From Catellatospora bangladeshensis (GTDB lineage: Bacteria; Actinomycetota; Actinomycetes; Mycobacteriales; Micromonosporaceae), in assembly GCF_016862575.1 (NCBI RefSeq), contig NZ_BONF01000005.1, positions 1 to 64,000 on the forward strand: DNA of 64,000 nt, given 5' to 3'. Position numbers and translations under genes: made by a program. The notes beneath the pieces are model-generated. The model made no database searches and was not told where the DNA came from. It saw only the letters and a program-made list of their open reading frames with translations. The number at the start of each line of letters is the position of its first letter. Within the stretch, counting starts at the first letter, position 1. Below, piece by piece: positions 1-64,000 of the stretch.

Positions 1-181
1 TCTACCACCCACTTGCCAGGCAAGTCGGGCGATCTTGGCGCGTCGCGCGGCAGGGGCGGCGGCCGGAAGGGCGGCTCGGCGCGTCGCGCGGCAGGGGTGT
101 GGTCGGCGGGGTGGGCAGTGGCGTGCGGGGTGGCAACACAGGGGTTGCGCAGGCAACCGGCGTGTTGCCGCCGTCGTCGAG
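1..181. repeat. Repeat remnant and nested hairpin downstream of mazG
   Basis: Positions 16-38 are identical to the right arm of the long hairpin repeat at 3231-3253, so this is one half of that repeat; the other half would lie left of the window. A 20-bp direct repeat (GGCGCGTCGCGCGGCAGGGG) occurs at 37-56 and 78-97. Positions 132-139 and 162-169 form an 8-bp inverted repeat enclosing a second 6-bp stem (143-148/153-158), just past the mazG stop codon on the minus strand, which could act as a terminator. I see no gene here. Confidence 0.5.
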
Positions 182-1123
182 TCAGGCCCGGTCGGCGAGC
201 GTTGCGGCGTAGCGGCGCAGCTCCTCGCGAAGGGCGGCCTCCGCGTCGGTGTCGGGTCCGGCGGCGGCGACCAGGGCGAGCAGGTGCCCACCGAGCGTGT
301 CGGACGGCTCAGGCAGGGGCAGGTCGTGGCGGCGGATCCGGGTGAGGATCTTCGCCGCGAGGGTCAGCGCGGGCAGCGACCAGGTGAGCCCGTCCAGCGC
401 GGCGTCCCCCGGCGTGCCGGCGTGGCCCTTCTCCTCGGCCTTGATCCGCTCCCAGTTGGCGATGATCTCGTCGACGTCCTCGACCGGGGTGCCGGCGAAG
501 ACGTGCGGGTTGCGCCGGATCATCTTCGCCACGAAGTCCCCGGCCACGTCGTCGACGTTCCAGGCGGCGCCCTCCGGCAGCTCCTGGGCGAGCTGCGCGT
601 GGAACAGCACCTGCAGCAGCACGTCGCCCATCTCGTCGCGCAGCGCCGCGTGGTCCCCGGCGACGATGGCGTCGTACGCCTCGTACGCCTCCTCCAGCAG
701 GTACTTCGCCAGGGTGCGGTGGGTCTGCTCGGCCCGCCACGGGTCGCGGGCCTGCAGGCGCTCGGTCACCGCGACCGCGTCCAGCAGGCGCGCGCCGGGC
801 GGGTCCCACGAGCCGTACATCAGCTCCAGCTCGGCCAGGCCGGGCTCGCGCGCCAGGCGCAGCCCCAGCTCCCGGGCGAGGAACTCGTCACCGCCCGGCC
901 CGGCCAGCCACACCGCGACCGGCTGCGCCGCGTCCAGCAGCAGCGCGGCGTTCGGCTCGGGCACGACGGTCACCGCCGCGCCCGAGGTGCGCAGGGCGTG
1001 CGTGGTCTCGCTCTCCGCACCGGCCAGCACCGGGTGGGCTCGGACGAGATCCCAGGCGGCGGCCGTGAGCAGCCCCGCCGGCATCCGCGGCGAGGTGACG
1101 AGCAGGACTATCCGGCGGGACAC
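182..1123 (-). CDS. mazG: MazG-family nucleoside triphosphate pyrophosphohydrolase
   Basis: Predicted 313-residue cytoplasmic NTP pyrophosphohydrolase, a house-cleaning enzyme that hydrolyses (d)NTPs to NMP and pyrophosphate. The MazG metal-binding signature is clear: the ExxE-type cluster LLEEAYE at residues 142-148 (E144, E145, E148) followed by EMGD (E164, D167). The first ~110 residues form a variable N-terminal part seen in actinobacterial homologues, which lack the second full MazG domain of the E. coli protein. I chose the GTG at 1123, two bases after the stop of the upstream lipoprotein gene; an open frame extends further upstream but only antisense to or overlapping that gene. The two genes probably form an operon read right to left. 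Confidence 0.9.
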   Translation of the reverse strand: MSRRIVLLVTSPRMPAGLLTAAAWDLVRAHPVLAGAESETTHALRTSGAAVTVVPEPNAALLLDAAQPVAVWLAGPGGDEFLARELGLRLAREPGLAELELMYGSWDPPGARLLDAVAVTERLQARDPWRAEQTHRTLAKYLLEEAYEAYDAIVAGDHAALRDEMGDVLLQVLFHAQLAQELPEGAAWNVDDVAGDFVAKMIRRNPHVFAGTPVEDVDEIIANWERIKAEEKGHAGTPGDAALDGLTWSLPALTLAAKILTRIRRHDLPLPEPSDTLGGHLLALVAAAGPDTDAEAALREELRRYAATLADRA

Positions 1124-1125
1124 CG

Positions 1126-1770
1126 TCAGCTGTTGGTCACCGCGGTGGACGACTGCTGGCCCAGGTCGGCGGTGACCGCCGGGCCCTGGTTGAACGACAG
1201 CAGCGGGATGGCCAGCGTCCGGTAGCGCGGGTTGATGGACACGCCCAGCGACTCGGCGGCCTGCTCCAGCTGCTGGCGCTGCCCCAGCGCGGCGGCGACC
1301 TGGCCACCCGCGGCGAGCTGGTCCTTGACCTGGTCGAAGGCGTTCGCCGGGTCGGCCGCGTTGATCGCGCCGACCGCGACGCCGTTGTCGTACACCTCGC
1401 GCAGGTCGGCGTCGGTCGGCTGGACCGCCTTGGCCGGCAGGGCCTGCTTGCAGGCCTCCATCCGGGCCTGGATCTCGACCAGCTCGGGCTGGCCGGCCGG
1501 CACCTGCGGCGGCGGCACGGTCACCCCGGCGGTCTGCGCGGCGCGCTGGCACACCTTGTCCAGGACCAGGATCTGCACCACCTGCGACCGCTCCGGCAGC
1601 TGCTCGGCGGTCATGTTCGGCAGCGCCTTGATCTGGTCGTGCAGCTTGGTGATCTGGTCTTCGGTGATGGTCGTGTCCCCCACGTACGCGGCGACGTTGG
1701 GGTTCGACCGGCAGGCGGCCAGGGCCAGCATGGCGGCGACAAGGCCAGCAGCGGCGGTCAGACGGCGCAC
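1126..1770 (-). CDS. SurA N-terminal-domain-like lipoprotein
   Basis: Predicted 214-residue exported lipoprotein. The start is the GTG at 1770, preceded by a GGAGG ribosome site 5 bases away; this places a signal peptide with lipobox LAAC (Cys20) at the N-terminus. The following segment (AYVGDTTITEDQI) matches the start of SurA/PrsA-type periplasmic chaperone N-terminal domains, but no parvulin isomerase domain follows, so a chaperone-like or peptide-binding role outside the membrane is likely without catalytic activity. The gene ends 2 bp before mazG. A SurA-like lipoprotein next to mazG and mfd is, from memory, a common arrangement in this family. Confidence 0.8.
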   Translation of the reverse strand: MRRLTAAAGLVAAMLALAACRSNPNVAAYVGDTTITEDQITKLHDQIKALPNMTAEQLPERSQVVQILVLDKVCQRAAQTAGVTVPPPQVPAGQPELVEIQARMEACKQALPAKAVQPTDADLREVYDNGVAVGAINAADPANAFDQVKDQLAAGGQVAAALGQRQQLEQAAESLGVSINPRYRTLAIPLLSFNQGPAVTADLGQQSSTAVTNS

Positions 1771-1896
1771 GGGATCCTCCAGAGACACGCTCTTACCCGG
1801 CAACTCTCTCACGAACGGTGTCTCCGGGAGATCTCAGGGTCGATTCAGGTGTTCGGGGGGTCCGTAAACAGGCATCGGCAGGGCAGAATTCCGCCC

Positions 1897-3069
1897 GTGA
1901 CGACGCAGACGCTTCCCCGCACCACCTCGGCCTGGGTGGACCTGGCCCGCACGGGGCCCGACGCGGTGCAGGCCCCCGCGGTGGTCGCCGCCGTCTACCG
2001 GCTCTGGCTGGCCGCCTTCTTCCTGAAGATGCTCGGCTCGAGCTGGGACATGTCGTGGCACTTCAAGTGGCTGCGCGACGACCTGGCCCCGCCGCACCTG
2101 CTCAACACCGCGGGCACCGTCATCGTGGTGGTGCTGGTGCTGTTCCAGGCGTACCACAACGTCGGCGTGGACGCGCTCGCCAAGCGCCTCATGGTCGGCG
2201 GCACCGCGACCTTCCTGGTGGCCATCCCGATCGACATCCTGAACCACCGGATCAACGGGCTGGACATCACGGCGTGGAGCCCGAGCCACGCGCTGCTGTA
2301 CATCGGCACCGCGTTCATGCTCCTCGGCGTCGCGCGCGGCTACTGGATCTCGACGCCGCCGAGCCGGGCGCGCATCCTGGTCAGCGCCGCGATCTGGGGC
2401 TTCTTCCTGGAGAACGTGCTCTTCCCGAGCCAGCACCAGGAGTACGGCGTGCTCTCGCTGGAGTCGTGGCGGGCGGGGGCGCCCACCGCCGAGCCGATCC
2501 TGCTGCAGTTCGCCGCCGACCAGATCGGCCGCCAGGTCGACGACATCGCCGTACAGGGCTTCGCCCTCCCGGTCGGGCCGGGGGTGTATCCGGCCTGGAT
2601 CGTCGGCGCGGCGCTGCTGACCCTGGTCGCGGCCCGTGCGCTGATCGGCGCCCGCTGGACCGCCACCGCGATCGCCGCGAGCTACCTGGCGTACCGCCTG
2701 GTCATGTGGGGTCTGCTGGCCGGCACCGGCTTCCCGAAGTCCATCCCGCCGTTCCTGCTGCTGGCCGGCGCGATCGCCGTGGACCTGGTGTTCCTGGCCT
2801 TCGCCGCGCGCGGCGCGAAGTCGCTGATCCCCCGGCAGGCCGGTCCGGAGCGGGTGGCGGTGCAGAGCGGATCGAGCCTGGTGCCGGTGCTGGCCGTGGC
2901 CGTGCTCGGCGCGGCGATCGCCACCGCGGCCACCGCGGGCGCGGGCTGGCTGCAGGACTTCTTCATCGGCACCCCGCCGATCGACTACCCCGCCTACGGC
3001 TACGGCTTCGCCGCCCTCGCCGTCGGCTGGGCCGTCATCGCCACCCTCACCCGCCCCCGCCACTCCTGA
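1897..3069 (+). CDS. Polytopic membrane protein of unknown function
   Basis: A 390-residue protein with roughly nine to ten hydrophobic segments spread over its length (for example residues near 30-45, 70-85, 95-115, 240-260 and 335-355). The start is the GTG at 1897, which gives a short soluble N-terminus before the first membrane segment. I do not recognise a family. Conserved-looking features are charged and aromatic loops (SSWDMSWHFKW, FPSQHQEYG) near the membrane. It stands alone, divergent from the lipoprotein-mazG pair, and is followed by a strong terminator hairpin. Confidence 0.8.
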   Translation: MTTQTLPRTTSAWVDLARTGPDAVQAPAVVAAVYRLWLAAFFLKMLGSSWDMSWHFKWLRDDLAPPHLLNTAGTVIVVVLVLFQAYHNVGVDALAKRLMVGGTATFLVAIPIDILNHRINGLDITAWSPSHALLYIGTAFMLLGVARGYWISTPPSRARILVSAAIWGFFLENVLFPSQHQEYGVLSLESWRAGAPTAEPILLQFAADQIGRQVDDIAVQGFALPVGPGVYPAWIVGAALLTLVAARALIGARWTATAIAASYLAYRLVMWGLLAGTGFPKSIPPFLLLAGAIAVDLVFLAFAARGAKSLIPRQAGPERVAVQSGSSLVPVLAVAVLGAAIATAATAGAGWLQDFFIGTPPIDYPAYGYGFAALAVGWAVIATLTRPRHS

Positions 3070-3085
3070 CCGACCGACCGACGCG

Positions 3086-3120
3086 AAAGGCGGGCAGCCC
3101 TCGGGCAGCCCGCCTTTTCC
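3086..3120 (+). terminator. Rho-independent terminator after the membrane protein gene
   Basis: AAAGGCGGGC (3086-3095) and GCCCGCCTTT (3108-3117) form a perfect 10-bp stem with a 12-base loop and are followed by further T residues. It lies 17 bases after the stop codon of the plus-strand gene. Confidence 0.85.
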
Positions 3121-3174
3121 GTGCCCGTCGACACCCGCCCGGCCCGGCGCTCCCGGCCCGTCCGGCCTCCCCAT

Positions 3175-3249
3175 GATCGTCCGACTTGCCTGGCAGACGG
3201 GCGTATCTTGAGCGCGCATTCGCCCATGTGCCAGGCAAGTCGGGCGATC
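3175..3249. repeat. Long hairpin repeat (ACTTGCCTGGCA family), copy 2
   Basis: Arms at 3175-3203 and 3221-3249 are 29 bases each and complementary at all but about four positions. The right arm reads on into sequence identical to positions 16-38, and the same core is in the hairpin at 9103-9179. It lies between convergent genes (membrane protein and ogt), so it could also terminate transcription. Confidence 0.8.
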
Positions 3250-3300
3250 TTGGACCCGGATCTTGGAGCGCGGCCCGCGCAGCCTGCGCGGGTGGGTGGG

Positions 3301-3779
3301 TCAGGCGAGCCAGTCGTGTTCCATGCGGACGCGGGCTTCGAGTTCGAGGAGGTGGCGTTTGGCGGGGAGGCCGCCGCCGAAGCCGACGAGCTTGCCGCCC
3401 GCGCCGACGACGCGGTGGCAGGGCACCACGACGCCGACCGGGTTGCGGTTGCAGGCCATGCCGACCGCACGGGCCGCGTCCGGCTCGCCGACCGCGCGGG
3501 CGACCTCGCCGTACGTGTGCGTCTCGCCGTACGGGATGCGGGACAGCTGCGCCCACACCGCCCGCTCGAAGTCGCTGCCGCGGCGGATCGACACGGGCAC
3601 GGTGAACTCGACCAGCTCCCCGGCGAAGTACGCGCGCAACTGCTCGGCGACCTCGTCCAGCAGCGGATCGACCTCGACCGGCACGTCCTGGGCGCCGAAC
3701 AGCACCCGGCACAGCCCGATGTCGTCGACGGCGAGGCCCAGCGGCCCGACCGGCGTGTCCACCACCGTCCACCGCTTCG

Positions 3780-3783
<4 letters not shown>
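3301..3783 (-). CDS. ogt: Methylated-DNA--protein-cysteine S-methyltransferase
   Basis: A 160-residue suicide DNA-repair protein that transfers the methyl group from O6-methylguanine to its own cysteine. The active-site motif PCHRV is present (Cys122), followed by the conserved GxxGGGLPAKRxLLxLE stretch; the upstream helix-turn-helix (YGETHTYGEVARAVG) is typical of Ogt/AGT. The ATG at 3783 overlaps the mfd stop codon by 4 bp (ATGA), so translation is probably coupled to mfd, which pairs strand-specific repair with direct reversal. Confidence 0.93.
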
Positions 3784-7337
<3,554 letters not shown>

Positions 7338-7500
7338 GGTGAGCGCCTTCCCGCCCGGTGCGCACGGGCCGTGGCGGCCACGGCGAAAGCCCCGCAACCA
7401 GGCAGGTACGGGGTTCCACCGCAGAGCCTACCCCCGATGCCCGACCCACCCGCCAGGACTTTCCGACGCGCCGCCGGCACCCCGGGTGGCGTCGCCCGCT

Positions 7501-7572
7501 GGGCCTGCACTTTCGGGGAAACTGCAGCTCCGGCGGCCGGAATCGGTGCGGTTTCCCCGAAAGTGCGGGCCC
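7501..7572 (-). terminator. Large inverted repeat downstream of the small lipoprotein gene
   Basis: GCACTTTCGGGGAAAC (7507-7522) pairs perfectly with 7551-7566, and the pairing extends outward through a T-G wobble to GGGCC/GGCCC, giving about 22 paired positions with a 28-base loop. It lies 9 bases beyond the lipoprotein stop and 160 bases before mfd, so it most likely separates the two transcription units. Confidence 0.6.
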
Positions 7573-7580
7573 GGACGGCG

Positions 7581-8051
7581 TCAGGCGCAGAACTTGTCGA
7601 TCTCCGCGCCGGCCTTCTCGATCTCGGAGCCGTCCATCATCGTGTCGGCGTCGTCGATGGTCTTCATCTTGGCGGCCTCGGCCTTCAGCGCCGTGGCGAA
7701 CGCCTGGATGCCGGCCTTCAGCTTCGGGTCCTCCGCCTTGGCGGCCTCAGCGGCGATGCCGTCGGCCCACTTGGTGAAGACCTTCTTCATCGCGTCCACG
7801 GTGGCCTTGTCGATCTGCGCCTCGGTCGTCTTGCCCTTGACCGCGTCGGTCACCGCCTTGGTGGTCTCCGCCTCCAGCGTCTTACCGGCGAGCACCTCCT
7901 CCAGCGCCCCGCACACCTGCTTGGTGTTGGCGGAGTAGTCGGGCGCGGCGGAGGACGCGGCGGGCGCGGCGCCCGGGTCCGCGGCGGAGCCGCAGGCGGC
8001 GGTGGCGAGCAGCGCGCCACCGAGGACAACGGCCGCGAGAGCACGTCGCAT
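7581..8051 (-). CDS. Small exported lipoprotein, function unknown
   Basis: A 156-residue protein with a clear lipoprotein signal: MRRALAAVVLGGALLATAAC, Cys20 being the lipidation site, followed by an Ala/Ser/Pro-rich tether. The mature part is rich in Lys, Ala and Glu and predicted helical; two further cysteines (Val-Cys-Gly and the penultimate Cys) could form a disulfide. The ATG at 8051 has a GAGGAACC ribosome site. I recognise no enzyme motif; it resembles other small actinobacterial lipoproteins of unknown role. Confidence 0.85.
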   Translation of the reverse strand: MRRALAAVVLGGALLATAACGSAADPGAAPAASSAAPDYSANTKQVCGALEEVLAGKTLEAETTKAVTDAVKGKTTEAQIDKATVDAMKKVFTKWADGIAAEAAKAEDPKLKAGIQAFATALKAEAAKMKTIDDADTMMDGSEIEKAGAEIDKFCA

Positions 8052-8231
8052 GAGAGGTTCCTCTTTCCGTTCGGAATAAGCCTCCGGCCCGGAGGATCCG
8101 CAGTGGGCGGCCGGGCGGGGCGGGGTACGCCGAGAAGCCTGCGGCAGGCCGCTGCCGGACCGCTGCGCCGCCGCTGCCCGGCCGCTGCCACGCACTGCCG
8201 AGCGGCTGCCGTACGCGCTTGACCTGCGCTT

Positions 8232-8275
8232 ACGTTATGTAGATGGAATCCACGTAGATTCCATCTACATAACGT
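8232..8275. promoter_or_regulatory. 19-bp perfect palindrome upstream of the SDR gene
   Basis: ACGTTATGTAGATGGAATC (8232-8250), a 6-base spacer, and its exact reverse complement (8257-8275). It is AT-rich against a ~72% GC background and ends 15 bases before the SDR start codon. Size and position fit an operator for a dimeric regulator, although a hairpin in the mRNA or a mobile-element footprint cannot be excluded. Confidence 0.5.
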
Positions 8276-8290
8276 GGTTATGGTTCAGCG

Positions 8291-9058
8291 ATGATTGGCG
8301 ATCTTGGCAGTCGGCCCGTGGCGCTGGTGACCGGCGTCGGGCGCAGCACGAACATCGGGGCGGCCGTGGCCCGGCGGCTCACCGCGGACGGATACCGCGT
8401 CATGCTCACGGGCCTGCCGTCGTACGACGCCGAGCAGGGCCTGCCCGGCGGCGACCCCGCCGCCCTCGCCGCCGAACTCGGCGCGTTCTGGCACCCCGCC
8501 GACCTGACCGCGCCCGGCGGCCCGGAGGCGCTGGTCGCCGCCGCGATCGAGCGCTTCGGCGGGCTGGACACGCTGGTCTCCTGCCACACCTACTCCACCC
8601 ACACCCCGCTCGGCGAGCTGGACCCGGCTGAGATCGACCGGCACTTGACCGTCAACGTGCGCGCCAACATGCTGCTGGTGCAGGCGTACGCCGCCGCGCA
8701 CGCCGACGCCCGGCCGGGCCGGATCGTGCTGTTCACCTCGGGGCAGCGGCTCGGCCCGATGACCGGCGAGCTGGCGTACGCGGCGAGCAAGGCCGCCATC
8801 GAGTACCTGGCGCGCGACTTCTCCGTGCTGCTCGCGCCGCGCGGCGTCACCGTGAACGCGATCAACCCCGGCCCCAACGACACCGGCTGGGCCGATCCGG
8901 AGACGCACGCCTGGGTCCGCGACCGCTTCCCCGCCAAACGCTGGGGCACCCCGGACGACACCGCCAAACTCGTCAGCTGGCTCTGCTCCCCCGAGGCCGA
9001 CTGGATCACCGGCCAGATCATCGACTCCGCCGGCGGCTGGTCCCCCCACAACGCCTGA
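8291..9058 (+). CDS. Short-chain dehydrogenase/reductase (SDR)
   Basis: A 255-residue NAD(P)-dependent oxidoreductase of the classical SDR type. The nucleotide-binding loop is TGVGRSTNIG (residues 14-23), a variant of TGxxxGxG, and the catalytic residues are visible as Ser150, Tyr163 and Lys167 in the YxxxK motif; PGPNDTGW (193-200) is the usual post-catalytic loop. The shape resembles 3-oxoacyl-ACP reductase-like enzymes but the substrate cannot be named. There is no strong ribosome site at the ATG at 8291. The perfect palindrome just upstream suggests dedicated control. Confidence 0.85.
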   Translation: MIGDLGSRPVALVTGVGRSTNIGAAVARRLTADGYRVMLTGLPSYDAEQGLPGGDPAALAAELGAFWHPADLTAPGGPEALVAAAIERFGGLDTLVSCHTYSTHTPLGELDPAEIDRHLTVNVRANMLLVQAYAAAHADARPGRIVLFTSGQRLGPMTGELAYAASKAAIEYLARDFSVLLAPRGVTVNAINPGPNDTGWADPETHAWVRDRFPAKRWGTPDDTAKLVSWLCSPEADWITGQIIDSAGGWSPHNA

Positions 9059-9102
9059 CCGCCTCCCGCGGCCGCGCGCCCACCCGACCCGGCCCGGCCG
9101 CT

Positions 9103-9179
9103 TGATCATCCAACTTGCCAGGCAGGTGGGCGTATCTTGAGCCCGGATACGCCCACCTGCCAGGCAAGTCGGATGATCA
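9103..9179. repeat. Long hairpin repeat (ACTTGCCAGGCA family), copy 3
   Basis: Two 34-base arms (9103-9136 and 9146-9179) are complementary at 32 positions around a 9-base loop. The core matches the repeats at 1-38 and 3175-3249. It is intergenic, after the SDR gene and before ppc. Confidence 0.85.
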
Positions 9180-9258
9180 TGGCGGGAAATGATCGCGAAA
9201 TATGGGATGGTCCGCGTCACAGGGGCGGATAGGGGGCGGGGGCAGTAGCATCCTGCGC

Positions 9259-9274
9259 AGGACAGCGCTGTCCT
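9259..9274. promoter_or_regulatory. 16-bp palindrome in the ppc leader
   Basis: AGGACAGCGCTGTCCT is a perfect palindrome 25 bases before the ppc GTG start. It could be an operator or a small mRNA hairpin; nothing else identifies it. Confidence 0.35.
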
Positions 9275-9298
9275 TCGGACCCACGGAAGGAACGCGCG

Positions 9299-12109
<2,811 letters not shown>

Positions 12110-12342
12110 GGATCATCCCTTCGGCCACCCAGGTTGCGCTCAACGGTTTCACAGGTGGGCGCAACATGCTCGAAATCGCGGCACGATCTCATCGACGGGG
12201 TGATGCACTCGACCGCGGTGCGCGCTACTGCCACACTTGTCACCTGCGGAACGTGGTGAGGTGCTCGGCGCGCCGTGACGGCGGCGGCGAGCGAGGCGAA
12301 GTGACGCCGTGCGGGGCCGGCGCTGGGGAGGCAGGAGCGGAC

Positions 12343-13863
12343 GTGAGCGAGCGGAGCGAACGGGTGATCGGAGACGAGGCGCTGCGTGGGGCACCCACGT
12401 GGACCCCGAACCCGACCGAGCTGTCCGACCTGGAGCTGCTGCTGGCGGGTGCGTACGAGCCGCTCGGCGGCTTCCTGGGCCGGGAGGACCTGCGCTCGGT
12501 GGCCGCCACCGCGCGCCTGGTCGACGGCCGGGCGTGGCCGCTGCCGGTGAAGCTCGAGGTGCCCGCGGGCATGCTGGACGGTATCGACGTCGCCGACGCG
12601 CCGCCGCTGGTGCTGACCGACGCCGAGGGCGCGCCGATCGCCCGGCTCGACGTGGCCGAGGTGTGGCCCGTCCGGGAGGGCTGGTCCGGCGTCGCCGGCG
12701 AGGTCCACCGCTACGGCGACGGCGGGCGGGCCCCGTTCGCGCGCCTGCGGATGCCCACCGACGTGGTGCGGAGCCAGCTCACCGCGCAGCGTGTGCTCGG
12801 CTTCTTCGCCGACCGCCCGCTGCACCGCCCGCAGCTCGCCCAGCTCAACCACGCCGCCCGGCAGCTCAACGCGCAGCTCGTGGTGCTGGTGCCGGTCGGC
12901 GTGCCGGGGCCGGACGGGCTGCCGTCCGAGGCGCTGGTGCGCTGCGTGCTGGCCGCCCGCGACCGGATGAACGAGCCGGTCATCGTGGCCGTGCCGCTGA
13001 CCAGCCGGGGCAGCGAGGTCACCGACGCGCTGATCCGGGCCCGGGTCGCCGCCGCGTACGGCGTGACGCACCTGCTGGGCACGCCCACCACGCTCACCGG
13101 CGCGGGCCCGCGCGTGCTCATCCCGCGCGAGCTGGTCTACGACAGCCGGGACGGGCAGTGGCGCGACCGCGACGAGGTGCCCGAGCGGTTCGAGCGCATC
13201 GCGCTGACCGACGAGGAGATCGCCGGGCTGCTCGACGACGGCCTGCCGCTGCCCGAGTGGCACACCCCGCCCGCGGTGGCCCGCGAGCTGTCCAAGGCCC
13301 GCCCGCCCCGCCGCCAGCGCGGCGTGGTGCTGTTCTTCACCGGCCTGAGCGGCTCGGGCAAGTCCACGGTGTCCCGGGGCGTGGCCGACGCGCTGCTGGA
13401 GACCGGCGAGCGCAGCCTGACCGTGCTCGACGGCGACGTGGTGCGCCGCGAGCTGTCCGCCGGGCTGGGCTTCAGCAAGGCCGACCGGGACCTGAACATC
13501 CGCCGCATCGGCTGGGTGGCCGCGGAGACGGCCCGGCACGGCGGCATGGCGATCTGCTGCCCGATCGCGCCGTACGCCAGCGCGCGGGCCACGGCGCGGG
13601 CCATGGCCACGGCGGCGGGCGCGGACTTCGTGCTGGTGCACGTGGCGACGCCGCTGGAGGTGTGCGAGCAGCGCGACCGCAAGGGCCTCTACGCCCGCGC
13701 GCGGGCCGGGCAGATCACGGGGATGACCGGCATCGACGACCCGTACGAGGAGCCCACCGACGCCGAGCTGGTGATCGACACCTCGGAGGGCACCGTCGAC
13801 GACGCCGTCGAGACCGTGCTGGCCTTCCTCGGCGAAGAGGGCTGGATCAACCCGCGCAGCTGA
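12343..13863 (+). CDS. cysC: Adenylyl-sulfate kinase with a degenerate ATP-sulfurylase-like N-terminal region
   Basis: A 506-residue two-part protein. Residues ~325-506 are a complete APS kinase, which phosphorylates adenylyl sulfate to PAPS: P-loop GLSGSGKS (334-341), LDGDVVRRELSAGLGFSKADRDLNIRR, and the DPYEEP segment. Residues ~20-300 follow the layout of ATP sulfurylase (PUA-like part with GAYEPLGGFLG, then the catalytic domain), but the nucleotide-binding QxRNPxHxxH motif is replaced by ADRPLHRPQ (156-164), so sulfurylase activity is unlikely. The start is the GTG at 12343 with an AGGAG site. It lies beside a locus with two PAPS-dependent sulfotransferases, which suggests it supplies their donor. 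Confidence 0.88.
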   Translation: MSERSERVIGDEALRGAPTWTPNPTELSDLELLLAGAYEPLGGFLGREDLRSVAATARLVDGRAWPLPVKLEVPAGMLDGIDVADAPPLVLTDAEGAPIARLDVAEVWPVREGWSGVAGEVHRYGDGGRAPFARLRMPTDVVRSQLTAQRVLGFFADRPLHRPQLAQLNHAARQLNAQLVVLVPVGVPGPDGLPSEALVRCVLAARDRMNEPVIVAVPLTSRGSEVTDALIRARVAAAYGVTHLLGTPTTLTGAGPRVLIPRELVYDSRDGQWRDRDEVPERFERIALTDEEIAGLLDDGLPLPEWHTPPAVARELSKARPPRRQRGVVLFFTGLSGSGKSTVSRGVADALLETGERSLTVLDGDVVRRELSAGLGFSKADRDLNIRRIGWVAAETARHGGMAICCPIAPYASARATARAMATAAGADFVLVHVATPLEVCEQRDRKGLYARARAGQITGMTGIDDPYEEPTDAELVIDTSEGTVDDAVETVLAFLGEEGWINPRS

Positions 13864-13867
13864 AGAC

Positions 13868-13920
13868 GTTAAGAAGGGCACCTTCTACAACGCATAGCGT
13901 TAAGAAGGTGCCCTTCCTTT
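13868..13920. repeat. KGTFL palindromic repeat, copy A (bidirectional terminator)
   Basis: GAAGGGCACCTTC (13873-13885) and its reverse complement (13904-13916) lie within a ~52-bp unit also found at 26277, 32873 and 36429. It fills the gap between the convergent cysC and glycosidase genes and touches the glycosidase stop codon, so it probably terminates both. Confidence 0.85.
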
Positions 13921-16287
13921 TCAGCGGGTGTAGCCGGCGGAGGTTCCGGTGACGATGTCGAAGGCGGGGTGCCTGCTGAACTCCTGGAAGGAGCTCAGGC
14001 CCTCGCGGGTCATGTCGATCATCGAGCTGCGGCCCTCCTCGGCGCTCGGCGACTCGAAGTAGACCAGTGCCTTGAGGCGCGGGAACAGTTCGAGCTGGAG
14101 GCGGGCCGAGTCGAAGAACCTCGCCTGGTGCTGCGGGTTGCTGCGGGAGTGCCAGACACCCCACTCGCCGAGCATGAGCGGCTTGTCCGGGAAGGACTGC
14201 GCGGCCCAGTTGTAGAAGCCCGGCCAGTCCTTGCGGCTGCCCGACTTGCGGTTCATCATCTCCGCGAAGTCGCCGTAGCCGTAGCCCGGGTCGCTGTAGG
14301 CGTACGTGTCCCAGGCGACCCAGTCCACCACGTCGTCACCGGGGTACAGCTCCTCGAACCAGTCCTTGACGTTCCACGGCACGAAGGCCATGTAGCACAT
14401 CACCGAGACCAGGTTGTCCACCCCGCGGGCGCGCAGCCCGGTGACCACGTACCGGAACGCGGCGGCGTAGTCCCGGGCGGTCATCCCGGAGCCGGGCCGC
14501 GGCACGACGTCGTTCTCCGGCTCGTGGTGCATCGTGAAGAAGAACGGGTCGGTCAGCGAGCCCTTGATGTGCGCGGCGAGCCGGTCCAGGTAGGCGTCGG
14601 TGCGCCGGTCCCCGGCGGCGATGCCCGCCCAGCTCACGTTCTGCGGCTTCCAGTTCAGGAAGAGCACCCGCTTGTGCGCCGGGTCCCGCGTGATGGCCAG
14701 CTCCTCGGCGGTCGGGAAGAGCGAGGTGCCGCGGTGGTACGCGTGATAGACGACCTGGAGCCGGTTGGTGCGCCGTTCGAACTCGTGCAGCGCCTGGATG
14801 CGGTTCTGCGAGGTGTGCGCGCCCGGCGCCACGCCCCACAGCGCGCCGCAGGTCGGCACCAGGGTCCGGCCGATGACGCAGTCCACCGGCGCGTTCGGGT
14901 CCCCGCTCGGCGACGGCTCGGCCGACGGCGCGGTGGACGGGCTCGGCGGTCCGGGAGCCGGGCTCGGCTCGGCCGTGGGCGAGGCGCCGGCGCTCGGCGC
15001 CGTCGACGGGCCGGGGTCGCTCGGCGACGGGCCGGGCTCACCGGGCAGCGGGCTCGGTTCGACCGGGTCCGGGCTGGGCTCGCCGGGCAGCGGGCTTGGA
15101 TCCACCGGGCCGGGGCTCGGCTCGGTGCCGGGCTCGCCCGGGAACGGGCTCGGGTCCACGGGATCCGGGCTGGGCTCCCCGGGGAGCGGGCTCGGATCCA
15201 CCGGCTCGGCACCGGGCTCACCGGGGGCCGGGCTCGGCTCTGCCGGGCCGGTGCTCGGCTCGCCGGGACCGGGCTCCCATGGCAGCGGGTCCGGGCTCGG
15301 CTCGGTGCTCGGAGCTGGCTCCTCGGGGAACGGGTTCGGCTCCGGGGACGGGCTGGGCTGCTCACCGGGCCGCGGGCCGGGTGCGCTGGGGACCGGGCTC
15401 GGCACGTCCGGCGCGGGACCGGCTGGGTACGGGCTGGGCCGGTCCCCCGGCTGCGCGCCGGTCGGGGCGGCACTGGGCTGCGTCATGGGCGACGCGCTCG
15501 GCGACGCGCCGGTCTCCTGGCCGGAGCCGCCGGCCGGGTAGGGACTCGGCCGCACGGGCACGGACGGGGACGGCGTGCCGGTCCACGGCTGCTCGCTGGG
15601 CTCGTATCCGGAGCCCGGCCAGGGCGTGGTGCTCGGCCGCACGCCCGGCGACGCCGACGGGGTGGCCGACGGCCCGTCCACCGGCGGGGGCAGCACGGGG
15701 CGCGACGGCGGGTCCCACTCGAAGGTGATGGTCGGCGCGCCGGTGGTGCTGCCGTGGGCCTCGGCCGCGACGAAGCGGGCGGCCTCGTTGCGGAACGGCG
15801 CGGTCACCGCGAACGCGTATCGCCCGGAGCGGCGGATGACCCGGGTCACGTCGAAGGCGACCGCGCGGTCGAAGCGGCCCGGGGTGGCCCCGGCGACCAC
15901 GTCGCCCAGCCGGGGCGCGGTGCCCGCGGTGATGGTGCCCTGGTGCCACCGGGTGTCGGGCACCCGGCTCAGCTCGATGATCCCGGGCAGGGTGCCGCTG
16001 TGGCGGCCGAGCCAGAGCCAGACCTTCCGCGGCTGCTTCCCGGCCGGCATGGTGACGTCGAACTTGAGGTAGCTGACCGCGGCGCCGCCGTCGTAGCCGC
16101 CCGCGGTGAGGTAGACCTGCGTGCCCGCGGTGACACCCGGGCTGGTGCTGACGGTGTAGGAATCCTCCGACACCGGGATGCGCGCGGGCGGCGGGGTGAG
16201 CCGTCCGGCGAGCAGTCCCAGCAGCACCGCTGAGGCCAGCGTGGACATGGTTACGGTGACCGCGATGCCGACTCGGCTTCTGCCCAT
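13921..16287 (-). CDS. Secreted GH26-like glycoside hydrolase with CBM-like domain and long Pro/Ser linker
   Basis: A 788-residue exported protein: signal/anchor segment (about 5-28), a DNRLRE/CBM96-like beta domain (about 38-190; KFDV, DVTRVIRRSGRYAFAV), a ~270-residue Pro/Ser/Glu linker built of PGEPSPDPVDPSP-type repeats, then a (beta/alpha)8-type catalytic domain from about 469. In the last, HHEPEND (Glu589) and MLGEWGV (Glu708) fit the acid/base and nucleophile of GH26-type enzymes (mannanase/xylanase clan). The ATG at 16287 has GGAAGGGG upstream. Divergent from the Wzz-like gene, it probably trims or releases the exopolysaccharide made by the neighbouring locus; the exact linkage is unknown. 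Confidence 0.85.
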   Translation of the reverse strand: MGRSRVGIAVTVTMSTLASAVLLGLLAGRLTPPPARIPVSEDSYTVSTSPGVTAGTQVYLTAGGYDGGAAVSYLKFDVTMPAGKQPRKVWLWLGRHSGTLPGIIELSRVPDTRWHQGTITAGTAPRLGDVVAGATPGRFDRAVAFDVTRVIRRSGRYAFAVTAPFRNEAARFVAAEAHGSTTGAPTITFEWDPPSRPVLPPPVDGPSATPSASPGVRPSTTPWPGSGYEPSEQPWTGTPSPSVPVRPSPYPAGGSGQETGASPSASPMTQPSAAPTGAQPGDRPSPYPAGPAPDVPSPVPSAPGPRPGEQPSPSPEPNPFPEEPAPSTEPSPDPLPWEPGPGEPSTGPAEPSPAPGEPGAEPVDPSPLPGEPSPDPVDPSPFPGEPGTEPSPGPVDPSPLPGEPSPDPVEPSPLPGEPGPSPSDPGPSTAPSAGASPTAEPSPAPGPPSPSTAPSAEPSPSGDPNAPVDCVIGRTLVPTCGALWGVAPGAHTSQNRIQALHEFERRTNRLQVVYHAYHRGTSLFPTAEELAITRDPAHKRVLFLNWKPQNVSWAGIAAGDRRTDAYLDRLAAHIKGSLTDPFFFTMHHEPENDVVPRPGSGMTARDYAAAFRYVVTGLRARGVDNLVSVMCYMAFVPWNVKDWFEELYPGDDVVDWVAWDTYAYSDPGYGYGDFAEMMNRKSGSRKDWPGFYNWAAQSFPDKPLMLGEWGVWHSRSNPQHQARFFDSARLQLELFPRLKALVYFESPSAEEGRSSMIDMTREGLSSFQEFSRHPAFDIVTGTSAGYTR

Positions 16288-16545
16288 GGTCGCCCCTTCC
16301 CCCGAAGAGCGGGCACTCAGAAAATATTTGTCCGTTTCTGCGTACCCTCTGAGGCATCATAACCGTTGTGTCTTGTTTGCGGAGTTTCAGACCGAGAACA
16401 CTGTTACATCTTGTTTGACCTTGACCCTAGCCGCCACCTGCTATAACACCAGCTCAGGCGGTATGGGCCGATATGCCTAGTTACGTCGTTACCGTCGCGG
16501 CGTTGACCTCACCGGACGCATACCGCCGGAGAAGGGCCACACGCA
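16288..16545. promoter_or_regulatory. Divergent promoter region, glycosidase / exopolysaccharide operon
   Basis: A relatively AT-rich 258-bp gap between two divergent genes. On the plus strand TTGACC (16421-16426) and TATAAC (16442-16447) are 15 bases apart, close to a sigma70-type promoter. On the minus strand TATGAT (complement of 16356-16361) could serve as a -10 box for the glycosidase gene. Shared control of both directions is an inference. Confidence 0.45.
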
Positions 16546-18237
16546 GTGGACGCGACATACGCCGGGCCACCCCCCTCGACGTACGACATGACCGACTACC
16601 TGGGCCTCGTCGCCCGGCACTGGTGGCTCGCCCTGCTGCTGACGCTGGCAGGCACCGCCGGCGGCGCGGCCTACAACGAGTCGCTGCCGCGCGAGTACGT
16701 CTCCACCGCCTCGGTGCTGGTGCGCCCGGCCGGGCTGGACGCCAACGTGGCCGGCGGGCGCACCCGTGACGAGATCAACCTGGACACCGAGGCCCAGCTC
16801 ATGCGCTCGACCGCCGTGGTCGCCGGGGCGGCCAAGCTGCTCCAGCGCGAGGACGTGGACACGCTGGCCGCGGCGGTGTCCGTCGAGGTGCCCGCGAACA
16901 CCGCGGTGCTCCAGATCAAGTACGCCTCGGACTCGCCCGAGCAGGCGCAGGCCGGGGCGACCGCGTTCGCCAAGTCGTACCTGGCCAACCGCGAGGGCAA
17001 CGCCAAGGCGGAGCTGAACCGGCAGGCCGACGCGCTGCGCGACAAGATCAAGGACCTGACCGAGGACCTGACGAAGATCAACGGCAAGCTGTCCGGCGTC
17101 AACCCGAAGAGTTCCAGCTACGCCACCCTGGACAGTCAGCGCGATACCACGGTCACCCAGATCAACCAGCTCAACAACAAGGTGAACCAGCTCGCGACGG
17201 AGACGGTCAGCGCGGGCGCGGTCATCCGCGAGGCCCGGGTGCCGAGCCGTCCGGTCAAGCCGACCGCGGCGGTCAACTACGCCGCCGGGGCGCTGCTCGG
17301 CCTGCTGGCCGGGCTCGGCGCGGCGGCGCTGCGCGAGCGCCTGGACCGCCGCGTCCGGGGCGGCCGGGACCTGCTGCGTAGCAGCGTCGACGTGCTGGGC
17401 GTGGTGCCCGGCAAGGGCTCGGCGTGCACCGAGGTGTTCACCCCGTTCAGTCCCGGCGGGCGGGCCTTCAACCGGCTGCGCAACGAGGTGGTGGCCGCGT
17501 TCCGGCCCGGTGAGCAGGTCGTCGTGGTCACCGGCGCGAGCCGCGGCCCGGCCGCCACCCTGGTCGCCGCGAACCTGGCCGCCGCGCTGTCGCGCACCGG
17601 GGCCGAGGTGGTCATCATCGGCGCGCAGCTGCCCGACTCGCTGACCGAGGCCGCGCCGCTGGCCAAGCTGCTCGGCGTCGCGCCCACGCCCGGCCTGTCC
17701 GACGTGCTCGCGGGCCGGGTGAGCCTGGCCGAGGCGACGCAGCGCGCGGCGCGTACCCCCTCGCTGCACGTCATCACCACCGGCGGGACCGCCACCGCCG
17801 CCGGGCTGCTGCAGTCCCACGCGCTGCGCGACATCGTGGCGACGCTGCGCGCCCACGCCGACTACCTGGTGGTCGAGGCGCCGTCCACCGCCACCAGCGC
17901 CGACGCGCAGAGCCTGGCCAGCCTCGCCGACGCGGCGATCCTCGCGGTGGAGACCCGCCGCACCCGGCGGCCCGAGGTCGCCGACGCCGCCGAGCAGCTG
18001 CGCCGGGTCGGCACCCCGCTGCTCGGCGCGGTGATGATGCCGCGCCTGTCGCACCGCGCCCGCCGCGGCGGGGACACCGTGCCCGCGACCGACGAGTCCC
18101 CGGCCCGCCCCGCCGAGGAGACGCCGGTCGACGGCAGCAGCAACGGGCACAAGCCGCACGCCGACGAGCAGACCATCATGCTGGCGCCGCTGGACGCCTC
18201 CGCGCTGACCGAACTCGACGAGGCCCAGCGCTCATGA
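16546..18237 (+). CDS. Wzz-type chain-length determinant with C-terminal BY-kinase-like domain
   Basis: A 563-residue polysaccharide co-polymerase. Two membrane segments (about 27-45 and 245-265) bracket an extracytoplasmic region with coiled-coil potential (about 150-235), as in Wzz/CapA proteins; RVPSRPVKPTAAVNY is the usual sequence before the second membrane segment. The cytoplasmic C-terminal part has the fold layout of a bacterial tyrosine kinase, but the Walker A position reads TGASRGPAAT (329-338) with no catalytic Lys-Ser/Thr, so it is probably not an active kinase. Start: GTG at 16546 (GGAGAAGG upstream; an ATG at 16588 is the alternative). It overlaps the next gene by 4 bp. Confidence 0.85.
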   Translation: MDATYAGPPPSTYDMTDYLGLVARHWWLALLLTLAGTAGGAAYNESLPREYVSTASVLVRPAGLDANVAGGRTRDEINLDTEAQLMRSTAVVAGAAKLLQREDVDTLAAAVSVEVPANTAVLQIKYASDSPEQAQAGATAFAKSYLANREGNAKAELNRQADALRDKIKDLTEDLTKINGKLSGVNPKSSSYATLDSQRDTTVTQINQLNNKVNQLATETVSAGAVIREARVPSRPVKPTAAVNYAAGALLGLLAGLGAAALRERLDRRVRGGRDLLRSSVDVLGVVPGKGSACTEVFTPFSPGGRAFNRLRNEVVAAFRPGEQVVVVTGASRGPAATLVAANLAAALSRTGAEVVIIGAQLPDSLTEAAPLAKLLGVAPTPGLSDVLAGRVSLAEATQRAARTPSLHVITTGGTATAAGLLQSHALRDIVATLRAHADYLVVEAPSTATSADAQSLASLADAAILAVETRRTRRPEVADAAEQLRRVGTPLLGAVMMPRLSHRARRGGDTVPATDESPARPAEETPVDGSSNGHKPHADEQTIMLAPLDASALTELDEAQRS

Positions 18238-19688
18238 CCGTGGTCGCCCGCGCCGCGGTCCGCACCCCGGCGCAGCCGGGCGACGCCGTGCCCCCGCCCC
18301 TGGCCGCCGGGCCGGCCGGGCGGGTCCGGCGGCTGCTCGGGCCGGCCTGGCCGCTGACCGCCCTGCTCGCGCTCTATCCGCTGTGGTGGGCGCTCGGGCT
18401 CGGCGTGCTGATCTTCCCGATCATGGCGGTGCCCATGGCGTGGCAGCTGTTCCGCCGCCACGCGTCGGGCATGCCGGTCCGGCTGCCCCCGGCGTTCTGG
18501 CTGTGGCTGGTCTTCTGCGGCGTGGCCGTGGCCGGGTTCGCCGTGCTCGACGTGGACCCGGCGGGCACGGTGCCCGCCTCGTTCGGTGAGCGGATCACCG
18601 CGCCCACCTACAAGCTCGGCCAGTACGCCGCGCTGACCGTGCTGCTGGTGTACGCGGGCAACCTGTCCCCGGCCGTGCTGTCGCAGCGGCGGCTGGTGAA
18701 CCTGCTCGGCTGGCTGTTCGCGGTGACCGTGGCGGGCGGGCTGCTCGGCACGTTCGCCGGGCACTTCGAGTTCACCTCGCCGGTGGAGATGTTGCTGCCG
18801 GACGGCGTACGCGGCAAGGGCTTCGTGAAGTCGCTGGTCCACCCGTACGCGGCGCAGATCATGGAGCTGGTCGGCGATCCGGCGCCGCGCCCGGCCGCGC
18901 CGTGGGGCTACACGAACACCTGGGGCAACAACTTCTGCCTGCTGGTGGTGTGGTTCGCGGTGGCCGTGTTCGGCTACCCGACCCGCACCCGGGACCGGGT
19001 GCTGGCGATCGGGCTGCTGGCCGTGTCCGTGGTGCCGGTGGTGCACTCGCTCAACCGCGGCCTGTGGATCGGCCTGGGCGCGGCGGCGGTGTACGTCGCC
19101 GTGCGCCAGGCGCTGGCCGGGCGCGTCCGGGCGCTGGCCGCGCTGGGCGTGGTGCTGGCCGGGCTGGCCGTGGCGCTGGTCGCGACCCCGCTGGGCGGGG
19201 TGATCGAGCGGCGGCTGGACAACGGCAAGTCCAACGGGGTGCGCATGTTCCTCACCGAGCACGCGGTCGCGGGCTTCCAGGAGTCGCCGGTGCTCGGCTT
19301 CGGCTCGACGCGCAACACGCAGGGCGGCCGGCAGTCGATCGCGGTCGGCGAGTCGGCGGCCTGCGAGCGCTGCGGCAACTTCACCGTCGGCGGCAACGGC
19401 CAGCTGTGGCAGCTGCTGTTCGCGCACGGCGCGGCGGGCACCCTGGCCTACTTCGGCTTCTTCGGGTACGGGCTGTGGCGCTTCCGGCGGGACCGCTCGG
19501 CGATCGGGCTGGCCGCGTCGGCCGCGATCGTGGGCTCGTTCCTCGCGGCGCTCTGGTACAACTCGCTCGTCACGCCGCTGGCCTTCACCTTCCTGGGATA
19601 TGTGCTGCTGTGGCGCAACTCCCGCTTCCAGATCGTGTCCCGCTCCGTTGAGCCCCTGGGACATAACGGACACCAGCGGAGGAGCTGA
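18234..19688 (+). CDS. O-antigen ligase/polymerase-like membrane protein (Wzy-like)
   Basis: A 484-residue protein with about ten to twelve predicted membrane helices and a large extracytoplasmic loop (about 325-385, containing ESPVLGFGSTRNTQGG), the usual shape of the O-antigen ligase (Wzy/WaaL) family. In a Wzx/Wzy pathway the polymerase joins lipid-linked repeat units outside the membrane. The position between a chain-length protein and a flippase supports polymerase rather than ligase. ATGA overlap with the preceding gene indicates coupled translation. Confidence 0.82.
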   Translation: MTVVARAAVRTPAQPGDAVPPPLAAGPAGRVRRLLGPAWPLTALLALYPLWWALGLGVLIFPIMAVPMAWQLFRRHASGMPVRLPPAFWLWLVFCGVAVAGFAVLDVDPAGTVPASFGERITAPTYKLGQYAALTVLLVYAGNLSPAVLSQRRLVNLLGWLFAVTVAGGLLGTFAGHFEFTSPVEMLLPDGVRGKGFVKSLVHPYAAQIMELVGDPAPRPAAPWGYTNTWGNNFCLLVVWFAVAVFGYPTRTRDRVLAIGLLAVSVVPVVHSLNRGLWIGLGAAAVYVAVRQALAGRVRALAALGVVLAGLAVALVATPLGGVIERRLDNGKSNGVRMFLTEHAVAGFQESPVLGFGSTRNTQGGRQSIAVGESAACERCGNFTVGGNGQLWQLLFAHGAAGTLAYFGFFGYGLWRFRRDRSAIGLAASAAIVGSFLAALWYNSLVTPLAFTFLGYVLLWRNSRFQIVSRSVEPLGHNGHQRRS

Positions 19689-19689
19689 C

Positions 19690-19767
19690 GTGCGCGAGAG
19701 CATGGGCGAACCGACCACCGGGCTCCACCGCCGGACGGCCACGGCGTGCGGCGAGGTGGCCGCGTGA
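19690..19767 (+). CDS. Possible 25-codon coupling ORF between wzy-like and kinase genes
   Basis: A GTG 2 bases after the wzy-like stop, preceded by a very good ribosome site (GGAGGAG), opens a 25-codon frame whose TGA overlaps the next start (GTGA at 19764-19767). It may serve only to carry ribosomes to the kinase gene. The peptide has no recognisable motif, and the reading could be chance. Confidence 0.35.
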   Translation: MRESMGEPTTGLHRRTATACGEVAA

Positions 19768-21020
19768 CCGCGCTGGACACGCCCGCCGGGCAGCTCGCCC
19801 CCGGGGACGCGCAGCTGCGCGGGCAGTACCTGCGCGAGGTGCTGGAGCTGCTCTACCCGGGCTGCTCGACCGCCGCGCCGGGCCGCCGGGTGGTCGAGTA
19901 CCTCGCCATCCCCGACGCGCGCCGCTGCAAGCTGCTGGTGCCCACGGCCTCGCGCCGGGTCGCCGCCGCCGCGGTGCGCCGCTTCTCCGAGCCGCAGGGC
20001 CGCATCGGCCGCATCAAGCGCGACGCCGTCGCGATGGCGCTGCACTCGGGCGCGTGGACCGCGCTGGTCCGCGACCGGGTCCGGCTGACCAGCCCGGACA
20101 CCGGCGGCGACACGGTCGACCGCTTCCTGTCCGAGGCGCTGGGCACCCCGCTGCACGTCAGCATCCACATCGGCCCGGCCCGCGCCAACCGCAAGCCGGT
20201 GCTGCAGCTGCTCGACCCGCGCGGGCGCACCATCGGCTTCGCCAAGTTCGGCGTCGGCCCGCTCACCCGGCGGCTGGTCCGGGCTGAGGCCGCGGCGCTG
20301 TCCGCGCTGTCGCACGTCCGGCTGCCCGAGGTCGTGGTGCCGAGCATCCTGCATGCCGGGCAGTGGCGCGGCCTGCAGGTGCTGGTCCAGTCGGCGCTGC
20401 CGGTGTGGCAGCCGCGGGTGCCGCTGTCGGCGGCCCGGCTGCAGCGCGCCATGGCCGAGGTGGCCGGTGCCTGCGGCCTGAGCCAGGGCTGGCTGGCCAC
20501 CAGCCCGTACTGGGCGGACCTGCGCAACCGGCTCTGCCAGCTCGTCGCGGACACCCCGGCGGGCTCCGGCCGGGCCGCGACCGAGGTGGCGCAGCTGTTC
20601 GAGGCCGCGCGGGCGCTGGTCGAGCACGCCGCCGAGCTGAACCTGCGCTACGGCGCCTGGCACGGCGACTGGGCCCCCTGGAACATGGCCAACGTCGAGG
20701 ACGCCCTGCTGATCTGGGACTGGGAACGGTTCACCCCCGGCGTGCCGCTCGGCTTCGACGCCGTACACCACGACCTGCAGCGGCAGATCCAGGCCGGGGT
20801 GGACGCGCAGGCCGCGGTCGAGGCGACCGTACGCCAGGCCCCGGCGCTGCTCGAACCGTTCGGGGTGGCGCCCGGCAGCGCCGAGATCACCGCCCTGCTC
20901 TACCTGGTGGACCTCGCCACCCGCTACCTCGCCGACCGGCAGGCCGAGGCCGGCGCACGCCTCGGGGTGACCGGCACCTGGCTGCTGCCCGTCCTGATCC
21001 GCAAGGTCCGGTCGCTGTAA
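19764..21020 (+). CDS. APH-fold phosphotransferase in the exopolysaccharide locus
   Basis: A 418-residue protein of the aminoglycoside-phosphotransferase/choline-kinase fold. The catalytic loop HGDWAPWN (His300, Asp302, Asn307) and the metal-binding IWDWE (Asp319) are present; the N-terminal ~150 residues are less typical. I choose the GTG at 19764 (GAGGTGG upstream), with a GTG at 19746 as alternative. Given its neighbours it may phosphorylate a sugar, a lipid-linked intermediate or a polymer end, rather than an antibiotic; no substrate can be read from the sequence. Confidence 0.78.
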   Translation: MTALDTPAGQLAPGDAQLRGQYLREVLELLYPGCSTAAPGRRVVEYLAIPDARRCKLLVPTASRRVAAAAVRRFSEPQGRIGRIKRDAVAMALHSGAWTALVRDRVRLTSPDTGGDTVDRFLSEALGTPLHVSIHIGPARANRKPVLQLLDPRGRTIGFAKFGVGPLTRRLVRAEAAALSALSHVRLPEVVVPSILHAGQWRGLQVLVQSALPVWQPRVPLSAARLQRAMAEVAGACGLSQGWLATSPYWADLRNRLCQLVADTPAGSGRAATEVAQLFEAARALVEHAAELNLRYGAWHGDWAPWNMANVEDALLIWDWERFTPGVPLGFDAVHHDLQRQIQAGVDAQAAVEATVRQAPALLEPFGVAPGSAEITALLYLVDLATRYLADRQAEAGARLGVTGTWLLPVLIRKVRSL

Positions 21021-21056
21021 GACGGGGCACGCCCCACCCATACGCATGGAGAGCAA

Positions 21057-21929
21057 GTGAAGACGTCGAACGTGCCGGAGTCGGTCAAGCGGGTCGTGCA
21101 CATCGGATCCCGCTCGGTCGGCTGGATGACCGCGGGCGCGCGCATGCTGCCGTCGTTCCTGATCTGCGGCGGGCAGCGCTGCGGCACGACCTCGCTCTAC
21201 CGGGCGCTCGCCGCGCACCCCGCGATCCTGAAAGCGGTGCTGCACAAGGGCGTGCACTACTTCGACACCAGCTACCACCGGGGCGGGGCCTGGTATCGGG
21301 GGCACTTCCCGCTGCGGCGCACCGCCGCCCGGGTCGAGCGCGAGCTGGGCGTGCCCCCGCAGACGTTCGAGTCCAGCCCGTACTACCTGTACCACCCGCA
21401 CGCCGGTGCGCGGATGGCCCGCGACCTGCCCGGCATCAAGGTGATCGTGCTGGTGCGCGACCCGGTGGAGCGGGCCTACTCGCAGCACGCGCACGAGGTG
21501 GCGCGCGGCTTCGAGACGGTGAGCGACTTCGCGCAGGCGCTGGACCTGGAGCCGGCCCGGCTGCGCGGGCAGCGCGAGCGGCTGCTCGCCGACGAGCACG
21601 CGTACTCCTTCTCGCACCAGCACCACGGCTACCGCTCGCGCGGCGAGTACGCCGTCTACCTGCGCCGGATGGCCGAGCATGTGGGCCGGGAGCGGATGCT
21701 GGTGGTGGAGAGCGAGCGCTTCTTCACCGACCCGAAGCCGGTGTACGACAGCGTGCTGGCGTTCCTCGGGCTGCCGCACCTGAGCTACCCCGAGTTCGAG
21801 CAGCACAACGCCCGCCCGCGCAGCGCGCCGATGCCCGCCCGGCTGCGCGCCGAACTGGTCGCGCACTACGCCCCGCACGACACGGCGCTGGCCGAGTGGC
21901 TGGGCCGTACGCCGAGCTGGCGCGCGTGA
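21057..21929 (+). CDS. PAPS-dependent sulfotransferase (heparan-sulfotransferase-like)
   Basis: A 290-residue cytoplasmic sulfotransferase. The 5'-phosphosulfate loop is GGQRCGTTSL (38-47) and the 3'-phosphate site is VIVLVRDPVERAYSQH (Arg134, Ser142), both typical of the sulfotransferase family that acts on carbohydrates. The conserved KGVHYFD and ESSPYYL segments resemble heparan/heparin N- and O-sulfotransferase-like proteins. It sits in a tight run of polysaccharide genes and its stop overlaps the next GTG (GTGA). It probably sulfates a sugar residue using PAPS from CysC. Confidence 0.9.
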   Translation: MKTSNVPESVKRVVHIGSRSVGWMTAGARMLPSFLICGGQRCGTTSLYRALAAHPAILKAVLHKGVHYFDTSYHRGGAWYRGHFPLRRTAARVERELGVPPQTFESSPYYLYHPHAGARMARDLPGIKVIVLVRDPVERAYSQHAHEVARGFETVSDFAQALDLEPARLRGQRERLLADEHAYSFSHQHHGYRSRGEYAVYLRRMAEHVGRERMLVVESERFFTDPKPVYDSVLAFLGLPHLSYPEFEQHNARPRSAPMPARLRAELVAHYAPHDTALAEWLGRTPSWRA

Positions 21930-23533
21930 CCGGCCCGATCACCACCGCCCCCGGCCCGGTCATCCCGGCGCAGGCGGCGCCCGCCCCGGCCGACGGGGCC
22001 GCGAGCCTGTCCGGCTTCGCCCGGGGCGGCGTGGCCAACCTGGCCGGGGCGGCGCTCGCGGCGGTGGCCGGGGTCGGCGTGACCTGGCTCGTCGCGCGCG
22101 GGCTCGGCCCGCACGCCGCCGGCTCCTTCTTCGCCGCGACAGCCGCGTTCGTGCTGGTCGGCGGGTTCGCCCGGCTCGGCACGACGACCGCGCTGGTGTA
22201 CTGGCCCGCCCGGCTGCGCGCGCTGGGCAGGCCCGAGCTGATCGGCCCGTGCCTGCGCAGCGGCCTGGTCCCGGTCGCCGTGCTCGGCGTCGCGCTGGGC
22301 GTGGCGGTCTGGCTCGGCGCGGCCCGGTTCGTGCCGGACTACGCCGCGCCGCTGGCCGCGCTGGCGCTGTTCCTGCCGGTCGTGGCGCTGTCCGAGGCGC
22401 TGCTGGCGGCCACCCGGGGCTATCGCATGATGCGGCCGACCGTGCTGCTGGAGAAGATCATGCGCCCCGCCGTGCAGCTGCTCTTCGTGGGCGGCCTGGC
22501 CGTGGCCGCGCTGCTGTCGGGCACCGGCGCCGCCGCGCAGACCTGGGCGCTGGCCTGGGTGCTGCCGTACGTGCCGGTCGCCGCGATCGCCGGGTTCCTG
22601 GTCTGGCGCAAGTGGCACCACGAGCCCACGATGACCCGCAGCGAGCGGTCCGCCGCCCGCATCGAGGGCCGCCCGGTCGCGGGCGCGTTCTGGCGGTACA
22701 CCGCCCCGCGCGCGCTGGCCAACGCCGCGCAGACCGCGCTGCAGCGGGTCGACGTGCTCATGGTCGCCGGGCTCGCCGGCCTCGCTCCGGCCGCCGCGTA
22801 CGCCGTCGCGGGACGCTTCGTCGTGCTCGGACAGCTCGCCAACGGCTCCATCGCGCAGGTCGTGCAGCCGAGGCTGGCCGAGACGCTGGCCGTCGGCGAC
22901 CACGCGGGCGCGCTGCGGCTCTACCAGACCGCCACCGCCTGGCTCGTGCTCATCAGCTGGCCGCTGCACCTGGTCGTGGCCACCTACGCCGACCTGTACC
23001 TGGGGCTGTTCGGGCCCTCGTACACCTCCGCCGCGCCCGCGGTGCGGGTGCTGGCCGCCGCGATGCTGATCAGCACCGGCTGCGGCATGGTCGACATGGT
23101 GCTGTCCATGGCCGGGCGCACCACCTGGAACCTGATGAACGTGCTGCTGGCGCTGGCCACCATGGTCTGCATCGACCTGCTGACCATCCCGCACCTGGGC
23201 GTGCTGGGCGCGGCGATCGGCCTGGCCGCCGCGGTCGCGGTCAACAACCTGCTGCCGCTGGCGCAGCTGTCCGGCTCGCTGCGGCTGCACCCGTTCGGCA
23301 CCGGTACGCGTACCGCGATGGCGCTCGCCGCCACCAGCTTCGGCGTGCTGCCCTGGCTGGTCCGCCTGGTCGTGCCCAGCCAGCCCGTCGGCGCCGGGGC
23401 CGCCCTCGTCCTGGCCACCGGCGTCTACCTCGGCGGCCTGCGCCGCTACCACGACCGGCTCGGGCTCCGGGCGCTGCTCAAGGCCGCCCGCCCCGGCCGC
23501 CGCAACACCGACCAGGCCGCTACCCAGGGGTAG
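21926..23533 (+). CDS. Polysaccharide flippase (Wzx/MATE-like)
   Basis: A 535-residue polytopic protein with about twelve to fourteen helices and the layout of the polysaccharide-biosynthesis (MOP/Wzx) exporters, including the central pair of basic segments (WRKWHHEP, TRSERSAARIEGRP) between the two halves and ALQRVDVLMVAGLAG at the start of the second half. It would flip lipid-linked repeat units across the membrane. The GTG at 21926 overlaps the sulfotransferase stop. Confidence 0.87.
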   Translation: MTGPITTAPGPVIPAQAAPAPADGAASLSGFARGGVANLAGAALAAVAGVGVTWLVARGLGPHAAGSFFAATAAFVLVGGFARLGTTTALVYWPARLRALGRPELIGPCLRSGLVPVAVLGVALGVAVWLGAARFVPDYAAPLAALALFLPVVALSEALLAATRGYRMMRPTVLLEKIMRPAVQLLFVGGLAVAALLSGTGAAAQTWALAWVLPYVPVAAIAGFLVWRKWHHEPTMTRSERSAARIEGRPVAGAFWRYTAPRALANAAQTALQRVDVLMVAGLAGLAPAAAYAVAGRFVVLGQLANGSIAQVVQPRLAETLAVGDHAGALRLYQTATAWLVLISWPLHLVVATYADLYLGLFGPSYTSAAPAVRVLAAAMLISTGCGMVDMVLSMAGRTTWNLMNVLLALATMVCIDLLTIPHLGVLGAAIGLAAAVAVNNLLPLAQLSGSLRLHPFGTGTRTAMALAATSFGVLPWLVRLVVPSQPVGAGAALVLATGVYLGGLRRYHDRLGLRALLKAARPGRRNTDQAATQG

Positions 23534-23579
23534 CGGGGCAAACGCACCGAGTACGAACAGAAAAGGACCACGAACCAGC

Positions 23580-24332
23580 ATGCGCGCCGACTACACCGAG
23601 ATCTTCCAGGACGAGGCGACGGTCGAGAAGTACGAGCACGTCGTATACGCCCCGGACAGCTATTCCTCGGCGATAAATCGGCGCCAGCGCGCCTACCTGC
23701 GGCGCCTGGCCAAACGGGCGTTCCCCTACCGGCGCCCGGTGCAGCACGACTTCGCCTGCGGCACCGGCCGCGCCATCCGCATCCTGCACGGGCTGGTCCG
23801 CGGCGCGCACGGCTACGACACGTCGGCCGCGATGCTGTCCAAGGCCGAGGAGGTCGGCGCGTACGCCGAACTGCACCTGGTCGAGGCCGCGGGCGAGGTG
23901 CCCGAGCCCGCCCCCACCGAGATCCCGGCCCTGGTCACCATCTTCCGGCTGCTGCTCAACGTGGACAACGAGGTGCGCGAGCGGGCCATCGCGTTCGGCG
24001 CGAAGGTGCTGCCCAACTACGACGCCGGGCTGCTCGTGGTGGAGAACCACGGCAACCGCCACTCGCTGCGCCACCTGCGCCACCAGCGGCACGCGGGCTC
24101 GCCGTGGTTCGCCGAGCTGGACCACACCGAGGTCGCCGAGCTGCTCGACCGGCACGGCTTCACCATCGTCGAGCAGCGCGGCTTCGCACTGTTCACGCAG
24201 GGCTGGTACGGCCGCCGCGGGCTGCGCACCCTGGCCCGCCTCGTGGACGACCTCGTCGCCCGCACCGGCTGGGGCGGCACCTGGGCCGTGAACGTGCTCT
24301 ACGTCGCCCGGCGCACCCGGAACGTCGACTGA
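23580..24332 (+). CDS. Class I SAM-dependent methyltransferase
   Basis: A 250-residue methyltransferase. Motif I is HDFACGTGRA (residues 56-65), followed by GYDTSAAML (motif II) and ALVTIFRLLLNV (post II). It would methylate a sugar or polymer end in the exopolysaccharide pathway; the acceptor is unknown. AAAAGGA upstream of the ATG at 23580 serves as ribosome site. It is one base before the lipoprotein glycosidase gene and clearly co-transcribed. Confidence 0.85.
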   Translation: MRADYTEIFQDEATVEKYEHVVYAPDSYSSAINRRQRAYLRRLAKRAFPYRRPVQHDFACGTGRAIRILHGLVRGAHGYDTSAAMLSKAEEVGAYAELHLVEAAGEVPEPAPTEIPALVTIFRLLLNVDNEVRERAIAFGAKVLPNYDAGLLVVENHGNRHSLRHLRHQRHAGSPWFAELDHTEVAELLDRHGFTIVEQRGFALFTQGWYGRRGLRTLARLVDDLVARTGWGGTWAVNVLYVARRTRNVD

Positions 24333-24333
24333 C

Positions 24334-25359
24334 ATGCCGGTCGGCCGAGGCGGCGCAGCGGGCCGCCTGCTGCGGATCCTGTCCGGGGTGGCCGCCGTGG
24401 CTCTGCTGGCCACGTGCGGCTCCCCGCCCCGGGCCGACCGGGGCATCGCGGTCGCCCCGTCCGGGCCCGCCGGCACCCGCCCGCCGCTGGCCTCCGGCGG
24501 CCCGGTCGCCGCGCCGCCGTCCGGAGCGCTGCTCGGGGCCTGGGTGCGGCCGGCGAGCCTCACCCAGGCCGGGCGGGTCACCGGCGTGCTGGACTTCGAG
24601 CGCGACCTCGGCCGCAGGCTGGACATCGTGCACACGTACCGGCGGCTGCGCGAGGAATTCGGCACCAGCTCCGACCGGACCTTCCTCAAATCCGGCGCCA
24701 CCCTGATGTTCAGCTGGACCGGCGGCCCCAGCGCCGAGGTGCTGCTCGGCGAGCACGACGAGCTGATCCGCGAACGTGCCCGCCAGTCCCGCGACCTGGG
24801 CACGCCTGTGCTGCTCCGGCTCCGCTGGGAGATGGACCGCCCCAACCTGCTCGCCGAGGTCGGCTCCCCCGACGAGTACGTCGCCGCCTGGCGGCACACC
24901 CGCGAGCTTTTCGCCGCCGAGGGCGCGGACAACGTCTCCTGGGTCTGGTGCCCCACCGAGCAGGGCTTCGCCACCGGCCGCGCCCAGGACTTCTACCCCG
25001 GCGACGACCAGGTCGACTGGACCTGCGCCGACGTCTACGCCGGCAGCACCCTGACCCCCATCGCCGACCTCCTGGAGCCCTTCCTCCACTGGGCCGCCGC
25101 CCGCCCCCACCCCATCATGATCGGCGAGTACGGCGTCTCCCGCGCCTGGACCGCCCCCCAGCGCGCCGACTGGCTCTCCGCCGCCCACCACGTCTTCCGC
25201 ACCAACACCCAGATCAAAGCGGTCCTCTACTTCGAATCCAACCCCGACAACCGCACCCCCGCCGGCGAGTTCGCCCTCCGCCCCGACCCCACCCCCTTCG
25301 CCGCCTTCCACACCACCGCCCACGACCCCTGGTTCAACCCCCACCCCGAACCCCGTTGA
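24334..25359 (+). CDS. GH26-like glycoside hydrolase lipoprotein
   Basis: A 341-residue exported lipoprotein: lipobox LATC (Cys28), a Pro/Ala-rich tether, and a single GH26-like (beta/alpha)8 domain from about residue 65. LRLRWEMD (Glu166) and MIGEYGV (Glu265) fit the acid/base and nucleophile positions. It is a shorter relative of the glycosidase at 13921-16287, sharing the W-x-(A/C)-D-x-Y and ALVYFES/AVLYFES signatures, but without linker or CBM. As last gene of the plus-strand run it may process the polymer at the cell surface. Confidence 0.83.
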   Translation: MPVGRGGAAGRLLRILSGVAAVALLATCGSPPRADRGIAVAPSGPAGTRPPLASGGPVAAPPSGALLGAWVRPASLTQAGRVTGVLDFERDLGRRLDIVHTYRRLREEFGTSSDRTFLKSGATLMFSWTGGPSAEVLLGEHDELIRERARQSRDLGTPVLLRLRWEMDRPNLLAEVGSPDEYVAAWRHTRELFAAEGADNVSWVWCPTEQGFATGRAQDFYPGDDQVDWTCADVYAGSTLTPIADLLEPFLHWAAARPHPIMIGEYGVSRAWTAPQRADWLSAAHHVFRTNTQIKAVLYFESNPDNRTPAGEFALRPDPTPFAAFHTTAHDPWFNPHPEPR

Positions 25360-25467
25360 TCATGAACTTATGGACGTGTTCGACGGCGTGTCCCGACCCT
25401 GTCACCGTGATCGCCGGCGCGAACGGTGGTCCCACCCGCGTAGCAACGGTGGAGATCGCTGTCTTGT

Positions 25468-25500
25468 GTCAGAAGGTGCAGCTGGGCTGCATCTTGTGAC
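25468..25500. terminator. Inverted repeat between convergent genes
   Basis: Arms 25468-25482 and 25486-25500 match at 13 of 15 positions with a 3-base loop. It lies in the 197-bp gap between the convergent glycosidase and Uma2 genes and probably terminates one or both. Confidence 0.5.
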
Positions 25501-25556
25501 ATGAGCTGGCGATCATGAGGCGGTGGGCGGCACCCCGCGCCCACGGAGACAGTTCT

Positions 25557-26156
25557 TCAGCGGGCGAGCAGGTCCGCCGGGTCGAAGTCGGCGGCGAAAG
25601 GCTCCGCCATCTGCATACGCTGGCCGGACACTGCCCGGGTGACCAGCTCATACCGGCCGTCGACCAGGCGGCGCAGCTCCACCACGGCGAGATCCCGGGC
25701 GTCGTCGAGCTCGACGGTCATGAACCAGGCGATGCCCTGCTGCAGGCAGGCGGCGGGCTTGTTGACGTGGTCCCGCCGCACGCTCGACGGGCTGACGAAC
25801 TCGACCACCATCACGCAGTGCTCGGCAGCCACCCAGGTGCCGCGCTGCGGGCTGTCCAGCACCGTCAGATCCGGCTGGATCCAGCGGTCGAGCGCACCCA
25901 TCGTCAGGGTGACCGTGCCGTAGACGTAGTAGCCGGCTTCCCGTGCGCCTGCGCGAAACGCCGCAGCCAGCTCGATCGCACCGTATGAATTGCGTGCGGC
26001 CTCGTATGGAGACATGAACAGTTTCCCGTCCCAGCACTCGTACTTCACCAGAGGAAGTCCCGGGATGGGCAGGTAGCGCTCGGCCACCTCGACGGTCCAC
26101 ATGCCATCAAGATCGATCAACGGATCGAACGGGTGGCCACTCTCCACGTCCGTCAC
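25557..26156 (-). CDS. Uma2-family (DUF820) putative nuclease
   Basis: A 199-residue protein of the Uma2 family with a PD-(D/E)xK-type core: PDLTVLD (Asp96), VVEFVSPSS (Glu119) and RRDHVNKP (Asp129, Lys133). The family is widespread and often multicopy in actinobacteria and cyanobacteria; the biological role is not settled, though the fold is that of restriction-type nucleases. It is on the opposite strand inside the exopolysaccharide region and its DNA looks somewhat less GC-rich than its neighbours, suggesting later insertion. Confidence 0.85.
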   Translation of the reverse strand: MTDVESGHPFDPLIDLDGMWTVEVAERYLPIPGLPLVKYECWDGKLFMSPYEAARNSYGAIELAAAFRAGAREAGYYVYGTVTLTMGALDRWIQPDLTVLDSPQRGTWVAAEHCVMVVEFVSPSSVRRDHVNKPAACLQQGIAWFMTVELDDARDLAVVELRRLVDGRYELVTRAVSGQRMQMAEPFAADFDPADLLAR

Positions 26157-26276
26157 CTGCTGATTCGCAAACCTCTCGACCGTTGCTGCAATATCGATCC
26201 CTCCCCAGGGTCACCACCAGCGTAGTGCCCCCGGTCCGGGCTGAACAGCACCGTGGCGCAACTTAATCGATTAGGT

Positions 26277-26329
26277 GTTAAGAAGGGCACCTTCCTCTAC
26301 GAATAGCGTTAAGAAGGTGCCCTTCCTTA
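26277..26329. repeat. KGTFL palindromic repeat, copy B
   Basis: Same unit as at 13868. It starts directly at the TAA stop of the TagA-type gene (26327-26329), consistent with a terminator role. Confidence 0.85.
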
Positions 26330-27133
26330 CTTGCGGCGGAGGGCGGAGGTGGCGAGGAGGCGGGCGGCGTAGGGGAGGTCGTGGACGAGGTAGCGGCCGG
26401 CCAGGCGGCCGGGCTCCTGGGCCAGGCGGTGGGCCCACTCGAGGCCGCTGCGCTGCATCCAGATGGGGGCGCGGTGCAGCTCGCCGGCGACGAAGCCGAT
26501 GGCCGCGCCGCAGCCGATGAACCAGCTGAACGGCAGCTCGGCGCGCAGGTCCGAGATGACGCGCTCCTGCTTGGGGAAGCCGAGGCCGACGAAGACGAAG
26601 TCGGGCTTGGCCTCGATCACGTCGGTGTACACCTGCGCGCACGTCTCCGGGTCGAGGTCGAACCCGAACGGCGGCGCGACCTGACCGGCGATGCGCAGCC
26701 CGGGGCACCCGGCGGCGAGCACGGAGGCGGCCTTGACCGCGCCGTCCATGCCGGTCTCGTCGGCGGGCGAGCCGCCGAGCAGGTAGACGGAGCGGCGGGC
26801 CCGGCCGAGGGCGGCGCTGAGGGTCCAGATGAGACCGGAGCCGGTCACCCGTTCGGGGAGCGGGGTGCGGGCGAGCCTGCTGGCCCAGACCAGCGGCATG
26901 CCGTCGGCGACCACGAGCGTGGCGTCCTCCAGGAAGCCGCGCACCTCGGCGGCGCGCACCCCGCGGCCGGTGGCCAGCCGCATGATGTCGACGTTCGGGG
27001 TGAGGATGCGGCCGCCGTCGCCGCGTTCGAGCGCGGCGAGCACCCGGTCGGCCACGGTCTCCTCGGTGACCGCGTCGAACCAGGTGCCGGCGAGGCGGAC
27101 CCGGCGGCCATAGACAGTCCCCGTAAAAGACAC
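26327..27133 (-). CDS. WecG/TagA/CpsF-family glycosyltransferase
   Basis: A 268-residue membrane-associated glycosyltransferase that transfers a sugar (typically N-acetylmannosamine or its acid) to a lipid-linked primer. Signatures: TPNVDIMRLA (from residue 45), VADGMPLVW (Asp77), YLLGGSP, VGLGFPKQE, and the C-terminal ERxAP-like stretch RAPIWMQRSGLEWAHRLAQE. The start is uncertain; I use the GTG at 27133, giving family-like length, but it lacks a ribosome site and a TATTGT box a few bases upstream makes a leaderless transcript possible. It is divergent from the second sulfotransferase. Confidence 0.87.
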   Translation of the reverse strand: MSFTGTVYGRRVRLAGTWFDAVTEETVADRVLAALERGDGGRILTPNVDIMRLATGRGVRAAEVRGFLEDATLVVADGMPLVWASRLARTPLPERVTGSGLIWTLSAALGRARRSVYLLGGSPADETGMDGAVKAASVLAAGCPGLRIAGQVAPPFGFDLDPETCAQVYTDVIEAKPDFVFVGLGFPKQERVISDLRAELPFSWFIGCGAAIGFVAGELHRAPIWMQRSGLEWAHRLAQEPGRLAGRYLVHDLPYAARLLATSALRRK

Positions 27134-27218
27134 GAAATCAGACAATACAGACCAAGTAGGCGGTTCGGTCGTTATGCCGTACGAGCGCGTCACGCCGTGG
27201 CGCGGCAGTGGGGGATGT

Positions 27219-28181
27219 ATGGCAACCAGGGTTCTCTTCGTCGGTGGGCTGGGCCGTAGCGGCACGACCCTGATCGAGCGGGTGCTGGGCGAGCTGCCCG
27301 GCGTCTGCGCCCTGGGCGAGATCGTCCATCTCTGGCAGCGCGACGTACGCGACGACGAGCGCTGCGGCTGCGGCGACCGGTTCAGCCGCTGCGACTTCTG
27401 GCAGCGCGTCGGGCACGCCGCGTTCGGCGGCTGGCACCGGGTCGACGTACACCGCATCCTGGCCCTGCGCGACCTGGTCGAGCGCACCCGGCACATCCCG
27501 CGGCTGGCCGGCTCGGCCCGCCTGGTCGGCGACTTCACCGCGCTGGTCACCGAGTACGCCGGCTACTACGCGAAGATCTACGCCGCGGCGGCCACCGTGT
27601 CCGAGGCGAACGTGGTGATCGACTCGTCCAAGCACAGCGCGCTGGCGCACTGCCTGCGCTGGTCGGACGAGGTGGACCTGCGCGTGCTGCACGTGGTGCG
27701 GGACGCGCGCGGCGTGGCGTACTCCTGGACCAAGACGGTGTCCCGGCCGGAGACCGACGGCTCCGAGGAGATGACCCGCTACGCGCCGACCCGCAGCGCG
27801 CTGCTGTGGAACGCGCACAACGCCGCGTTCGGGCTGCTGCGGCGGCGGGGCGTACCGGTGCGCCGGGTGCGCTACGAGGAGTTCCTGGCCCGGCCGCGCA
27901 ACACGGTGCGCCGGGTCGCCGCGTTCATGGGCATGGACCCGTCCGTGATGGACCTGGGTTTCCTGCACGACGACGCCGTCGAGCTGTCCCGCGGCCACAG
28001 CGCCGCGGGCAACCCGATGCGCTTCACGGTCGGGCGCATCGAGCTGCGCCGCGACGACGCCTGGCGGCGGCAGCTCCCGCCGCGCCAGCGCGCCCTGGTC
28101 GGGGCCGTCTGCGCGCCGCTGCTGCGGGCGTACGGCTACCCGCTGAGCAGCAACGCCGAGATCGTAGGAGCGCACCGATGA
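27219..28181 (+). CDS. PAPS-dependent sulfotransferase, second copy
   Basis: A 320-residue sulfotransferase with a 5'-phosphosulfate loop GGLGRSGTT (9-17) and 3'-phosphate site VLHVVRDARGVAYSW (Arg161, Ser169). A cluster of cysteines (CGCGDRFSRCDF, 49-60) resembles the sulfotransferase subgroup that carries a CxCG insertion. I use the ATG at 27219, with GGGGG five bases upstream. It is only distantly similar to the sulfotransferase at 21057, so two different positions may be sulfated. It overlaps the next gene by 4 bp. Confidence 0.88.
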   Translation: MATRVLFVGGLGRSGTTLIERVLGELPGVCALGEIVHLWQRDVRDDERCGCGDRFSRCDFWQRVGHAAFGGWHRVDVHRILALRDLVERTRHIPRLAGSARLVGDFTALVTEYAGYYAKIYAAAATVSEANVVIDSSKHSALAHCLRWSDEVDLRVLHVVRDARGVAYSWTKTVSRPETDGSEEMTRYAPTRSALLWNAHNAAFGLLRRRGVPVRRVRYEEFLARPRNTVRRVAAFMGMDPSVMDLGFLHDDAVELSRGHSAAGNPMRFTVGRIELRRDDAWRRQLPPRQRALVGAVCAPLLRAYGYPLSSNAEIVGAHR

Positions 28182-29215
28182 AGCTCAAGACCAACAGCGG
28201 ACGGTTCGACGGCAGCCGGGGCGCGCGCCCGGCGGCGGCCACGGCGCACCCGTCCGCCACGACCGGCACCGCCGTGCTCGGCGAGACGCCCGGCTCACGC
28301 GACTGGCCCGCCGTCGGCGTGGTCATCCCCACCCGCAACCGCCCGGAGCTGCTGCGCAAAGCCCTGGATGCGGTACGCGCACAGGACTACCCCGGGCCGC
28401 TGCGCGTGCTCGTGGTCTTCGACCAGGCCGAGCCGGACCCGTCGCTCGCCGCCGACGGCGGGCGGCCGGTGCTGGTGGTGGCCAACGCGCGCCAGGCCGG
28501 GCTGGCCGGGGCGCGCAACACCGGCATCACCGCGCTGGACACCGAGCTGGTCGCGTTCTGCGACGACGACGACGTCTGGCACCCCGCCAAGCTGCGCCGC
28601 CAGGTGGACGCGCTGGTGCGTACGCCCGCCGCGCAGTTCTCGACGTGTGCGATCGAGGTGGAGTTCGAGGGAGCCGCGCACCCGCGGCTGGCCGGGACCG
28701 ACCTGGTGACCGTGGACCACCTAGCGCGCAGCCGGATGTCGATGCTGCACTCGTCGGGCTTCCTCGCCCGGCGCGAGGCGCTGCTGGCGGACGGGGCGAT
28801 CGGGCCGGTCTCCGAGGACGCGCCCGGCAGCCAGAACGAGGACTGGGACCTGCTGCTGCGGGCCGCCCGGCGGCACCCGATCGTGCACGTGGACGAGCCG
28901 CTGGTGCGGGTGCTCTGGGGGCGCAGCAGCTTCTACGCGTACGAGTACGCCACGAAGATCTCGTCGTTGCGCTGGATGATGGCCCGCCACCCGGAGATCT
29001 CCGGCTGCCGCCCCGGCGCGGCCCGGGTCTACGGCCAGCTCGCCTGCTGGTCGGCCGCGGCCGGCGACCGCCGCCAGGCCTGGCGCTGGACCCGGGAGAC
29101 CGTCCGCAACAACTGGCGCGAACCCCGCGCCGCCATCGCCTTGGCCGCCCTCACCGGCGCCGTCAAGGTGGAGACCGTCCTGACGGCGCTGCACCGCCGC
29201 GGCCACGGCATCTGA
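28178..29215 (+). CDS. Family 2 glycosyltransferase
   Basis: A 345-residue GT-A glycosyltransferase. The first ~45 residues are low in order; then VGVVIPTRNRPELLRKAL (from 47), the metal/nucleotide motif CDDDDVW (128-134), and the acceptor-side EDWDLLLRA. It would add a sugar to the lipid-linked repeat unit. The ATG overlaps the sulfotransferase stop (ATGA), so the two are translated together. Confidence 0.88.
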   Translation: MKLKTNSGRFDGSRGARPAAATAHPSATTGTAVLGETPGSRDWPAVGVVIPTRNRPELLRKALDAVRAQDYPGPLRVLVVFDQAEPDPSLAADGGRPVLVVANARQAGLAGARNTGITALDTELVAFCDDDDVWHPAKLRRQVDALVRTPAAQFSTCAIEVEFEGAAHPRLAGTDLVTVDHLARSRMSMLHSSGFLARREALLADGAIGPVSEDAPGSQNEDWDLLLRAARRHPIVHVDEPLVRVLWGRSSFYAYEYATKISSLRWMMARHPEISGCRPGAARVYGQLACWSAAAGDRRQAWRWTRETVRNNWREPRAAIALAALTGAVKVETVLTALHRRGHGI

Positions 29216-29353
29216 ACGCGTTCCCACACGCCTGCTCACCAGCCGTCAGGCCCGCACACGCCGCAACTCTCGAAGACCCGCGCCCTCGCCCAGCAGGCAG
29301 GGCACAGGTCTTGGACAGTCGCGCCCGCGAACGGAGCGCGGGCGGGCGTTGCC

Positions 29354-29425
29354 GATGGGCGGTCGCGTAGGATACGGTGTTGACTCTTGTTGGATTTCGG
29401 TGAGTTGGCATCGTGAGGAGGCGGG
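29354..29425 (+). promoter_or_regulatory. Possible promoter of the regulator-galT pair
   Basis: TTGCCG (29348-29353) and TACGGT (29372-29377), 18 bases apart, resemble -35/-10 boxes. A G/C-rich hairpin (CGCCCGCG...CGCGGGCG, about 29325-29347) just upstream may end the glycosyltransferase transcript. A good GAGGAGG ribosome site precedes the GTG at 29426. Confidence 0.35.
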
Positions 29426-30181
29426 GTGCTCGCGCCGCAGCGACAGCAGGTGATCCTGGCCCAGGTGCGCCGGGCGGGCGGTGTCCGCGTCGCCGACCTG
29501 GTCGCCGAGCTGGGCGTCTCCGACATGACCATCCGCCGCGACCTGGAGGTGCTGGCCGAGCGCGGGCTGGTGATCAAGGTGCACGGCGGGGCCACCGCTC
29601 CCCCGTCCGGCGTCGCCGACGAGCCCGGCTTCGCGGCCAAGGCCGAGCGCCAGCGTACCGAGAAGGCGAAGCTCGCCGAAGCGGCGGCCGCACACGTGAA
29701 CCCGGGCAGCGCGATCGCGCTCTCGGCCGGCACCACCACCGTGCGGCTCGCCCAGCGGCTCATCGAGGTGCCGGGGCTGACCGTGGTCACCAACTCGATC
29801 CCGGTCGCCGACGTCTTCTACCGCTCCGGCCGCCCGGACCAGACCGTGGTGCTCACCGGCGGCACGCGCACCCCGTCCGACGCCCTGGTCGGCCCGATCG
29901 CCGTGGCCTCGCTGCGCGACCTGCACGTCGACCAGCTCTTTCTCGGCGTGCACGGGCTCAGCGTGGACGCCGGGCTGACCACGCCGAACCTGCTGGAGGC
30001 GGAGACGAACCGGGCGCTCATCGCGGCCACCCGCCGCCTGGTGGTGCTGGCCGACCACACCAAGTGGGAGACGCTCGGCATCGCCTCCATCTGCCCGCTC
30101 AGCGCCGTCGACCTGCTGATCACCGACGCCGCGCCGCCCGTCGACGTCAGCGAGCTCACCGCCGTGGAGATGACCGCATGA
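29426..30181 (+). CDS. DeoR/GlpR-family transcriptional regulator
   Basis: A 251-residue repressor-type protein. The N-terminal helix-turn-helix VADLVAELGVSDMTIRRDLEVLAERGLVIKVHGGA (about 23-57) is the DeoR signature; the C-terminal DeoRC domain contains the sugar-phosphate-binding GTTTVRLAQ and (D)HTKW motifs. It overlaps galT by 4 bp, so it probably regulates its own operon in response to a galactose-related phosphate, although the effector is unknown. Confidence 0.9.
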   Translation: MLAPQRQQVILAQVRRAGGVRVADLVAELGVSDMTIRRDLEVLAERGLVIKVHGGATAPPSGVADEPGFAAKAERQRTEKAKLAEAAAAHVNPGSAIALSAGTTTVRLAQRLIEVPGLTVVTNSIPVADVFYRSGRPDQTVVLTGGTRTPSDALVGPIAVASLRDLHVDQLFLGVHGLSVDAGLTTPNLLEAETNRALIAATRRLVVLADHTKWETLGIASICPLSAVDLLITDAAPPVDVSELTAVEMTA

Positions 30182-31206
30182 AGCGCACCAGCACCACCCT
30201 GGCCGACGGCCGCGAGCTGATCTACTTCGACGAGCACGACGACGCCGTACGCGCCACCGTCGACACCCGCGAGCTGCCCCCGCCGCCCCCGCCCGCGCAG
30301 CTGCGCTACGACCCGCTCACCGAGGAGTGGATCGCGATCGCCGCACACCGGCAGACGCGCACGTTCCTCCCGCCGGCCGCGGAGTGCCCGCTGTGCCCGG
30401 CCAAGCCGGAGTTCGCCGGCGAGGTGCCCGCCGACGACTACGACGTGGTGGTGTTCGAGAACCGGTTCCCGTCGTTCTCCGGCGACAGCGGCCGCTGCGA
30501 GGTGGTCTGCTTCTCCCCCGACCACGACTCGTCGTTCAAGGACCTGCCGGTGTCGCGGGTGCGCACGGTGCTCGCGGCGCTGGCCGACCGCACCGCCGAG
30601 CTGTCCGCCCAGCCGGGCGTCGAGCAGGTGTTCTGCTTCGAGAACCGGGGCGTCGAGATCGGCGTGACACTGCACCACCCGCACGGCCAGATCTACGCGT
30701 ACCCGTACGTCACCCCGACCACCCGCCGCTACCTCGACGCCGCCCGCAGGCACCGGGAGCAGGGCAAGGGCAACCTTTACGCCGAGCTGCTGGCCGGAGA
30801 GCGCGCGGCGGGCGAGCGGGTCGTCGCCGCCAACGAGCACTGGACCGCGTTCGTGCCGTACGCGGCGCGCTGGCCGTACGAGATCCACCTCGCCCCGCAC
30901 CGGCAGGTGCCCGACCTGGCCGCGCTCACCGACGACGAGCGCGACGCCTGTGCCCCGCTCTGGTCCGAGCTGACCCGGCGGCTGGACGGGCTGTTCGGGC
31001 TGGACATGCCCTACATCGCGGGCTGGCACCAGGCCCCGGTGCACGCCGACCGCGACCTCGGTTACCTGCACCTGCGTCTGATCAGCTCGCGCCGGGCCCC
31101 GGGCAAGCTGAAATACCTGGCCGGATCGGAGTCGGCGATGGGCGCGTGGGTGAACGACATCGCGCCGGAGCAGGCGGCGGCTGCGCTGCGGGCGGTTTCC
31201 CTCTAA
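30178..31206 (+). CDS. galT: Galactose-1-phosphate uridylyltransferase
   Basis: A 342-residue Leloir-pathway enzyme exchanging UMP between UDP-glucose and galactose-1-phosphate. The catalytic HPHGQ motif (His167-Pro-His169) and the Zn-type ECPLCP motif are present, and the C-terminal HLRLISS stretch with H-x-x-P(V)H is retained. No galK or galE is beside it. It can feed UDP-galactose to the neighbouring exopolysaccharide locus. Confidence 0.93.
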   Translation: MKRTSTTLADGRELIYFDEHDDAVRATVDTRELPPPPPPAQLRYDPLTEEWIAIAAHRQTRTFLPPAAECPLCPAKPEFAGEVPADDYDVVVFENRFPSFSGDSGRCEVVCFSPDHDSSFKDLPVSRVRTVLAALADRTAELSAQPGVEQVFCFENRGVEIGVTLHHPHGQIYAYPYVTPTTRRYLDAARRHREQGKGNLYAELLAGERAAGERVVAANEHWTAFVPYAARWPYEIHLAPHRQVPDLAALTDDERDACAPLWSELTRRLDGLFGLDMPYIAGWHQAPVHADRDLGYLHLRLISSRRAPGKLKYLAGSESAMGAWVNDIAPEQAAAALRAVSL

Positions 31207-31216
31207 GTTCGTACAT

Positions 31217-32059
31217 GTGAACGAAGTAGAGGTCCTCGGCGTCGAAGTCGCTCCCGGCGTGACCCTGCGCCTGCGCCACCGGGCAGCCGCCGGGATAGGC
31301 ACGCCGTTTCTGCTGGTCCACGGGCTTTCCTCCAACGCCCGGCTGTGGGACGAGGTCGCCGTGGCGCTCGCCGCCGCCGGGCACCCGAGCTGGGCGGTCG
31401 ACCTGCGCGGGCACGGCGAGTCGGACGCGCCCAAGTCCGGATACGACACCGCGACCGCCGCGGACGACCTGGCCGCGGTGATCGATGCGCTCGGCCTGGA
31501 CCGGCCCGTGGTCGCGGGCCAGTCGTGGGGCGGCAACGTGGTGGTGCGGCTGGCCGCCGCGCACCCGAAGCTGCCCGGCGCGGTGGGGCTGGTCGACGGC
31601 GGCTGGATCGACCTGCACAGCGCCTTCCCCGACTGGGAGTCCTGCGAGCGCGTGCTGCGGCCGCAGGACATCGACGGCCGCCCCGCCGACGCCATGCGGC
31701 AGTGGCTGGAGTCGGCGCACGCCGACTGGTCGGCCACGGCCAAGGAGGCGACGCTGGCCAACATGCGGGTCCGCCCCGACGGCACCATGGAGCGCCGCCT
31801 GACCATCCCCCGCCACCTGGACATCCTGCGCTCCATGTGGGACGACCCGCCCGGCCCGGACCTGCCCCGGGTCACCGTCCCCGCGCTGCTGCTGCCCGCG
31901 ACCGGCCCGGACGACGAGCGCGCCGCGCCGGTGCACCGCGCCGCCGCGGCCCTGCCCGCCGCCACCGTGCGCTGGTATCCCGGCAGCGACCACGACCTGC
32001 ACGCGCAGCACCCCGACCTGCTCGCCGCCGACCTGCTGACCCTGGTCCGGGCCGGCTGA
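31217..32059 (+). CDS. Alpha/beta-fold hydrolase
   Basis: A 280-residue hydrolase of the alpha/beta fold: oxyanion HGLSSN (35-40), nucleophile elbow GQSWGG (Ser103), an acidic segment TGPDDE and the C-terminal DHDLH supplying the catalytic His. The substrate cannot be named. The GTG at 31217 lies 10 bases after galT and has no clear ribosome site, so coupling to galT or another start is possible. Confidence 0.85.
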   Translation: MNEVEVLGVEVAPGVTLRLRHRAAAGIGTPFLLVHGLSSNARLWDEVAVALAAAGHPSWAVDLRGHGESDAPKSGYDTATAADDLAAVIDALGLDRPVVAGQSWGGNVVVRLAAAHPKLPGAVGLVDGGWIDLHSAFPDWESCERVLRPQDIDGRPADAMRQWLESAHADWSATAKEATLANMRVRPDGTMERRLTIPRHLDILRSMWDDPPGPDLPRVTVPALLLPATGPDDERAAPVHRAAAALPAATVRWYPGSDHDLHAQHPDLLAADLLTLVRAG

Positions 32060-32108
32060 CCGCGGCGGACTCCGTCCGCGCCCCTGACCGGCGCAGCGAG
32101 GAGAAGGC

Positions 32109-33434
32109 ATGACCAAGCTTCTAGTGATCATGGGATCCGGGGAGACCACCCCCACCATGATCAAGCCCCACCGGCAGTTCTTCGCGACGCTGCCGGACAC
32201 CGCCCCCGCGGTGCTGCTGGACACGCCGTACGGCTTCCAGCTCAACGCAGACGAGATCAGCGCGCGGGCCGTCGGCTACTTCGCGCAGAGCGTCGGGCGG
32301 GCCGTGGACGTCGTGTCCTGGCGGCAGGCACCCCCGCCCGGCCTGGACCGCGAGCGCGCGCTGGCCGCCCTGCGCCGCGCGAGCTGGATCTTCGCGGGGC
32401 CGGGGTCGCCGACGTACGCCCTGCGCCAGTGGCACGACACCGAGCTGCCCGCCCTGCTCACCCAGGCCGACGTGCTCGTGTTCGCCAGCGCCGCCGCGCT
32501 CACCCTCGGCTCGCACACCATCCCCGTGTACGAGATCTACAAGGCCGGCGCCGACCCGCGCTGGTCTCCCGGCCTCGACCTGTTCCACCAGCTCACCGGC
32601 GTGCCCGCGGTGATCGTGCCGCACTACGACAACGCCGAGGGCGGCCACCACGACACCCGCTTCTGCTACCTGGGCGAACCCCGCCTGGCCCGTCTCGAAC
32701 GCGAACTGCCCGAGGGCACCCTCATCGTCGGCGTCGACGAGCACACCGCCCTCGTCTGCGACCTCACCGCCATGACGGCCACCGTCCTCGGCAACGGCAC
32801 CCTCACCCTCCGCCGCGGCGGCCACAGCACCGTCCACCCCTCCGGCACCGTCCTCCCCCTCCCCTTCCCCGAAAGGAAGGGCACCTTCTTAACGGAATAC
32901 GTAGAGGAAGGGCACCTTCTTAACCCTCCGGGGGAAGGCGTCGCGGTAGGCGGCCGCAGGGACGGTGGCCGGAAGGCCGGGGGCGCGGGAGCCGGCGCAG
33001 CGGCGGATCACGACGGCGCGGGCCACCGCGTTGCGGTCGTCGCAGCGTCGCTGCGGGAGGCGGCTGACGAGGCCGAGGCCCGGTTCTCGGCCGCGCTGGC
33101 CGAGCGTGACGTCGACGGTTGCGTCGCCGCGGTGCTCGAGCTGGAGCAGGCCATCACCGACTGGAATGCCGACACGCTCACCTCCGACTCCGGCGAGCAC
33201 GCACACGGCCTGCTGCGCGGCATGATCGTGCGGCTGGGCGAGCTGGCCGGCACCGCCGACCCCACGCCGCTGCTCACTCCGCTGGTGGAGGCGCTGATCA
33301 AGCAGCGGGAGGAGGCTCGCGCAGCGCGTGACTGGGCCGGGGCGGACCGGGTACGCGAGGCGCTGACCGCCGCCGGCATCGAACTCCGGGACACCCCCGA
33401 CGGCCCGGTCTGGCTCCGCCGCACCGACGCTTGA
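32109..33434 (+). CDS. Peptidase-S51/amidotransferase-like domain fused to a CysS-like C-terminal domain
   Basis: A 441-residue protein with two unrelated parts. Residues 1-~250 resemble the class-I glutamine amidotransferase/peptidase S51 fold: the nucleophile position reads VFASAAAL (Ser127) and GVDEHTALV follows near the domain end. Residues ~310-441 resemble the C-terminal helical domain of cysteinyl-tRNA synthetase, ending in [24 protein letters not shown]. Between them, residues ~255-272 ([16 protein letters not shown]) are encoded by a palindromic repeat that elsewhere terminates transcription. The frame is open throughout. It may be a true fusion or two genes joined by the repeat. Confidence 0.75.
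32873..32924. repeat. KGTFL palindromic repeat, copy C, inside a coding sequence
   Basis: Same unit as at 13868, 26277 and 36429, in the opposite orientation. Both arms read GAAGGGCACCTTC rather than one being inverted, so the long stem is weakened at its centre. It is read in frame as part of the fusion protein. Confidence 0.8.
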
Positions 33435-33443
33435 TCACCACCT

Positions 33444-33483
33444 CGTGTCGAAAAGTGTGGCCAGACCACAGGTTCCGACACGA
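33444..33483 (+). terminator. Hairpin after the S51-CysS-like gene
   Basis: CGTGTCG/CGACACG with an inner TGTGG/CCACA stem, 10 bases after the stop codon. Confidence 0.5.
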
Positions 33484-33530
33484 ACCGCCGATCTTCAGCG
33501 CGCGCCCGGCAGCGCGCACCCGAGGGCAGG

Positions 33531-33573
33531 AACAGAGCCGGCCCGCGTCTGGGGGACGCGGGCCGGCTCTGTT
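33531..33573. terminator. 19-bp perfect inverted repeat, convergent terminator
   Basis: AACAGAGCCGGCCCGCGTC (33531-33549) pairs perfectly with 33555-33573 around a 5-base loop. It separates the plus-strand fusion gene from icd on the minus strand. Confidence 0.75.
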
Positions 33574-33673
33574 GGGAAGGGACGATCAGGCGGGATTCTT
33601 CTGCTGTTTCACCTGGTCAAACGACTGGAGCCGGACCAGGTTCCGGCCTCCCGCCCGATTCGCCGGGACGCGA

Positions 33674-34891
33674 TCAGGCGCCGAGGCGGCGGGCCAGGTT
33701 GGTGTCGAGGGTGTTCATGAACTCCTCGGTGGTCTGCCACGGCGCGTCGCGCGAGATCAGCAGCGCGAGGTCCTTGGTCATCGCGCCGCCCTCGACGGTC
33801 TCGATGATGACCTGCTCCAGCGTGTTCGCGAAGTTGGTCACCTCGGGGGTGCCGTCCAGCTTGCCGCGGTGCGCGAGGCCCCGGGTCCAGGCGAAGATCG
33901 ACGCGATCGGGTTGGTCGACGTCTTCTCGCCCTTCTGCCACTGGCGGTAGTGCCGGGTGACGGTGCCGTGCGCGGCCTCGGCCTCGACGGTCTTGCCGTC
34001 GGGCGTCATGAGCACGGAGGTCATCAGGCCGAGCGAGCCGAAGCCCTGCGCGACGGTGTCGGACTGCACGTCACCGTCGTAGTTCTTGCACGCCCAGACG
34101 AAGCCGCCCTCCCACTTGAGCGCGGCGGCGACCATGTCGTCGATGAGCCGGTGCTCGTAGGTGATGCCGGCGGCCTCGAACTCGCTCTTGAACTCGGTCT
34201 CGAAGACCTCGGCGAAGATGTCCTTGAAGCGGCCGTCGTACGCCTTCAGGATCGTGTTCTTGGTCGACAGGTAGACCGGGTAGTTGCGGGCCAGGCCGTA
34301 GCGCAGCGAGGCGCGCGCGAAGTCACGGATCGACTCGTCGAAGTTGTACATGCCCATGGCGACGCCGCCGTCGGCGAAGTCGGCGACGGTCAGCTCCATC
34401 GGCTCCGAGCCGTCGGCCGGCTGGTACGTGATGGTGACCTTGCCGGGGCCGGGGACCACGAAGTCGGTGGCCTTGTACTGGTCGCCGTGGGCGTGACGGC
34501 CGATGACGATCGGCTTGGTCCAGCCCGGCACCAGGCGCGGCACGTTGCTCATGATGATCGGCTCGCGGAACACCACGCCACCGAGGATGTTGCGGATGGT
34601 GCCGTTCGGCGACTTCCACATCTTCTTCAGGCCGAACTCGGCGACGCGGGCCTCGTCCGGGGTGATCGTGGCGCACTTGACGCCCACGCCGTGCCGCTTG
34701 ATCGCGTTGGCGGCGTCGATCGTCACCTGGTCGTCGGTGGCGTCCCGGTGCTCCATGCCCAGGTCGTAGTACTCCAGCTCCACGTCGAGGTAGGGCAGGA
34801 CGAGCTGCTCGCGGATCTGCTTCCAGATGATCCGGGTCATCTCGTCGCCGTCGAGCTCCACGACCGGGTTGTTTACCTTGATCTTCGCCAT
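33674..34891 (-). CDS. icd: NADP-dependent isocitrate dehydrogenase (eukaryotic-type)
   Basis: A 405-residue TCA-cycle enzyme converting isocitrate to 2-oxoglutarate and CO2 with NADP. The start ([15 protein letters not shown]), [24 protein letters not shown] and the [11 protein letters not shown] coenzyme site are those of the homodimeric IDH1/2-like class, not the monomeric type. Start ATG at 34891. It stands alone as a transcription unit. Confidence 0.96.
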
Positions 34892-35032
34892 CGCGCTGGC
34901 GCTCCTCTAACCTCTGGCGTCCGGCTGCAGAGGGCCGGGCGGCGGTCACGTCTAGCAGTACGAGCGTACTGCCAACTCGACCTGCCGCAACCGCCAGGGT
35001 CCGGTGCCCCTCATCACGCACCCACCAAGATC

Positions 35033-35109
35033 GCGACGATCTTGCGCGAACTGTTGCCGATTCGCCGGATTCAGGCGTGTCGCACCCACAGTTCGCGCAA
35101 GATCGTCGC
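35033..35109. repeat. 22-bp perfect inverted repeat between ung and icd
   Basis: Arms 35033-35054 and 35088-35109 are exact complements with a 33-base loop; the core is GACGATCTTGCGCGAACTGT. It is 12 bases past the ung stop and could terminate ung or act in icd control. Confidence 0.7.
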
Positions 35110-35121
35110 CAGAGAGAGGGG

Positions 35122-35793
35122 TCAGCTCCAGGTGATCTCGCCGCGGCCCGACTCCAGCAGGGCGGCCTTGATCTTGGAGAAGGGCTTGCTGCCGAGGAAG
35201 CCGGCGGGGTTCATGGGGCTGGGGTGGCCGGCTTCGAGGACCACGTGGTGGGAGTTGGTGACCAGGGCGGCCTTCTTGCGGGCGTAGGCGCCCCAGAGGA
35301 CGAAGACCACGCGGTAGGGCGAGTCGTTGACCGCCTTGATCGCGGCGTCGGTGAACGCCTCCCAGCCCTTGTTGGCGTGGCTGCCCGGCTTGACACCGAC
35401 GGTGAGCACCGCGTTGAGCATGAGCACGCCCTGGCTGGCCCACGGGGTCAGGTCGCCGTTCTTCGGGCGTGAGACGCCGAGGTCGTCCTCCAGCTCCTTG
35501 TACACGTTGCGCAGGCTCGGCGGCACGGTCACGCCGGGGCGCACGCTGAAGCTGAGCCCGTGCGCCTGGCCGGGCTTGAAGTACGGGTCCTGGCCGAGGA
35601 TGAGCACGCGGGTGTGCGCGGGCGAGGTGAGCCGGAACGCCGTGAACAGGTCCTCCTGCGGGGGATACACCGTCTCGGTGGCGTACGCGTGCTCCACGAA
35701 GGCCGACAGCTTCGCGGTGGCGTCCAGGTCGAGGTGCGGCTTCATCACGTCGCGCCACTCGGCGGGCAGCAGGTCGAGCAGGTCCAATGCCAT
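35122..35793 (-). CDS. ung: Uracil-DNA glycosylase (family 1)
   Basis: A 223-residue base-excision repair enzyme that removes uracil from DNA. The catalytic motif reads GQDPYFKPGQAHG, with Asp preserved but Phe where many bacterial enzymes have His; the second motif is GHPSPMNP. Start ATG at 35793 gives the usual length; alternatives a few codons upstream exist. It is divergent from a second likely DNA-repair gene. Confidence 0.92.
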   Translation of the reverse strand: MALDLLDLLPAEWRDVMKPHLDLDATAKLSAFVEHAYATETVYPPQEDLFTAFRLTSPAHTRVLILGQDPYFKPGQAHGLSFSVRPGVTVPPSLRNVYKELEDDLGVSRPKNGDLTPWASQGVLMLNAVLTVGVKPGSHANKGWEAFTDAAIKAVNDSPYRVVFVLWGAYARKKAALVTNSHHVVLEAGHPSPMNPAGFLGSKPFSKIKAALLESGRGEITWS

Positions 35794-35883
35794 GCGGGAC
35801 ACCATAGTGCCCACATCCGACATCCGCGCGGCTCCGTCCCACCGCGGCGGTTTGCCTCACTTGACCTGCGGGTATGCCCCGAC

Positions 35884-36366
35884 GTGCAGACTTTTCTGCC
35901 CTATCCGGACTTCGCGCTGAGCGCCGGGGTGCTCGATCCGCGGCGGCTGGGCAAGCAGCGGGTGGAGGCGATCCAGGTGCTGCGCGGGCTGATCGTGCCC
36001 GGCTACGGCTGGCGGCACCATCCCGCCGTGAAGATGTGGGCCGGGTATGAGGAGGCACTGGTCCGCTACGGCCTGGAGACGTGTGCCGCCTGGTCGGCGG
36101 CGGACCGCGCGGACACGTGCGCGGCCACCCTCCTGACCGACCTGCGGTCCGCGTGCGGAATCGTGGGGGTACGCCCCCAGCGCGCGCTCGCCGAGACGGG
36201 CGACCTCCCGCCGTGGCTGGGCGACGAGGCGTTCCACGCCGCCCACCGCTCCGCGCTCCTGCGCAAGGACCCGGACTTCTACCAGCCGCTGTTCGGCGGT
36301 GAGCCGTCCGACCTGCCCTACGTCTGGCCGGCCTCGGACCGCGCCCCACGCTGCCTGCCCACCTGA
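35884..36366 (+). CDS. MSMEG_6728-like / T4 endonuclease V-like protein
   Basis: A 160-residue protein of the family annotated as pyrimidine-dimer DNA glycosylase/endonuclease-V-like in actinobacteria. The characteristic N-terminus MQTFLPYPDFALSAGVLDPRRLGKQRVEAIQVLRGL is complete, starting at the GTG at 35884. The role in cutting UV photoproducts is a family-based inference and has rarely been tested. The 90-bp divergent spacing with ung fits co-regulated repair genes. Confidence 0.82.
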   Translation: MQTFLPYPDFALSAGVLDPRRLGKQRVEAIQVLRGLIVPGYGWRHHPAVKMWAGYEEALVRYGLETCAAWSAADRADTCAATLLTDLRSACGIVGVRPQRALAETGDLPPWLGDEAFHAAHRSALLRKDPDFYQPLFGGEPSDLPYVWPASDRAPRCLPT

Positions 36367-36428
36367 CCGACGACCGCGCCGCTGCCGCGACCGACCGCTG
36401 CGGGCGCGGCCTGCCAGGACACGGGCGC

Positions 36429-36480
36429 GTTAAGAAGGGCACCTTCTACAACGCATAGCGTTAAGAAGGTGCCCTTCCTT
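36429..36480. repeat. KGTFL palindromic repeat, copy D (bidirectional terminator)
   Basis: Almost identical to copy A at 13868, between the convergent endonuclease-V-like gene and mdh, ending 4 bases before the mdh stop. Confidence 0.85.
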
Positions 36481-36484
36481 TGGC

Positions 36485-37435
36485 TTACAGGCCGGCTACG
36501 TCGGACTGCTTGGCGCGGACGGCCTCGGCGGCCTCCTTGAGGCCGGCCAGCTCGGACTCGGTGAGGTCGGTGAGGACGACCTTGCGGGCGCCGGCGGCGC
36601 CGATCTCGGCCTCGACGCCGAGGTAGACGCCCTCGATGCCGTACTCGCCGTCGACCCAGGCGCAGACCGGCATGACCTCGCCGGAGTCCTCGGCCACGGC
36701 CTTGGCCATGCGGGCCGCGGCGGCCGACGGGGCGTAGTACGCCGAGCCGGTCTTGAGCAGCGCGACGACCTCGGCACCGCCGTTGCGGGTGCGGGTGACC
36801 AGCTCCTCGATCTTGTCGGCGGGCAGCAGCTCGGACAGCGGCTTGCCGTTCACGGTGCAGCGCGACGGGACCGGCACCATGGTGTCGCCGTGCGAGCCCA
36901 GGGTCAGCGTCTTCACCGAGCCGACCGGGACCTTCAGCTCCTCGGCGACGAAGTGGGTGAAGCGGGCGGTGTCCAGCATGCCCGCCTGGCCGATGACCCG
37001 GTTCTTCGGGAACTGGGTGGCGAGCTGGGCCAGCGCGGTCATCTCGTCGAGCGGGTTCGACACGACGATGACGACGGCGTTCGGGGCGTGCTTGGCGACC
37101 TGCTCGGCCACCCCACGCACGATCTTGGCGTTGACCTCGAGCAGGTCCATGCGGCTCATGCCCGGCTTGCGCGGCAGGCCGGCGGTGATCACGACGATGT
37201 CGGAGCCGGCGATGGCCTCGTAGCCGGAGCCGTCGGTGCCGGTGGTGGCGCCCACGACCTTGGTCTCGAAGCCCTCGATGGACCGCGACTGGTTGAGGTC
37301 CAGCGCGAGGCCCTCCGGCTTGCCCTCGATGATGTCGGTGAGCACGACGGTCTCGAAGACGTCGTACTCGGCCAGGCGCTGCGCGGTGGTCGACCCGTAG
37401 AAACCGGCGCCGACGACGGTGACCTTCTTGCCCAT
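36485..37435 (-). CDS. mdh: Malate dehydrogenase (LDH/MDH superfamily)
   Basis: A 316-residue NAD-dependent enzyme oxidising malate to oxaloacetate. VTVVGAGFYGSTTAQ is the nucleotide-binding loop, with Asp at the end of the second strand (LTDI) indicating NAD. LPRKPGMSRMDLLEVN, SNPLDEM and GSHGDTMVP (catalytic His) match MDHs of the LDH-like type; an Arg at the mobile-loop position supports malate rather than lactate. ATG at 37435 with an AGGGAG site. Neighbouring icd, sucCD and ppc give several TCA-related genes in this window. Confidence 0.95.
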   Translation of the reverse strand: MGKKVTVVGAGFYGSTTAQRLAEYDVFETVVLTDIIEGKPEGLALDLNQSRSIEGFETKVVGATTGTDGSGYEAIAGSDIVVITAGLPRKPGMSRMDLLEVNAKIVRGVAEQVAKHAPNAVVIVVSNPLDEMTALAQLATQFPKNRVIGQAGMLDTARFTHFVAEELKVPVGSVKTLTLGSHGDTMVPVPSRCTVNGKPLSELLPADKIEELVTRTRNGGAEVVALLKTGSAYYAPSAAAARMAKAVAEDSGEVMPVCAWVDGEYGIEGVYLGVEAEIGAAGARKVVLTDLTESELAGLKEAAEAVRAKQSDVAGL

Positions 37436-38075
37436 TGGCACATACTCCCTGCTGGCGGACGTCTGGCGGTAACCAGCGGCCCTGTGACGAAGGTGTAACG
37501 AACCGCACCATAGCCCGCGGGCTCTATCGAGGCCCGTTGGGGTGCGGCGGGTGTGGGCTGGAGCGCCCGGCCTCACCGACTATGCCGGTCGGCGGCCTCT
37601 TTGCCGCCTCGGCGCGCGCCCGTTTCCCGGTCATTTTCGCGGATCCTGCTCGGACGGGCGGTAGCGACCGCGCTGACCGCCGTCGATCATTTGGCCCTTT
37701 AGCTGGGGAACTAACTGTGGGTAGCAGTGGGATAGATCACCGTGTGCGCTTGGTGGCAGGATCTTCCAGTATCCGGGACGCCTTTTAGGGGCAATTCGGG
37801 CGGAGCCGCATCCCACCATGTGACAGCCTGTTGTCGTTCCGGTCACGCATTGAATCGGGCATACTGGCTTAGATCCGCCCATATAGCAGGCTGGTCTCTA
37901 ATACCAAAGCCGGGTCAGATGCGCAAGTAGTCCACGCTGAGACCGTTGCGAATCTGCAATTCACGGGTTTGGTGCCGGGCCGAGCTTCGTCCTACCTTTG
38001 CCGCACGTTGCACTGCGTGACAACGGCAGGTCAGCCTGCCGACTGCTGGTGCGGCGTAGGAGATGAGGAGGCTCA
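37436..38075. other. 640-bp intergenic region before the peptide importer
   Basis: No convincing gene. It is less GC-rich than the rest and holds the upstream region of mdh on the left and of the binding-protein gene on the right. A small hairpin (GGCAGG/CCTGCC, 38025-38040) lies just before the ribosome site AGGAGG (about 38064). Long untranslated leaders are common before such binding-protein genes; I cannot identify a riboswitch. Confidence 0.5.
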
Positions 38076-39701
38076 ATGCAGGTCCGCAGGCTCGCCGCCT
38101 GGGCCGCACTTCCGCTCGCTGTCACCCTGGGCCTGACGGCCTGTGGCAAGAGCGGTGGCGACTCGGGAAGCGCCAACCAGAACGGCGTGGTTTCGATCGG
38201 TATTTCCGAACCACAGTTCCTTTCCCCCGCCAACACCTCGGAAACCGGTGGTTCCCAGGTGCTGTCCGCGCTGTTCGCCCCCCTGGTTGACTTCGACGAG
38301 GCCAACAAGCCCTTCGAGGTCGCGGCCCAGGAGATCACCACCACCGACAACAAGACCTGGACCGTCAAGCTGAAGGACGGCTGGACGTTCCACAACGGCG
38401 AGCCGGTGACCGCCGACAGCTACATCAACGCCTGGAACTATGCGGCGTACGGGCCCAACGCGGCGAAGAACAACTACTTCTTCGACAAGATCGAGGGCTT
38501 CAAGGCGCTCAACCCGGCCGACGCCGCCACCAAGCCGGAGACGAGCACCCTCACCGGCCTCAAGAAGGTCGACGACAAGACCTTCACGGTCACCCTGAGC
38601 GCGCCGTTCAGCGAGTTCAAGGCGCTGCTGGGCTACACCGCGTTCTACCCGCTGCCGAAGGCCGCGTGGGAGAGCGACACCGCCGCCCCGCTGGTCCTCA
38701 AGAAGGACTTCCAGGAGGCGCCGATCGGCAACGGCCCCTTCAAGATCAAGGGCACCTGGCAGCACGACTCCCAGGTCGAGGTCGAGAAGTACGACGCGTT
38801 CGCGGGCACCAAGCCGCACATCGGCGGCGCCCTGTTCAAGATCTACCAGAACAGCGACGCCGAGTACGCCGACCTGCTGGCGAACAACCTGGACGTCGTG
38901 AAGCAGATCCCGACCGAGAGCCTGTCGACGGTGCAGGGCGACCTGGGCGACCGCTTCCAGCAGTCCCCGTCGTCGAGCTTCACCTTCCTCGCGTTCCCGA
39001 CGTTCGACCCGCGTTTCAAGGACGTGGACGTGCGTAAGGCGATCTCGATGGCGATCGACCGCGAGGAGATCGCGAACAAGATCTTCCAGGGTTCGCAGAA
39101 GGCCGCCTACTCCTTCACCTCGCCGGTCGTCGCGGGCTACCGCGACAAGACCTGCGGCACGGCGTGCGAGTTCAACCCCACTGAGGCCAAGTCGCTGTAC
39201 GAGAAGTCGAAGGGCCCGAAGGAGCTGAACATCAGCTACAACGCCGACGGCCCGCACAAGCAGTGGGTCGAGGCTACCTGCAACCAGCTGAAGACGAACC
39301 TGGGCGTGGAGTGCGTGGCCACCCCGGAGCCGAAGTTCGCCGACCTGCTCACCAAGGTCGAGAAGAAGGAAGACGTCGGCATGTTCCGCCTGGGCTGGGC
39401 CTTCGACTACCCGTCGATGGAGAACTACCTGGGCCCGCTGTACTCGACCGGTGGTTCGTCGAACTACTACGGCTACAGCAACCCGGAGTTCGACAGCCTG
39501 GTCAAGGCCGGCACCGAGGCGCCGACCACGGACGAGGCCATCAAGAAGTACCAGGAGGCCGAGGACATCCTCGCCAAGGACCTGCCGGTCCTGCCCCTGC
39601 GCTTCGGCCAGAACGTCTTCGGTCACTCGACCAAGGTGAAGAACGTCGCGATCGACCTGTTCACCCGCGTCGACCTCAACAAGATCGAGTCGGTCGGCTG
39701 A
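38076..39701 (+). CDS. Peptide-binding lipoprotein of a Dpp/Opp ABC importer (SBP family 5)
   Basis: A 541-residue extracellular solute-binding lipoprotein. The lipobox is LTAC (Cys23); the mature protein shows the SBP_bac_5 layout (NGVVSIGISEPQFLSPANTSETGG at the start, KTWTVKLKDGWTFHNGEPVTADSY in the first domain, LRFGQN at the end). It captures peptides or similar solutes for the permease genes downstream. It is separated from them by 198 bp and a strong hairpin, so it can be made in excess. ATG at 38076 has AGGAGG upstream. Confidence 0.92.
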   Translation: MQVRRLAAWAALPLAVTLGLTACGKSGGDSGSANQNGVVSIGISEPQFLSPANTSETGGSQVLSALFAPLVDFDEANKPFEVAAQEITTTDNKTWTVKLKDGWTFHNGEPVTADSYINAWNYAAYGPNAAKNNYFFDKIEGFKALNPADAATKPETSTLTGLKKVDDKTFTVTLSAPFSEFKALLGYTAFYPLPKAAWESDTAAPLVLKKDFQEAPIGNGPFKIKGTWQHDSQVEVEKYDAFAGTKPHIGGALFKIYQNSDAEYADLLANNLDVVKQIPTESLSTVQGDLGDRFQQSPSSSFTFLAFPTFDPRFKDVDVRKAISMAIDREEIANKIFQGSQKAAYSFTSPVVAGYRDKTCGTACEFNPTEAKSLYEKSKGPKELNISYNADGPHKQWVEATCNQLKTNLGVECVATPEPKFADLLTKVEKKEDVGMFRLGWAFDYPSMENYLGPLYSTGGSSNYYGYSNPEFDSLVKAGTEAPTTDEAIKKYQEAEDILAKDLPVLPLRFGQNVFGHSTKVKNVAIDLFTRVDLNKIESVG

Positions 39702-39720
39702 CCCGCTGACGACTGATTGA

Positions 39721-39761
39721 CGGTGGTGGTGCCGGTCCCGATCGGGCCGGCACCACCACCG
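39721..39761 (+). terminator. Hairpin between binding protein and permease genes
   Basis: CGGTGGTGGTGCCGG (39721-39735) pairs perfectly with 39747-39761. It lies 20 bases after the binding-protein stop and probably gives partial termination, favouring binding-protein expression. Confidence 0.7.
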
Positions 39762-39899
39762 CTCTGAGTGCCCCCAACCCACCTCCCCCGCCCCTGAAGG
39801 CCGGGATCCGCGCACTGCCACCACGTCGACCGCGGCACCGTGGTACGAAAGACGCAATTCGTACCTAATCGTGCTGCCAGGTGAGAGAAGAATTCGACG

Positions 39900-40829
39900 A
39901 TGTTCCGCTACCTAGTGCGGCGCCTGCTACAGATGATCCTGGTCTTCCTCGGGACCACGTTCATCGTGTTCGCGCTCATGTTCGCCGGCGGCGAAGGCGA
40001 CCCGATCCAGAACCTGGCCGGCGAGAAGCCGGTCAGCGCAGCCCAGCGCGCCCAGCTGACCGAGAAGTTCCACCTCGACGACGGCTTCTTCGAGCGCTAC
40101 TGGTACTACCTCAAGGACCTCGTCACCGGAAACCTCGGTGAGTCCCTGACCGGCCGCGACATCAGCACCATGATCCTGGACGCGTTCCCGGCCACCGCGA
40201 AGCTCGCCACCATCGCCATCCTCGTCACGATCGTGTTCGGCGTGACCGCCGGTGTGATCGCCGGCATCCGGCGCGGCAGCATCTTCGACAACTCGACGCT
40301 GGTCCTGACGCTGGTCATCATCGGCATCCCGACCGTGGTGCTCGCGCCGCTGGGCCAGCTGCTGTTCGGCGTGAAGTTCCCGATCTTCCCGGCCACCGCG
40401 AACAACCCGCCCACCTGGTACGAGCTGATCCTGCCCGGCATCGTGCTGGGCCTGCTGTCGGTGGCCACCGCGATGCGGCTGACCAGAGCGTCGGTCGCGG
40501 AGAACCTGCGCGCGGACTTCGTGCGTACGGCCAAGTCGAAGGGCATGCCCGGCCGCCGCGTGATCGGCGTGCACGTGCTGCGCAACTCGCTGATCCCGAT
40601 CGTCACCTTCATCGGTGTCGAGCTGGGCTCGCTGATGGGCGGCGCGATCATCACCGAGCGCGTCTTCAACATCTCGGGCATCGGCAACCTGCTCTACAAG
40701 AACCTCAACCTGGGTGACGCGCCGGTCGTCATCGGCACGGTCAGCGTGCTGGTGATCGTGTTCCTGATCGCGAACCTGATCGTGGACCTGCTGTACGCGG
40801 TGCTCGACCCGCGGATCCGGTACGAGTAG
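39900..40829 (+). CDS. Peptide ABC transporter permease (DppB/OppB-like)
   Basis: A 309-residue permease with six predicted helices; begins MFRYLVRRLLQMI, typical of DppB, and has the conserved EAA loop (VRTAKSKGMPGRRVIGVHVLRNSLIPIV) that contacts the ATPase. Start ATG at 39900. First gene of the permease/ATPase set. Confidence 0.93.
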   Translation: MFRYLVRRLLQMILVFLGTTFIVFALMFAGGEGDPIQNLAGEKPVSAAQRAQLTEKFHLDDGFFERYWYYLKDLVTGNLGESLTGRDISTMILDAFPATAKLATIAILVTIVFGVTAGVIAGIRRGSIFDNSTLVLTLVIIGIPTVVLAPLGQLLFGVKFPIFPATANNPPTWYELILPGIVLGLLSVATAMRLTRASVAENLRADFVRTAKSKGMPGRRVIGVHVLRNSLIPIVTFIGVELGSLMGGAIITERVFNISGIGNLLYKNLNLGDAPVVIGTVSVLVIVFLIANLIVDLLYAVLDPRIRYE

Positions 40830-40839
40830 GCGGAAGACA

Positions 40840-41814
40840 ATGAGTGATTTCGAGACCGTGACCGCCACCGAGCTGCACACCGCGGCCCCCGGCCCGGCCG
40901 GTGAGCCCAACGCCCCCGGCCAGCCGCACACCATGGAGGTCAGCAAGCCGCGCAGCGCGGCCGCCGACGCCTGGCGCGACCTGCGCCGCCGCCCGCTGTT
41001 CTGGGCCGCGGTGGCGATCGCCCTGCTGGTGCTGGTCATCACCGCCGTGCCCAGCCTGTTCACCAGCGGCGACCCGCTGGCCTGCTCGCTGTCGAACCAG
41101 AACGCGGCCCCGTCCGGGGCGGCCATCTTCGGCTACGACTACCAGGGCTGCGACGTCTACACCCGGGCCATCTACGGCACCCGGAACTCGATGATGATCG
41201 GCTTCTTCTCGGCGCTGTTCGCCGGGTTCCTGGCCATCCTCGCCGGGCTCACCTCCGGCTTCTTCGGCGGCTGGATCGACGCGGTGATCTCCCGGGTCGT
41301 CGACATCGTGCTGGGCCTGCCGCTCATCCTGGCCGGCCTGGTGCTGATGAACCGCATCGACAACGCGGGCGGCGGCAACGGCGCGCGCATCGCCGGCTTC
41401 GTGCTCATCCTGGGCGGTCTGGGCTGGACCACCGCGGCGCGCGTGGTGCGCTCCTCGGTGATCACCGCCAAGAACCAGGACTACGTGGCCGCGGCGCGGA
41501 TGCTGGGCGCGGGCAGCGGGCGCATCATGCTGCGGCACATCCTGCCGAACGCGCTGGCGCCGTTCCTGGTCGTCATCACGATCGCGCTGGGCACGTTCAT
41601 CGCGGCCGAGGCGTCGCTGTCCTTCCTCGGCGTGGGCCTGGAGCCCCCGGCGCAGTCGTGGGGCCAGCAGATCTCGGCGGCCTCCCCGATCGGCCTGGTC
41701 CGCACCAACCCGATCCCGCTGCTCGTCCCGTCCACCTTCCTCGCGCTGACGGTGCTCGCCTTCATCATCATGGGCGACAAGATCCGCGAAGCGTTCGACC
41801 CGAAGCTCCGGTGA
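40840..41814 (+). CDS. Peptide ABC transporter permease (DppC/OppC-like)
   Basis: A 324-residue permease with the OppC N-terminal helix (about 48-68) and the C-terminal BPD domain; the EAA loop is YVAAARMLGAGSGRIMLRHILPNALAPFLV. Its stop overlaps a GTG start of the next gene (GTGA). Confidence 0.93.
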   Translation: MSDFETVTATELHTAAPGPAGEPNAPGQPHTMEVSKPRSAAADAWRDLRRRPLFWAAVAIALLVLVITAVPSLFTSGDPLACSLSNQNAAPSGAAIFGYDYQGCDVYTRAIYGTRNSMMIGFFSALFAGFLAILAGLTSGFFGGWIDAVISRVVDIVLGLPLILAGLVLMNRIDNAGGGNGARIAGFVLILGGLGWTTAARVVRSSVITAKNQDYVAAARMLGAGSGRIMLRHILPNALAPFLVVITIALGTFIAAEASLSFLGVGLEPPAQSWGQQISAASPIGLVRTNPIPLLVPSTFLALTVLAFIIMGDKIREAFDPKLR

Positions 41815-41819
41815 AGCAG

Positions 41820-42837
41820 ATGACTGACATCCGCGTCGAGTCCTCGTACGCCCCCCGGGCCGGTGCGCAGCACCTGCTCGAGGTGAAGGACCTGTTCGTC
41901 GAGTTCCACACCCGCGACGGCGTGGCCCGCGTGATCAACGGCGTGTCGTACCACCTGGACCCGGGCGAGACGCTCGCGGTGCTGGGCGAGTCCGGCTCCG
42001 GCAAGTCGGTCACCGCGCAGGCGATCATGGGCATCCTGGACATGCCGCCCGCGAAGATCCCGAGCGGCCAGATCCTCTACAAGGGCGAGGACCTGCTCGC
42101 CATGCCGGAGGAGAAGCGCCGTCAGGTGCGCGGCAAGGAGATCGCCATGATCTTCCAGGACGCGCTCTCGGCCCTGAACCCGGTCTTCCCGGTGGGCTGG
42201 CAGATCTCCGAGACGCTGCGCACCCGCGCGGGCATGTCGAAGAAGGACGCCACCAGGCGGGCGATCGAGCTGATGGACCAGGTCAAGATCCCGGCGGCGA
42301 AGGCCCGGGTGAAGGACTACCCCCACCAGTTCTCCGGCGGTATGCGCCAGCGCGTCATGATCGCGATGGCCCTGGCCATGGACCCGAAGGTGCTGATCGC
42401 CGACGAGCCCACCACCGCGCTCGACGTGACCGTGCAGGCGCAGATCATGGACCTGCTCGCGGACCTGCGCCGCGACCTGAACATGGGCCTGATCCTGATC
42501 ACCCACGACCTCGGCGTGGTCGCCGACGTCGCGGACCGGATCGCGGTCATGTACGCCGGCCGCATCATCGAGCACGCCGACGTGCACTCGCTCTACAAGA
42601 GCCCGGCCCACCCGTACACCCAGGGCCTGCTCGACTCGATCCCTCGGCTCGACTCCAAGGGCACCGAGCTGGCGACGATCAAGGGCCTGCCGCCGAACCT
42701 GCTGCGCCCGCCGACCGGCTGCGCGTTCCACCCGCGCTGCCCGTACGTCAAGTCGGTCTGCACGACCTCGACACCCCGATCGCTGGACCTCGGCCACGGC
42801 CGGACCAGCGCCTGCCACTTCGCGAAGGAGATGCTCG

Positions 42838-42854
<17 letters not shown>
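41820..42854 (+). CDS. Peptide ABC transporter ATP-binding protein (DppD/OppD-like)
   Basis: A 344-residue ATPase: Walker A GESGSGKS, signature FSGGMRQR, Walker [13 protein letters not shown], and the C-terminal oligopeptide-transporter domain with CAFHPRCPY cysteines. I choose the ATG at 41820 because it gives the same MTDI start as the second OppD-like protein at 62301; a GTG at 41811 overlapping the upstream stop is the alternative. It overlaps the next gene by 17 bp. Confidence 0.93.
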
Positions 42855-43881
<1,027 letters not shown>

Positions 43882-43892
43882 CCCGCCCCGCC

Positions 43893-43945
43893 ACGAGTAA
43901 AGCTCCCGTCACGCTGTCCGGCAGCGCGGCGGGAGCTTTACTCGT
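43893..43945. terminator. Bidirectional terminator, OppF / purH
   Basis: ACGAGTAAAGCTCCCG (43893-43908) pairs perfectly with 43930-43945. It sits between convergent genes and shares AAGCTCCCGTCACGC with the terminator at 56130. Confidence 0.8.
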
Positions 43946-43956
43946 CGTCGGGAGCC

Positions 43957-45531
43957 TCAGTGCGCGAAGTGGCGGGAGCCCGTCAGGTAGAGGGTGATCC
44001 CGGCGGCCTTGGCCGCGGCGATGACCTCCTCGTCGCGGATCGAGCCGCCCGGCTGGACCACCGCGGTGACCCCGGCGTCGAGCAGGATCTGCAGCCCGTC
44101 GGCGAACGGGAAGAACGCGTCCGAGGCGGCGACCGCGCCCTGGGCCCGCTCACCGGCGCGCGACACCGCGAGCCGGCACGAGTCCACCCGGTTGACCTGG
44201 CCCATGCCCACACCCACGCTGGCGCCGTCCTTGGCCAGCAGGATCGCGTTCGACTTCACCGCACGCACCGCGCCCCAGGCGAACTCCAGGTCGGCGAGCA
44301 CTTCGGCCGAGGCGGGCTCCCCGGCGGCGAGCCGCCAGTGGTCCGCGTCGTCGCCGTCGGCGGAGAAGTCGTCGCGGGTCTGCACCAGCATGCCGCCGGA
44401 GATCTGCCGCAGCTCGACCCGGTTCGGCCGGTAGGCCGGGGCCAGCAGGATGCGCAGGTTCTTCTTCGTGGTGAGGATGTCCAGCGCCTCGGTGCTGTAC
44501 GCCGGAGCGACCACCACCTCGGTGAAGATGTCCTTGATCTGCTCCGCCAGCTCAACGGTGACCTCGGAGTTGACCGCGATGATGCCGCCGTAGGCCGAGA
44601 CGGGGTCGCAGGCGTGCGCCTTGGCGTGCGCGTCCGCCGCCGACTCGGTGGAGATCGCGATGCCGCACGGGTTGGCGTGCTTGATCACGGCCACCGCGTG
44701 CACGCCCGCGAAGTCGTGCACGGTGCGCCAGGCGGCGTCGGTGTCGATGTAGTTGTTGTACGACATCTCCTTGCCGCCGAGCTGCTGCGCGCGGGCCAGG
44801 CCGGGCGCGGCCGCCGGGTCGATGTAGAGCGCCGCGGCCTGGTGCGGGTTCTCGCCGTAGCGCAGCACGTTCTTGCGCCACACGCCCAGACCGGCGTACT
44901 CCGGCCAGCTGATGTCGGCGGCGGCGGGCTCGGCCGGGGCCAGCTCCTGGGCGCACCAGTTGGCCACCGCGATGTCGTAGTCGGCGATGTCGGCGAAGGC
45001 CCGTGCCGCCAGCGCGCGGCGGTCCGCCAGGGTGAAGCCGCCGGCCTCCAGCGCCGCCAGCACCACCGGGTACGCGTCGGGCGAGGTGACCACCGCGACG
45101 TTGGCGTGGTTCTTGGCCGCCGCGCGCACCATGGCCGGGCCGCCGATGTCGATCTTCTCGATGCACTCGTCCATGGACGCGCCCGAGGCCACCGTCTCGG
45201 AGAACGGGTACAGGTTGGAGATGAGCAGGTCGAACGGCTCGACCTCCAGCTCGGCCAGCTGCGCGCGGTGCGTGTCCAGGCGCACGTCGGCCAGCAGGCC
45301 CGCGTGCACCCGCGGGTGCAGCGTCTTCACCCGGCCGTCGAGGCACTCGGGGAAGCCGGTCAGCTCCTCCACCCGGGTCACCGGCGCACCGGTGGTCTCC
45401 AGCTGCTGCGCGGTGGAACCGGTGGAGACGATCTCGACGCCGTGCCGCCGCAGCGCCGCGGCCAGCCCCTCCAGCCCCGTCTTGTCCCACACGCTGATCA
45501 GCGCGCGCCGAATGGGCTTCCGCTCGCTCAT
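43957..45531 (-). CDS. purH: Bifunctional AICAR transformylase/IMP cyclohydrolase
   Basis: A 524-residue enzyme for the last two steps of IMP synthesis: N-terminal MGS-like IMP cyclohydrolase ([19 protein letters not shown]) and C-terminal transformylase with the catalytic pair Lys284-His285 in IKHANPCG. Start ATG at 45531 overlaps the purN stop by 4 bp. Confidence 0.96.
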
Positions 45532-46133
45532 CCCACCCTCACTTTTCTGCCGTTGATGGTCCAGCCGTCGCGCGACAGCCTGCCGACGAAGTCGACGAGC
45601 TGGGCGCGCTCGGCCTCCTTGATGCGCTCGGAGAGGGTGTCCTCGGTGTCGTCGTCGAGCACCGGCACCGCGACCTGCGCGATGATCGGGCCGGTGTCCA
45701 CGCCGCCGTCGACGAAGTGCAGCGTGGCCCCGGCCAGCTTCACCCCGTACGCCAGCGCGTCACGCGGGCCGTGCATGCCGGGGAACGCGGGCAGCAGCGC
45801 GTTGTGGGTGTTGACATAGCGTCCGCCGAACCGGTCCAGGAACGCCTCGCCCACCAGCTTGAGGAAGCCCGCACCGATCACGAGGTCGGGCTTGTGCTCC
45901 GCGACCAGCTCGGTGAAGCCCTCGTCCCAGGCCTGGCGGCTCGGGTAGTCGGGGACGCGGGCGACGAAGGTGGGCACCCCGGCGTCCTGCGCGCGGGTGA
46001 GGCCGGCGATGCCGTCGCGGTCGGCCCCGACGGCGACGACGGTCGCGCCGTACCCGGGGTCGGCGCATGCGTCGAGCAGAGCCTGCAGATTGGTACCGGA
46101 ACCGGAGACCAGGACGACGAGGCGAGCGGTCAC
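45528..46133 (-). CDS. purN: Phosphoribosylglycinamide formyltransferase
   Basis: A 201-residue folate-dependent enzyme that formylates GAR in purine synthesis. [16 protein letters not shown] and the [13 protein letters not shown] catalytic loop are typical, and Asp near the D(G)GVDTGPI loop is present. GTG start at 46133. Operon purN-purH. Confidence 0.95.
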
Positions 46134-46319
46134 CTCTGCACCCTATCGGGCAGGCCGGGCCCGGCCCGCGCCGGGTATGACCGCCGTTTACGGCGTTTTG
46201 CCCGACAAACACGCAAAGAAAGTAGATATTGGGCGAAGAACTGCATTCCAGAACGTGTCGACCCCGGCCGGAGCAGCGCCGGGCACCCCGCACGTCCTGC
46301 CGAACGCGAGGAGCCGCAC

Positions 46320-47327
46320 GTGACGCAACCGCCGAACCCGCCGGAGAGGCCGGAGGAGGAGCCGCCCAGCTGGCCGCCCCCGGTGCCGTCCCGGGAGGAC
46401 CAGCCGCCGGCCCCGCCCTCGCCGGACGTCCCGCCGCCCCCGGGCGAGCCCGTGCCGCCGCCCCCGGAGGGCAGCACCTGGCGTCCCGAGCCGGTCTCCC
46501 CCGCCGCACCTGAGCCGGTGTCACCGCCGTCCACGCCCGAGCCGCCGGCGACGTACTCCGCGCCGGAGCCGCCGGCGACCTACTCCGCGCCCGAGCCGCC
46601 CGCCACGTCCGCCACCGGCGGCGTGCCCTGGCCGGAGCCGCCCGGCAGCGTGGACAACCCGTTCAGCCCTCCGCCGCCGTCCTACCAGCCGCCGGTCCCG
46701 TCCACGATGAGCGACCCGACGGCACCGCCACCGCCCACGCCGCCACCGCCGCCGAGCCCGCCCGGCCCGCCGCCGCCGATGCCACCGGTGCCGCCCCCGC
46801 CCTCGCTCGACGCGAGCGCGTCCACGCCGCCGGGCTGGCCGGAGCCGGCCGGCGAGCCGTCCCCGCCCGTACCGCCGCCACCGCCGCCCCCGCCGCCGGT
46901 GTCCGAGCCGTACCGCAGCGAGGGTCCAGGCACCGTCTACGGGACCGGCGGCACGCTGCCGCCCCCGCCGCCGCCCCCGCCCCCGATCGGGGCGCCCACC
47001 CCGCCGCTCGGGCCCAGCCAGGGCACCGTCTACCAGAAGGCCGGCGGGCAGCACAACATCCTGGGCTGGATCGGGCTCGCCTGCGGCATCATCGGCACCG
47101 GGTGCTGCTGCTGCCCCTGGCTGAACGGCGCGCCGTTCATCGGCGGCATCCCGGCGGTCATCCTGGGCGCGATGCACCTCAACAAGGTCAAGAAGGGTGC
47201 GGCCTCGATGGCGTGGCTGGGCTGGGTCGCCATCGCGCTCGGCGTACTGGCGATGATCGCCGCCATCTGCGGGATCGCCACCGGCTGGCAGGACCGCGTA
47301 TTCGACCAGTATCAGCAGTTCCGCTGA
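46320..47327 (+). CDS. Proline-rich protein with C-terminal DUF4190-like membrane domain
   Basis: A 335-residue protein: residues 1-~235 are Pro-rich (repeats of SAPEPPATY, runs of 9-10 Pro), then two predicted helices in a DUF4190-like domain (LGWIGLACGIIGTGCCCCPWL... and MAWLGWVAIALGVLAMIAAI). A CCCC stretch lies at the first helix. GTG start at 46320 with GAGGAG. Divergent from purN. Role unknown; similar architecture recurs in the two genes at 49511 and 49857. Confidence 0.75.
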   Translation: MTQPPNPPERPEEEPPSWPPPVPSREDQPPAPPSPDVPPPPGEPVPPPPEGSTWRPEPVSPAAPEPVSPPSTPEPPATYSAPEPPATYSAPEPPATSATGGVPWPEPPGSVDNPFSPPPPSYQPPVPSTMSDPTAPPPPTPPPPPSPPGPPPPMPPVPPPPSLDASASTPPGWPEPAGEPSPPVPPPPPPPPPVSEPYRSEGPGTVYGTGGTLPPPPPPPPPIGAPTPPLGPSQGTVYQKAGGQHNILGWIGLACGIIGTGCCCCPWLNGAPFIGGIPAVILGAMHLNKVKKGAASMAWLGWVAIALGVLAMIAAICGIATGWQDRVFDQYQQFR

Positions 47328-47342
47328 TCGGATTTCCGACCA

Positions 47343-47393
47343 AACGGGACAGGTCCCGGCCCGCCCGCGCGGCGGACCGGGACCTGTCCCGTT
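47343..47393 (+). terminator. 17-bp perfect terminator hairpin
   Basis: AACGGGACAGGTCCCGG (47343-47359) pairs with 47377-47393, 15 bases after the stop of the proline-rich gene. Confidence 0.8.
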
Positions 47394-47400
47394 GCTCGCC

Positions 47401-47432
47401 TGGTGGGACAGCAGATACGAGCTGTCCCACCA
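47401..47432. promoter_or_regulatory. 12-bp inverted repeat upstream of the CD225-like gene
   Basis: TGGTGGGACAGC (47401-47412) and GCTGTCCCACCA (47421-47432) with an 8-base spacer, 81 bases before the next start. May be an operator or second terminator arm. Confidence 0.4.
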
Positions 47433-47513
47433 GTCACATCCGTCACAGCATGCCATTAGACTCCGGTCGTTTGACCCGGCTCCTCCGAGCCGCCGACACC
47501 CCTGGAGTCCGAA

Positions 47514-47792
47514 ATGACGTATGGCTCGCAGCAGCCGCAGATCGACAACAACATGACGATGTCGATCGTCTCGATCTTCCTCTTCTGGCCGCTGGCCATC
47601 CCCGCCATCATCAACGCCAACAAGGTCAACCCGCTGCTGGCGGCGGGCGACTACGCCGGCGCCCAGGCCGCCGCGGCCGAGTCGAAGAAGTGGTCGAAGC
47701 TGGCCCTCATCGTCGGCGCCTGCATCTGGGTGCTGTCCTGCCTGTGCTGCATCGGCCAGGCCGTGTTCCTGAACAGCAGCAGCAGCTTCTGA
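47514..47792 (+). CDS. CD225/dispanin-family small membrane protein
   Basis: A 92-residue protein with the CD225 pattern: a hydrophobic hairpin (SIVSIFLFWPLAIPAIINANKV) followed by a loop NPLLAAGDYAGAQAAAAESKKW and a second helix ending in Cys-Cys. In eukaryotes this fold is that of IFITM proteins; the bacterial role is unknown. ATG at 47514 with GGAG upstream. Confidence 0.8.
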   Translation: MTYGSQQPQIDNNMTMSIVSIFLFWPLAIPAIINANKVNPLLAAGDYAGAQAAAAESKKWSKLALIVGACIWVLSCLCCIGQAVFLNSSSSF

Positions 47793-47805
47793 TCGGGCGC
47801 CTCCT

Positions 47806-47860
47806 GATCGGGCTCAGCCCGATCGGCCGACAAGGGCGGTCCGCACCGCGGGCCGCCCTT
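47806..47860. terminator. Convergent hairpins, CD225-like gene / DUF6350 gene
   Basis: A 9-bp palindromic unit (47806-47814/47816-47824) is followed by AAGGGCGGTCC/GGGCCGCCCTT (47832-47842/47850-47860), which touches the stop of the minus-strand gene. Confidence 0.6.
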
Positions 47861-47862
47861 CG

Positions 47863-49386
47863 TCATGCCTGGCGGCGGAACCCGCGCCAGCTCCAGAACC
47901 CGGCCACGCCGAGCAACCCGCCCAGCGTCACGACCAGCGCCGCCATCAGCGCCACCTGCCAGACCACCGGCCCGGTGCGCACCGCGCCGGTCACCGGCAG
48001 CGCCCCGCCCGACGCGTACGCCGCCGCGGCCAGCAGCAGCCCCGCCACCACGCCCGCGGCCAGCGCCGAGCCGCACATCCGCAGCCAGCGGGCGGGCGGG
48101 GTGACCACGTCGCCGTGCCGCGTCCGGCGCGGCCGCAGCCGACGGCGCGCCATCAGCACCGCCGCGGCGGCCCCGGCCAGCAGCGGCAACACGGTCAGCA
48201 GCCAGCCGGCCCCGCGCAGCGGGCCGTCCGGCACCCCGGCGAACACCGGCAGCTGCGTCAGCGGCAGCGTGCCCGCCGCGAAGCCGGGACCGAGCAGGTA
48301 GGACGCGGCCCAGACGGCGAGGTTGGGCCCGTAGGCCAGGCTGAGCAGGGTGAGACCGGCCTGGCCGAGCACGCCGGTCGAGAACCCGGCCATGTCCCGG
48401 GCGGCCTCGCCGCCGTTGATCGCGACGGCCAGCCCCACCGCGCCCGCACCGACCGCGAGCACCAGCAGCGCCGCCACCACCCCGGCCCGTACGCCGTCGC
48501 GCAGCAGCACCGGCGTGCTCCGGGCGAGGCGGCGCAGCACGCCACCGGCGCGTACCGAGCCGAGCGCCCCGGCCGCCAGGCCGAGCACCGCGCAGTGCAG
48601 CCCGGCCCGCCACGGCAGCACCAGCAGTCCGGGCGCCTGGGCCAGCGCGGCCGCGGCGACGCCGAAGACGCCGTACACCAGCCCGACGGCGCCCGCGGCC
48701 AGGGCCGCCTGCCGGAACGAGCCGCTGCCCTGCGCGCCGATGGCCCGGGTGGTGTGCACGCCCGCCCGGCTGACCCGCCAGAGCGCGAGCGCGGTGAGCG
48801 CCAGCGGGGCGAGCTCCATCGCGCCGAGCCGGCCGTCGAGCGCGACGGTGAGCGGGACACCGTGGCCGAGCAGCCAGCCGGCCAGCACGAAGCGCAGCGA
48901 CAGGGCCCAGTCGATCGGTCCCTCGGCCGCTCGCACCGCGACGGTCAGCAGGAACAGCGGGCCCAGCAACTGCAGCGCGGCCCAGCCGGTGTTGACGAGC
49001 GCCGCCACCGGCAGCGGCGCGCCGCGTGGGCGCCGCGTCCCGGCGGGCCGCCCGCGCGGCAGCAGCACCGTCTCCATGGTGGAGACGTCCTCACCGGGCC
49101 GTCCGTGCGGGATGAGCACCGTGTCCATGGTGGCGACGACATCGTCGCCGTAGTCACCGTCGGCGACGTCGCGGTCGGAGCCGTCCGGGGTCCGGGCCGG
49201 GCCCGCGGGGCGGGACAGATCGAGCTTGACCGTCTCGCGCACGGCCACCCGGGCCGCGTCCGGTTCGGTCTCGGACGCGCGCGACCTGGCGCCGGACACC
49301 TCGTCCGGGCGGGCCGGGTCCTCCTCGCCCGGCTCGACACGCCGCAGCTCAGGCGGCGCGCCGAGGGACTCACCATGCTCCGTCAT
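47863..49386 (-). CDS. DUF6350-family polytopic membrane protein (PerM-like)
   Basis: A 507-residue protein with a ~115-residue acidic N-terminal cytoplasmic part and about ten to twelve membrane helices. The family is found next to purN/purH and sucCD in actinobacteria and is sometimes annotated cell division protein PerM. An Asp/Glu-rich segment includes a repeated DTVLIPHGRPG / ETVLLPRGRPA motif. ATG at 49386. Confidence 0.78.
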   Translation of the reverse strand: MTEHGESLGAPPELRRVEPGEEDPARPDEVSGARSRASETEPDAARVAVRETVKLDLSRPAGPARTPDGSDRDVADGDYGDDVVATMDTVLIPHGRPGEDVSTMETVLLPRGRPAGTRRPRGAPLPVAALVNTGWAALQLLGPLFLLTVAVRAAEGPIDWALSLRFVLAGWLLGHGVPLTVALDGRLGAMELAPLALTALALWRVSRAGVHTTRAIGAQGSGSFRQAALAAGAVGLVYGVFGVAAAALAQAPGLLVLPWRAGLHCAVLGLAAGALGSVRAGGVLRRLARSTPVLLRDGVRAGVVAALLVLAVGAGAVGLAVAINGGEAARDMAGFSTGVLGQAGLTLLSLAYGPNLAVWAASYLLGPGFAAGTLPLTQLPVFAGVPDGPLRGAGWLLTVLPLLAGAAAAVLMARRRLRPRRTRHGDVVTPPARWLRMCGSALAAGVVAGLLLAAAAYASGGALPVTGAVRTGPVVWQVALMAALVVTLGGLLGVAGFWSWRGFRRQA

Positions 49387-49510
49387 CAGGCAGTACCTAA
49401 CCACAAACGAGCGGAGTTGACTACGAACCCTACCCCGTGGCCATTTCGACCCGGTATGTGCATTAGGAGGATTACGCTGCGTGCATGGTCGTACTTCGAG
49501 GGAGGGTGTC

Positions 49511-49840
49511 GTGACGTACACACCACCACCGCCGTCCGTGCCGCCGCCACCCCCACCGCCGCCGGTCCCGCCACCGCCGCCGTCGGGGATGCCGCCGGGC
49601 GGCGCGCCCCGGGCCGGGGGCGACAAGGTGACGCTGTGGGGTGTGCTCGGCATCGTCACCGCGCTGTGCTGCTGCGGCGTGCTCGGCATCGTCTTCGGCT
49701 GGCTCTCGGTGCGCGAGGCGAAGCAGTTCGGCAAGTCGCCGGTGCTCGGCTACGTCGCGATCGCCCTCGGTGTGCTGGCGATCCTGCGCGACATCTTCAT
49801 CTGGCCGAAGTACCTCGGCGGCCAGTGGAAGATGAACTGA
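49511..49840 (+). CDS. Small proline-rich DUF4190-like membrane protein
   Basis: A 109-residue protein: Pro-rich N-terminus (about 45 residues), then two helices (LWGVLGIVTALCCCGVLGIVFGWLSV and a second ending in FIWPKYL). It starts at a GTG with GGGAGG 8 bases upstream; a longer reading exists without family support. Overall relative of the following gene. Confidence 0.7.
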   Translation: MTYTPPPPSVPPPPPPPPVPPPPPSGMPPGGAPRAGGDKVTLWGVLGIVTALCCCGVLGIVFGWLSVREAKQFGKSPVLGYVAIALGVLAILRDIFIWPKYLGGQWKMN

Positions 49841-49856
49841 CGGCTGGAGGCCTGCC

Positions 49857-50276
49857 ATGACGAACGAACCGCTGCCGCCGTACGAGCCGCCGTCGGGGCC
49901 GACGCCGCCCAGTTCGGCCGTACCGCCACCGGTGACGCCGCCGCCGTCCATGCCGCCGCTCAACCCGCCGCCACCGCCACCGCCGCCCGGCTCGCCGTAC
50001 GAGCCCGCCAAGGGGCCCGGCCCCGGTGGACGGGACAACGTGCAGCTCTACGGCATCATCGGCATCGTCACCGCGGTCGCCTGCTGCGGCCCGCTGGGCA
50101 TCCTGTTCGGCTGGCTGTCCATGAAGGAGGCCAGGGAGCGCGGCGGCGACCAGACGCTGGGCAAGGTCGGCTTCTGGCTGGGCATCGCGTTCACCGCGAT
50201 CAGCCTGCTCGGCGCCCTGGCCTGGTGCGCCGCGCTCGCCATCGGCGGCAGCATGTCCAGCAACTACCACTACTGA
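49857..50276 (+). CDS. Small proline-rich DUF4190-like membrane protein
   Basis: A 139-residue protein with a Pro-rich N-terminus (to about residue 60) and a two-helix domain (YGIIGIVTAVACCGPLGILFGWLSMKEA...). The helical part is clearly similar to the preceding gene, suggesting local duplication. ATG at 49857. Ends before a strong terminator. Confidence 0.75.
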   Translation: MTNEPLPPYEPPSGPTPPSSAVPPPVTPPPSMPPLNPPPPPPPPGSPYEPAKGPGPGGRDNVQLYGIIGIVTAVACCGPLGILFGWLSMKEARERGGDQTLGKVGFWLGIAFTAISLLGALAWCAALAIGGSMSSNYHY

Positions 50277-50288
50277 GCCGGTACGCGA

Positions 50289-50323
50289 CGAGGGCGCCCT
50301 CCCCAACGGGAGAGCGCCCTCGT
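50289..50323. terminator. Convergent terminator before sucD
   Basis: Arms 50289-50304 and 50308-50323 pair at 15 of 16 positions; it lies between the plus-strand gene and sucD. Confidence 0.75.
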
Positions 50324-50342
50324 CGTGTGGCCAGGTCGCGGC

Positions 50343-51230
50343 TCAGAGGCCGGACATGATCTCGCGCATCAGGCGGGCGGTCTCGGACGGCGTCTTGCCG
50401 ACCTTGACCCCGGCCGCCTCCAGCGCCTCCTTCTTGGCGTCGGCGGTGCCGGAGGAGCCCGAGATGATCGCGCCCGCGTGGCCCATGGTCTTGCCGGGCG
50501 GGGCGGTGAAGCCGGCGATGTAGCCGACCACCGGCTTGGTCACGTGGGCCTTGATGAACTCGGCCGCGCGCTCCTCGGCGTCGCCGCCGATCTCGCCGAT
50601 CATCACGATCGCGTCGGTCTCCGGGTCGTCCTGGAACGCCGCGAGCGCGTCGATGTGGGTGGTGCCGATGATCGGGTCACCGCCGATGCCGACCGCGGTG
50701 GAGAAGCCGATGTCGCGCAGCTCGTACATGAGCTGGTAGGTCAGCGTGCCGGACTTGGACACCAGGCCGATGCGGCCGGAGCCGGAGATGTCGGCCGGGA
50801 TGATGCCCGCGTTGCTGGCGCCCGGGGACGCGACGCCGGGGCAGTTCGGGCCGATGATCCGGGTCTTGTTGCCGGTGGCGACCGCGTGCGCCCAGAAGGC
50901 GGCCGAGTCGTGCACCGGCACGCCCTCGGTGATCACGACGGCCAGGCCGATGCCAGCGTCGATCGCCTCGACGACCGCGCCCTTGGTGAAGGCCGGCGGC
51001 ACGAAGATGACGGTGACGTCGGCGCCGGTCTCCTTCATCGCGTCGGCCACCGAGCCGAACACCGGCACCTCGGTGCCGTCGAAGTCGACGGTGGTGCCCG
51101 CCTTACGCGGGTTCACGCCGCCCACGATGTTCGTGCCGGCCTTGAGCATGCGCCGGGTGTGCTTGGAGCCCTCGGAGCCGGTCATGCCCTGAACGATGAC
51201 CTTGGAGTCCTTGGTGAGCCAGATAGCCAT
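50343..51230 (-). CDS. sucD: Succinate--CoA ligase, alpha subunit
   Basis: A 295-residue subunit that binds CoA and carries the phosphohistidine (His251 in GHAGAII). [13 protein letters not shown]-like start and PNCPGV are typical. Operon with sucC (8-bp gap); conserves substrate-level phosphorylation in the TCA cycle. Confidence 0.96.
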
Positions 51231-51238
51231 GAGTCAGT

Positions 51239-52417
51239 TCACTTCCCAGCCGCTGCGAGCTCGGCGGCGCGCTTGGCGGCGCCGTCCATGGTGTCGACCC
51301 GCTCCACGAGCGGGTTGTTGGCGCCGTCGAGGATGGCGCGACCGGCCTCGGCGTTGTTGCCGTCGAGGCGTACGACCAGCGGCTTGGTGACCTGCTCGCC
51401 GCGGCCCTCCAGCATGGCCAGCGCCTGCACGATGCCGTTGGCGACCGCGTCGCAGGCGGTGATGCCGCCGAACACGTTCACGAAGACACTCTTCACGGCC
51501 GGGTCGGACAGCACGATCTCCAGACCGTTGGCCATCACCTCGGCCGAGGCGCCGCCGCCGATGTCGAGGAAGTTCGCGGGCTTGACGCCGCCGAACTGCT
51601 CGCCCGCGTACGCCACCACGTCGAGGGTGGACATGACCAGGCCCGCGCCGTTGCCGATGATGCCGACCTCGCCGTCGAGCTTGACGTAGTTGAGGTCCTT
51701 GGCCTTGGCGGCCTGCTCCAGCGGGTCGACCGCGGCCTTGTCCTCCAGCGCCTCGTGGTCGGCGTGGCGGAAGCCGGCGTTCTCGTCCAGCGTGACCTTG
51801 GCGTCGAGGCAGAGCACCCTGCCCTCGGCGGTCTTGGCCAGCGGGTTGACCTCGACCAGGGTGGCGTCCTCGGCGATGAAGGTCTTCCACAGGTCCACGG
51901 CGATGGCGACGACCTGGTCGGCGACCTCGGCCGGGAAGTGGCCGGCGGTGACGATCTCGCGGGCCAGCGCCTCGTCGACGCCGCGGTTGGCGTCGATCGC
52001 GATCTTCGCGACCTTCTCCGGCTGCTCCTCGGCGACGGTCTCGATCTCCATGCCGCCCGCGACGCTGGCGATGCACAGGAAGGTGCGGTTCGCCCGGTCG
52101 AGCAGGTAGGAGAAGTAGTACTCCTCCGCGATGTTCGCGGTCTCGGCGAGCATCACCTTGTGGACCGTGTGGCCCTTGATGTCCATGCCGAGGATGTCGT
52201 TCGCGCGGGCGTACGCCTCGTCGGCGTCGGCCGCGAGCTTCACGCCGCCGGCCTTGCCGCGGCCGCCGACCTTCACCTGAGCCTTGACGACGACCCGGCC
52301 GCCCAGCCGCTCGGCGATGGCGCGGGCCTCCTCCGGGGTCTCGGCGACGCCACCGGCGAGCACGGGCAGGCCGTGCTTTTCGAAGACATCGCGCCCCTGG
52401 TACTCGTACAGGTCCAC
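51239..52417 (-). CDS. sucC: Succinate--CoA ligase, beta subunit
   Basis: A 392-residue ATP-grasp subunit. [27 protein letters not shown] and the C-terminal [17 protein letters not shown] motif are diagnostic. ATG at 52417. First gene of the sucCD operon. Confidence 0.96.
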
Positions 52418-52553
52418 CGATACCTCTTTGTTGTCTTAGCCCACGGCGTCGCAGGCCGGACACCCGCTGCAACGCGTAGGGACCACTGCCCATCCTCCGC
52501 TGGCTGGGCCTTCCGCGCAGCCTAACGGTCGGTCAGCGTGAGGTATCGGCATG

Positions 52554-52587
52554 ACCGCCCGGTGTGCCCAACTGCACACCGGGCGGT
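52554..52587 (-). terminator. Perfect terminator hairpin of the minus-strand membrane gene
   Basis: ACCGCCCGGTGTGC (52554-52567) pairs exactly with 52574-52587; it is 14 bases past the stop of the gene at 52602 (minus) and upstream of sucC. Confidence 0.75.
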
Positions 52588-52601
52588 GCGCGTCGATGCG
52601 C

Positions 52602-53273
52602 TCACGAGCCGACGGGCACCCGGCCCGCCGCCTGGTAGCGCAGCCCGGCGAGCAGCTCGTCCGGGGTCTGGCCGGCGGTGGCGATCGGCACGTGCACGTT
52701 GGTGCCGAGCTTCTTCATGCGCCGCTTCTGGGCGACCGCGACGCCCGCGCGGGCGCTCGCGTCGCCCTGCTTGGCCAGGTTGAACTGCGGCTCGATGCGC
52801 GCGTCACGCGGCTTCACGCACAGCTGCGGGCCGTGCCAATTACGTACGTAGATCGACTCGATGTGCTCCCAGGGCAGGTGCAGCACACGCTTGGGGTCGA
52901 GGTTGGGGCGCACGTAGACGCCGTGCGCGTCGGCGGCCAGCGGCACCTGGCGCAGCTGGCGGGCGGCCGTGATCGGCAGCGACACCCCCAGGCCGGCGAC
53001 CAGCAGCAGCGCACCGCCGCCGAGCAGGCCGGAGTTCATGTTGCCGTAGCGGTTGCTGTGCACGGTCTCGCCCGAGTGCAGCAGCATGTAGACGCCGGCC
53101 GGCAGCATGAACAGCGCGAGCAGCACGAGCACCACCAGCTCGCCGCGGCGGTGACTGATGATGTGGCGCCAGGCGCCGGAGGGCTGGACCGCGAACGGCA
53201 GGTCCGCGGGCACGGTCTGGCGCAGGGTGGGCGTCGCCGAGGGCGGCGCGGGGGTGGGTTCGGGCATGGTCAT
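52602..53273 (-). CDS. Membrane protein with PH-like C-terminal region, unknown function
   Basis: A 223-residue protein: Pro-rich N-terminus, two predicted helices (about 45-65 and 85-105), then a soluble basic part (VYVRPNLDPKRVLHLPWEHIESIYVR) resembling bacterial PH-like domains. I assign no function. ATG at 53273. Confidence 0.65.
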   Translation of the reverse strand: MTMPEPTPAPPSATPTLRQTVPADLPFAVQPSGAWRHIISHRRGELVVLVLLALFMLPAGVYMLLHSGETVHSNRYGNMNSGLLGGGALLLVAGLGVSLPITAARQLRQVPLAADAHGVYVRPNLDPKRVLHLPWEHIESIYVRNWHGPQLCVKPRDARIEPQFNLAKQGDASARAGVAVAQKRRMKKLGTNVHVPIATAGQTPDELLAGLRYQAAGRVPVGS

Positions 53274-53562
53274 GGCGCGAGAACCTAGCAGCCCGTCACT
53301 CTTTCCGGTGACCCCTGGAAACCCCGTAACCCCGGCGGCAGGGCGTCGTTGAGTCTGATGTCAGAGCGCTGCGGAAAACAAAACCGAAGCGGGATGACAC
53401 AAACGGCCGATGCCCTGTCGGTCGAGGGGTGGCGGCGGGGCGTCGTGCATAGAGGAGCCGGGCGTGTGAGGGGTGCGTCCGGCTCCTCCCTTCTTCTTCC
53501 ATAGTTACGACGATCGCGCCCGTGCCTGGTGGCACGGGCGCGGCGCTGTCCTGTGGGTCTGC

Positions 53563-53970
53563 TCAGGCGGGCTGGTTGGTGGCGACGTTGGCGCGCACCC
53601 AGTCCACGATCGCGTGGGTGGTCGCGCCCGGCGTGAAGACCTTGGCCACGCCCAGCCGCTCCAGCTCGGGGATGTCGGCGTCGGGGATGATGCCGCCGCC
53701 GAAGACCACCATGTCGCCCGCGCCGCGCTCACGCAGCAGCTCGACGACGCGGGGGAACAGCGTCATGTGCGCGCCGGACAGCACGGACAGGCCGACCGCG
53801 TCGGCGTCCTCCTGGATCGCGGTCTCCACGATCTGCTCCGCCGTCTGGTGCAGGCCGGTGTAGATGACCTCCATGCCGGCGTCGCGCAGGGCGCGGGCCA
53901 CCACCTTCGCGCCGCGGTCGTGACCGTCGAGCCCGGGCTTGGCGACGACCACGCGAATACGACTGCCCAT
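53563..53970 (-). CDS. Stand-alone cobalamin (B12)-binding domain protein
   Basis: A 135-residue protein equal to the C-terminal B12-binding domain of methylmalonyl-CoA mutase. The DxHxxG motif is DGHDRG (Asp15, His17, Gly20), with the SVLSG and FGGGI motifs that also hold the cofactor. As a separate polypeptide it could serve as B12 subunit of an acyl-CoA mutase encoded elsewhere. ATG at 53970. Confidence 0.88.
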
Positions 53971-54298
53971 CAGTGCTCACCTCTCCGCCGTACTGACCTT
54001 AACGAACGGTAACCCACTCGAGGGCGGTCACCGCCAGCGGTCCGTCCGTCTCTCAACGCGACGCCTGTATATACGGCCTGCCCCGCATGCCGTCACCGTG
54101 GGTATTCATAACTTATATGTATGAATAGTGTCGTTATCGGGCAAGACGGGCCGGACAGTCGCACCGACAGCTAACAGGGGGCGGACAGGAGCTTGTGCCT
54201 ACCCCTACGGGTTCGTTAAGTTGTGCCGCAGTGCCATCCAAAAGTGGGTGACAGAGCGTCGGGCCCCCCACCGGCGCCACCGATGACGGAGGCTGTTC
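53971..54298. promoter_or_regulatory. 328-bp upstream region of the first M23 gene with an AT-rich inverted repeat
   Basis: No gene. TATTCATA (54103-54110) and TATGAATA (54120-54127) form an inverted repeat in a strikingly AT-rich patch ~170 bases before the peptidase start, a plausible operator. A c-di-AMP (ydaO-type) riboswitch was looked for here and not recognised. Confidence 0.4.
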
Positions 54299-55018
54299 GT
54301 GCCCGAGCAATACAGGCCGGAGCTGGTACGGGAGAGTGACCGCTACCGCGGTCGGCGCCGGGTGTCCACCCCCTCGCGCAGCAGGTACGCCGCAGTCGTC
54401 ACCACCGCCCTGGTCGGAGCCGGGATCGTCGCCCTCGGGGCAGGCGCCGGCATCCAGGACGCGAAGACCGATGCGCTGATCGGCGACGCCGCGGCGCTCT
54501 CCGCCGCCGGGCTCGACGGGCGTGACGACGCCGCCGACCGCGCCAGCCGCGGCGACGACCGCACGCTGAGCACCTCCATCTCCTCCGCGCCGAACGCCTG
54601 GGTGCTCCCGGCGCACGACTTCCGCCTCACCTCCCGCTACGGCCAGCGCTGGGGCAAGTTGCACAAGGGCGTCGACGTCGCGCTCAACGAGGGCGTCCCG
54701 TTCGCCACGCTGCACGCGGGCACCGTCGTGCAGTCCGGCTGGAACGGCGGCTACGGCCAGTCGGTGATCATCGACCACGGCGACGGCGTCAAGACGGTCT
54801 ACGGCCACGCGAGCGCGCTGCTGGTCAAGGTCGGTCAGAAGGTCCAGGCCGGCGACATCATCGCCCTCACCGGCAGCACCGGCCACTCCTTCGGCCCGCA
54901 CCTGCACCTGGAGGTGCACGTGAACAACGTGGCGGTGGACCCGCTGCCGTGGCTCAAGAAGCGCGGCCTCGACCTCGAATTGGAGATCGAGGCGGCCTAC
55001 GACGGCTCGATCAGCTGA
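54299..55018 (+). CDS. M23-family peptidase, exported
   Basis: A 239-residue LytM-type metallopeptidase that cuts peptidoglycan peptides. A membrane segment (about 31-50) precedes the domain; HKGVD (His122, Asp126) and HLH (His201, His203) give the zinc ligands. GTG start at 54299 with GGAGG. Likely in cell-wall remodelling, together with the similar gene at 55294. Confidence 0.9.
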   Translation: MPEQYRPELVRESDRYRGRRRVSTPSRSRYAAVVTTALVGAGIVALGAGAGIQDAKTDALIGDAAALSAAGLDGRDDAADRASRGDDRTLSTSISSAPNAWVLPAHDFRLTSRYGQRWGKLHKGVDVALNEGVPFATLHAGTVVQSGWNGGYGQSVIIDHGDGVKTVYGHASALLVKVGQKVQAGDIIALTGSTGHSFGPHLHLEVHVNNVAVDPLPWLKKRGLDLELEIEAAYDGSIS

Positions 55019-55293
55019 ATCACGGCTCGCGGCCGCCCGGTTTCACGATGATCCGGGCGGCTTTGTCGTATTCGGGGGACGCCCCGGGTGGCCCCGGTCA
55101 CCGGCTTCGGGTGGCGCAGGTCACTCGACCCTGATGGGACTCGGGGTCGGCTCGGGTACGAAACCCGGGCAAAGATCCTGAGTCGTACATGCCGGATTGT
55201 CCGGATCCTCAGCGGCACCGGGTGGTCGGACCGGATTTGACCAGGCAACCTGGTTCGAGCCCGTGTCAACGAAGACCCGGAGGTTCCCACCTC
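55019..55293 (+). promoter_or_regulatory. Leader of the second M23 gene with a ribosome-site hairpin
   Basis: A 275-bp untranslated stretch. At its end GAGGT (55280-55284) and ACCTC (55289-55293) form a stem that would cover the ribosome site GGAGG (55279-55283) directly before the ATG. This could make initiation conditional. Confidence 0.4.
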
Positions 55294-56097
55294 ATGCAAG
55301 GCAGCAAGACCGAACTCCTCAAGACCGCCCGCGCCAAGTTCGACCTGGTGAACGACAAGATCCGCAGCGGCCTGCGCGGCCGCTCCCGTCAGGTCGTAGC
55401 CGTCGCGGTTCTGGCCGGTGTCACGTCTGTAGGCTTCGTCGCCGCCAACATCGACAACGGACCCCAGTCGGTGACACCCGTGGCCCAGACCACCACGGTC
55501 AAGCGGGAGGCAGCCGCCGACCGCGCAGACCGCGCCGCGCGACCCGCCGCGAAGGCCAACGTCGCCGCCCCCAAGGCCGCGCCGAAGGCAGCGCCCAAGA
55601 CCGCCCCGAAGGCGGCCCAGCCCGCCCAGGCCAAGGCCAAGGCCGGCACCAGCGTGCCCAAGGCCGCCCCGAAGGCCGCCGCCCCGGTCAAGGCCGCTCC
55701 CCTGTGGGGCAGCCCGATGCCGGGCGCGCAGGTCACCTCCTGCTTCGGCCAGCGCTGGGGCGTGCTGCACGCCGGCGTCGACCTGGCCGAGCCGGCCGGC
55801 ACCCCGATCCGCGCGGTCGGCCCCGGCACCGTGTTCAGCACCGGCTGGGCCTACAGCGGCTACGGCATCTCCGTCGTCGTCGACCACGGTGACGGCTACT
55901 TCACGCACTACGCCCACATGAGCCGCGACGCGGTCCAGATCGGCCAGAAGGTCAAGGCCGGCGACCTGCTGGGCTACGAGGGCTCCACCGGTGACTCCAC
56001 CGGCCCGCACCTGCACTTCGAGGTGCACAAGGGCATGTGGAACCAGATCGAGCCGAGCGCGTGGCTGAAGTCCCGCGGCGTGCCGATCAACTGCTGA
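55294..56097 (+). CDS. M23-family peptidase with Lys/Ala/Pro-rich linker
   Basis: A 267-residue exported peptidase. Membrane segment at about 33-51, then a ~65-residue KAAPKAAPK-type spacer (about 83-137) probably spanning the wall, then the catalytic domain with His159, Asp163 (HAGVD) and His239, His241 (HLH). Paralogue of the previous gene. Start ATG at 55294; longer upstream readings lack any family features. Confidence 0.9.
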   Translation: MQGSKTELLKTARAKFDLVNDKIRSGLRGRSRQVVAVAVLAGVTSVGFVAANIDNGPQSVTPVAQTTTVKREAAADRADRAARPAAKANVAAPKAAPKAAPKTAPKAAQPAQAKAKAGTSVPKAAPKAAAPVKAAPLWGSPMPGAQVTSCFGQRWGVLHAGVDLAEPAGTPIRAVGPGTVFSTGWAYSGYGISVVVDHGDGYFTHYAHMSRDAVQIGQKVKAGDLLGYEGSTGDSTGPHLHFEVHKGMWNQIEPSAWLKSRGVPINC

Positions 56098-56129
56098 GCC
56101 TTCCGCACACCCATCCCGCACCCCCGTGC

Positions 56130-56170
56130 ACGAAGCTCCCGTCACGCCCACAGCGTGACGGGAGCTTCGT
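56130..56170. terminator. 18-bp perfect convergent terminator, M23 / pcrA
   Basis: ACGAAGCTCCCGTCACGC (56130-56147) pairs exactly with 56153-56170. Shares its sequence with the terminator at 43893. Confidence 0.85.
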
Positions 56171-56191
56171 TCGTGTACGGGAGCGGAAAGG

Positions 56192-58576
56192 TCAGATCCG
56201 CTCCAGCGGCGCGTGCCGCAGCACCAGCCACAGCACCTGGTCGCCGAAGTCGACCTGCGCCTGCGCACGGGCGCCCGTGCCCTGCACCGCCAGCACCCGG
56301 CCCAGCCCGTAGCGCTGGTGGTTGACCCGGTCGCCGGCCGACACCGAGGGCGGCGCCGCGGCCAGGTCGCTCGCGGTGGCCAGCTTGCTCGGGTCCACCC
56401 CGATCCGGCTCGCCAGCGCCGCCGCGCGGGCGGTGTTGCCCACGAAGCCGGACGCGGGACGCTCCTGCGCGCGCTCCCGGCCGCCGATGCCGCCGCGGCC
56501 CCAGGACGTGTACGAACTCTCGGTGCGCTGCCAGTCGAGCAGCTCCGGCGGCAGCTCCTCCAGGAAGCGCGAGGCCGGGTTGTACTGCGGCTGCCCCCAC
56601 GCCGAGCGGGTCACCGCGCGCGACAGGTAGAGCCGGCGCCGGGCGCGGGTGATGCCGACGTACGCCAGCCGCCGCTCCTCCTCCAGCTCCTTGACGTCGC
56701 CCAGCGAGCGCAGGTGCGGGAAGACGCCGTCCTCCAGCCCGGTCAGGAACACCACCGGGAACTCCAGCCCCTTGGCGGTGTGCAGGGTCATCAGCGTGAC
56801 CACGCCCTGGTGCTCCGGATCGTCGGAGGGCACCTGGTCGGCGTCGGCGACCAGCGCCACCTGCTCCAGGAAGCCGTCCAGGGTGGGCGTCTCGTCGGCC
56901 GCCGCGGTGCGCTCGGCGTACTCCCGGGCCACGCTGACGAGCTCCTGGAGGTTCTCCACCCGGCCCTCGTCCTGCGGGTCCAGGCTCGCCTCCAGCTCCG
57001 AGAGCAGCCCGGAGCGGGTCAGGATCAGCTCCAGCACCTGCTCCGGCGGGGCGGTGCGGGCCAGCTCGCGCGCCTCGTCCAGCATCACCAGGAACTCGCC
57101 GATCGAGTTGACCGCCCGGGTCGAGATGCCCGGCGCGTCGGCCGCCCGGCGCAGCGCGGCGCCGAAAGAGACCCGCTCCCGCGCGGCCAGCGCCTCGACC
57201 ACCGCCTCGGCCCGGTCGCCCAGGCCGCGCTTGGGCGTGTTGATGATCCGCCGCATGCTGACGGTGTCGTCCTCGTTGGCGATCGCGCGCAGGTAGGCCA
57301 GCGCGTCGCGGACCTCCTTGCGCTCGTAGAAGCGCACCCCGCCGACGACCTTGTAGGGCAGGCCGAGCCGGATGAAGATGTCCTCGAACACCCGGGACTG
57401 GGCGTTGGTGCGGTAGAACACCGCGACGTCGCCCGGCCGGGCGGACCCGGCGTCGGTGAGCCGGTCGATCTCGCGGGCCACCCAGTCGGCCTCGGCGTGC
57501 TCGTTGTCGGCCACATAACCGACGATCTGCTCGCCCGCGCCCTGGTCGCTCCACAGCCGCTTGGGCTTGCGGTCGCTGTTGCGGTCGATGACCGCGTTGG
57601 CCGCGCTCAGGATGGTCTGCGTGGAGCGGTAGTTCTGCTCCAGCAGGATGGTGCGCGCCTGCGGGTAGTCCCGCTCGAACTCCAGGATGTTGCGGATGGT
57701 CGCGCCGCGGAAGGCGTAGATCGACTGGTCCGCGTCGCCGACCACGCACAGCTCGCCGGTGTCCCCCACCAGCTCCTTGACCAGGACGTACTGCGCGTGG
57801 TTGGTGTCCTGATACTCGTCGACCAGCACGTGCCGGAAGCGGCGCCGGTATTTCTCGGTGACCTCGGGCTTGGCCTGGAGCAGGTGCACCGTGCGCATGA
57901 TGATGTCGTCGAAGTCGAGCGCCTGCGCCTGCTGCAGCCGCTGCTGGTAGAGCTTGTACGCCTCGGCCAGCACCCGCTCGGCGGGCCCGTGCGGCGAGAA
58001 CGCCTCCGGGTCGATCAGCTCGTTCTTCAGATTCGACACCTGCGCGGCCAGGCTGCGCGGCGGGTAGCGCTTCGGGTCCAGGTCCAGCTCGCGGGAGACC
58101 AGCTGCATCAGCCGGCGCGAGTCGTCGGCGTCGTAGATGGTGAACGACGACTTCAGCCCGGCATGCTCGTGCTCGGCCCGCAGGATGCGCAGGCAGGCCG
58201 AGTGGAAGGTGGAGACCCACATCAGCCGGGCCCGGCCGCCCACCTGCGCGGCGACCCGCTCGCGCAGCTCGCCCGCCGCCTTGTTGGTGAACGTGATGGC
58301 CAGGATCTCGCCCGGGTGCACGTCGCGGGCGGCCAGCAGGTACGCGATGCGCTGGGTCAGCACGCGGGTCTTGCCGGAGCCGGCGCCCGCGACGATCAGC
58401 AGCGGGGTGCCCTCGTGGGTGACCGCCGCGCGCTGCGGCTCGTTCAGGCCCTCCAGCAGCGCAGCGATCCGCGCCGACGGGTCTGCACTGGCACCGCGGG
58501 CGTTTCCGCTGGTCACAACGGCGCCGGCCGGGTCGCCGGACGGCTTCTGTTCGGGGAGGTCGAAGAGAGCTTGCAT
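56192..58576 (-). CDS. pcrA: UvrD/PcrA-family DNA helicase
   Basis: A 794-residue superfamily 1A 3'-5' helicase. Walker A GAGSGKT (64-70), DEYQDTN (Walker B), QNYRST, VTLMTLHTAKGLEFP and the Tudor-like C-terminus (VSAGDRVNHQRYGLGRV) are present. Probably used in nucleotide-excision repair and replication restart. ATG at 58576. Confidence 0.95.
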   Translation of the reverse strand: MQALFDLPEQKPSGDPAGAVVTSGNARGASADPSARIAALLEGLNEPQRAAVTHEGTPLLIVAGAGSGKTRVLTQRIAYLLAARDVHPGEILAITFTNKAAGELRERVAAQVGGRARLMWVSTFHSACLRILRAEHEHAGLKSSFTIYDADDSRRLMQLVSRELDLDPKRYPPRSLAAQVSNLKNELIDPEAFSPHGPAERVLAEAYKLYQQRLQQAQALDFDDIIMRTVHLLQAKPEVTEKYRRRFRHVLVDEYQDTNHAQYVLVKELVGDTGELCVVGDADQSIYAFRGATIRNILEFERDYPQARTILLEQNYRSTQTILSAANAVIDRNSDRKPKRLWSDQGAGEQIVGYVADNEHAEADWVAREIDRLTDAGSARPGDVAVFYRTNAQSRVFEDIFIRLGLPYKVVGGVRFYERKEVRDALAYLRAIANEDDTVSMRRIINTPKRGLGDRAEAVVEALAARERVSFGAALRRAADAPGISTRAVNSIGEFLVMLDEARELARTAPPEQVLELILTRSGLLSELEASLDPQDEGRVENLQELVSVAREYAERTAAADETPTLDGFLEQVALVADADQVPSDDPEHQGVVTLMTLHTAKGLEFPVVFLTGLEDGVFPHLRSLGDVKELEEERRLAYVGITRARRRLYLSRAVTRSAWGQPQYNPASRFLEELPPELLDWQRTESSYTSWGRGGIGGRERAQERPASGFVGNTARAAALASRIGVDPSKLATASDLAAAPPSVSAGDRVNHQRYGLGRVLAVQGTGARAQAQVDFGDQVLWLVLRHAPLERI

Positions 58577-58795
58577 CGTCTGGAGAGTCTATGCGCCGCC
58601 CCCGACACCGGCCTCTCCCGCCCGGCCCGCCCCAGCCGGTCGCGGCGGGTCGGCCCGCGCCCGCAACCCGCCCGTGACATTTTGGTCGCGGGAGTATCAC
58701 CGGGCGGCCGTAGCGCCGTGGAAAAGGATGCGCAAGGATGCCTTCATACCCTCACATCGCGCGCCGTTGCGTGATGCAGACTATGGAGGCCCCCC

Positions 58796-60643
58796 ATGAA
58801 TCACCCCCGTTCTCGGGGCTGGGCAGGCAAAACACGGCACCTGGCGATACCGGCGCTGGCGCTGGCCGTGGCGGCGACGATCCCGCTGAGCAGCGGCTCG
58901 GGCGCCTCTTCCGCACCGGCCGCGGCGTGGACCCCGCTGTCCCCCGTCTCGGTCAACCTCGCCGCGGCCCCCGAGGGCCAGACGGCGCTGGGCAACCTGC
59001 TGGCGTTCAACGACTTCCACGGCGCGATCGACCCGCCGACCGGCAGCGGCGCGGCCGTGCTGGGCACCCCCGCGGGCGGCGTGGAATACCTGGCGCACTG
59101 GGTGAAGAAGCTGCGCGCCGAGGGCGAGGCGGCCGGCCAGAAGGTCATCACCGTCGGCGCCGGCGACATGATCGGCGCCACCCCGCTGGTCAGCGCCGCG
59201 TTCCACGACGAGCCGTCCATCGAGCTGCTGAGCGAGCTGGGCCTGGACGTCACCTCGGTGGGCAACCACGAGTTCGACGAGGGCGTGACCGAGCTCAAGC
59301 GGATGCAGCACGGCGGCTGCCACCCGGTCGACGGCTGCTTCGCGGGCGACGGCTTCGACGGCGCGGAGTTCCAGTACCTCGCCGCGAACGTCACCGACAA
59401 GCGCACCAAGCTGCCGATCCTGCCCCCGGTCGAGGTCAAGCTCATCGGCGGCGTCCCGGTCGGCTTCATCGGCATGACGCTGGAGGGCACCCCGTCCATC
59501 GTCAACCCGGCCGGCATCACCAGCGTCGACTTCCGCGACGAGGTCGAGACCGCGAACCTGTGGAGCGGGCTGCTGCGCCTGCTCGGCGTGAAGGCCCAGG
59601 TGCTGCTGCTGCACGAGGGCGGCCAGCAGGGACCGACCGGCAACGTCTCCACCTGTGACGGCTTCACCGGCGTGATCTCGCCGATCGTGGCCGGGCTGCG
59701 CGACGAGATCGGCGTGGTGGTCTCCGGGCACACCCACCGCTTCTACACCTGCTCGCTGCCCAACAAGTCGGGCAACCCGGTGGTCGTCACCAGCGCGGGC
59801 ACCAACGGCCAGCTGGTCACCGACATCACCGTGGCGCTGGACAAGCGCACCCGCACGTTCACCTCGATCGAGGCGCAGAACGTGATCGTGGAGAACGGCG
59901 TGCGCAACGCCGACGGCACCTGGCAGACCACCGCGCCGAACGTGTTCGTGCGCAACCCCGCGCTGGTCGACCCGGCCGCCAAGGTGATCGCGGACAAGTA
60001 CCGCACCGCCGTCGCGCCGCTGGCCAACCGCGTGGTCGGCAGCATCGCCGCGGACATCGTCCGGGACGCGAAGCCGAGCGGCGAGAGCCCGCTGGGCGAC
60101 GTGATCGCCGACGCGCAGCTGGCGTACACGGCCTCGGCCGGGGCGCAGCTCGCGCTGATGAACCCGGGCGGCATCCGGGCTCCGCTGACCTACGCCAACT
60201 CCCCCGGCGGCGAGCCGGCCGGCCAGGTCACCTACGGCGAGGCGTTCACCGTGCAGCCGTTCAACAACCTGGTGACCACCTACTCGCTGACCGGCGCGCA
60301 GCTCAAGGAGACGCTGGAGCAGCAGTGGGCCGGGTACGCGGGCCAGACGACCACCAAGTTCCTCCAGGTGTCGGCGGGCTTCACGTACTCGTACAACACC
60401 ACGCTGCCGCTCGGCAGCCGGGTCTCCGACCTGAAGCTCAACGGGACGGCGATCGACCCGGCGGCGACCTACCTCGTCACGACGAACGACTTCCTGGCCA
60501 ACGGCGGCGACGGGTTCACCACGCTGACCGGTGGCACGGGCCGGGTGTACGCGCCCGGTTTCGACGTCGACGCGCTGGTGGCGTACCTCGCGGCGGGCCC
60601 GGTGCAGCCGGGTCCGGCGGACCGGATCACGAAGCTGGGCTGA
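58796..60643 (+). CDS. Secreted bifunctional metallophosphatase/5'-nucleotidase
   Basis: A 615-residue exported enzyme. Signal peptide at about 1-44; N-terminal calcineurin-like metallophosphatase with FNDFHG (Asp73, His75), GDMIG, GNHEFDEG (Asn157, His158) and GHTH; C-terminal 5'-nucleotidase domain (MNPGGIRAPL, NDFLANGGDGF). It hydrolyses extracellular nucleotides, releasing phosphate and nucleosides. No LPxTG anchor is visible. Confidence 0.93.
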   Translation: MNHPRSRGWAGKTRHLAIPALALAVAATIPLSSGSGASSAPAAAWTPLSPVSVNLAAAPEGQTALGNLLAFNDFHGAIDPPTGSGAAVLGTPAGGVEYLAHWVKKLRAEGEAAGQKVITVGAGDMIGATPLVSAAFHDEPSIELLSELGLDVTSVGNHEFDEGVTELKRMQHGGCHPVDGCFAGDGFDGAEFQYLAANVTDKRTKLPILPPVEVKLIGGVPVGFIGMTLEGTPSIVNPAGITSVDFRDEVETANLWSGLLRLLGVKAQVLLLHEGGQQGPTGNVSTCDGFTGVISPIVAGLRDEIGVVVSGHTHRFYTCSLPNKSGNPVVVTSAGTNGQLVTDITVALDKRTRTFTSIEAQNVIVENGVRNADGTWQTTAPNVFVRNPALVDPAAKVIADKYRTAVAPLANRVVGSIAADIVRDAKPSGESPLGDVIADAQLAYTASAGAQLALMNPGGIRAPLTYANSPGGEPAGQVTYGEAFTVQPFNNLVTTYSLTGAQLKETLEQQWAGYAGQTTTKFLQVSAGFTYSYNTTLPLGSRVSDLKLNGTAIDPAATYLVTTNDFLANGGDGFTTLTGGTGRVYAPGFDVDALVAYLAAGPVQPGPADRITKLG

Positions 60644-60667
60644 GGTCTCACATGATGGTCGAGGTGC

Positions 60668-60695
60668 TTGCGTCGCGAGGCAGCCGTGGCATACT
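60668..60695 (+). promoter_or_regulatory. Probable promoter of the chorismate mutase leader
   Basis: TTGCGT (60668-60673) and CATACT (60690-60695) are 16 bases apart. Transcription would begin about 60701-60703, i.e. at the GTG of the leader peptide, implying a leaderless leader ORF. Confidence 0.5.
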
Positions 60696-60702
60696 TGGCG
60701 AC

Positions 60703-60768
60703 GTGATCAAGCAGGCGTTCTACTTTACCTACGGCTCCGGGAACCCGGCAGTCGCAGGTCGCCGCTGA
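60703..60768 (+). CDS. Aromatic leader peptide of the chorismate mutase attenuator
   Basis: A 21-codon ORF starting GTG, encoding VIKQAFYFTYGSG and ending AGRR, then TGA. Four of five successive codons specify Phe or Tyr (60718-60732), the end products made via chorismate mutase. A strong terminator follows 16 bases later, in front of the chorismate mutase gene. This is the arrangement of a pheL-type ribosome-mediated attenuator. A longer in-frame reading from ATG 60652 is possible but would include the promoter. Confidence 0.7.
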   Translation: MIKQAFYFTYGSGNPAVAGRR

Positions 60769-60784
60769 GCACGCAGACCTGACG

Positions 60785-60820
60785 AAAAGCCCCGGGCTCC
60801 CAGAGCCCGGGGCTTTTCAG
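60785..60820 (+). terminator. Attenuator terminator before chorismate mutase
   Basis: AAAAGCCCCGGGCTC (60785-60799) pairs perfectly with 60803-60817 around a 3-base loop and ends in a T run. Upstream CTCCGGG (about 60735-60741) could pair with the CCCGGG(G) of this hairpin to form an antiterminator. Confidence 0.8.
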
Positions 60821-60865
60821 CATCTCCGGGCCGCTGGTGAGCCACGATCCCACTGAGGAGTTCTG

Positions 60866-61150
60866 ATGAGCGCCATCGCCCACGAGACCGGCACCACCGC
60901 ACCCGAGGCGGCCGGCGAGATCACCTCGATGCGGGAACGCATCGACCAGATCGACGCCGCCCTCATCGCGCTGTGGAAGGAACGCGCGCTGATCTCGCAA
61001 CAGGTCGGCAAGACCCGCGTGGCCTCCGGCGGCACCCGCCTGGTGCTCAGCCGCGAGCGCGAGATCATGGACCGCTTCCGCGGTGAGCTCGGCCCCGACG
61101 GCACCCAGCTGGCCCTGCTCATCCTCCGCGCGGGTCGCGGCCCGCTCTGA
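60866..61150 (+). CDS. Chorismate mutase (AroQ class)
   Basis: A 94-residue all-helical enzyme that converts chorismate to prephenate, the first step towards Phe and Tyr. MRERIDQIDAALIALWKERALISQQVGKTR contains the usual Arg (residues 23-25), Arg40 and Lys49; a SREREI segment supplies the later acidic/basic residues. ATG at 60866 with GAGGAG. Preceded by the attenuator described above. Confidence 0.9.
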   Translation: MSAIAHETGTTAPEAAGEITSMRERIDQIDAALIALWKERALISQQVGKTRVASGGTRLVLSREREIMDRFRGELGPDGTQLALLILRAGRGPL

Positions 61151-61192
61151 CAGCCGCCCGGCGGCGGCCGGCCCCGGCGGACCGCACATGCA

Positions 61193-61225
61193 CAGGGCAC
61201 CGCCCGCGACGCGGACGGTGCCCTG
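61193..61225. terminator. Hairpin between chorismate mutase and OppF genes
   Basis: CAGGGCACCG (61193-61202) pairs with CGGTGCCCTG (61216-61225), between convergent genes. Confidence 0.65.
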
Positions 61226-61300
61226 CTCTATGTTGACCCGGTGGCGGGCGGTCTGGCCGGAGGCTCAACCCAACCGACCGTCCGCCGCCGGGAGACATCA

Positions 61301-62308
61301 CTAACCCGCGTGCACCACGTCCCGGATCTCGGCGAAGTGGCAGGCGCTCGGGTGCGGCGACTTGGCGCTGATCTGCAGCAGCGGCGGCGTCGTCGCGCAG
61401 ATCTCCTGCGCCTTCCAGCACCGGGTGCGGAAGCGGCAGCCCGACGGCGGGTTGGCCGGCGACGGCACGTCGCCCTCCAGCCGGATCACCGTCTTGTGCT
61501 GACGCGCCGTCGGGTCCGGCACCGGCACCGCGGACAGCAGCGCCTGCGTGTACGGGTGCGTCGGCGTGTCGTAGATCTCGTCGTCCGTGCCCAGCTCGAC
61601 CATCTTGCCGAGGTACATCACGCCCACCCGGTCGGCGATGTGGCGCACCACCGACAGGTCGTGGGCGATGAAGATGTACGACAGGTTGAAGTCCCGCTGG
61701 AGGCCGTCCAGCAGGTTCATGACCTGAGCCTGGATCGACACGTCGAGCGCCGACACCGGCTCGTCGCAGACGATGATCTCCGGACGCAGCGCCAGCGCGC
61801 GGGCGATGCCGATGCGCTGCCGCTGCCCGCCCGAGAACTGGTGCGGGTAGCGGTTGATGTGCTCGGGGTTCAGCCCGACCACGTCCAGCAGCTCCTGCAC
61901 CTTCCGGCGCCGGTCGCCCTTGGGCGCGGCGTCGGTGTGGATCTCGAACGGCTCGCCGATGATGTCGCCGACCGTCATACGCGGGTTCAGCGAGGTGTAC
62001 GGGTCCTGCATCACCAGCTGGATGTTGCGGCGCAGCTTGCGCTGCTCCGCCGCGGACAGCTTCAGCACGTCCCGGCCCTGGTAGCGGATCGACCCGGCGG
62101 TCGGCTGCTCCAGGTTCATCAGCAGCTTGGCCAGCGTCGACTTGCCACAGCCGGACTCGCCGACGATGCCCAGGGTCTCACCCTTGTGCAGGTCCAGCGA
62201 GACGCCGTCCACCGCCTTGATCTGCCCGACCGTCTTCTTGAAGAGGACGCCCTTGCGGATCGGGAAGTGCTTGACCAGGTCGCGTACTTCGAGGATCACG
62301 TCACTCAC
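61301..62308 (-). CDS. Peptide ABC transporter ATP-binding protein (OppF-like), second system
   Basis: A 335-residue ATPase with Walker [17 protein letters not shown] and CDEPVSALD, very similar to the OppF-like protein at 42838. Overlaps the upstream OppD-like gene by 8 bp. Last gene of an operon that enters from the right edge. Confidence 0.93.
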   Translation of the reverse strand: MSDVILEVRDLVKHFPIRKGVLFKKTVGQIKAVDGVSLDLHKGETLGIVGESGCGKSTLAKLLMNLEQPTAGSIRYQGRDVLKLSAAEQRKLRRNIQLVMQDPYTSLNPRMTVGDIIGEPFEIHTDAAPKGDRRRKVQELLDVVGLNPEHINRYPHQFSGGQRQRIGIARALALRPEIIVCDEPVSALDVSIQAQVMNLLDGLQRDFNLSYIFIAHDLSVVRHIADRVGVMYLGKMVELGTDDEIYDTPTHPYTQALLSAVPVPDPTARQHKTVIRLEGDVPSPANPPSGCRFRTRCWKAQEICATTPPLLQISAKSPHPSACHFAEIRDVVHAG

Positions 62309-63335
62309 GGCCGACCAGCTCCTCTGCGAAGTGGCACGCGCTGGCCCGGTCGCCCAGCTGGATCAGCGCCGGCCGCTCGGCCGAGCAGATGTCGCGCGCC
62401 ATCCGGCACCGGGGGTGGAAGGCGCAGCCCGAGGGAATGCGCAGCAGGTTAGGCGGCAGACCCTTGATGGTGTTGAGCTCCTGGCCCTTGAGGTCCAGGC
62501 GCGGCAGCGAGTCCAGCAGCGCCATCGTGTAGGGGTGGCAGGGCTTGGCGTACAGCGAGTGCACGTCCGCCTGCTCCACGATCCGGCCGGCGTACATGAC
62601 CGCGATCCGGTCCGCGACGTCGGCGACCACGCCGAGGTCGTGGGTGATCAGGATCATGCCCATGTTCCGCTCCCGGCGGATCTCCGCGAGCAGGTCCATG
62701 ATCTGGGCCTGCACGGTCACGTCGAGAGCCGTGGTGGGCTCGTCGGCGATCAGGATCTCCGGGTCCAGCGCCAGCGACATCGCGATCATCACGCGCTGCC
62801 GCATACCGCCGGAGAACTGGTGCGGGTAGTCGTTGATACGGGTGGCCGCGGCCGGGATCTTGACCTGGTCCAGCAGCTCGATCGCGCGCTTCCTGCCGTC
62901 GGCGCGGCTCATGCCCCGCCGCTTGCGGAAGAGCTCGGCGATCTGGAACCCGACCGTGAAGACCGGGTTCAGCGCCGACAGCGCGTCCTGGAAGACCATC
63001 GAGATGCCCTCGCCGCGGACGAGACGGCGCTCGTCCTTGGGCATGGTGAGCAGGTCCTTGCCGCGGAAGCGGATGGCGCCGCCCGTCACGAACCCCGGCG
63101 GGGTGTCGAGGATGCCCATGATGGTCTGCGCCGTGACGCTCTTGCCGGAGCCGGACTCGCCCAGCACCGCCAGCGTCTCGCCGGCGTCCACGTGGTACGA
63201 CACGCCGTTGATGACCTTGGCGACACCGTCCCGGGTGCGGAACTCCACGTGCAGGTTCTCCACCTCGAGGAGGTGCTGACCTGCCTTGCCGTCGGTGCCG
63301 AGGACCGGCGCCGTGTTCACCTTGATGTCCGTCAC
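62301..63335 (-). CDS. Peptide ABC transporter ATP-binding protein (OppD-like), second system
   Basis: A 344-residue ATPase ([36 protein letters not shown]), beginning MTDIKV like its counterpart at 41820. ATG at 63335. Confidence 0.93.
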   Translation of the reverse strand: MTDIKVNTAPVLGTDGKAGQHLLEVENLHVEFRTRDGVAKVINGVSYHVDAGETLAVLGESGSGKSVTAQTIMGILDTPPGFVTGGAIRFRGKDLLTMPKDERRLVRGEGISMVFQDALSALNPVFTVGFQIAELFRKRRGMSRADGRKRAIELLDQVKIPAAATRINDYPHQFSGGMRQRVMIAMSLALDPEILIADEPTTALDVTVQAQIMDLLAEIRRERNMGMILITHDLGVVADVADRIAVMYAGRIVEQADVHSLYAKPCHPYTMALLDSLPRLDLKGQELNTIKGLPPNLLRIPSGCAFHPRCRMARDICSAERPALIQLGDRASACHFAEELVGRE

Positions 63336-63343
63336 GTCGCCTC

Positions 63344-64000
63344 CTAGCGCAGCTTCGGGTCGAGGGCGTCGCGTACGGCGTCACCGAGCATGACGAAGCT
63401 CAGCACCGCGACCACGAGGAACGCCGCGGGGAACGCCATGATGTACGGGGCGGGCTCCATGAAGTTGCGGCTCTCGCCGATCATGATGCCCCAGGAGACC
63501 ACCGGCGGGCGCAGGCCGACACCGAGGAACGACAGGGTCGCCTCCGCGCCGATGTACGCACCGAGCGTGATCGTGCCGACGACGACCATCGGCGCCATGG
63601 CGTTGGGCAGGACGTGCCGGAAGACGATCCGGCCCGGCCGCGCGCCCAGCGCCTGTGCGGCGTGCACGTAGTCGAGCTGTTTGGTGGACAGCACCGACGC
63701 TCGCATGATGCGGGCGAAGGACGGCCAGCCCAGCACGATGAACGTCAGGATCACCAGCGAGGTGATCCGGAAGGCGCTCGGGTCGCTCTGCACGGACGCG
63801 AACGTCGACAGGATCACCAGCGCGCCGAGCACGAACGGCAGGCCGAGGAAGATGTCGCCGAAGCGGGCCAGCAGGGTGTCCGTCCAGCCGCCCAGGTAGC
63901 CGCTGACGATGCCGAAGAAGCCGCCCAGCAGCATGTTGCCGAGCACCGCGAAGACGCCGACGACGATCGAGGCACGGGCGCCGTAGATGACCCGCGCGTA
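63344..64000 (-). CDS. Peptide ABC transporter permease (OppC-like), partial
   Basis: The C-terminal ~218 residues of a DppC/OppC permease; the frame is open to the window edge, so the N-terminal helix and start lie beyond 64000. The EAA loop YVHAAQALGARPGRIVFRHVLPNAMAPMVV is present. Confidence 0.9.
   Translation of the reverse strand, partial: YARVIYGARASIVVGVFAVLGNMLLGGFFGIVSGYLGGWTDTLLARFGDIFLGLPFVLGALVILSTFASVQSDPSAFRITSLVILTFIVLGWPSFARIMRASVLSTKQLDYVHAAQALGARPGRIVFRHVLPNAMAPMVVVGTITLGAYIGAEATLSFLGVGLRPPVVSWGIMIGESRNFMEPAPYIMAFPAAFLVVAVLSFVMLGDAVRDALDPKLR

Follow-up and report, generated by a model that had tools for sequence, protein, structure and literature searches.

A locus of Catellatospora bangladeshensis that resembles wps-1 of Actinoplanes missouriensis and is predicted to direct synthesis of a sulfated polysaccharide

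The wps-1 cluster of Actinoplanes missouriensis consists of eleven genes, most of which were needed for normal sporangia, and its product was predicted to be a sulfated polysaccharide (PMC13390465, June 2026). Deletion of either wpsH or AMIS_7390 severely impaired sporangia, whereas those of a wpsB mutant looked normal and released approximately tenfold fewer spores (PMC13390465). AMIS_7390 was described by its sulfurylase step, and the sporangium defect of the mutant was called "unexpected" (PMC13390465). According to the available part of its description, the synechan (xss) cluster of Synechocystis PCC 6803, which makes a sulfated exopolysaccharide, shares Wzx/Wzy-type machinery and two sulfotransferases with the locus described below but encodes eight glycosyltransferases and has XssQ/R/S as regulators of its own; no mention of "APS kinase" is made in that part of the text (PMC13125312). 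The available part of the report on Vibrio sp. KMM 8419, for which the structure of a sulfated polymer was given, likewise describes a polysaccharide (capsule) cluster that includes sulfotransferase genes and cysC together with cysND; this system differs in its ABC-transporter capsule export and in its dedicated second copies of cysNDC, as opposed to one family-core APS kinase in Catellatospora (PMC11641403). A literature search for sulfated polysaccharide of Micromonosporaceae and for polysaccharide of Catellatospora returned nothing relevant.

The window, that is, the whole stretch of 64,000 nucleotides analysed, came from Catellatospora bangladeshensis. The host is a soil actinomycete, and its genus is not known to form sporangia. 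Positions 12364-29215 encoded a sulfurylase/APS-kinase fusion (CysC), Wzz, Wzy, an APH-like kinase, a sulfotransferase (St1), a flippase (Wzx), a methyltransferase (MT), two GH26 proteins, WecG/TagA, a second sulfotransferase (St2) and a GT2 glycosyltransferase (Table 1). Every kind of gene named in the first-pass annotation was present among the open reading frames and their Pfam and NCBIfam profile matches, and the two sulfotransferases were distinct, as it had claimed, one matching Sulfotransfer_1/3 and the other Sulfotransfer_3. What it had called an APS kinase gene did contain that domain but was really a fusion with PUA/ATP-sulfurylase-like sequence. The APH-like protein, which it had not named, is nevertheless a member of the conserved set. 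Genes between 16588 and 25359 overlapped or were separated by at most 75 bases, which fits a single transcription unit. The Uma2-like ORF is probably outside the system. Rfam and tRNA scans found nothing.

Table 1. Features of the wps-1-type locus and its borders (window positions)
Feature	Position	Strand	Basis and remarks
PEP carboxylase	9299..12109	+	Pfam; left border of chromosomal framework, outside pathway; adjoins CysC also without locus
CysC	12364..13863	+	499 aa; Pfam PUA_2, ATP-sulfurylase (16-118 of 212) and APS_kinase
GH26b: CBM96, Pro-rich linker and GH26-like glycanase, probably exported	13921..16287	-	ORF list; ATG start at 16287; Pfam
Wzz-type co-polymerase with BY-kinase-like domain; WpsK counterpart	16588..18237	+	Sub-cut-off Pfam Wzz/GNVR and NCBIfam kinase matches; motif counts; synteny
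Wzy-type polymerase; WpsJ counterpart	18234..19688	+	Pfam Wzy_C below cut-off; synteny
APH/kinase-like protein; WpsI counterpart	19764..21020	+	WHGDWAPWN and WDWE motifs (by eye)
St1, heparan-sulfate-type sulfotransferase; WpsH counterpart	21057..21929	+	Pfam; PDB sequence matches; AlphaFold model; Foldseek
Wzx-type flippase; WpsG counterpart	21896..23533	+	TIGR02900 below cut-off; synteny
SAM-dependent methyltransferase (MT); WpsF counterpart	23580..24332	+	Pfam Methyltransf_23/25 below cut-off; synteny
GH26a glycanase; WpsE counterpart	24334..25359	+	Pfam GH26; PDB endoglucanase H matches; N-terminal signal-like sequence (by eye)
Uma2-like ORF, variable slot (wpsD slot in A. missouriensis)	25557..25901	-	Pfam Uma2 below cut-off
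WecG/TagA/CpsF (GT26) glycosyltransferase; WpsC counterpart	26327..27133	-	Pfam 1.9e-49
St2, Sulfotransfer_3 protein; WpsB counterpart	27174..28181	+	Pfam 1.3e-12; ATG start at 27174
GT2 glycosyltransferase; WpsA counterpart	28178..29215	+	Pfam 5.5e-20
DeoR regulator and GalT	29450..31206	+	Pfam; right framework border, kept also without locus

Ten of the eleven gene kinds of wps-1, together with the adjacent AMIS_7390, were found in the same order in Catellatospora, i.e., GT2, sulfotransferase, GT26, variable slot, GH26, methyltransferase, Wzx, heparan-sulfate-type sulfotransferase, kinase-like protein, Wzy, Wzz and sulfurylase/APS kinase. The match was made by means of the domain list and gene order of the published cluster (PMC13390465) and of other Actinoplanes loci, which showed this order as well. 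Differences related to the variable slot, occupied by a Uma2-like ORF in Catellatospora as opposed to DUF4262 (wpsD) in A. missouriensis, and to the gene for GH26b (CBM96), situated between CysC and Wzz in Catellatospora but beyond CysC in those Actinoplanes loci that showed it. The inferred product is the same for both, and we consider it likely that this is wps-1 in its Catellatospora form and that it makes a sulfated polysaccharide by the Wzx/Wzy route with PAPS from the neighbouring APS kinase. The sulfated exopolysaccharide of the first-pass annotation was well supported as a prediction but is not new, the same having been proposed for A. missouriensis (PMC13390465, 2026).

A flippase, a polymerase and a co-polymerase were encoded together, as in Wzx/Wzy-dependent pathways, by genes with weak profile matches and strong synteny. 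Scores below the Pfam cut-offs were obtained for Wzz (25.2 bits, cut-off 25.5), Wzy_C (27.4, cut-off 31.7; E 3.3e-6) and MT (23.3, cut-off 27), while Pfam matched neither the Wzx nor the APH gene even at E 10; a match of Wzx to NCBIfam TIGR02900 (E 8e-8) was far under the cut-off of that model. The identities of Wzx, Wzy, Wzz, MT and APH are weak assignments, suggested by these matches, where present, and by synteny. The H, G, D, W and N of the APH motif were kept in 98 of 99 aligned sequences, with a gap in the remaining one. At the Walker A positions of Wzz, Lys was absent from the four commonest residues in 95 sequences, and the Gly-Lys-Ser/Thr of a BY-type tyrosine autokinase (Wzc) was not found there. 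GH26a scored above the GH26 cut-off (26.9, cut-off 20.2), and its closest solved relatives in a PDB sequence search were endoglucanase H chains (2.8e-16). Corresponding values for GH26b, the relatives of which keep two catalytic-type Glu residues, were 38.1 for CBM96 (cut-off 26; 1.8e-9) and 19.9 for GH26 (cut-off 20.2; 5e-4). The genome search for a priming glycosyltransferase that the first-pass annotation had proposed, made with PF02397, found four such proteins on other contigs and none on that of the window.

The relationship of St1 to enzymes that sulfate polysaccharides was evident from its sequence (Sulfotransfer_1/3, E 1.5e-12 and 1.7e-12) and from its AlphaFold model (pLDDT 89.5). 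Human heparan sulfate 3-O-/N-sulfotransferases occupied Foldseek ranks 2-21 (TM 0.63-0.69) and tyrosyl-protein, polyketide-type and other sulfotransferases ranks 22-50 (TM 0.34-0.43). St1 has the fold and PAPS-binding loops of the heparan-sulfate type and shares these, as well as the HFFD...WYR stretch, with 1t8t, 6xkg, 3uan and 1nst; its PAPS-site motifs were kept, LVRDPVERA being nearly invariant and GGQRCGTTSLY nearly kept. The first-pass annotation had allowed that the sulfotransferases might group with enzymes acting on small metabolites or lipids; St1 grouped by sequence and predicted fold with the heparan sulfate enzymes, whereas the solved relatives of St2 were weak matches, the best of them polyketide sulfotransferase domains. 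NCBIfam gave no match to St2.

The catalytic base of heparan sulfate sulfotransferases is the Glu of KExHFFD. This residue, two positions before the His of HFFD, is Gly in St1 (KGVHYFD), so that sulfotransferase activity of St1 is not certain. The product might then be unsulfated or less sulfated, with St1 non-catalytic or acting differently and sulfation performed by St2 or by neither protein. Gly was found in 50 of 50 and then in 100 of 100 St1 sequences retrieved from the family (some organisms twice), as opposed to Glu at the aligned position of human 3-OST-3A1. We regard this reading as unlikely, however, given the retention of the PAPS-site motifs and the squashed sporangia that deletion of wpsH produced, as did deletion of the whole cluster (PMC13390465). 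The Gly form also recurred in several separate branches of St1 relatives, most of the examined ones adjoining Wzy and Wzx, a pattern that suggests an active-site substitution that is tolerated, not decay. That Gly marks a single clade was rejected, as the 34 Gly tips were not monophyletic in the topology of a tree of 49 sequences. With the change from Glu to Gly, the identity of the base in this sulfotransferase fold can be tested cleanly.

The closest solved relative of CysC, both by sequence (E 3e-88) and in a Foldseek ranking, the sole use made of a structure model of mean pLDDT 70 with a poor N-domain, was 3CR8, a two-domain hexameric APS kinase of Thiobacillus denitrificans. The order of domains is the same and the sulfurylase motif is altered in both, but CysC departs further (FADRPLHRPQ as opposed to WQARQPMHRAQ), in a form nearly invariant in the family. 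Loss of the sulfurylase motif and retention of the kinase motifs were seen in 41 retrieved sequences and again in 77. In place of the QxRNPxHxxH of bifunctional enzymes CysC has DRPLHRPQ, with P, L, H, R, P and Q invariant in 41/41, whereas G, K, S and T of the P-loop (GLSGSGKST) and DGD were present in 41/41 and the KGLY stretch (KGLYxxAR) in 38-40/41; the APS-site motif was kept as well. With one motif lost and the others kept, CysC is best read as a putative PAPS maker fed by CysND.

It appears improbable that CysC, its unusual active site notwithstanding, catalyses both the ATP-sulfurylase and the APS-kinase step, so that the locus could make PAPS from sulfate by itself. The altered motif is strongly conserved (DRPLHRPQLA residues in 73-76 of 77), AMIS_7390 was described by the sulfurylase step (PMC13390465) and the present draft genome gave no CysD match, nor did a second draft from this genus. 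Against this, QxRNP has lost its Gln and Asn and HxxH its second His, and the score with the NCBIfam bifunctional model was 408.5 (cut-off 669). Moreover, a PF01507 match of CysD type, as judged from match length and range, was present in 49 of 51 sampled family genomes and in 9 of 11 Catellatospora genomes; in the same 51 genomes PF01747 matched only the CysC protein, apart from three marginal sub-cut-off matches. Two CysD-type matches in the closest genome, which is a single contig, and copies less than 700 bases from a contig end in two drafts make a collapsed repeat the likely cause of the missing CysD; true loss of ATP sulfurylase was thought unlikely on the same grounds.

At E 1e-15, CysC was the only APS-kinase match of the genome and appears to be its sole APS kinase. 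The "own PAPS supply" of the first-pass annotation was nevertheless overstated: the fusion occurred in 149 of 150 sampled family genomes and lay near PEPC and/or DeoR/GalT/IDH where the locus was absent, and a locus-private supply was rejected. Further sulfotransferases are encoded elsewhere in the genome. If CysC makes PAPS, the "unexpected" sporangium defect of the AMIS_7390 mutant would be explained, the gene supplying sulfate donor rather than serving cysteine synthesis.

Decoration of a small lipid-linked glycan or glycolipid, such as a surface sulfolipid, to which the presence of just two glycosyltransferases and the weakly matching polyketide-type relatives of St2 might point, is very improbable in view of the conserved Wzy, Wzz and two glycanase-like proteins and the kinship of St1 to polysaccharide sulfotransferases.

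In the preferred reading, synthesis of a sulfated polymer, an enzyme encoded elsewhere would prime a short lipid-linked repeat, and WecG and GT2 would extend it. Sulfation by St1 and St2 would follow in the cytosol, together with methylation and perhaps phosphorylation, the latter by the APH-like protein. Wzx would then flip the repeat, Wzy, controlled by Wzz, would polymerise it, and the two GH26 enzymes would trim or release the polymer outside. APS from CysND would be converted to PAPS by the neighbouring kinase, the sulfurylase domain of which would be non-catalytic and probably structural or regulatory. Knock-out phenotypes are those of A. missouriensis only (PMC13390465); sulfation, step order and sugar identity, as well as any role in Catellatospora, are inferred.

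Conservation of the locus was evident from several samples of genomes. The grouping is not fortuitous: Wzz, Wzy, APH and St1 occurred together in 20 of 20 neighbourhoods, chosen for having St1, from 18 other genera. Among 80 named loci, the counts were Wzx 79, St1 78 (after an overlap filter), Wzz 77, Wzy 77, APH 76, WecG 71, GH26a 71, GT2 70, MT 69, CysC 66, GH26b 61 and the Uma2-like ORF 1. A direct search placed St2 in 70 of them, the other 10 being short or without an St2-GT2 pair within reach; frequent loss of St2 (52/80) was an artefact of the overlap filter in the script. In 71 of 97 family genomes cysC lay less than 20 kb from St1, the two being far apart on one contig in 13 and on different contigs in 13. 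Linkage of cysC and both sulfotransferases, proposed for comparison in the first-pass annotation, was in these terms largely conserved.

The locus is found in numerous further genera of the family, some of them not known to form sporangia. We take its probable product to be a sulfated polysaccharide in the matrix or envelope of spores or of aerial structures, without any special tie to sporangia. If confirmed, sulfated polysaccharides would be regular in a large group of soil actinomycetes, beyond the cyanobacteria and marine bacteria of current descriptions. CysC and the locus share a site, and a broader proposal, which we put forward only tentatively, is that of an old actinobacterial system for sulfated polysaccharide retained at that one site (PEPC-CysC-locus-DeoR/GalT-IDH) by much of the Micromonosporaceae, with apparent loss from it in other members (such as genus group g4, presumably Micromonospora), with a heparan sulfate sulfotransferase fold lacking the glutamate, an APS kinase that has kept its dead sulfurylase domain as an allosteric part, and a polymer serving as spore-coat or aerial matrix glycan where sporangia are absent. 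Added here to the findings of PMC13390465 are the Catellatospora host and many genera, the loss of the sulfurylase motif, the non-private CysC, the Gly of St1, a second, diverged copy of the module in this genome and its distant relatives in other Actinomycetota.

Gene calls from codon usage and ORF lists, together with profile matches, confirmed that the window, the initial 64 kb of a 357-kb contig in an 8.83-Mb draft genome, carries the gene content of a sulfated-exopolysaccharide-type locus. From left to right, a PEP carboxylase (PEPC) gene, the sulfurylase-like/APS-kinase fusion (CysC) and a minus-strand CBM96-GH26 protein were followed by wzz, wzy, an APH-like gene, st1, wzx, a methyltransferase gene and gh26a, each overlapping the next or lying no more than 75 bases from it, and then by a Uma2-like ORF, a minus-strand wecG, and st2 and gt2, which overlap by 4 bases. 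Inclusion of the PAPS loop in St2 required the upstream ATG as start. The Wzz protein is a predicted pseudo tyrosine kinase, the Walker A Lys being absent from its kinase-like domain in retrieved sequences of the family Micromonosporaceae. The closest solved protein to GH26a was endoglucanase H, a GH26 lichenase, and other GH26 enzymes matched just weakly; two Glu residues were at the expected places in 89/89 and 93/93 sequences for the two GH26 proteins, with some cross-hits between both sets. Elsewhere in the window, two gene sets resembling peptide-type ABC transporters were noted on opposite strands, as judged from the first part of their translated sequences.

Features of the locus and of related sequences
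Feature	Sequence	Position	Strand	Remark
CysC fusion	window	12364-13863	+
GH26b (CBM96-GH26)	window	13921-16287	-
Wzz	window	16588-18237
St1	window	21057-21929	+	heparan-sulfate-type sulfotransferase
GH26a	window	24334-25359	+
Uma2-like ORF	window	25557-25901		slot of varying content, flanked by GH26a and WecG
St2	window	27174-28181	+	Sulfotransfer_3 protein
ABC transporter-like set	window	38259-43881
ABC transporter-like set	window	61301-63946
Second diverged module	window genome, L102 (C13:37720-57719)	5874-19572
St2 and GT2 beside CysC	L201	9240-13400		no full locus
St1 relative beside CysC	L203	9198-12100		no full locus
Two St1 relatives near each other	L247	7074; 11016

The reading of the locus in the first-pass annotation, as one for a sulfated exopolysaccharide, was largely right but not new, such a product having been proposed in June 2026 for wps-1 of the relative Actinoplanes missouriensis in PMC13390465. 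Compared by the published description, ten of the eleven wps-1 gene kinds are common to the window locus in identical order; the slot of the eleventh, wpsD (DUF4262), is taken by the Uma2-like ORF, and in A. missouriensis the sulfurylase/APS-kinase gene AMIS_7390 adjoins wzz. According to the same paper, normal sporangium formation needs every wps-1 gene except wpsD, loss of which was without effect. Mutant effects were severe for, e.g., wpsH (the st1 counterpart) and AMIS_7390 and mild for wpsB (the st2 counterpart), where sporangia look normal and spores are down about tenfold. The severity of AMIS_7390 loss is termed unexpected there, and the enzyme is presented in terms of the reaction it contributes to making sulfur amino acids.

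Sulfation by the locus is a prediction. A structure search with the St1 model (pLDDT 89.5, built with 36 sequences) returned the bacterial sulfotransferase 3rnl first; ranks 2-21 went to human heparan sulfate 3-O- and N-sulfotransferases, and the remaining sulfotransferase classes came after them with TM values of 0.34-0.43. In the alignment, St1 has Gly where 3-OST-3A1 has Glu, and this Gly was present in 50/50 and 100/100 family St1 sequences. Among St1 relatives in 27 phylum-sample loci (the window's own set aside), 12, including the genome's own second copy, had Gly, and the other 14 had Glu (11), Gln (2) or Thr (1); Gly forms were not all in one group of a 49-sequence tree. One of the two St1 relatives that lie near each other in a distant actinobacterium (L247) reads KEVHFFD (Glu) and the other KGVHYFD (Gly). 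The 88 St2 sequences retrieved keep DSSKH and VRDxRGVAxSW, except that the Gly is kept in 86; the solved relatives of St2, led by polyketide sulfotransferase domains, were weak matches (E 5e-4 with a single sequence, E 6.6e-7 with a profile).

Wzz, Wzy, APH and St1 were kept together in 20/20 neighbourhoods (20 genomes, 18 other genera) chosen for having St1. A scan of named genomes gave 288 St1 relatives; among the best 80 of these, which were analysed, the loci nearest to the window's St1 were from Catellatospora (91-83% identity), and the other hosts were Catelliglobosispora, Rhizocola, Hamadaea, Allorhizocola, Asanoa, Virgisporangium, Phytohabitans, Actinoplanes and its split-off genera, Couchioplanes, Dactylosporangium, Pseudosporangium, Longispora, Pilimelia, Spirilliplanes, Planosporangium, Phytomonospora, a Stackebrandtia MAG and others. 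Several of these genera are not known to form sporangia, so the locus seems to occur independently of them. The 20 neighbourhoods and 80 named loci share some organisms, so that counts over 100 loci are non-independent.

Linkage of cysC to both sulfotransferases largely held across the family: St2 was present in 70/80 named loci, and St1 and CysC lay less than 20 kb apart in 71 of 97 family genomes (those up to G149 with St1 among the matches listed, weaker unlisted ones being excluded), on one contig at 68 kb to 5 Mb in 13 and on separate contigs in 13. Of 13 CysC neighbourhoods without a complete adjoining locus, nine were flanked by PEPC and, on the opposite side, IDH, three showed the DeoR/GalT/IDH side only and one contig was too short; the locus thus sits within an older framework. 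Lone pieces kept beside CysC, namely St2 and GT2 in one such neighbourhood (L201) and a 53% St1 relative with the motif RDGVSFFD in another (L203), may point to loss of the locus from such genomes, with gain as the alternative.

The kinase half of CysC keeps the P-loop, DGD, CPIAPY and KGLYARAR motifs, and its sulfurylase half has DRPLHRPQ in place of QTRNPMHRAH of solved sulfurylases, a type of motif that is catalytic in these enzymes. The closest solved protein, 3CR8, is by the title of its paper an APS kinase without sulfurylase activity, and a non-functional sulfurylase-like domain is described for Entamoeba APS kinase in PMC6715247. The profile for ATP sulfurylase, run on 51 family genomes, matched the fusion in 50 and otherwise just three marginal places below cut-off, while the longer CysD-type match to PF01507 (type assigned from match length and range) appeared in 49, the exceptions being G033 and the window's genome, where the sole match is CysH judging by neighbour genes. 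One or two CysD-type matches occurred in 9/11 genomes of the genus, and their absence from the window's draft genome is probably due to a collapsed repeat. The proposal that the locus has its own PAPS supply needs correction: CysC was present in 66/80 named loci (64/71 of those longer than 20 kb), but St1 and CysC were unlinked in 26/97 genomes, and additional Sulfotransfer_3 matches in the window genome (contigs C8, C29, C13 (two) and C25) mean that PAPS use is not limited to this locus.

A second, diverged module on C13 comprises a GH26b-like protein, GT2, St2, an Alg14-like protein (by eye), Wzz, Wzy, APH, St1, Wzx and GH26a, with identities to the window locus of 54% for St1, 38% for Wzy and 36% for Wzx; within the 20 kb examined for this module, CysC/APS-kinase and WecG matches were absent. 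Two St1 matches at E 1e-20 were noted in 8/11 genomes of the genus. At E 1e-60, a St1 relative was present in 23/396 sampled genomes of the phylum, two of them from the family (G003 and the window's own, G000). Of 13 neighbourhoods from the phylum list, a Wzy and Wzx pair beside the St1 relative was not found in L248, L253 and L255 and was present in ten (L243-L247, L249-L252 and L254), among which L254 is from a family member.
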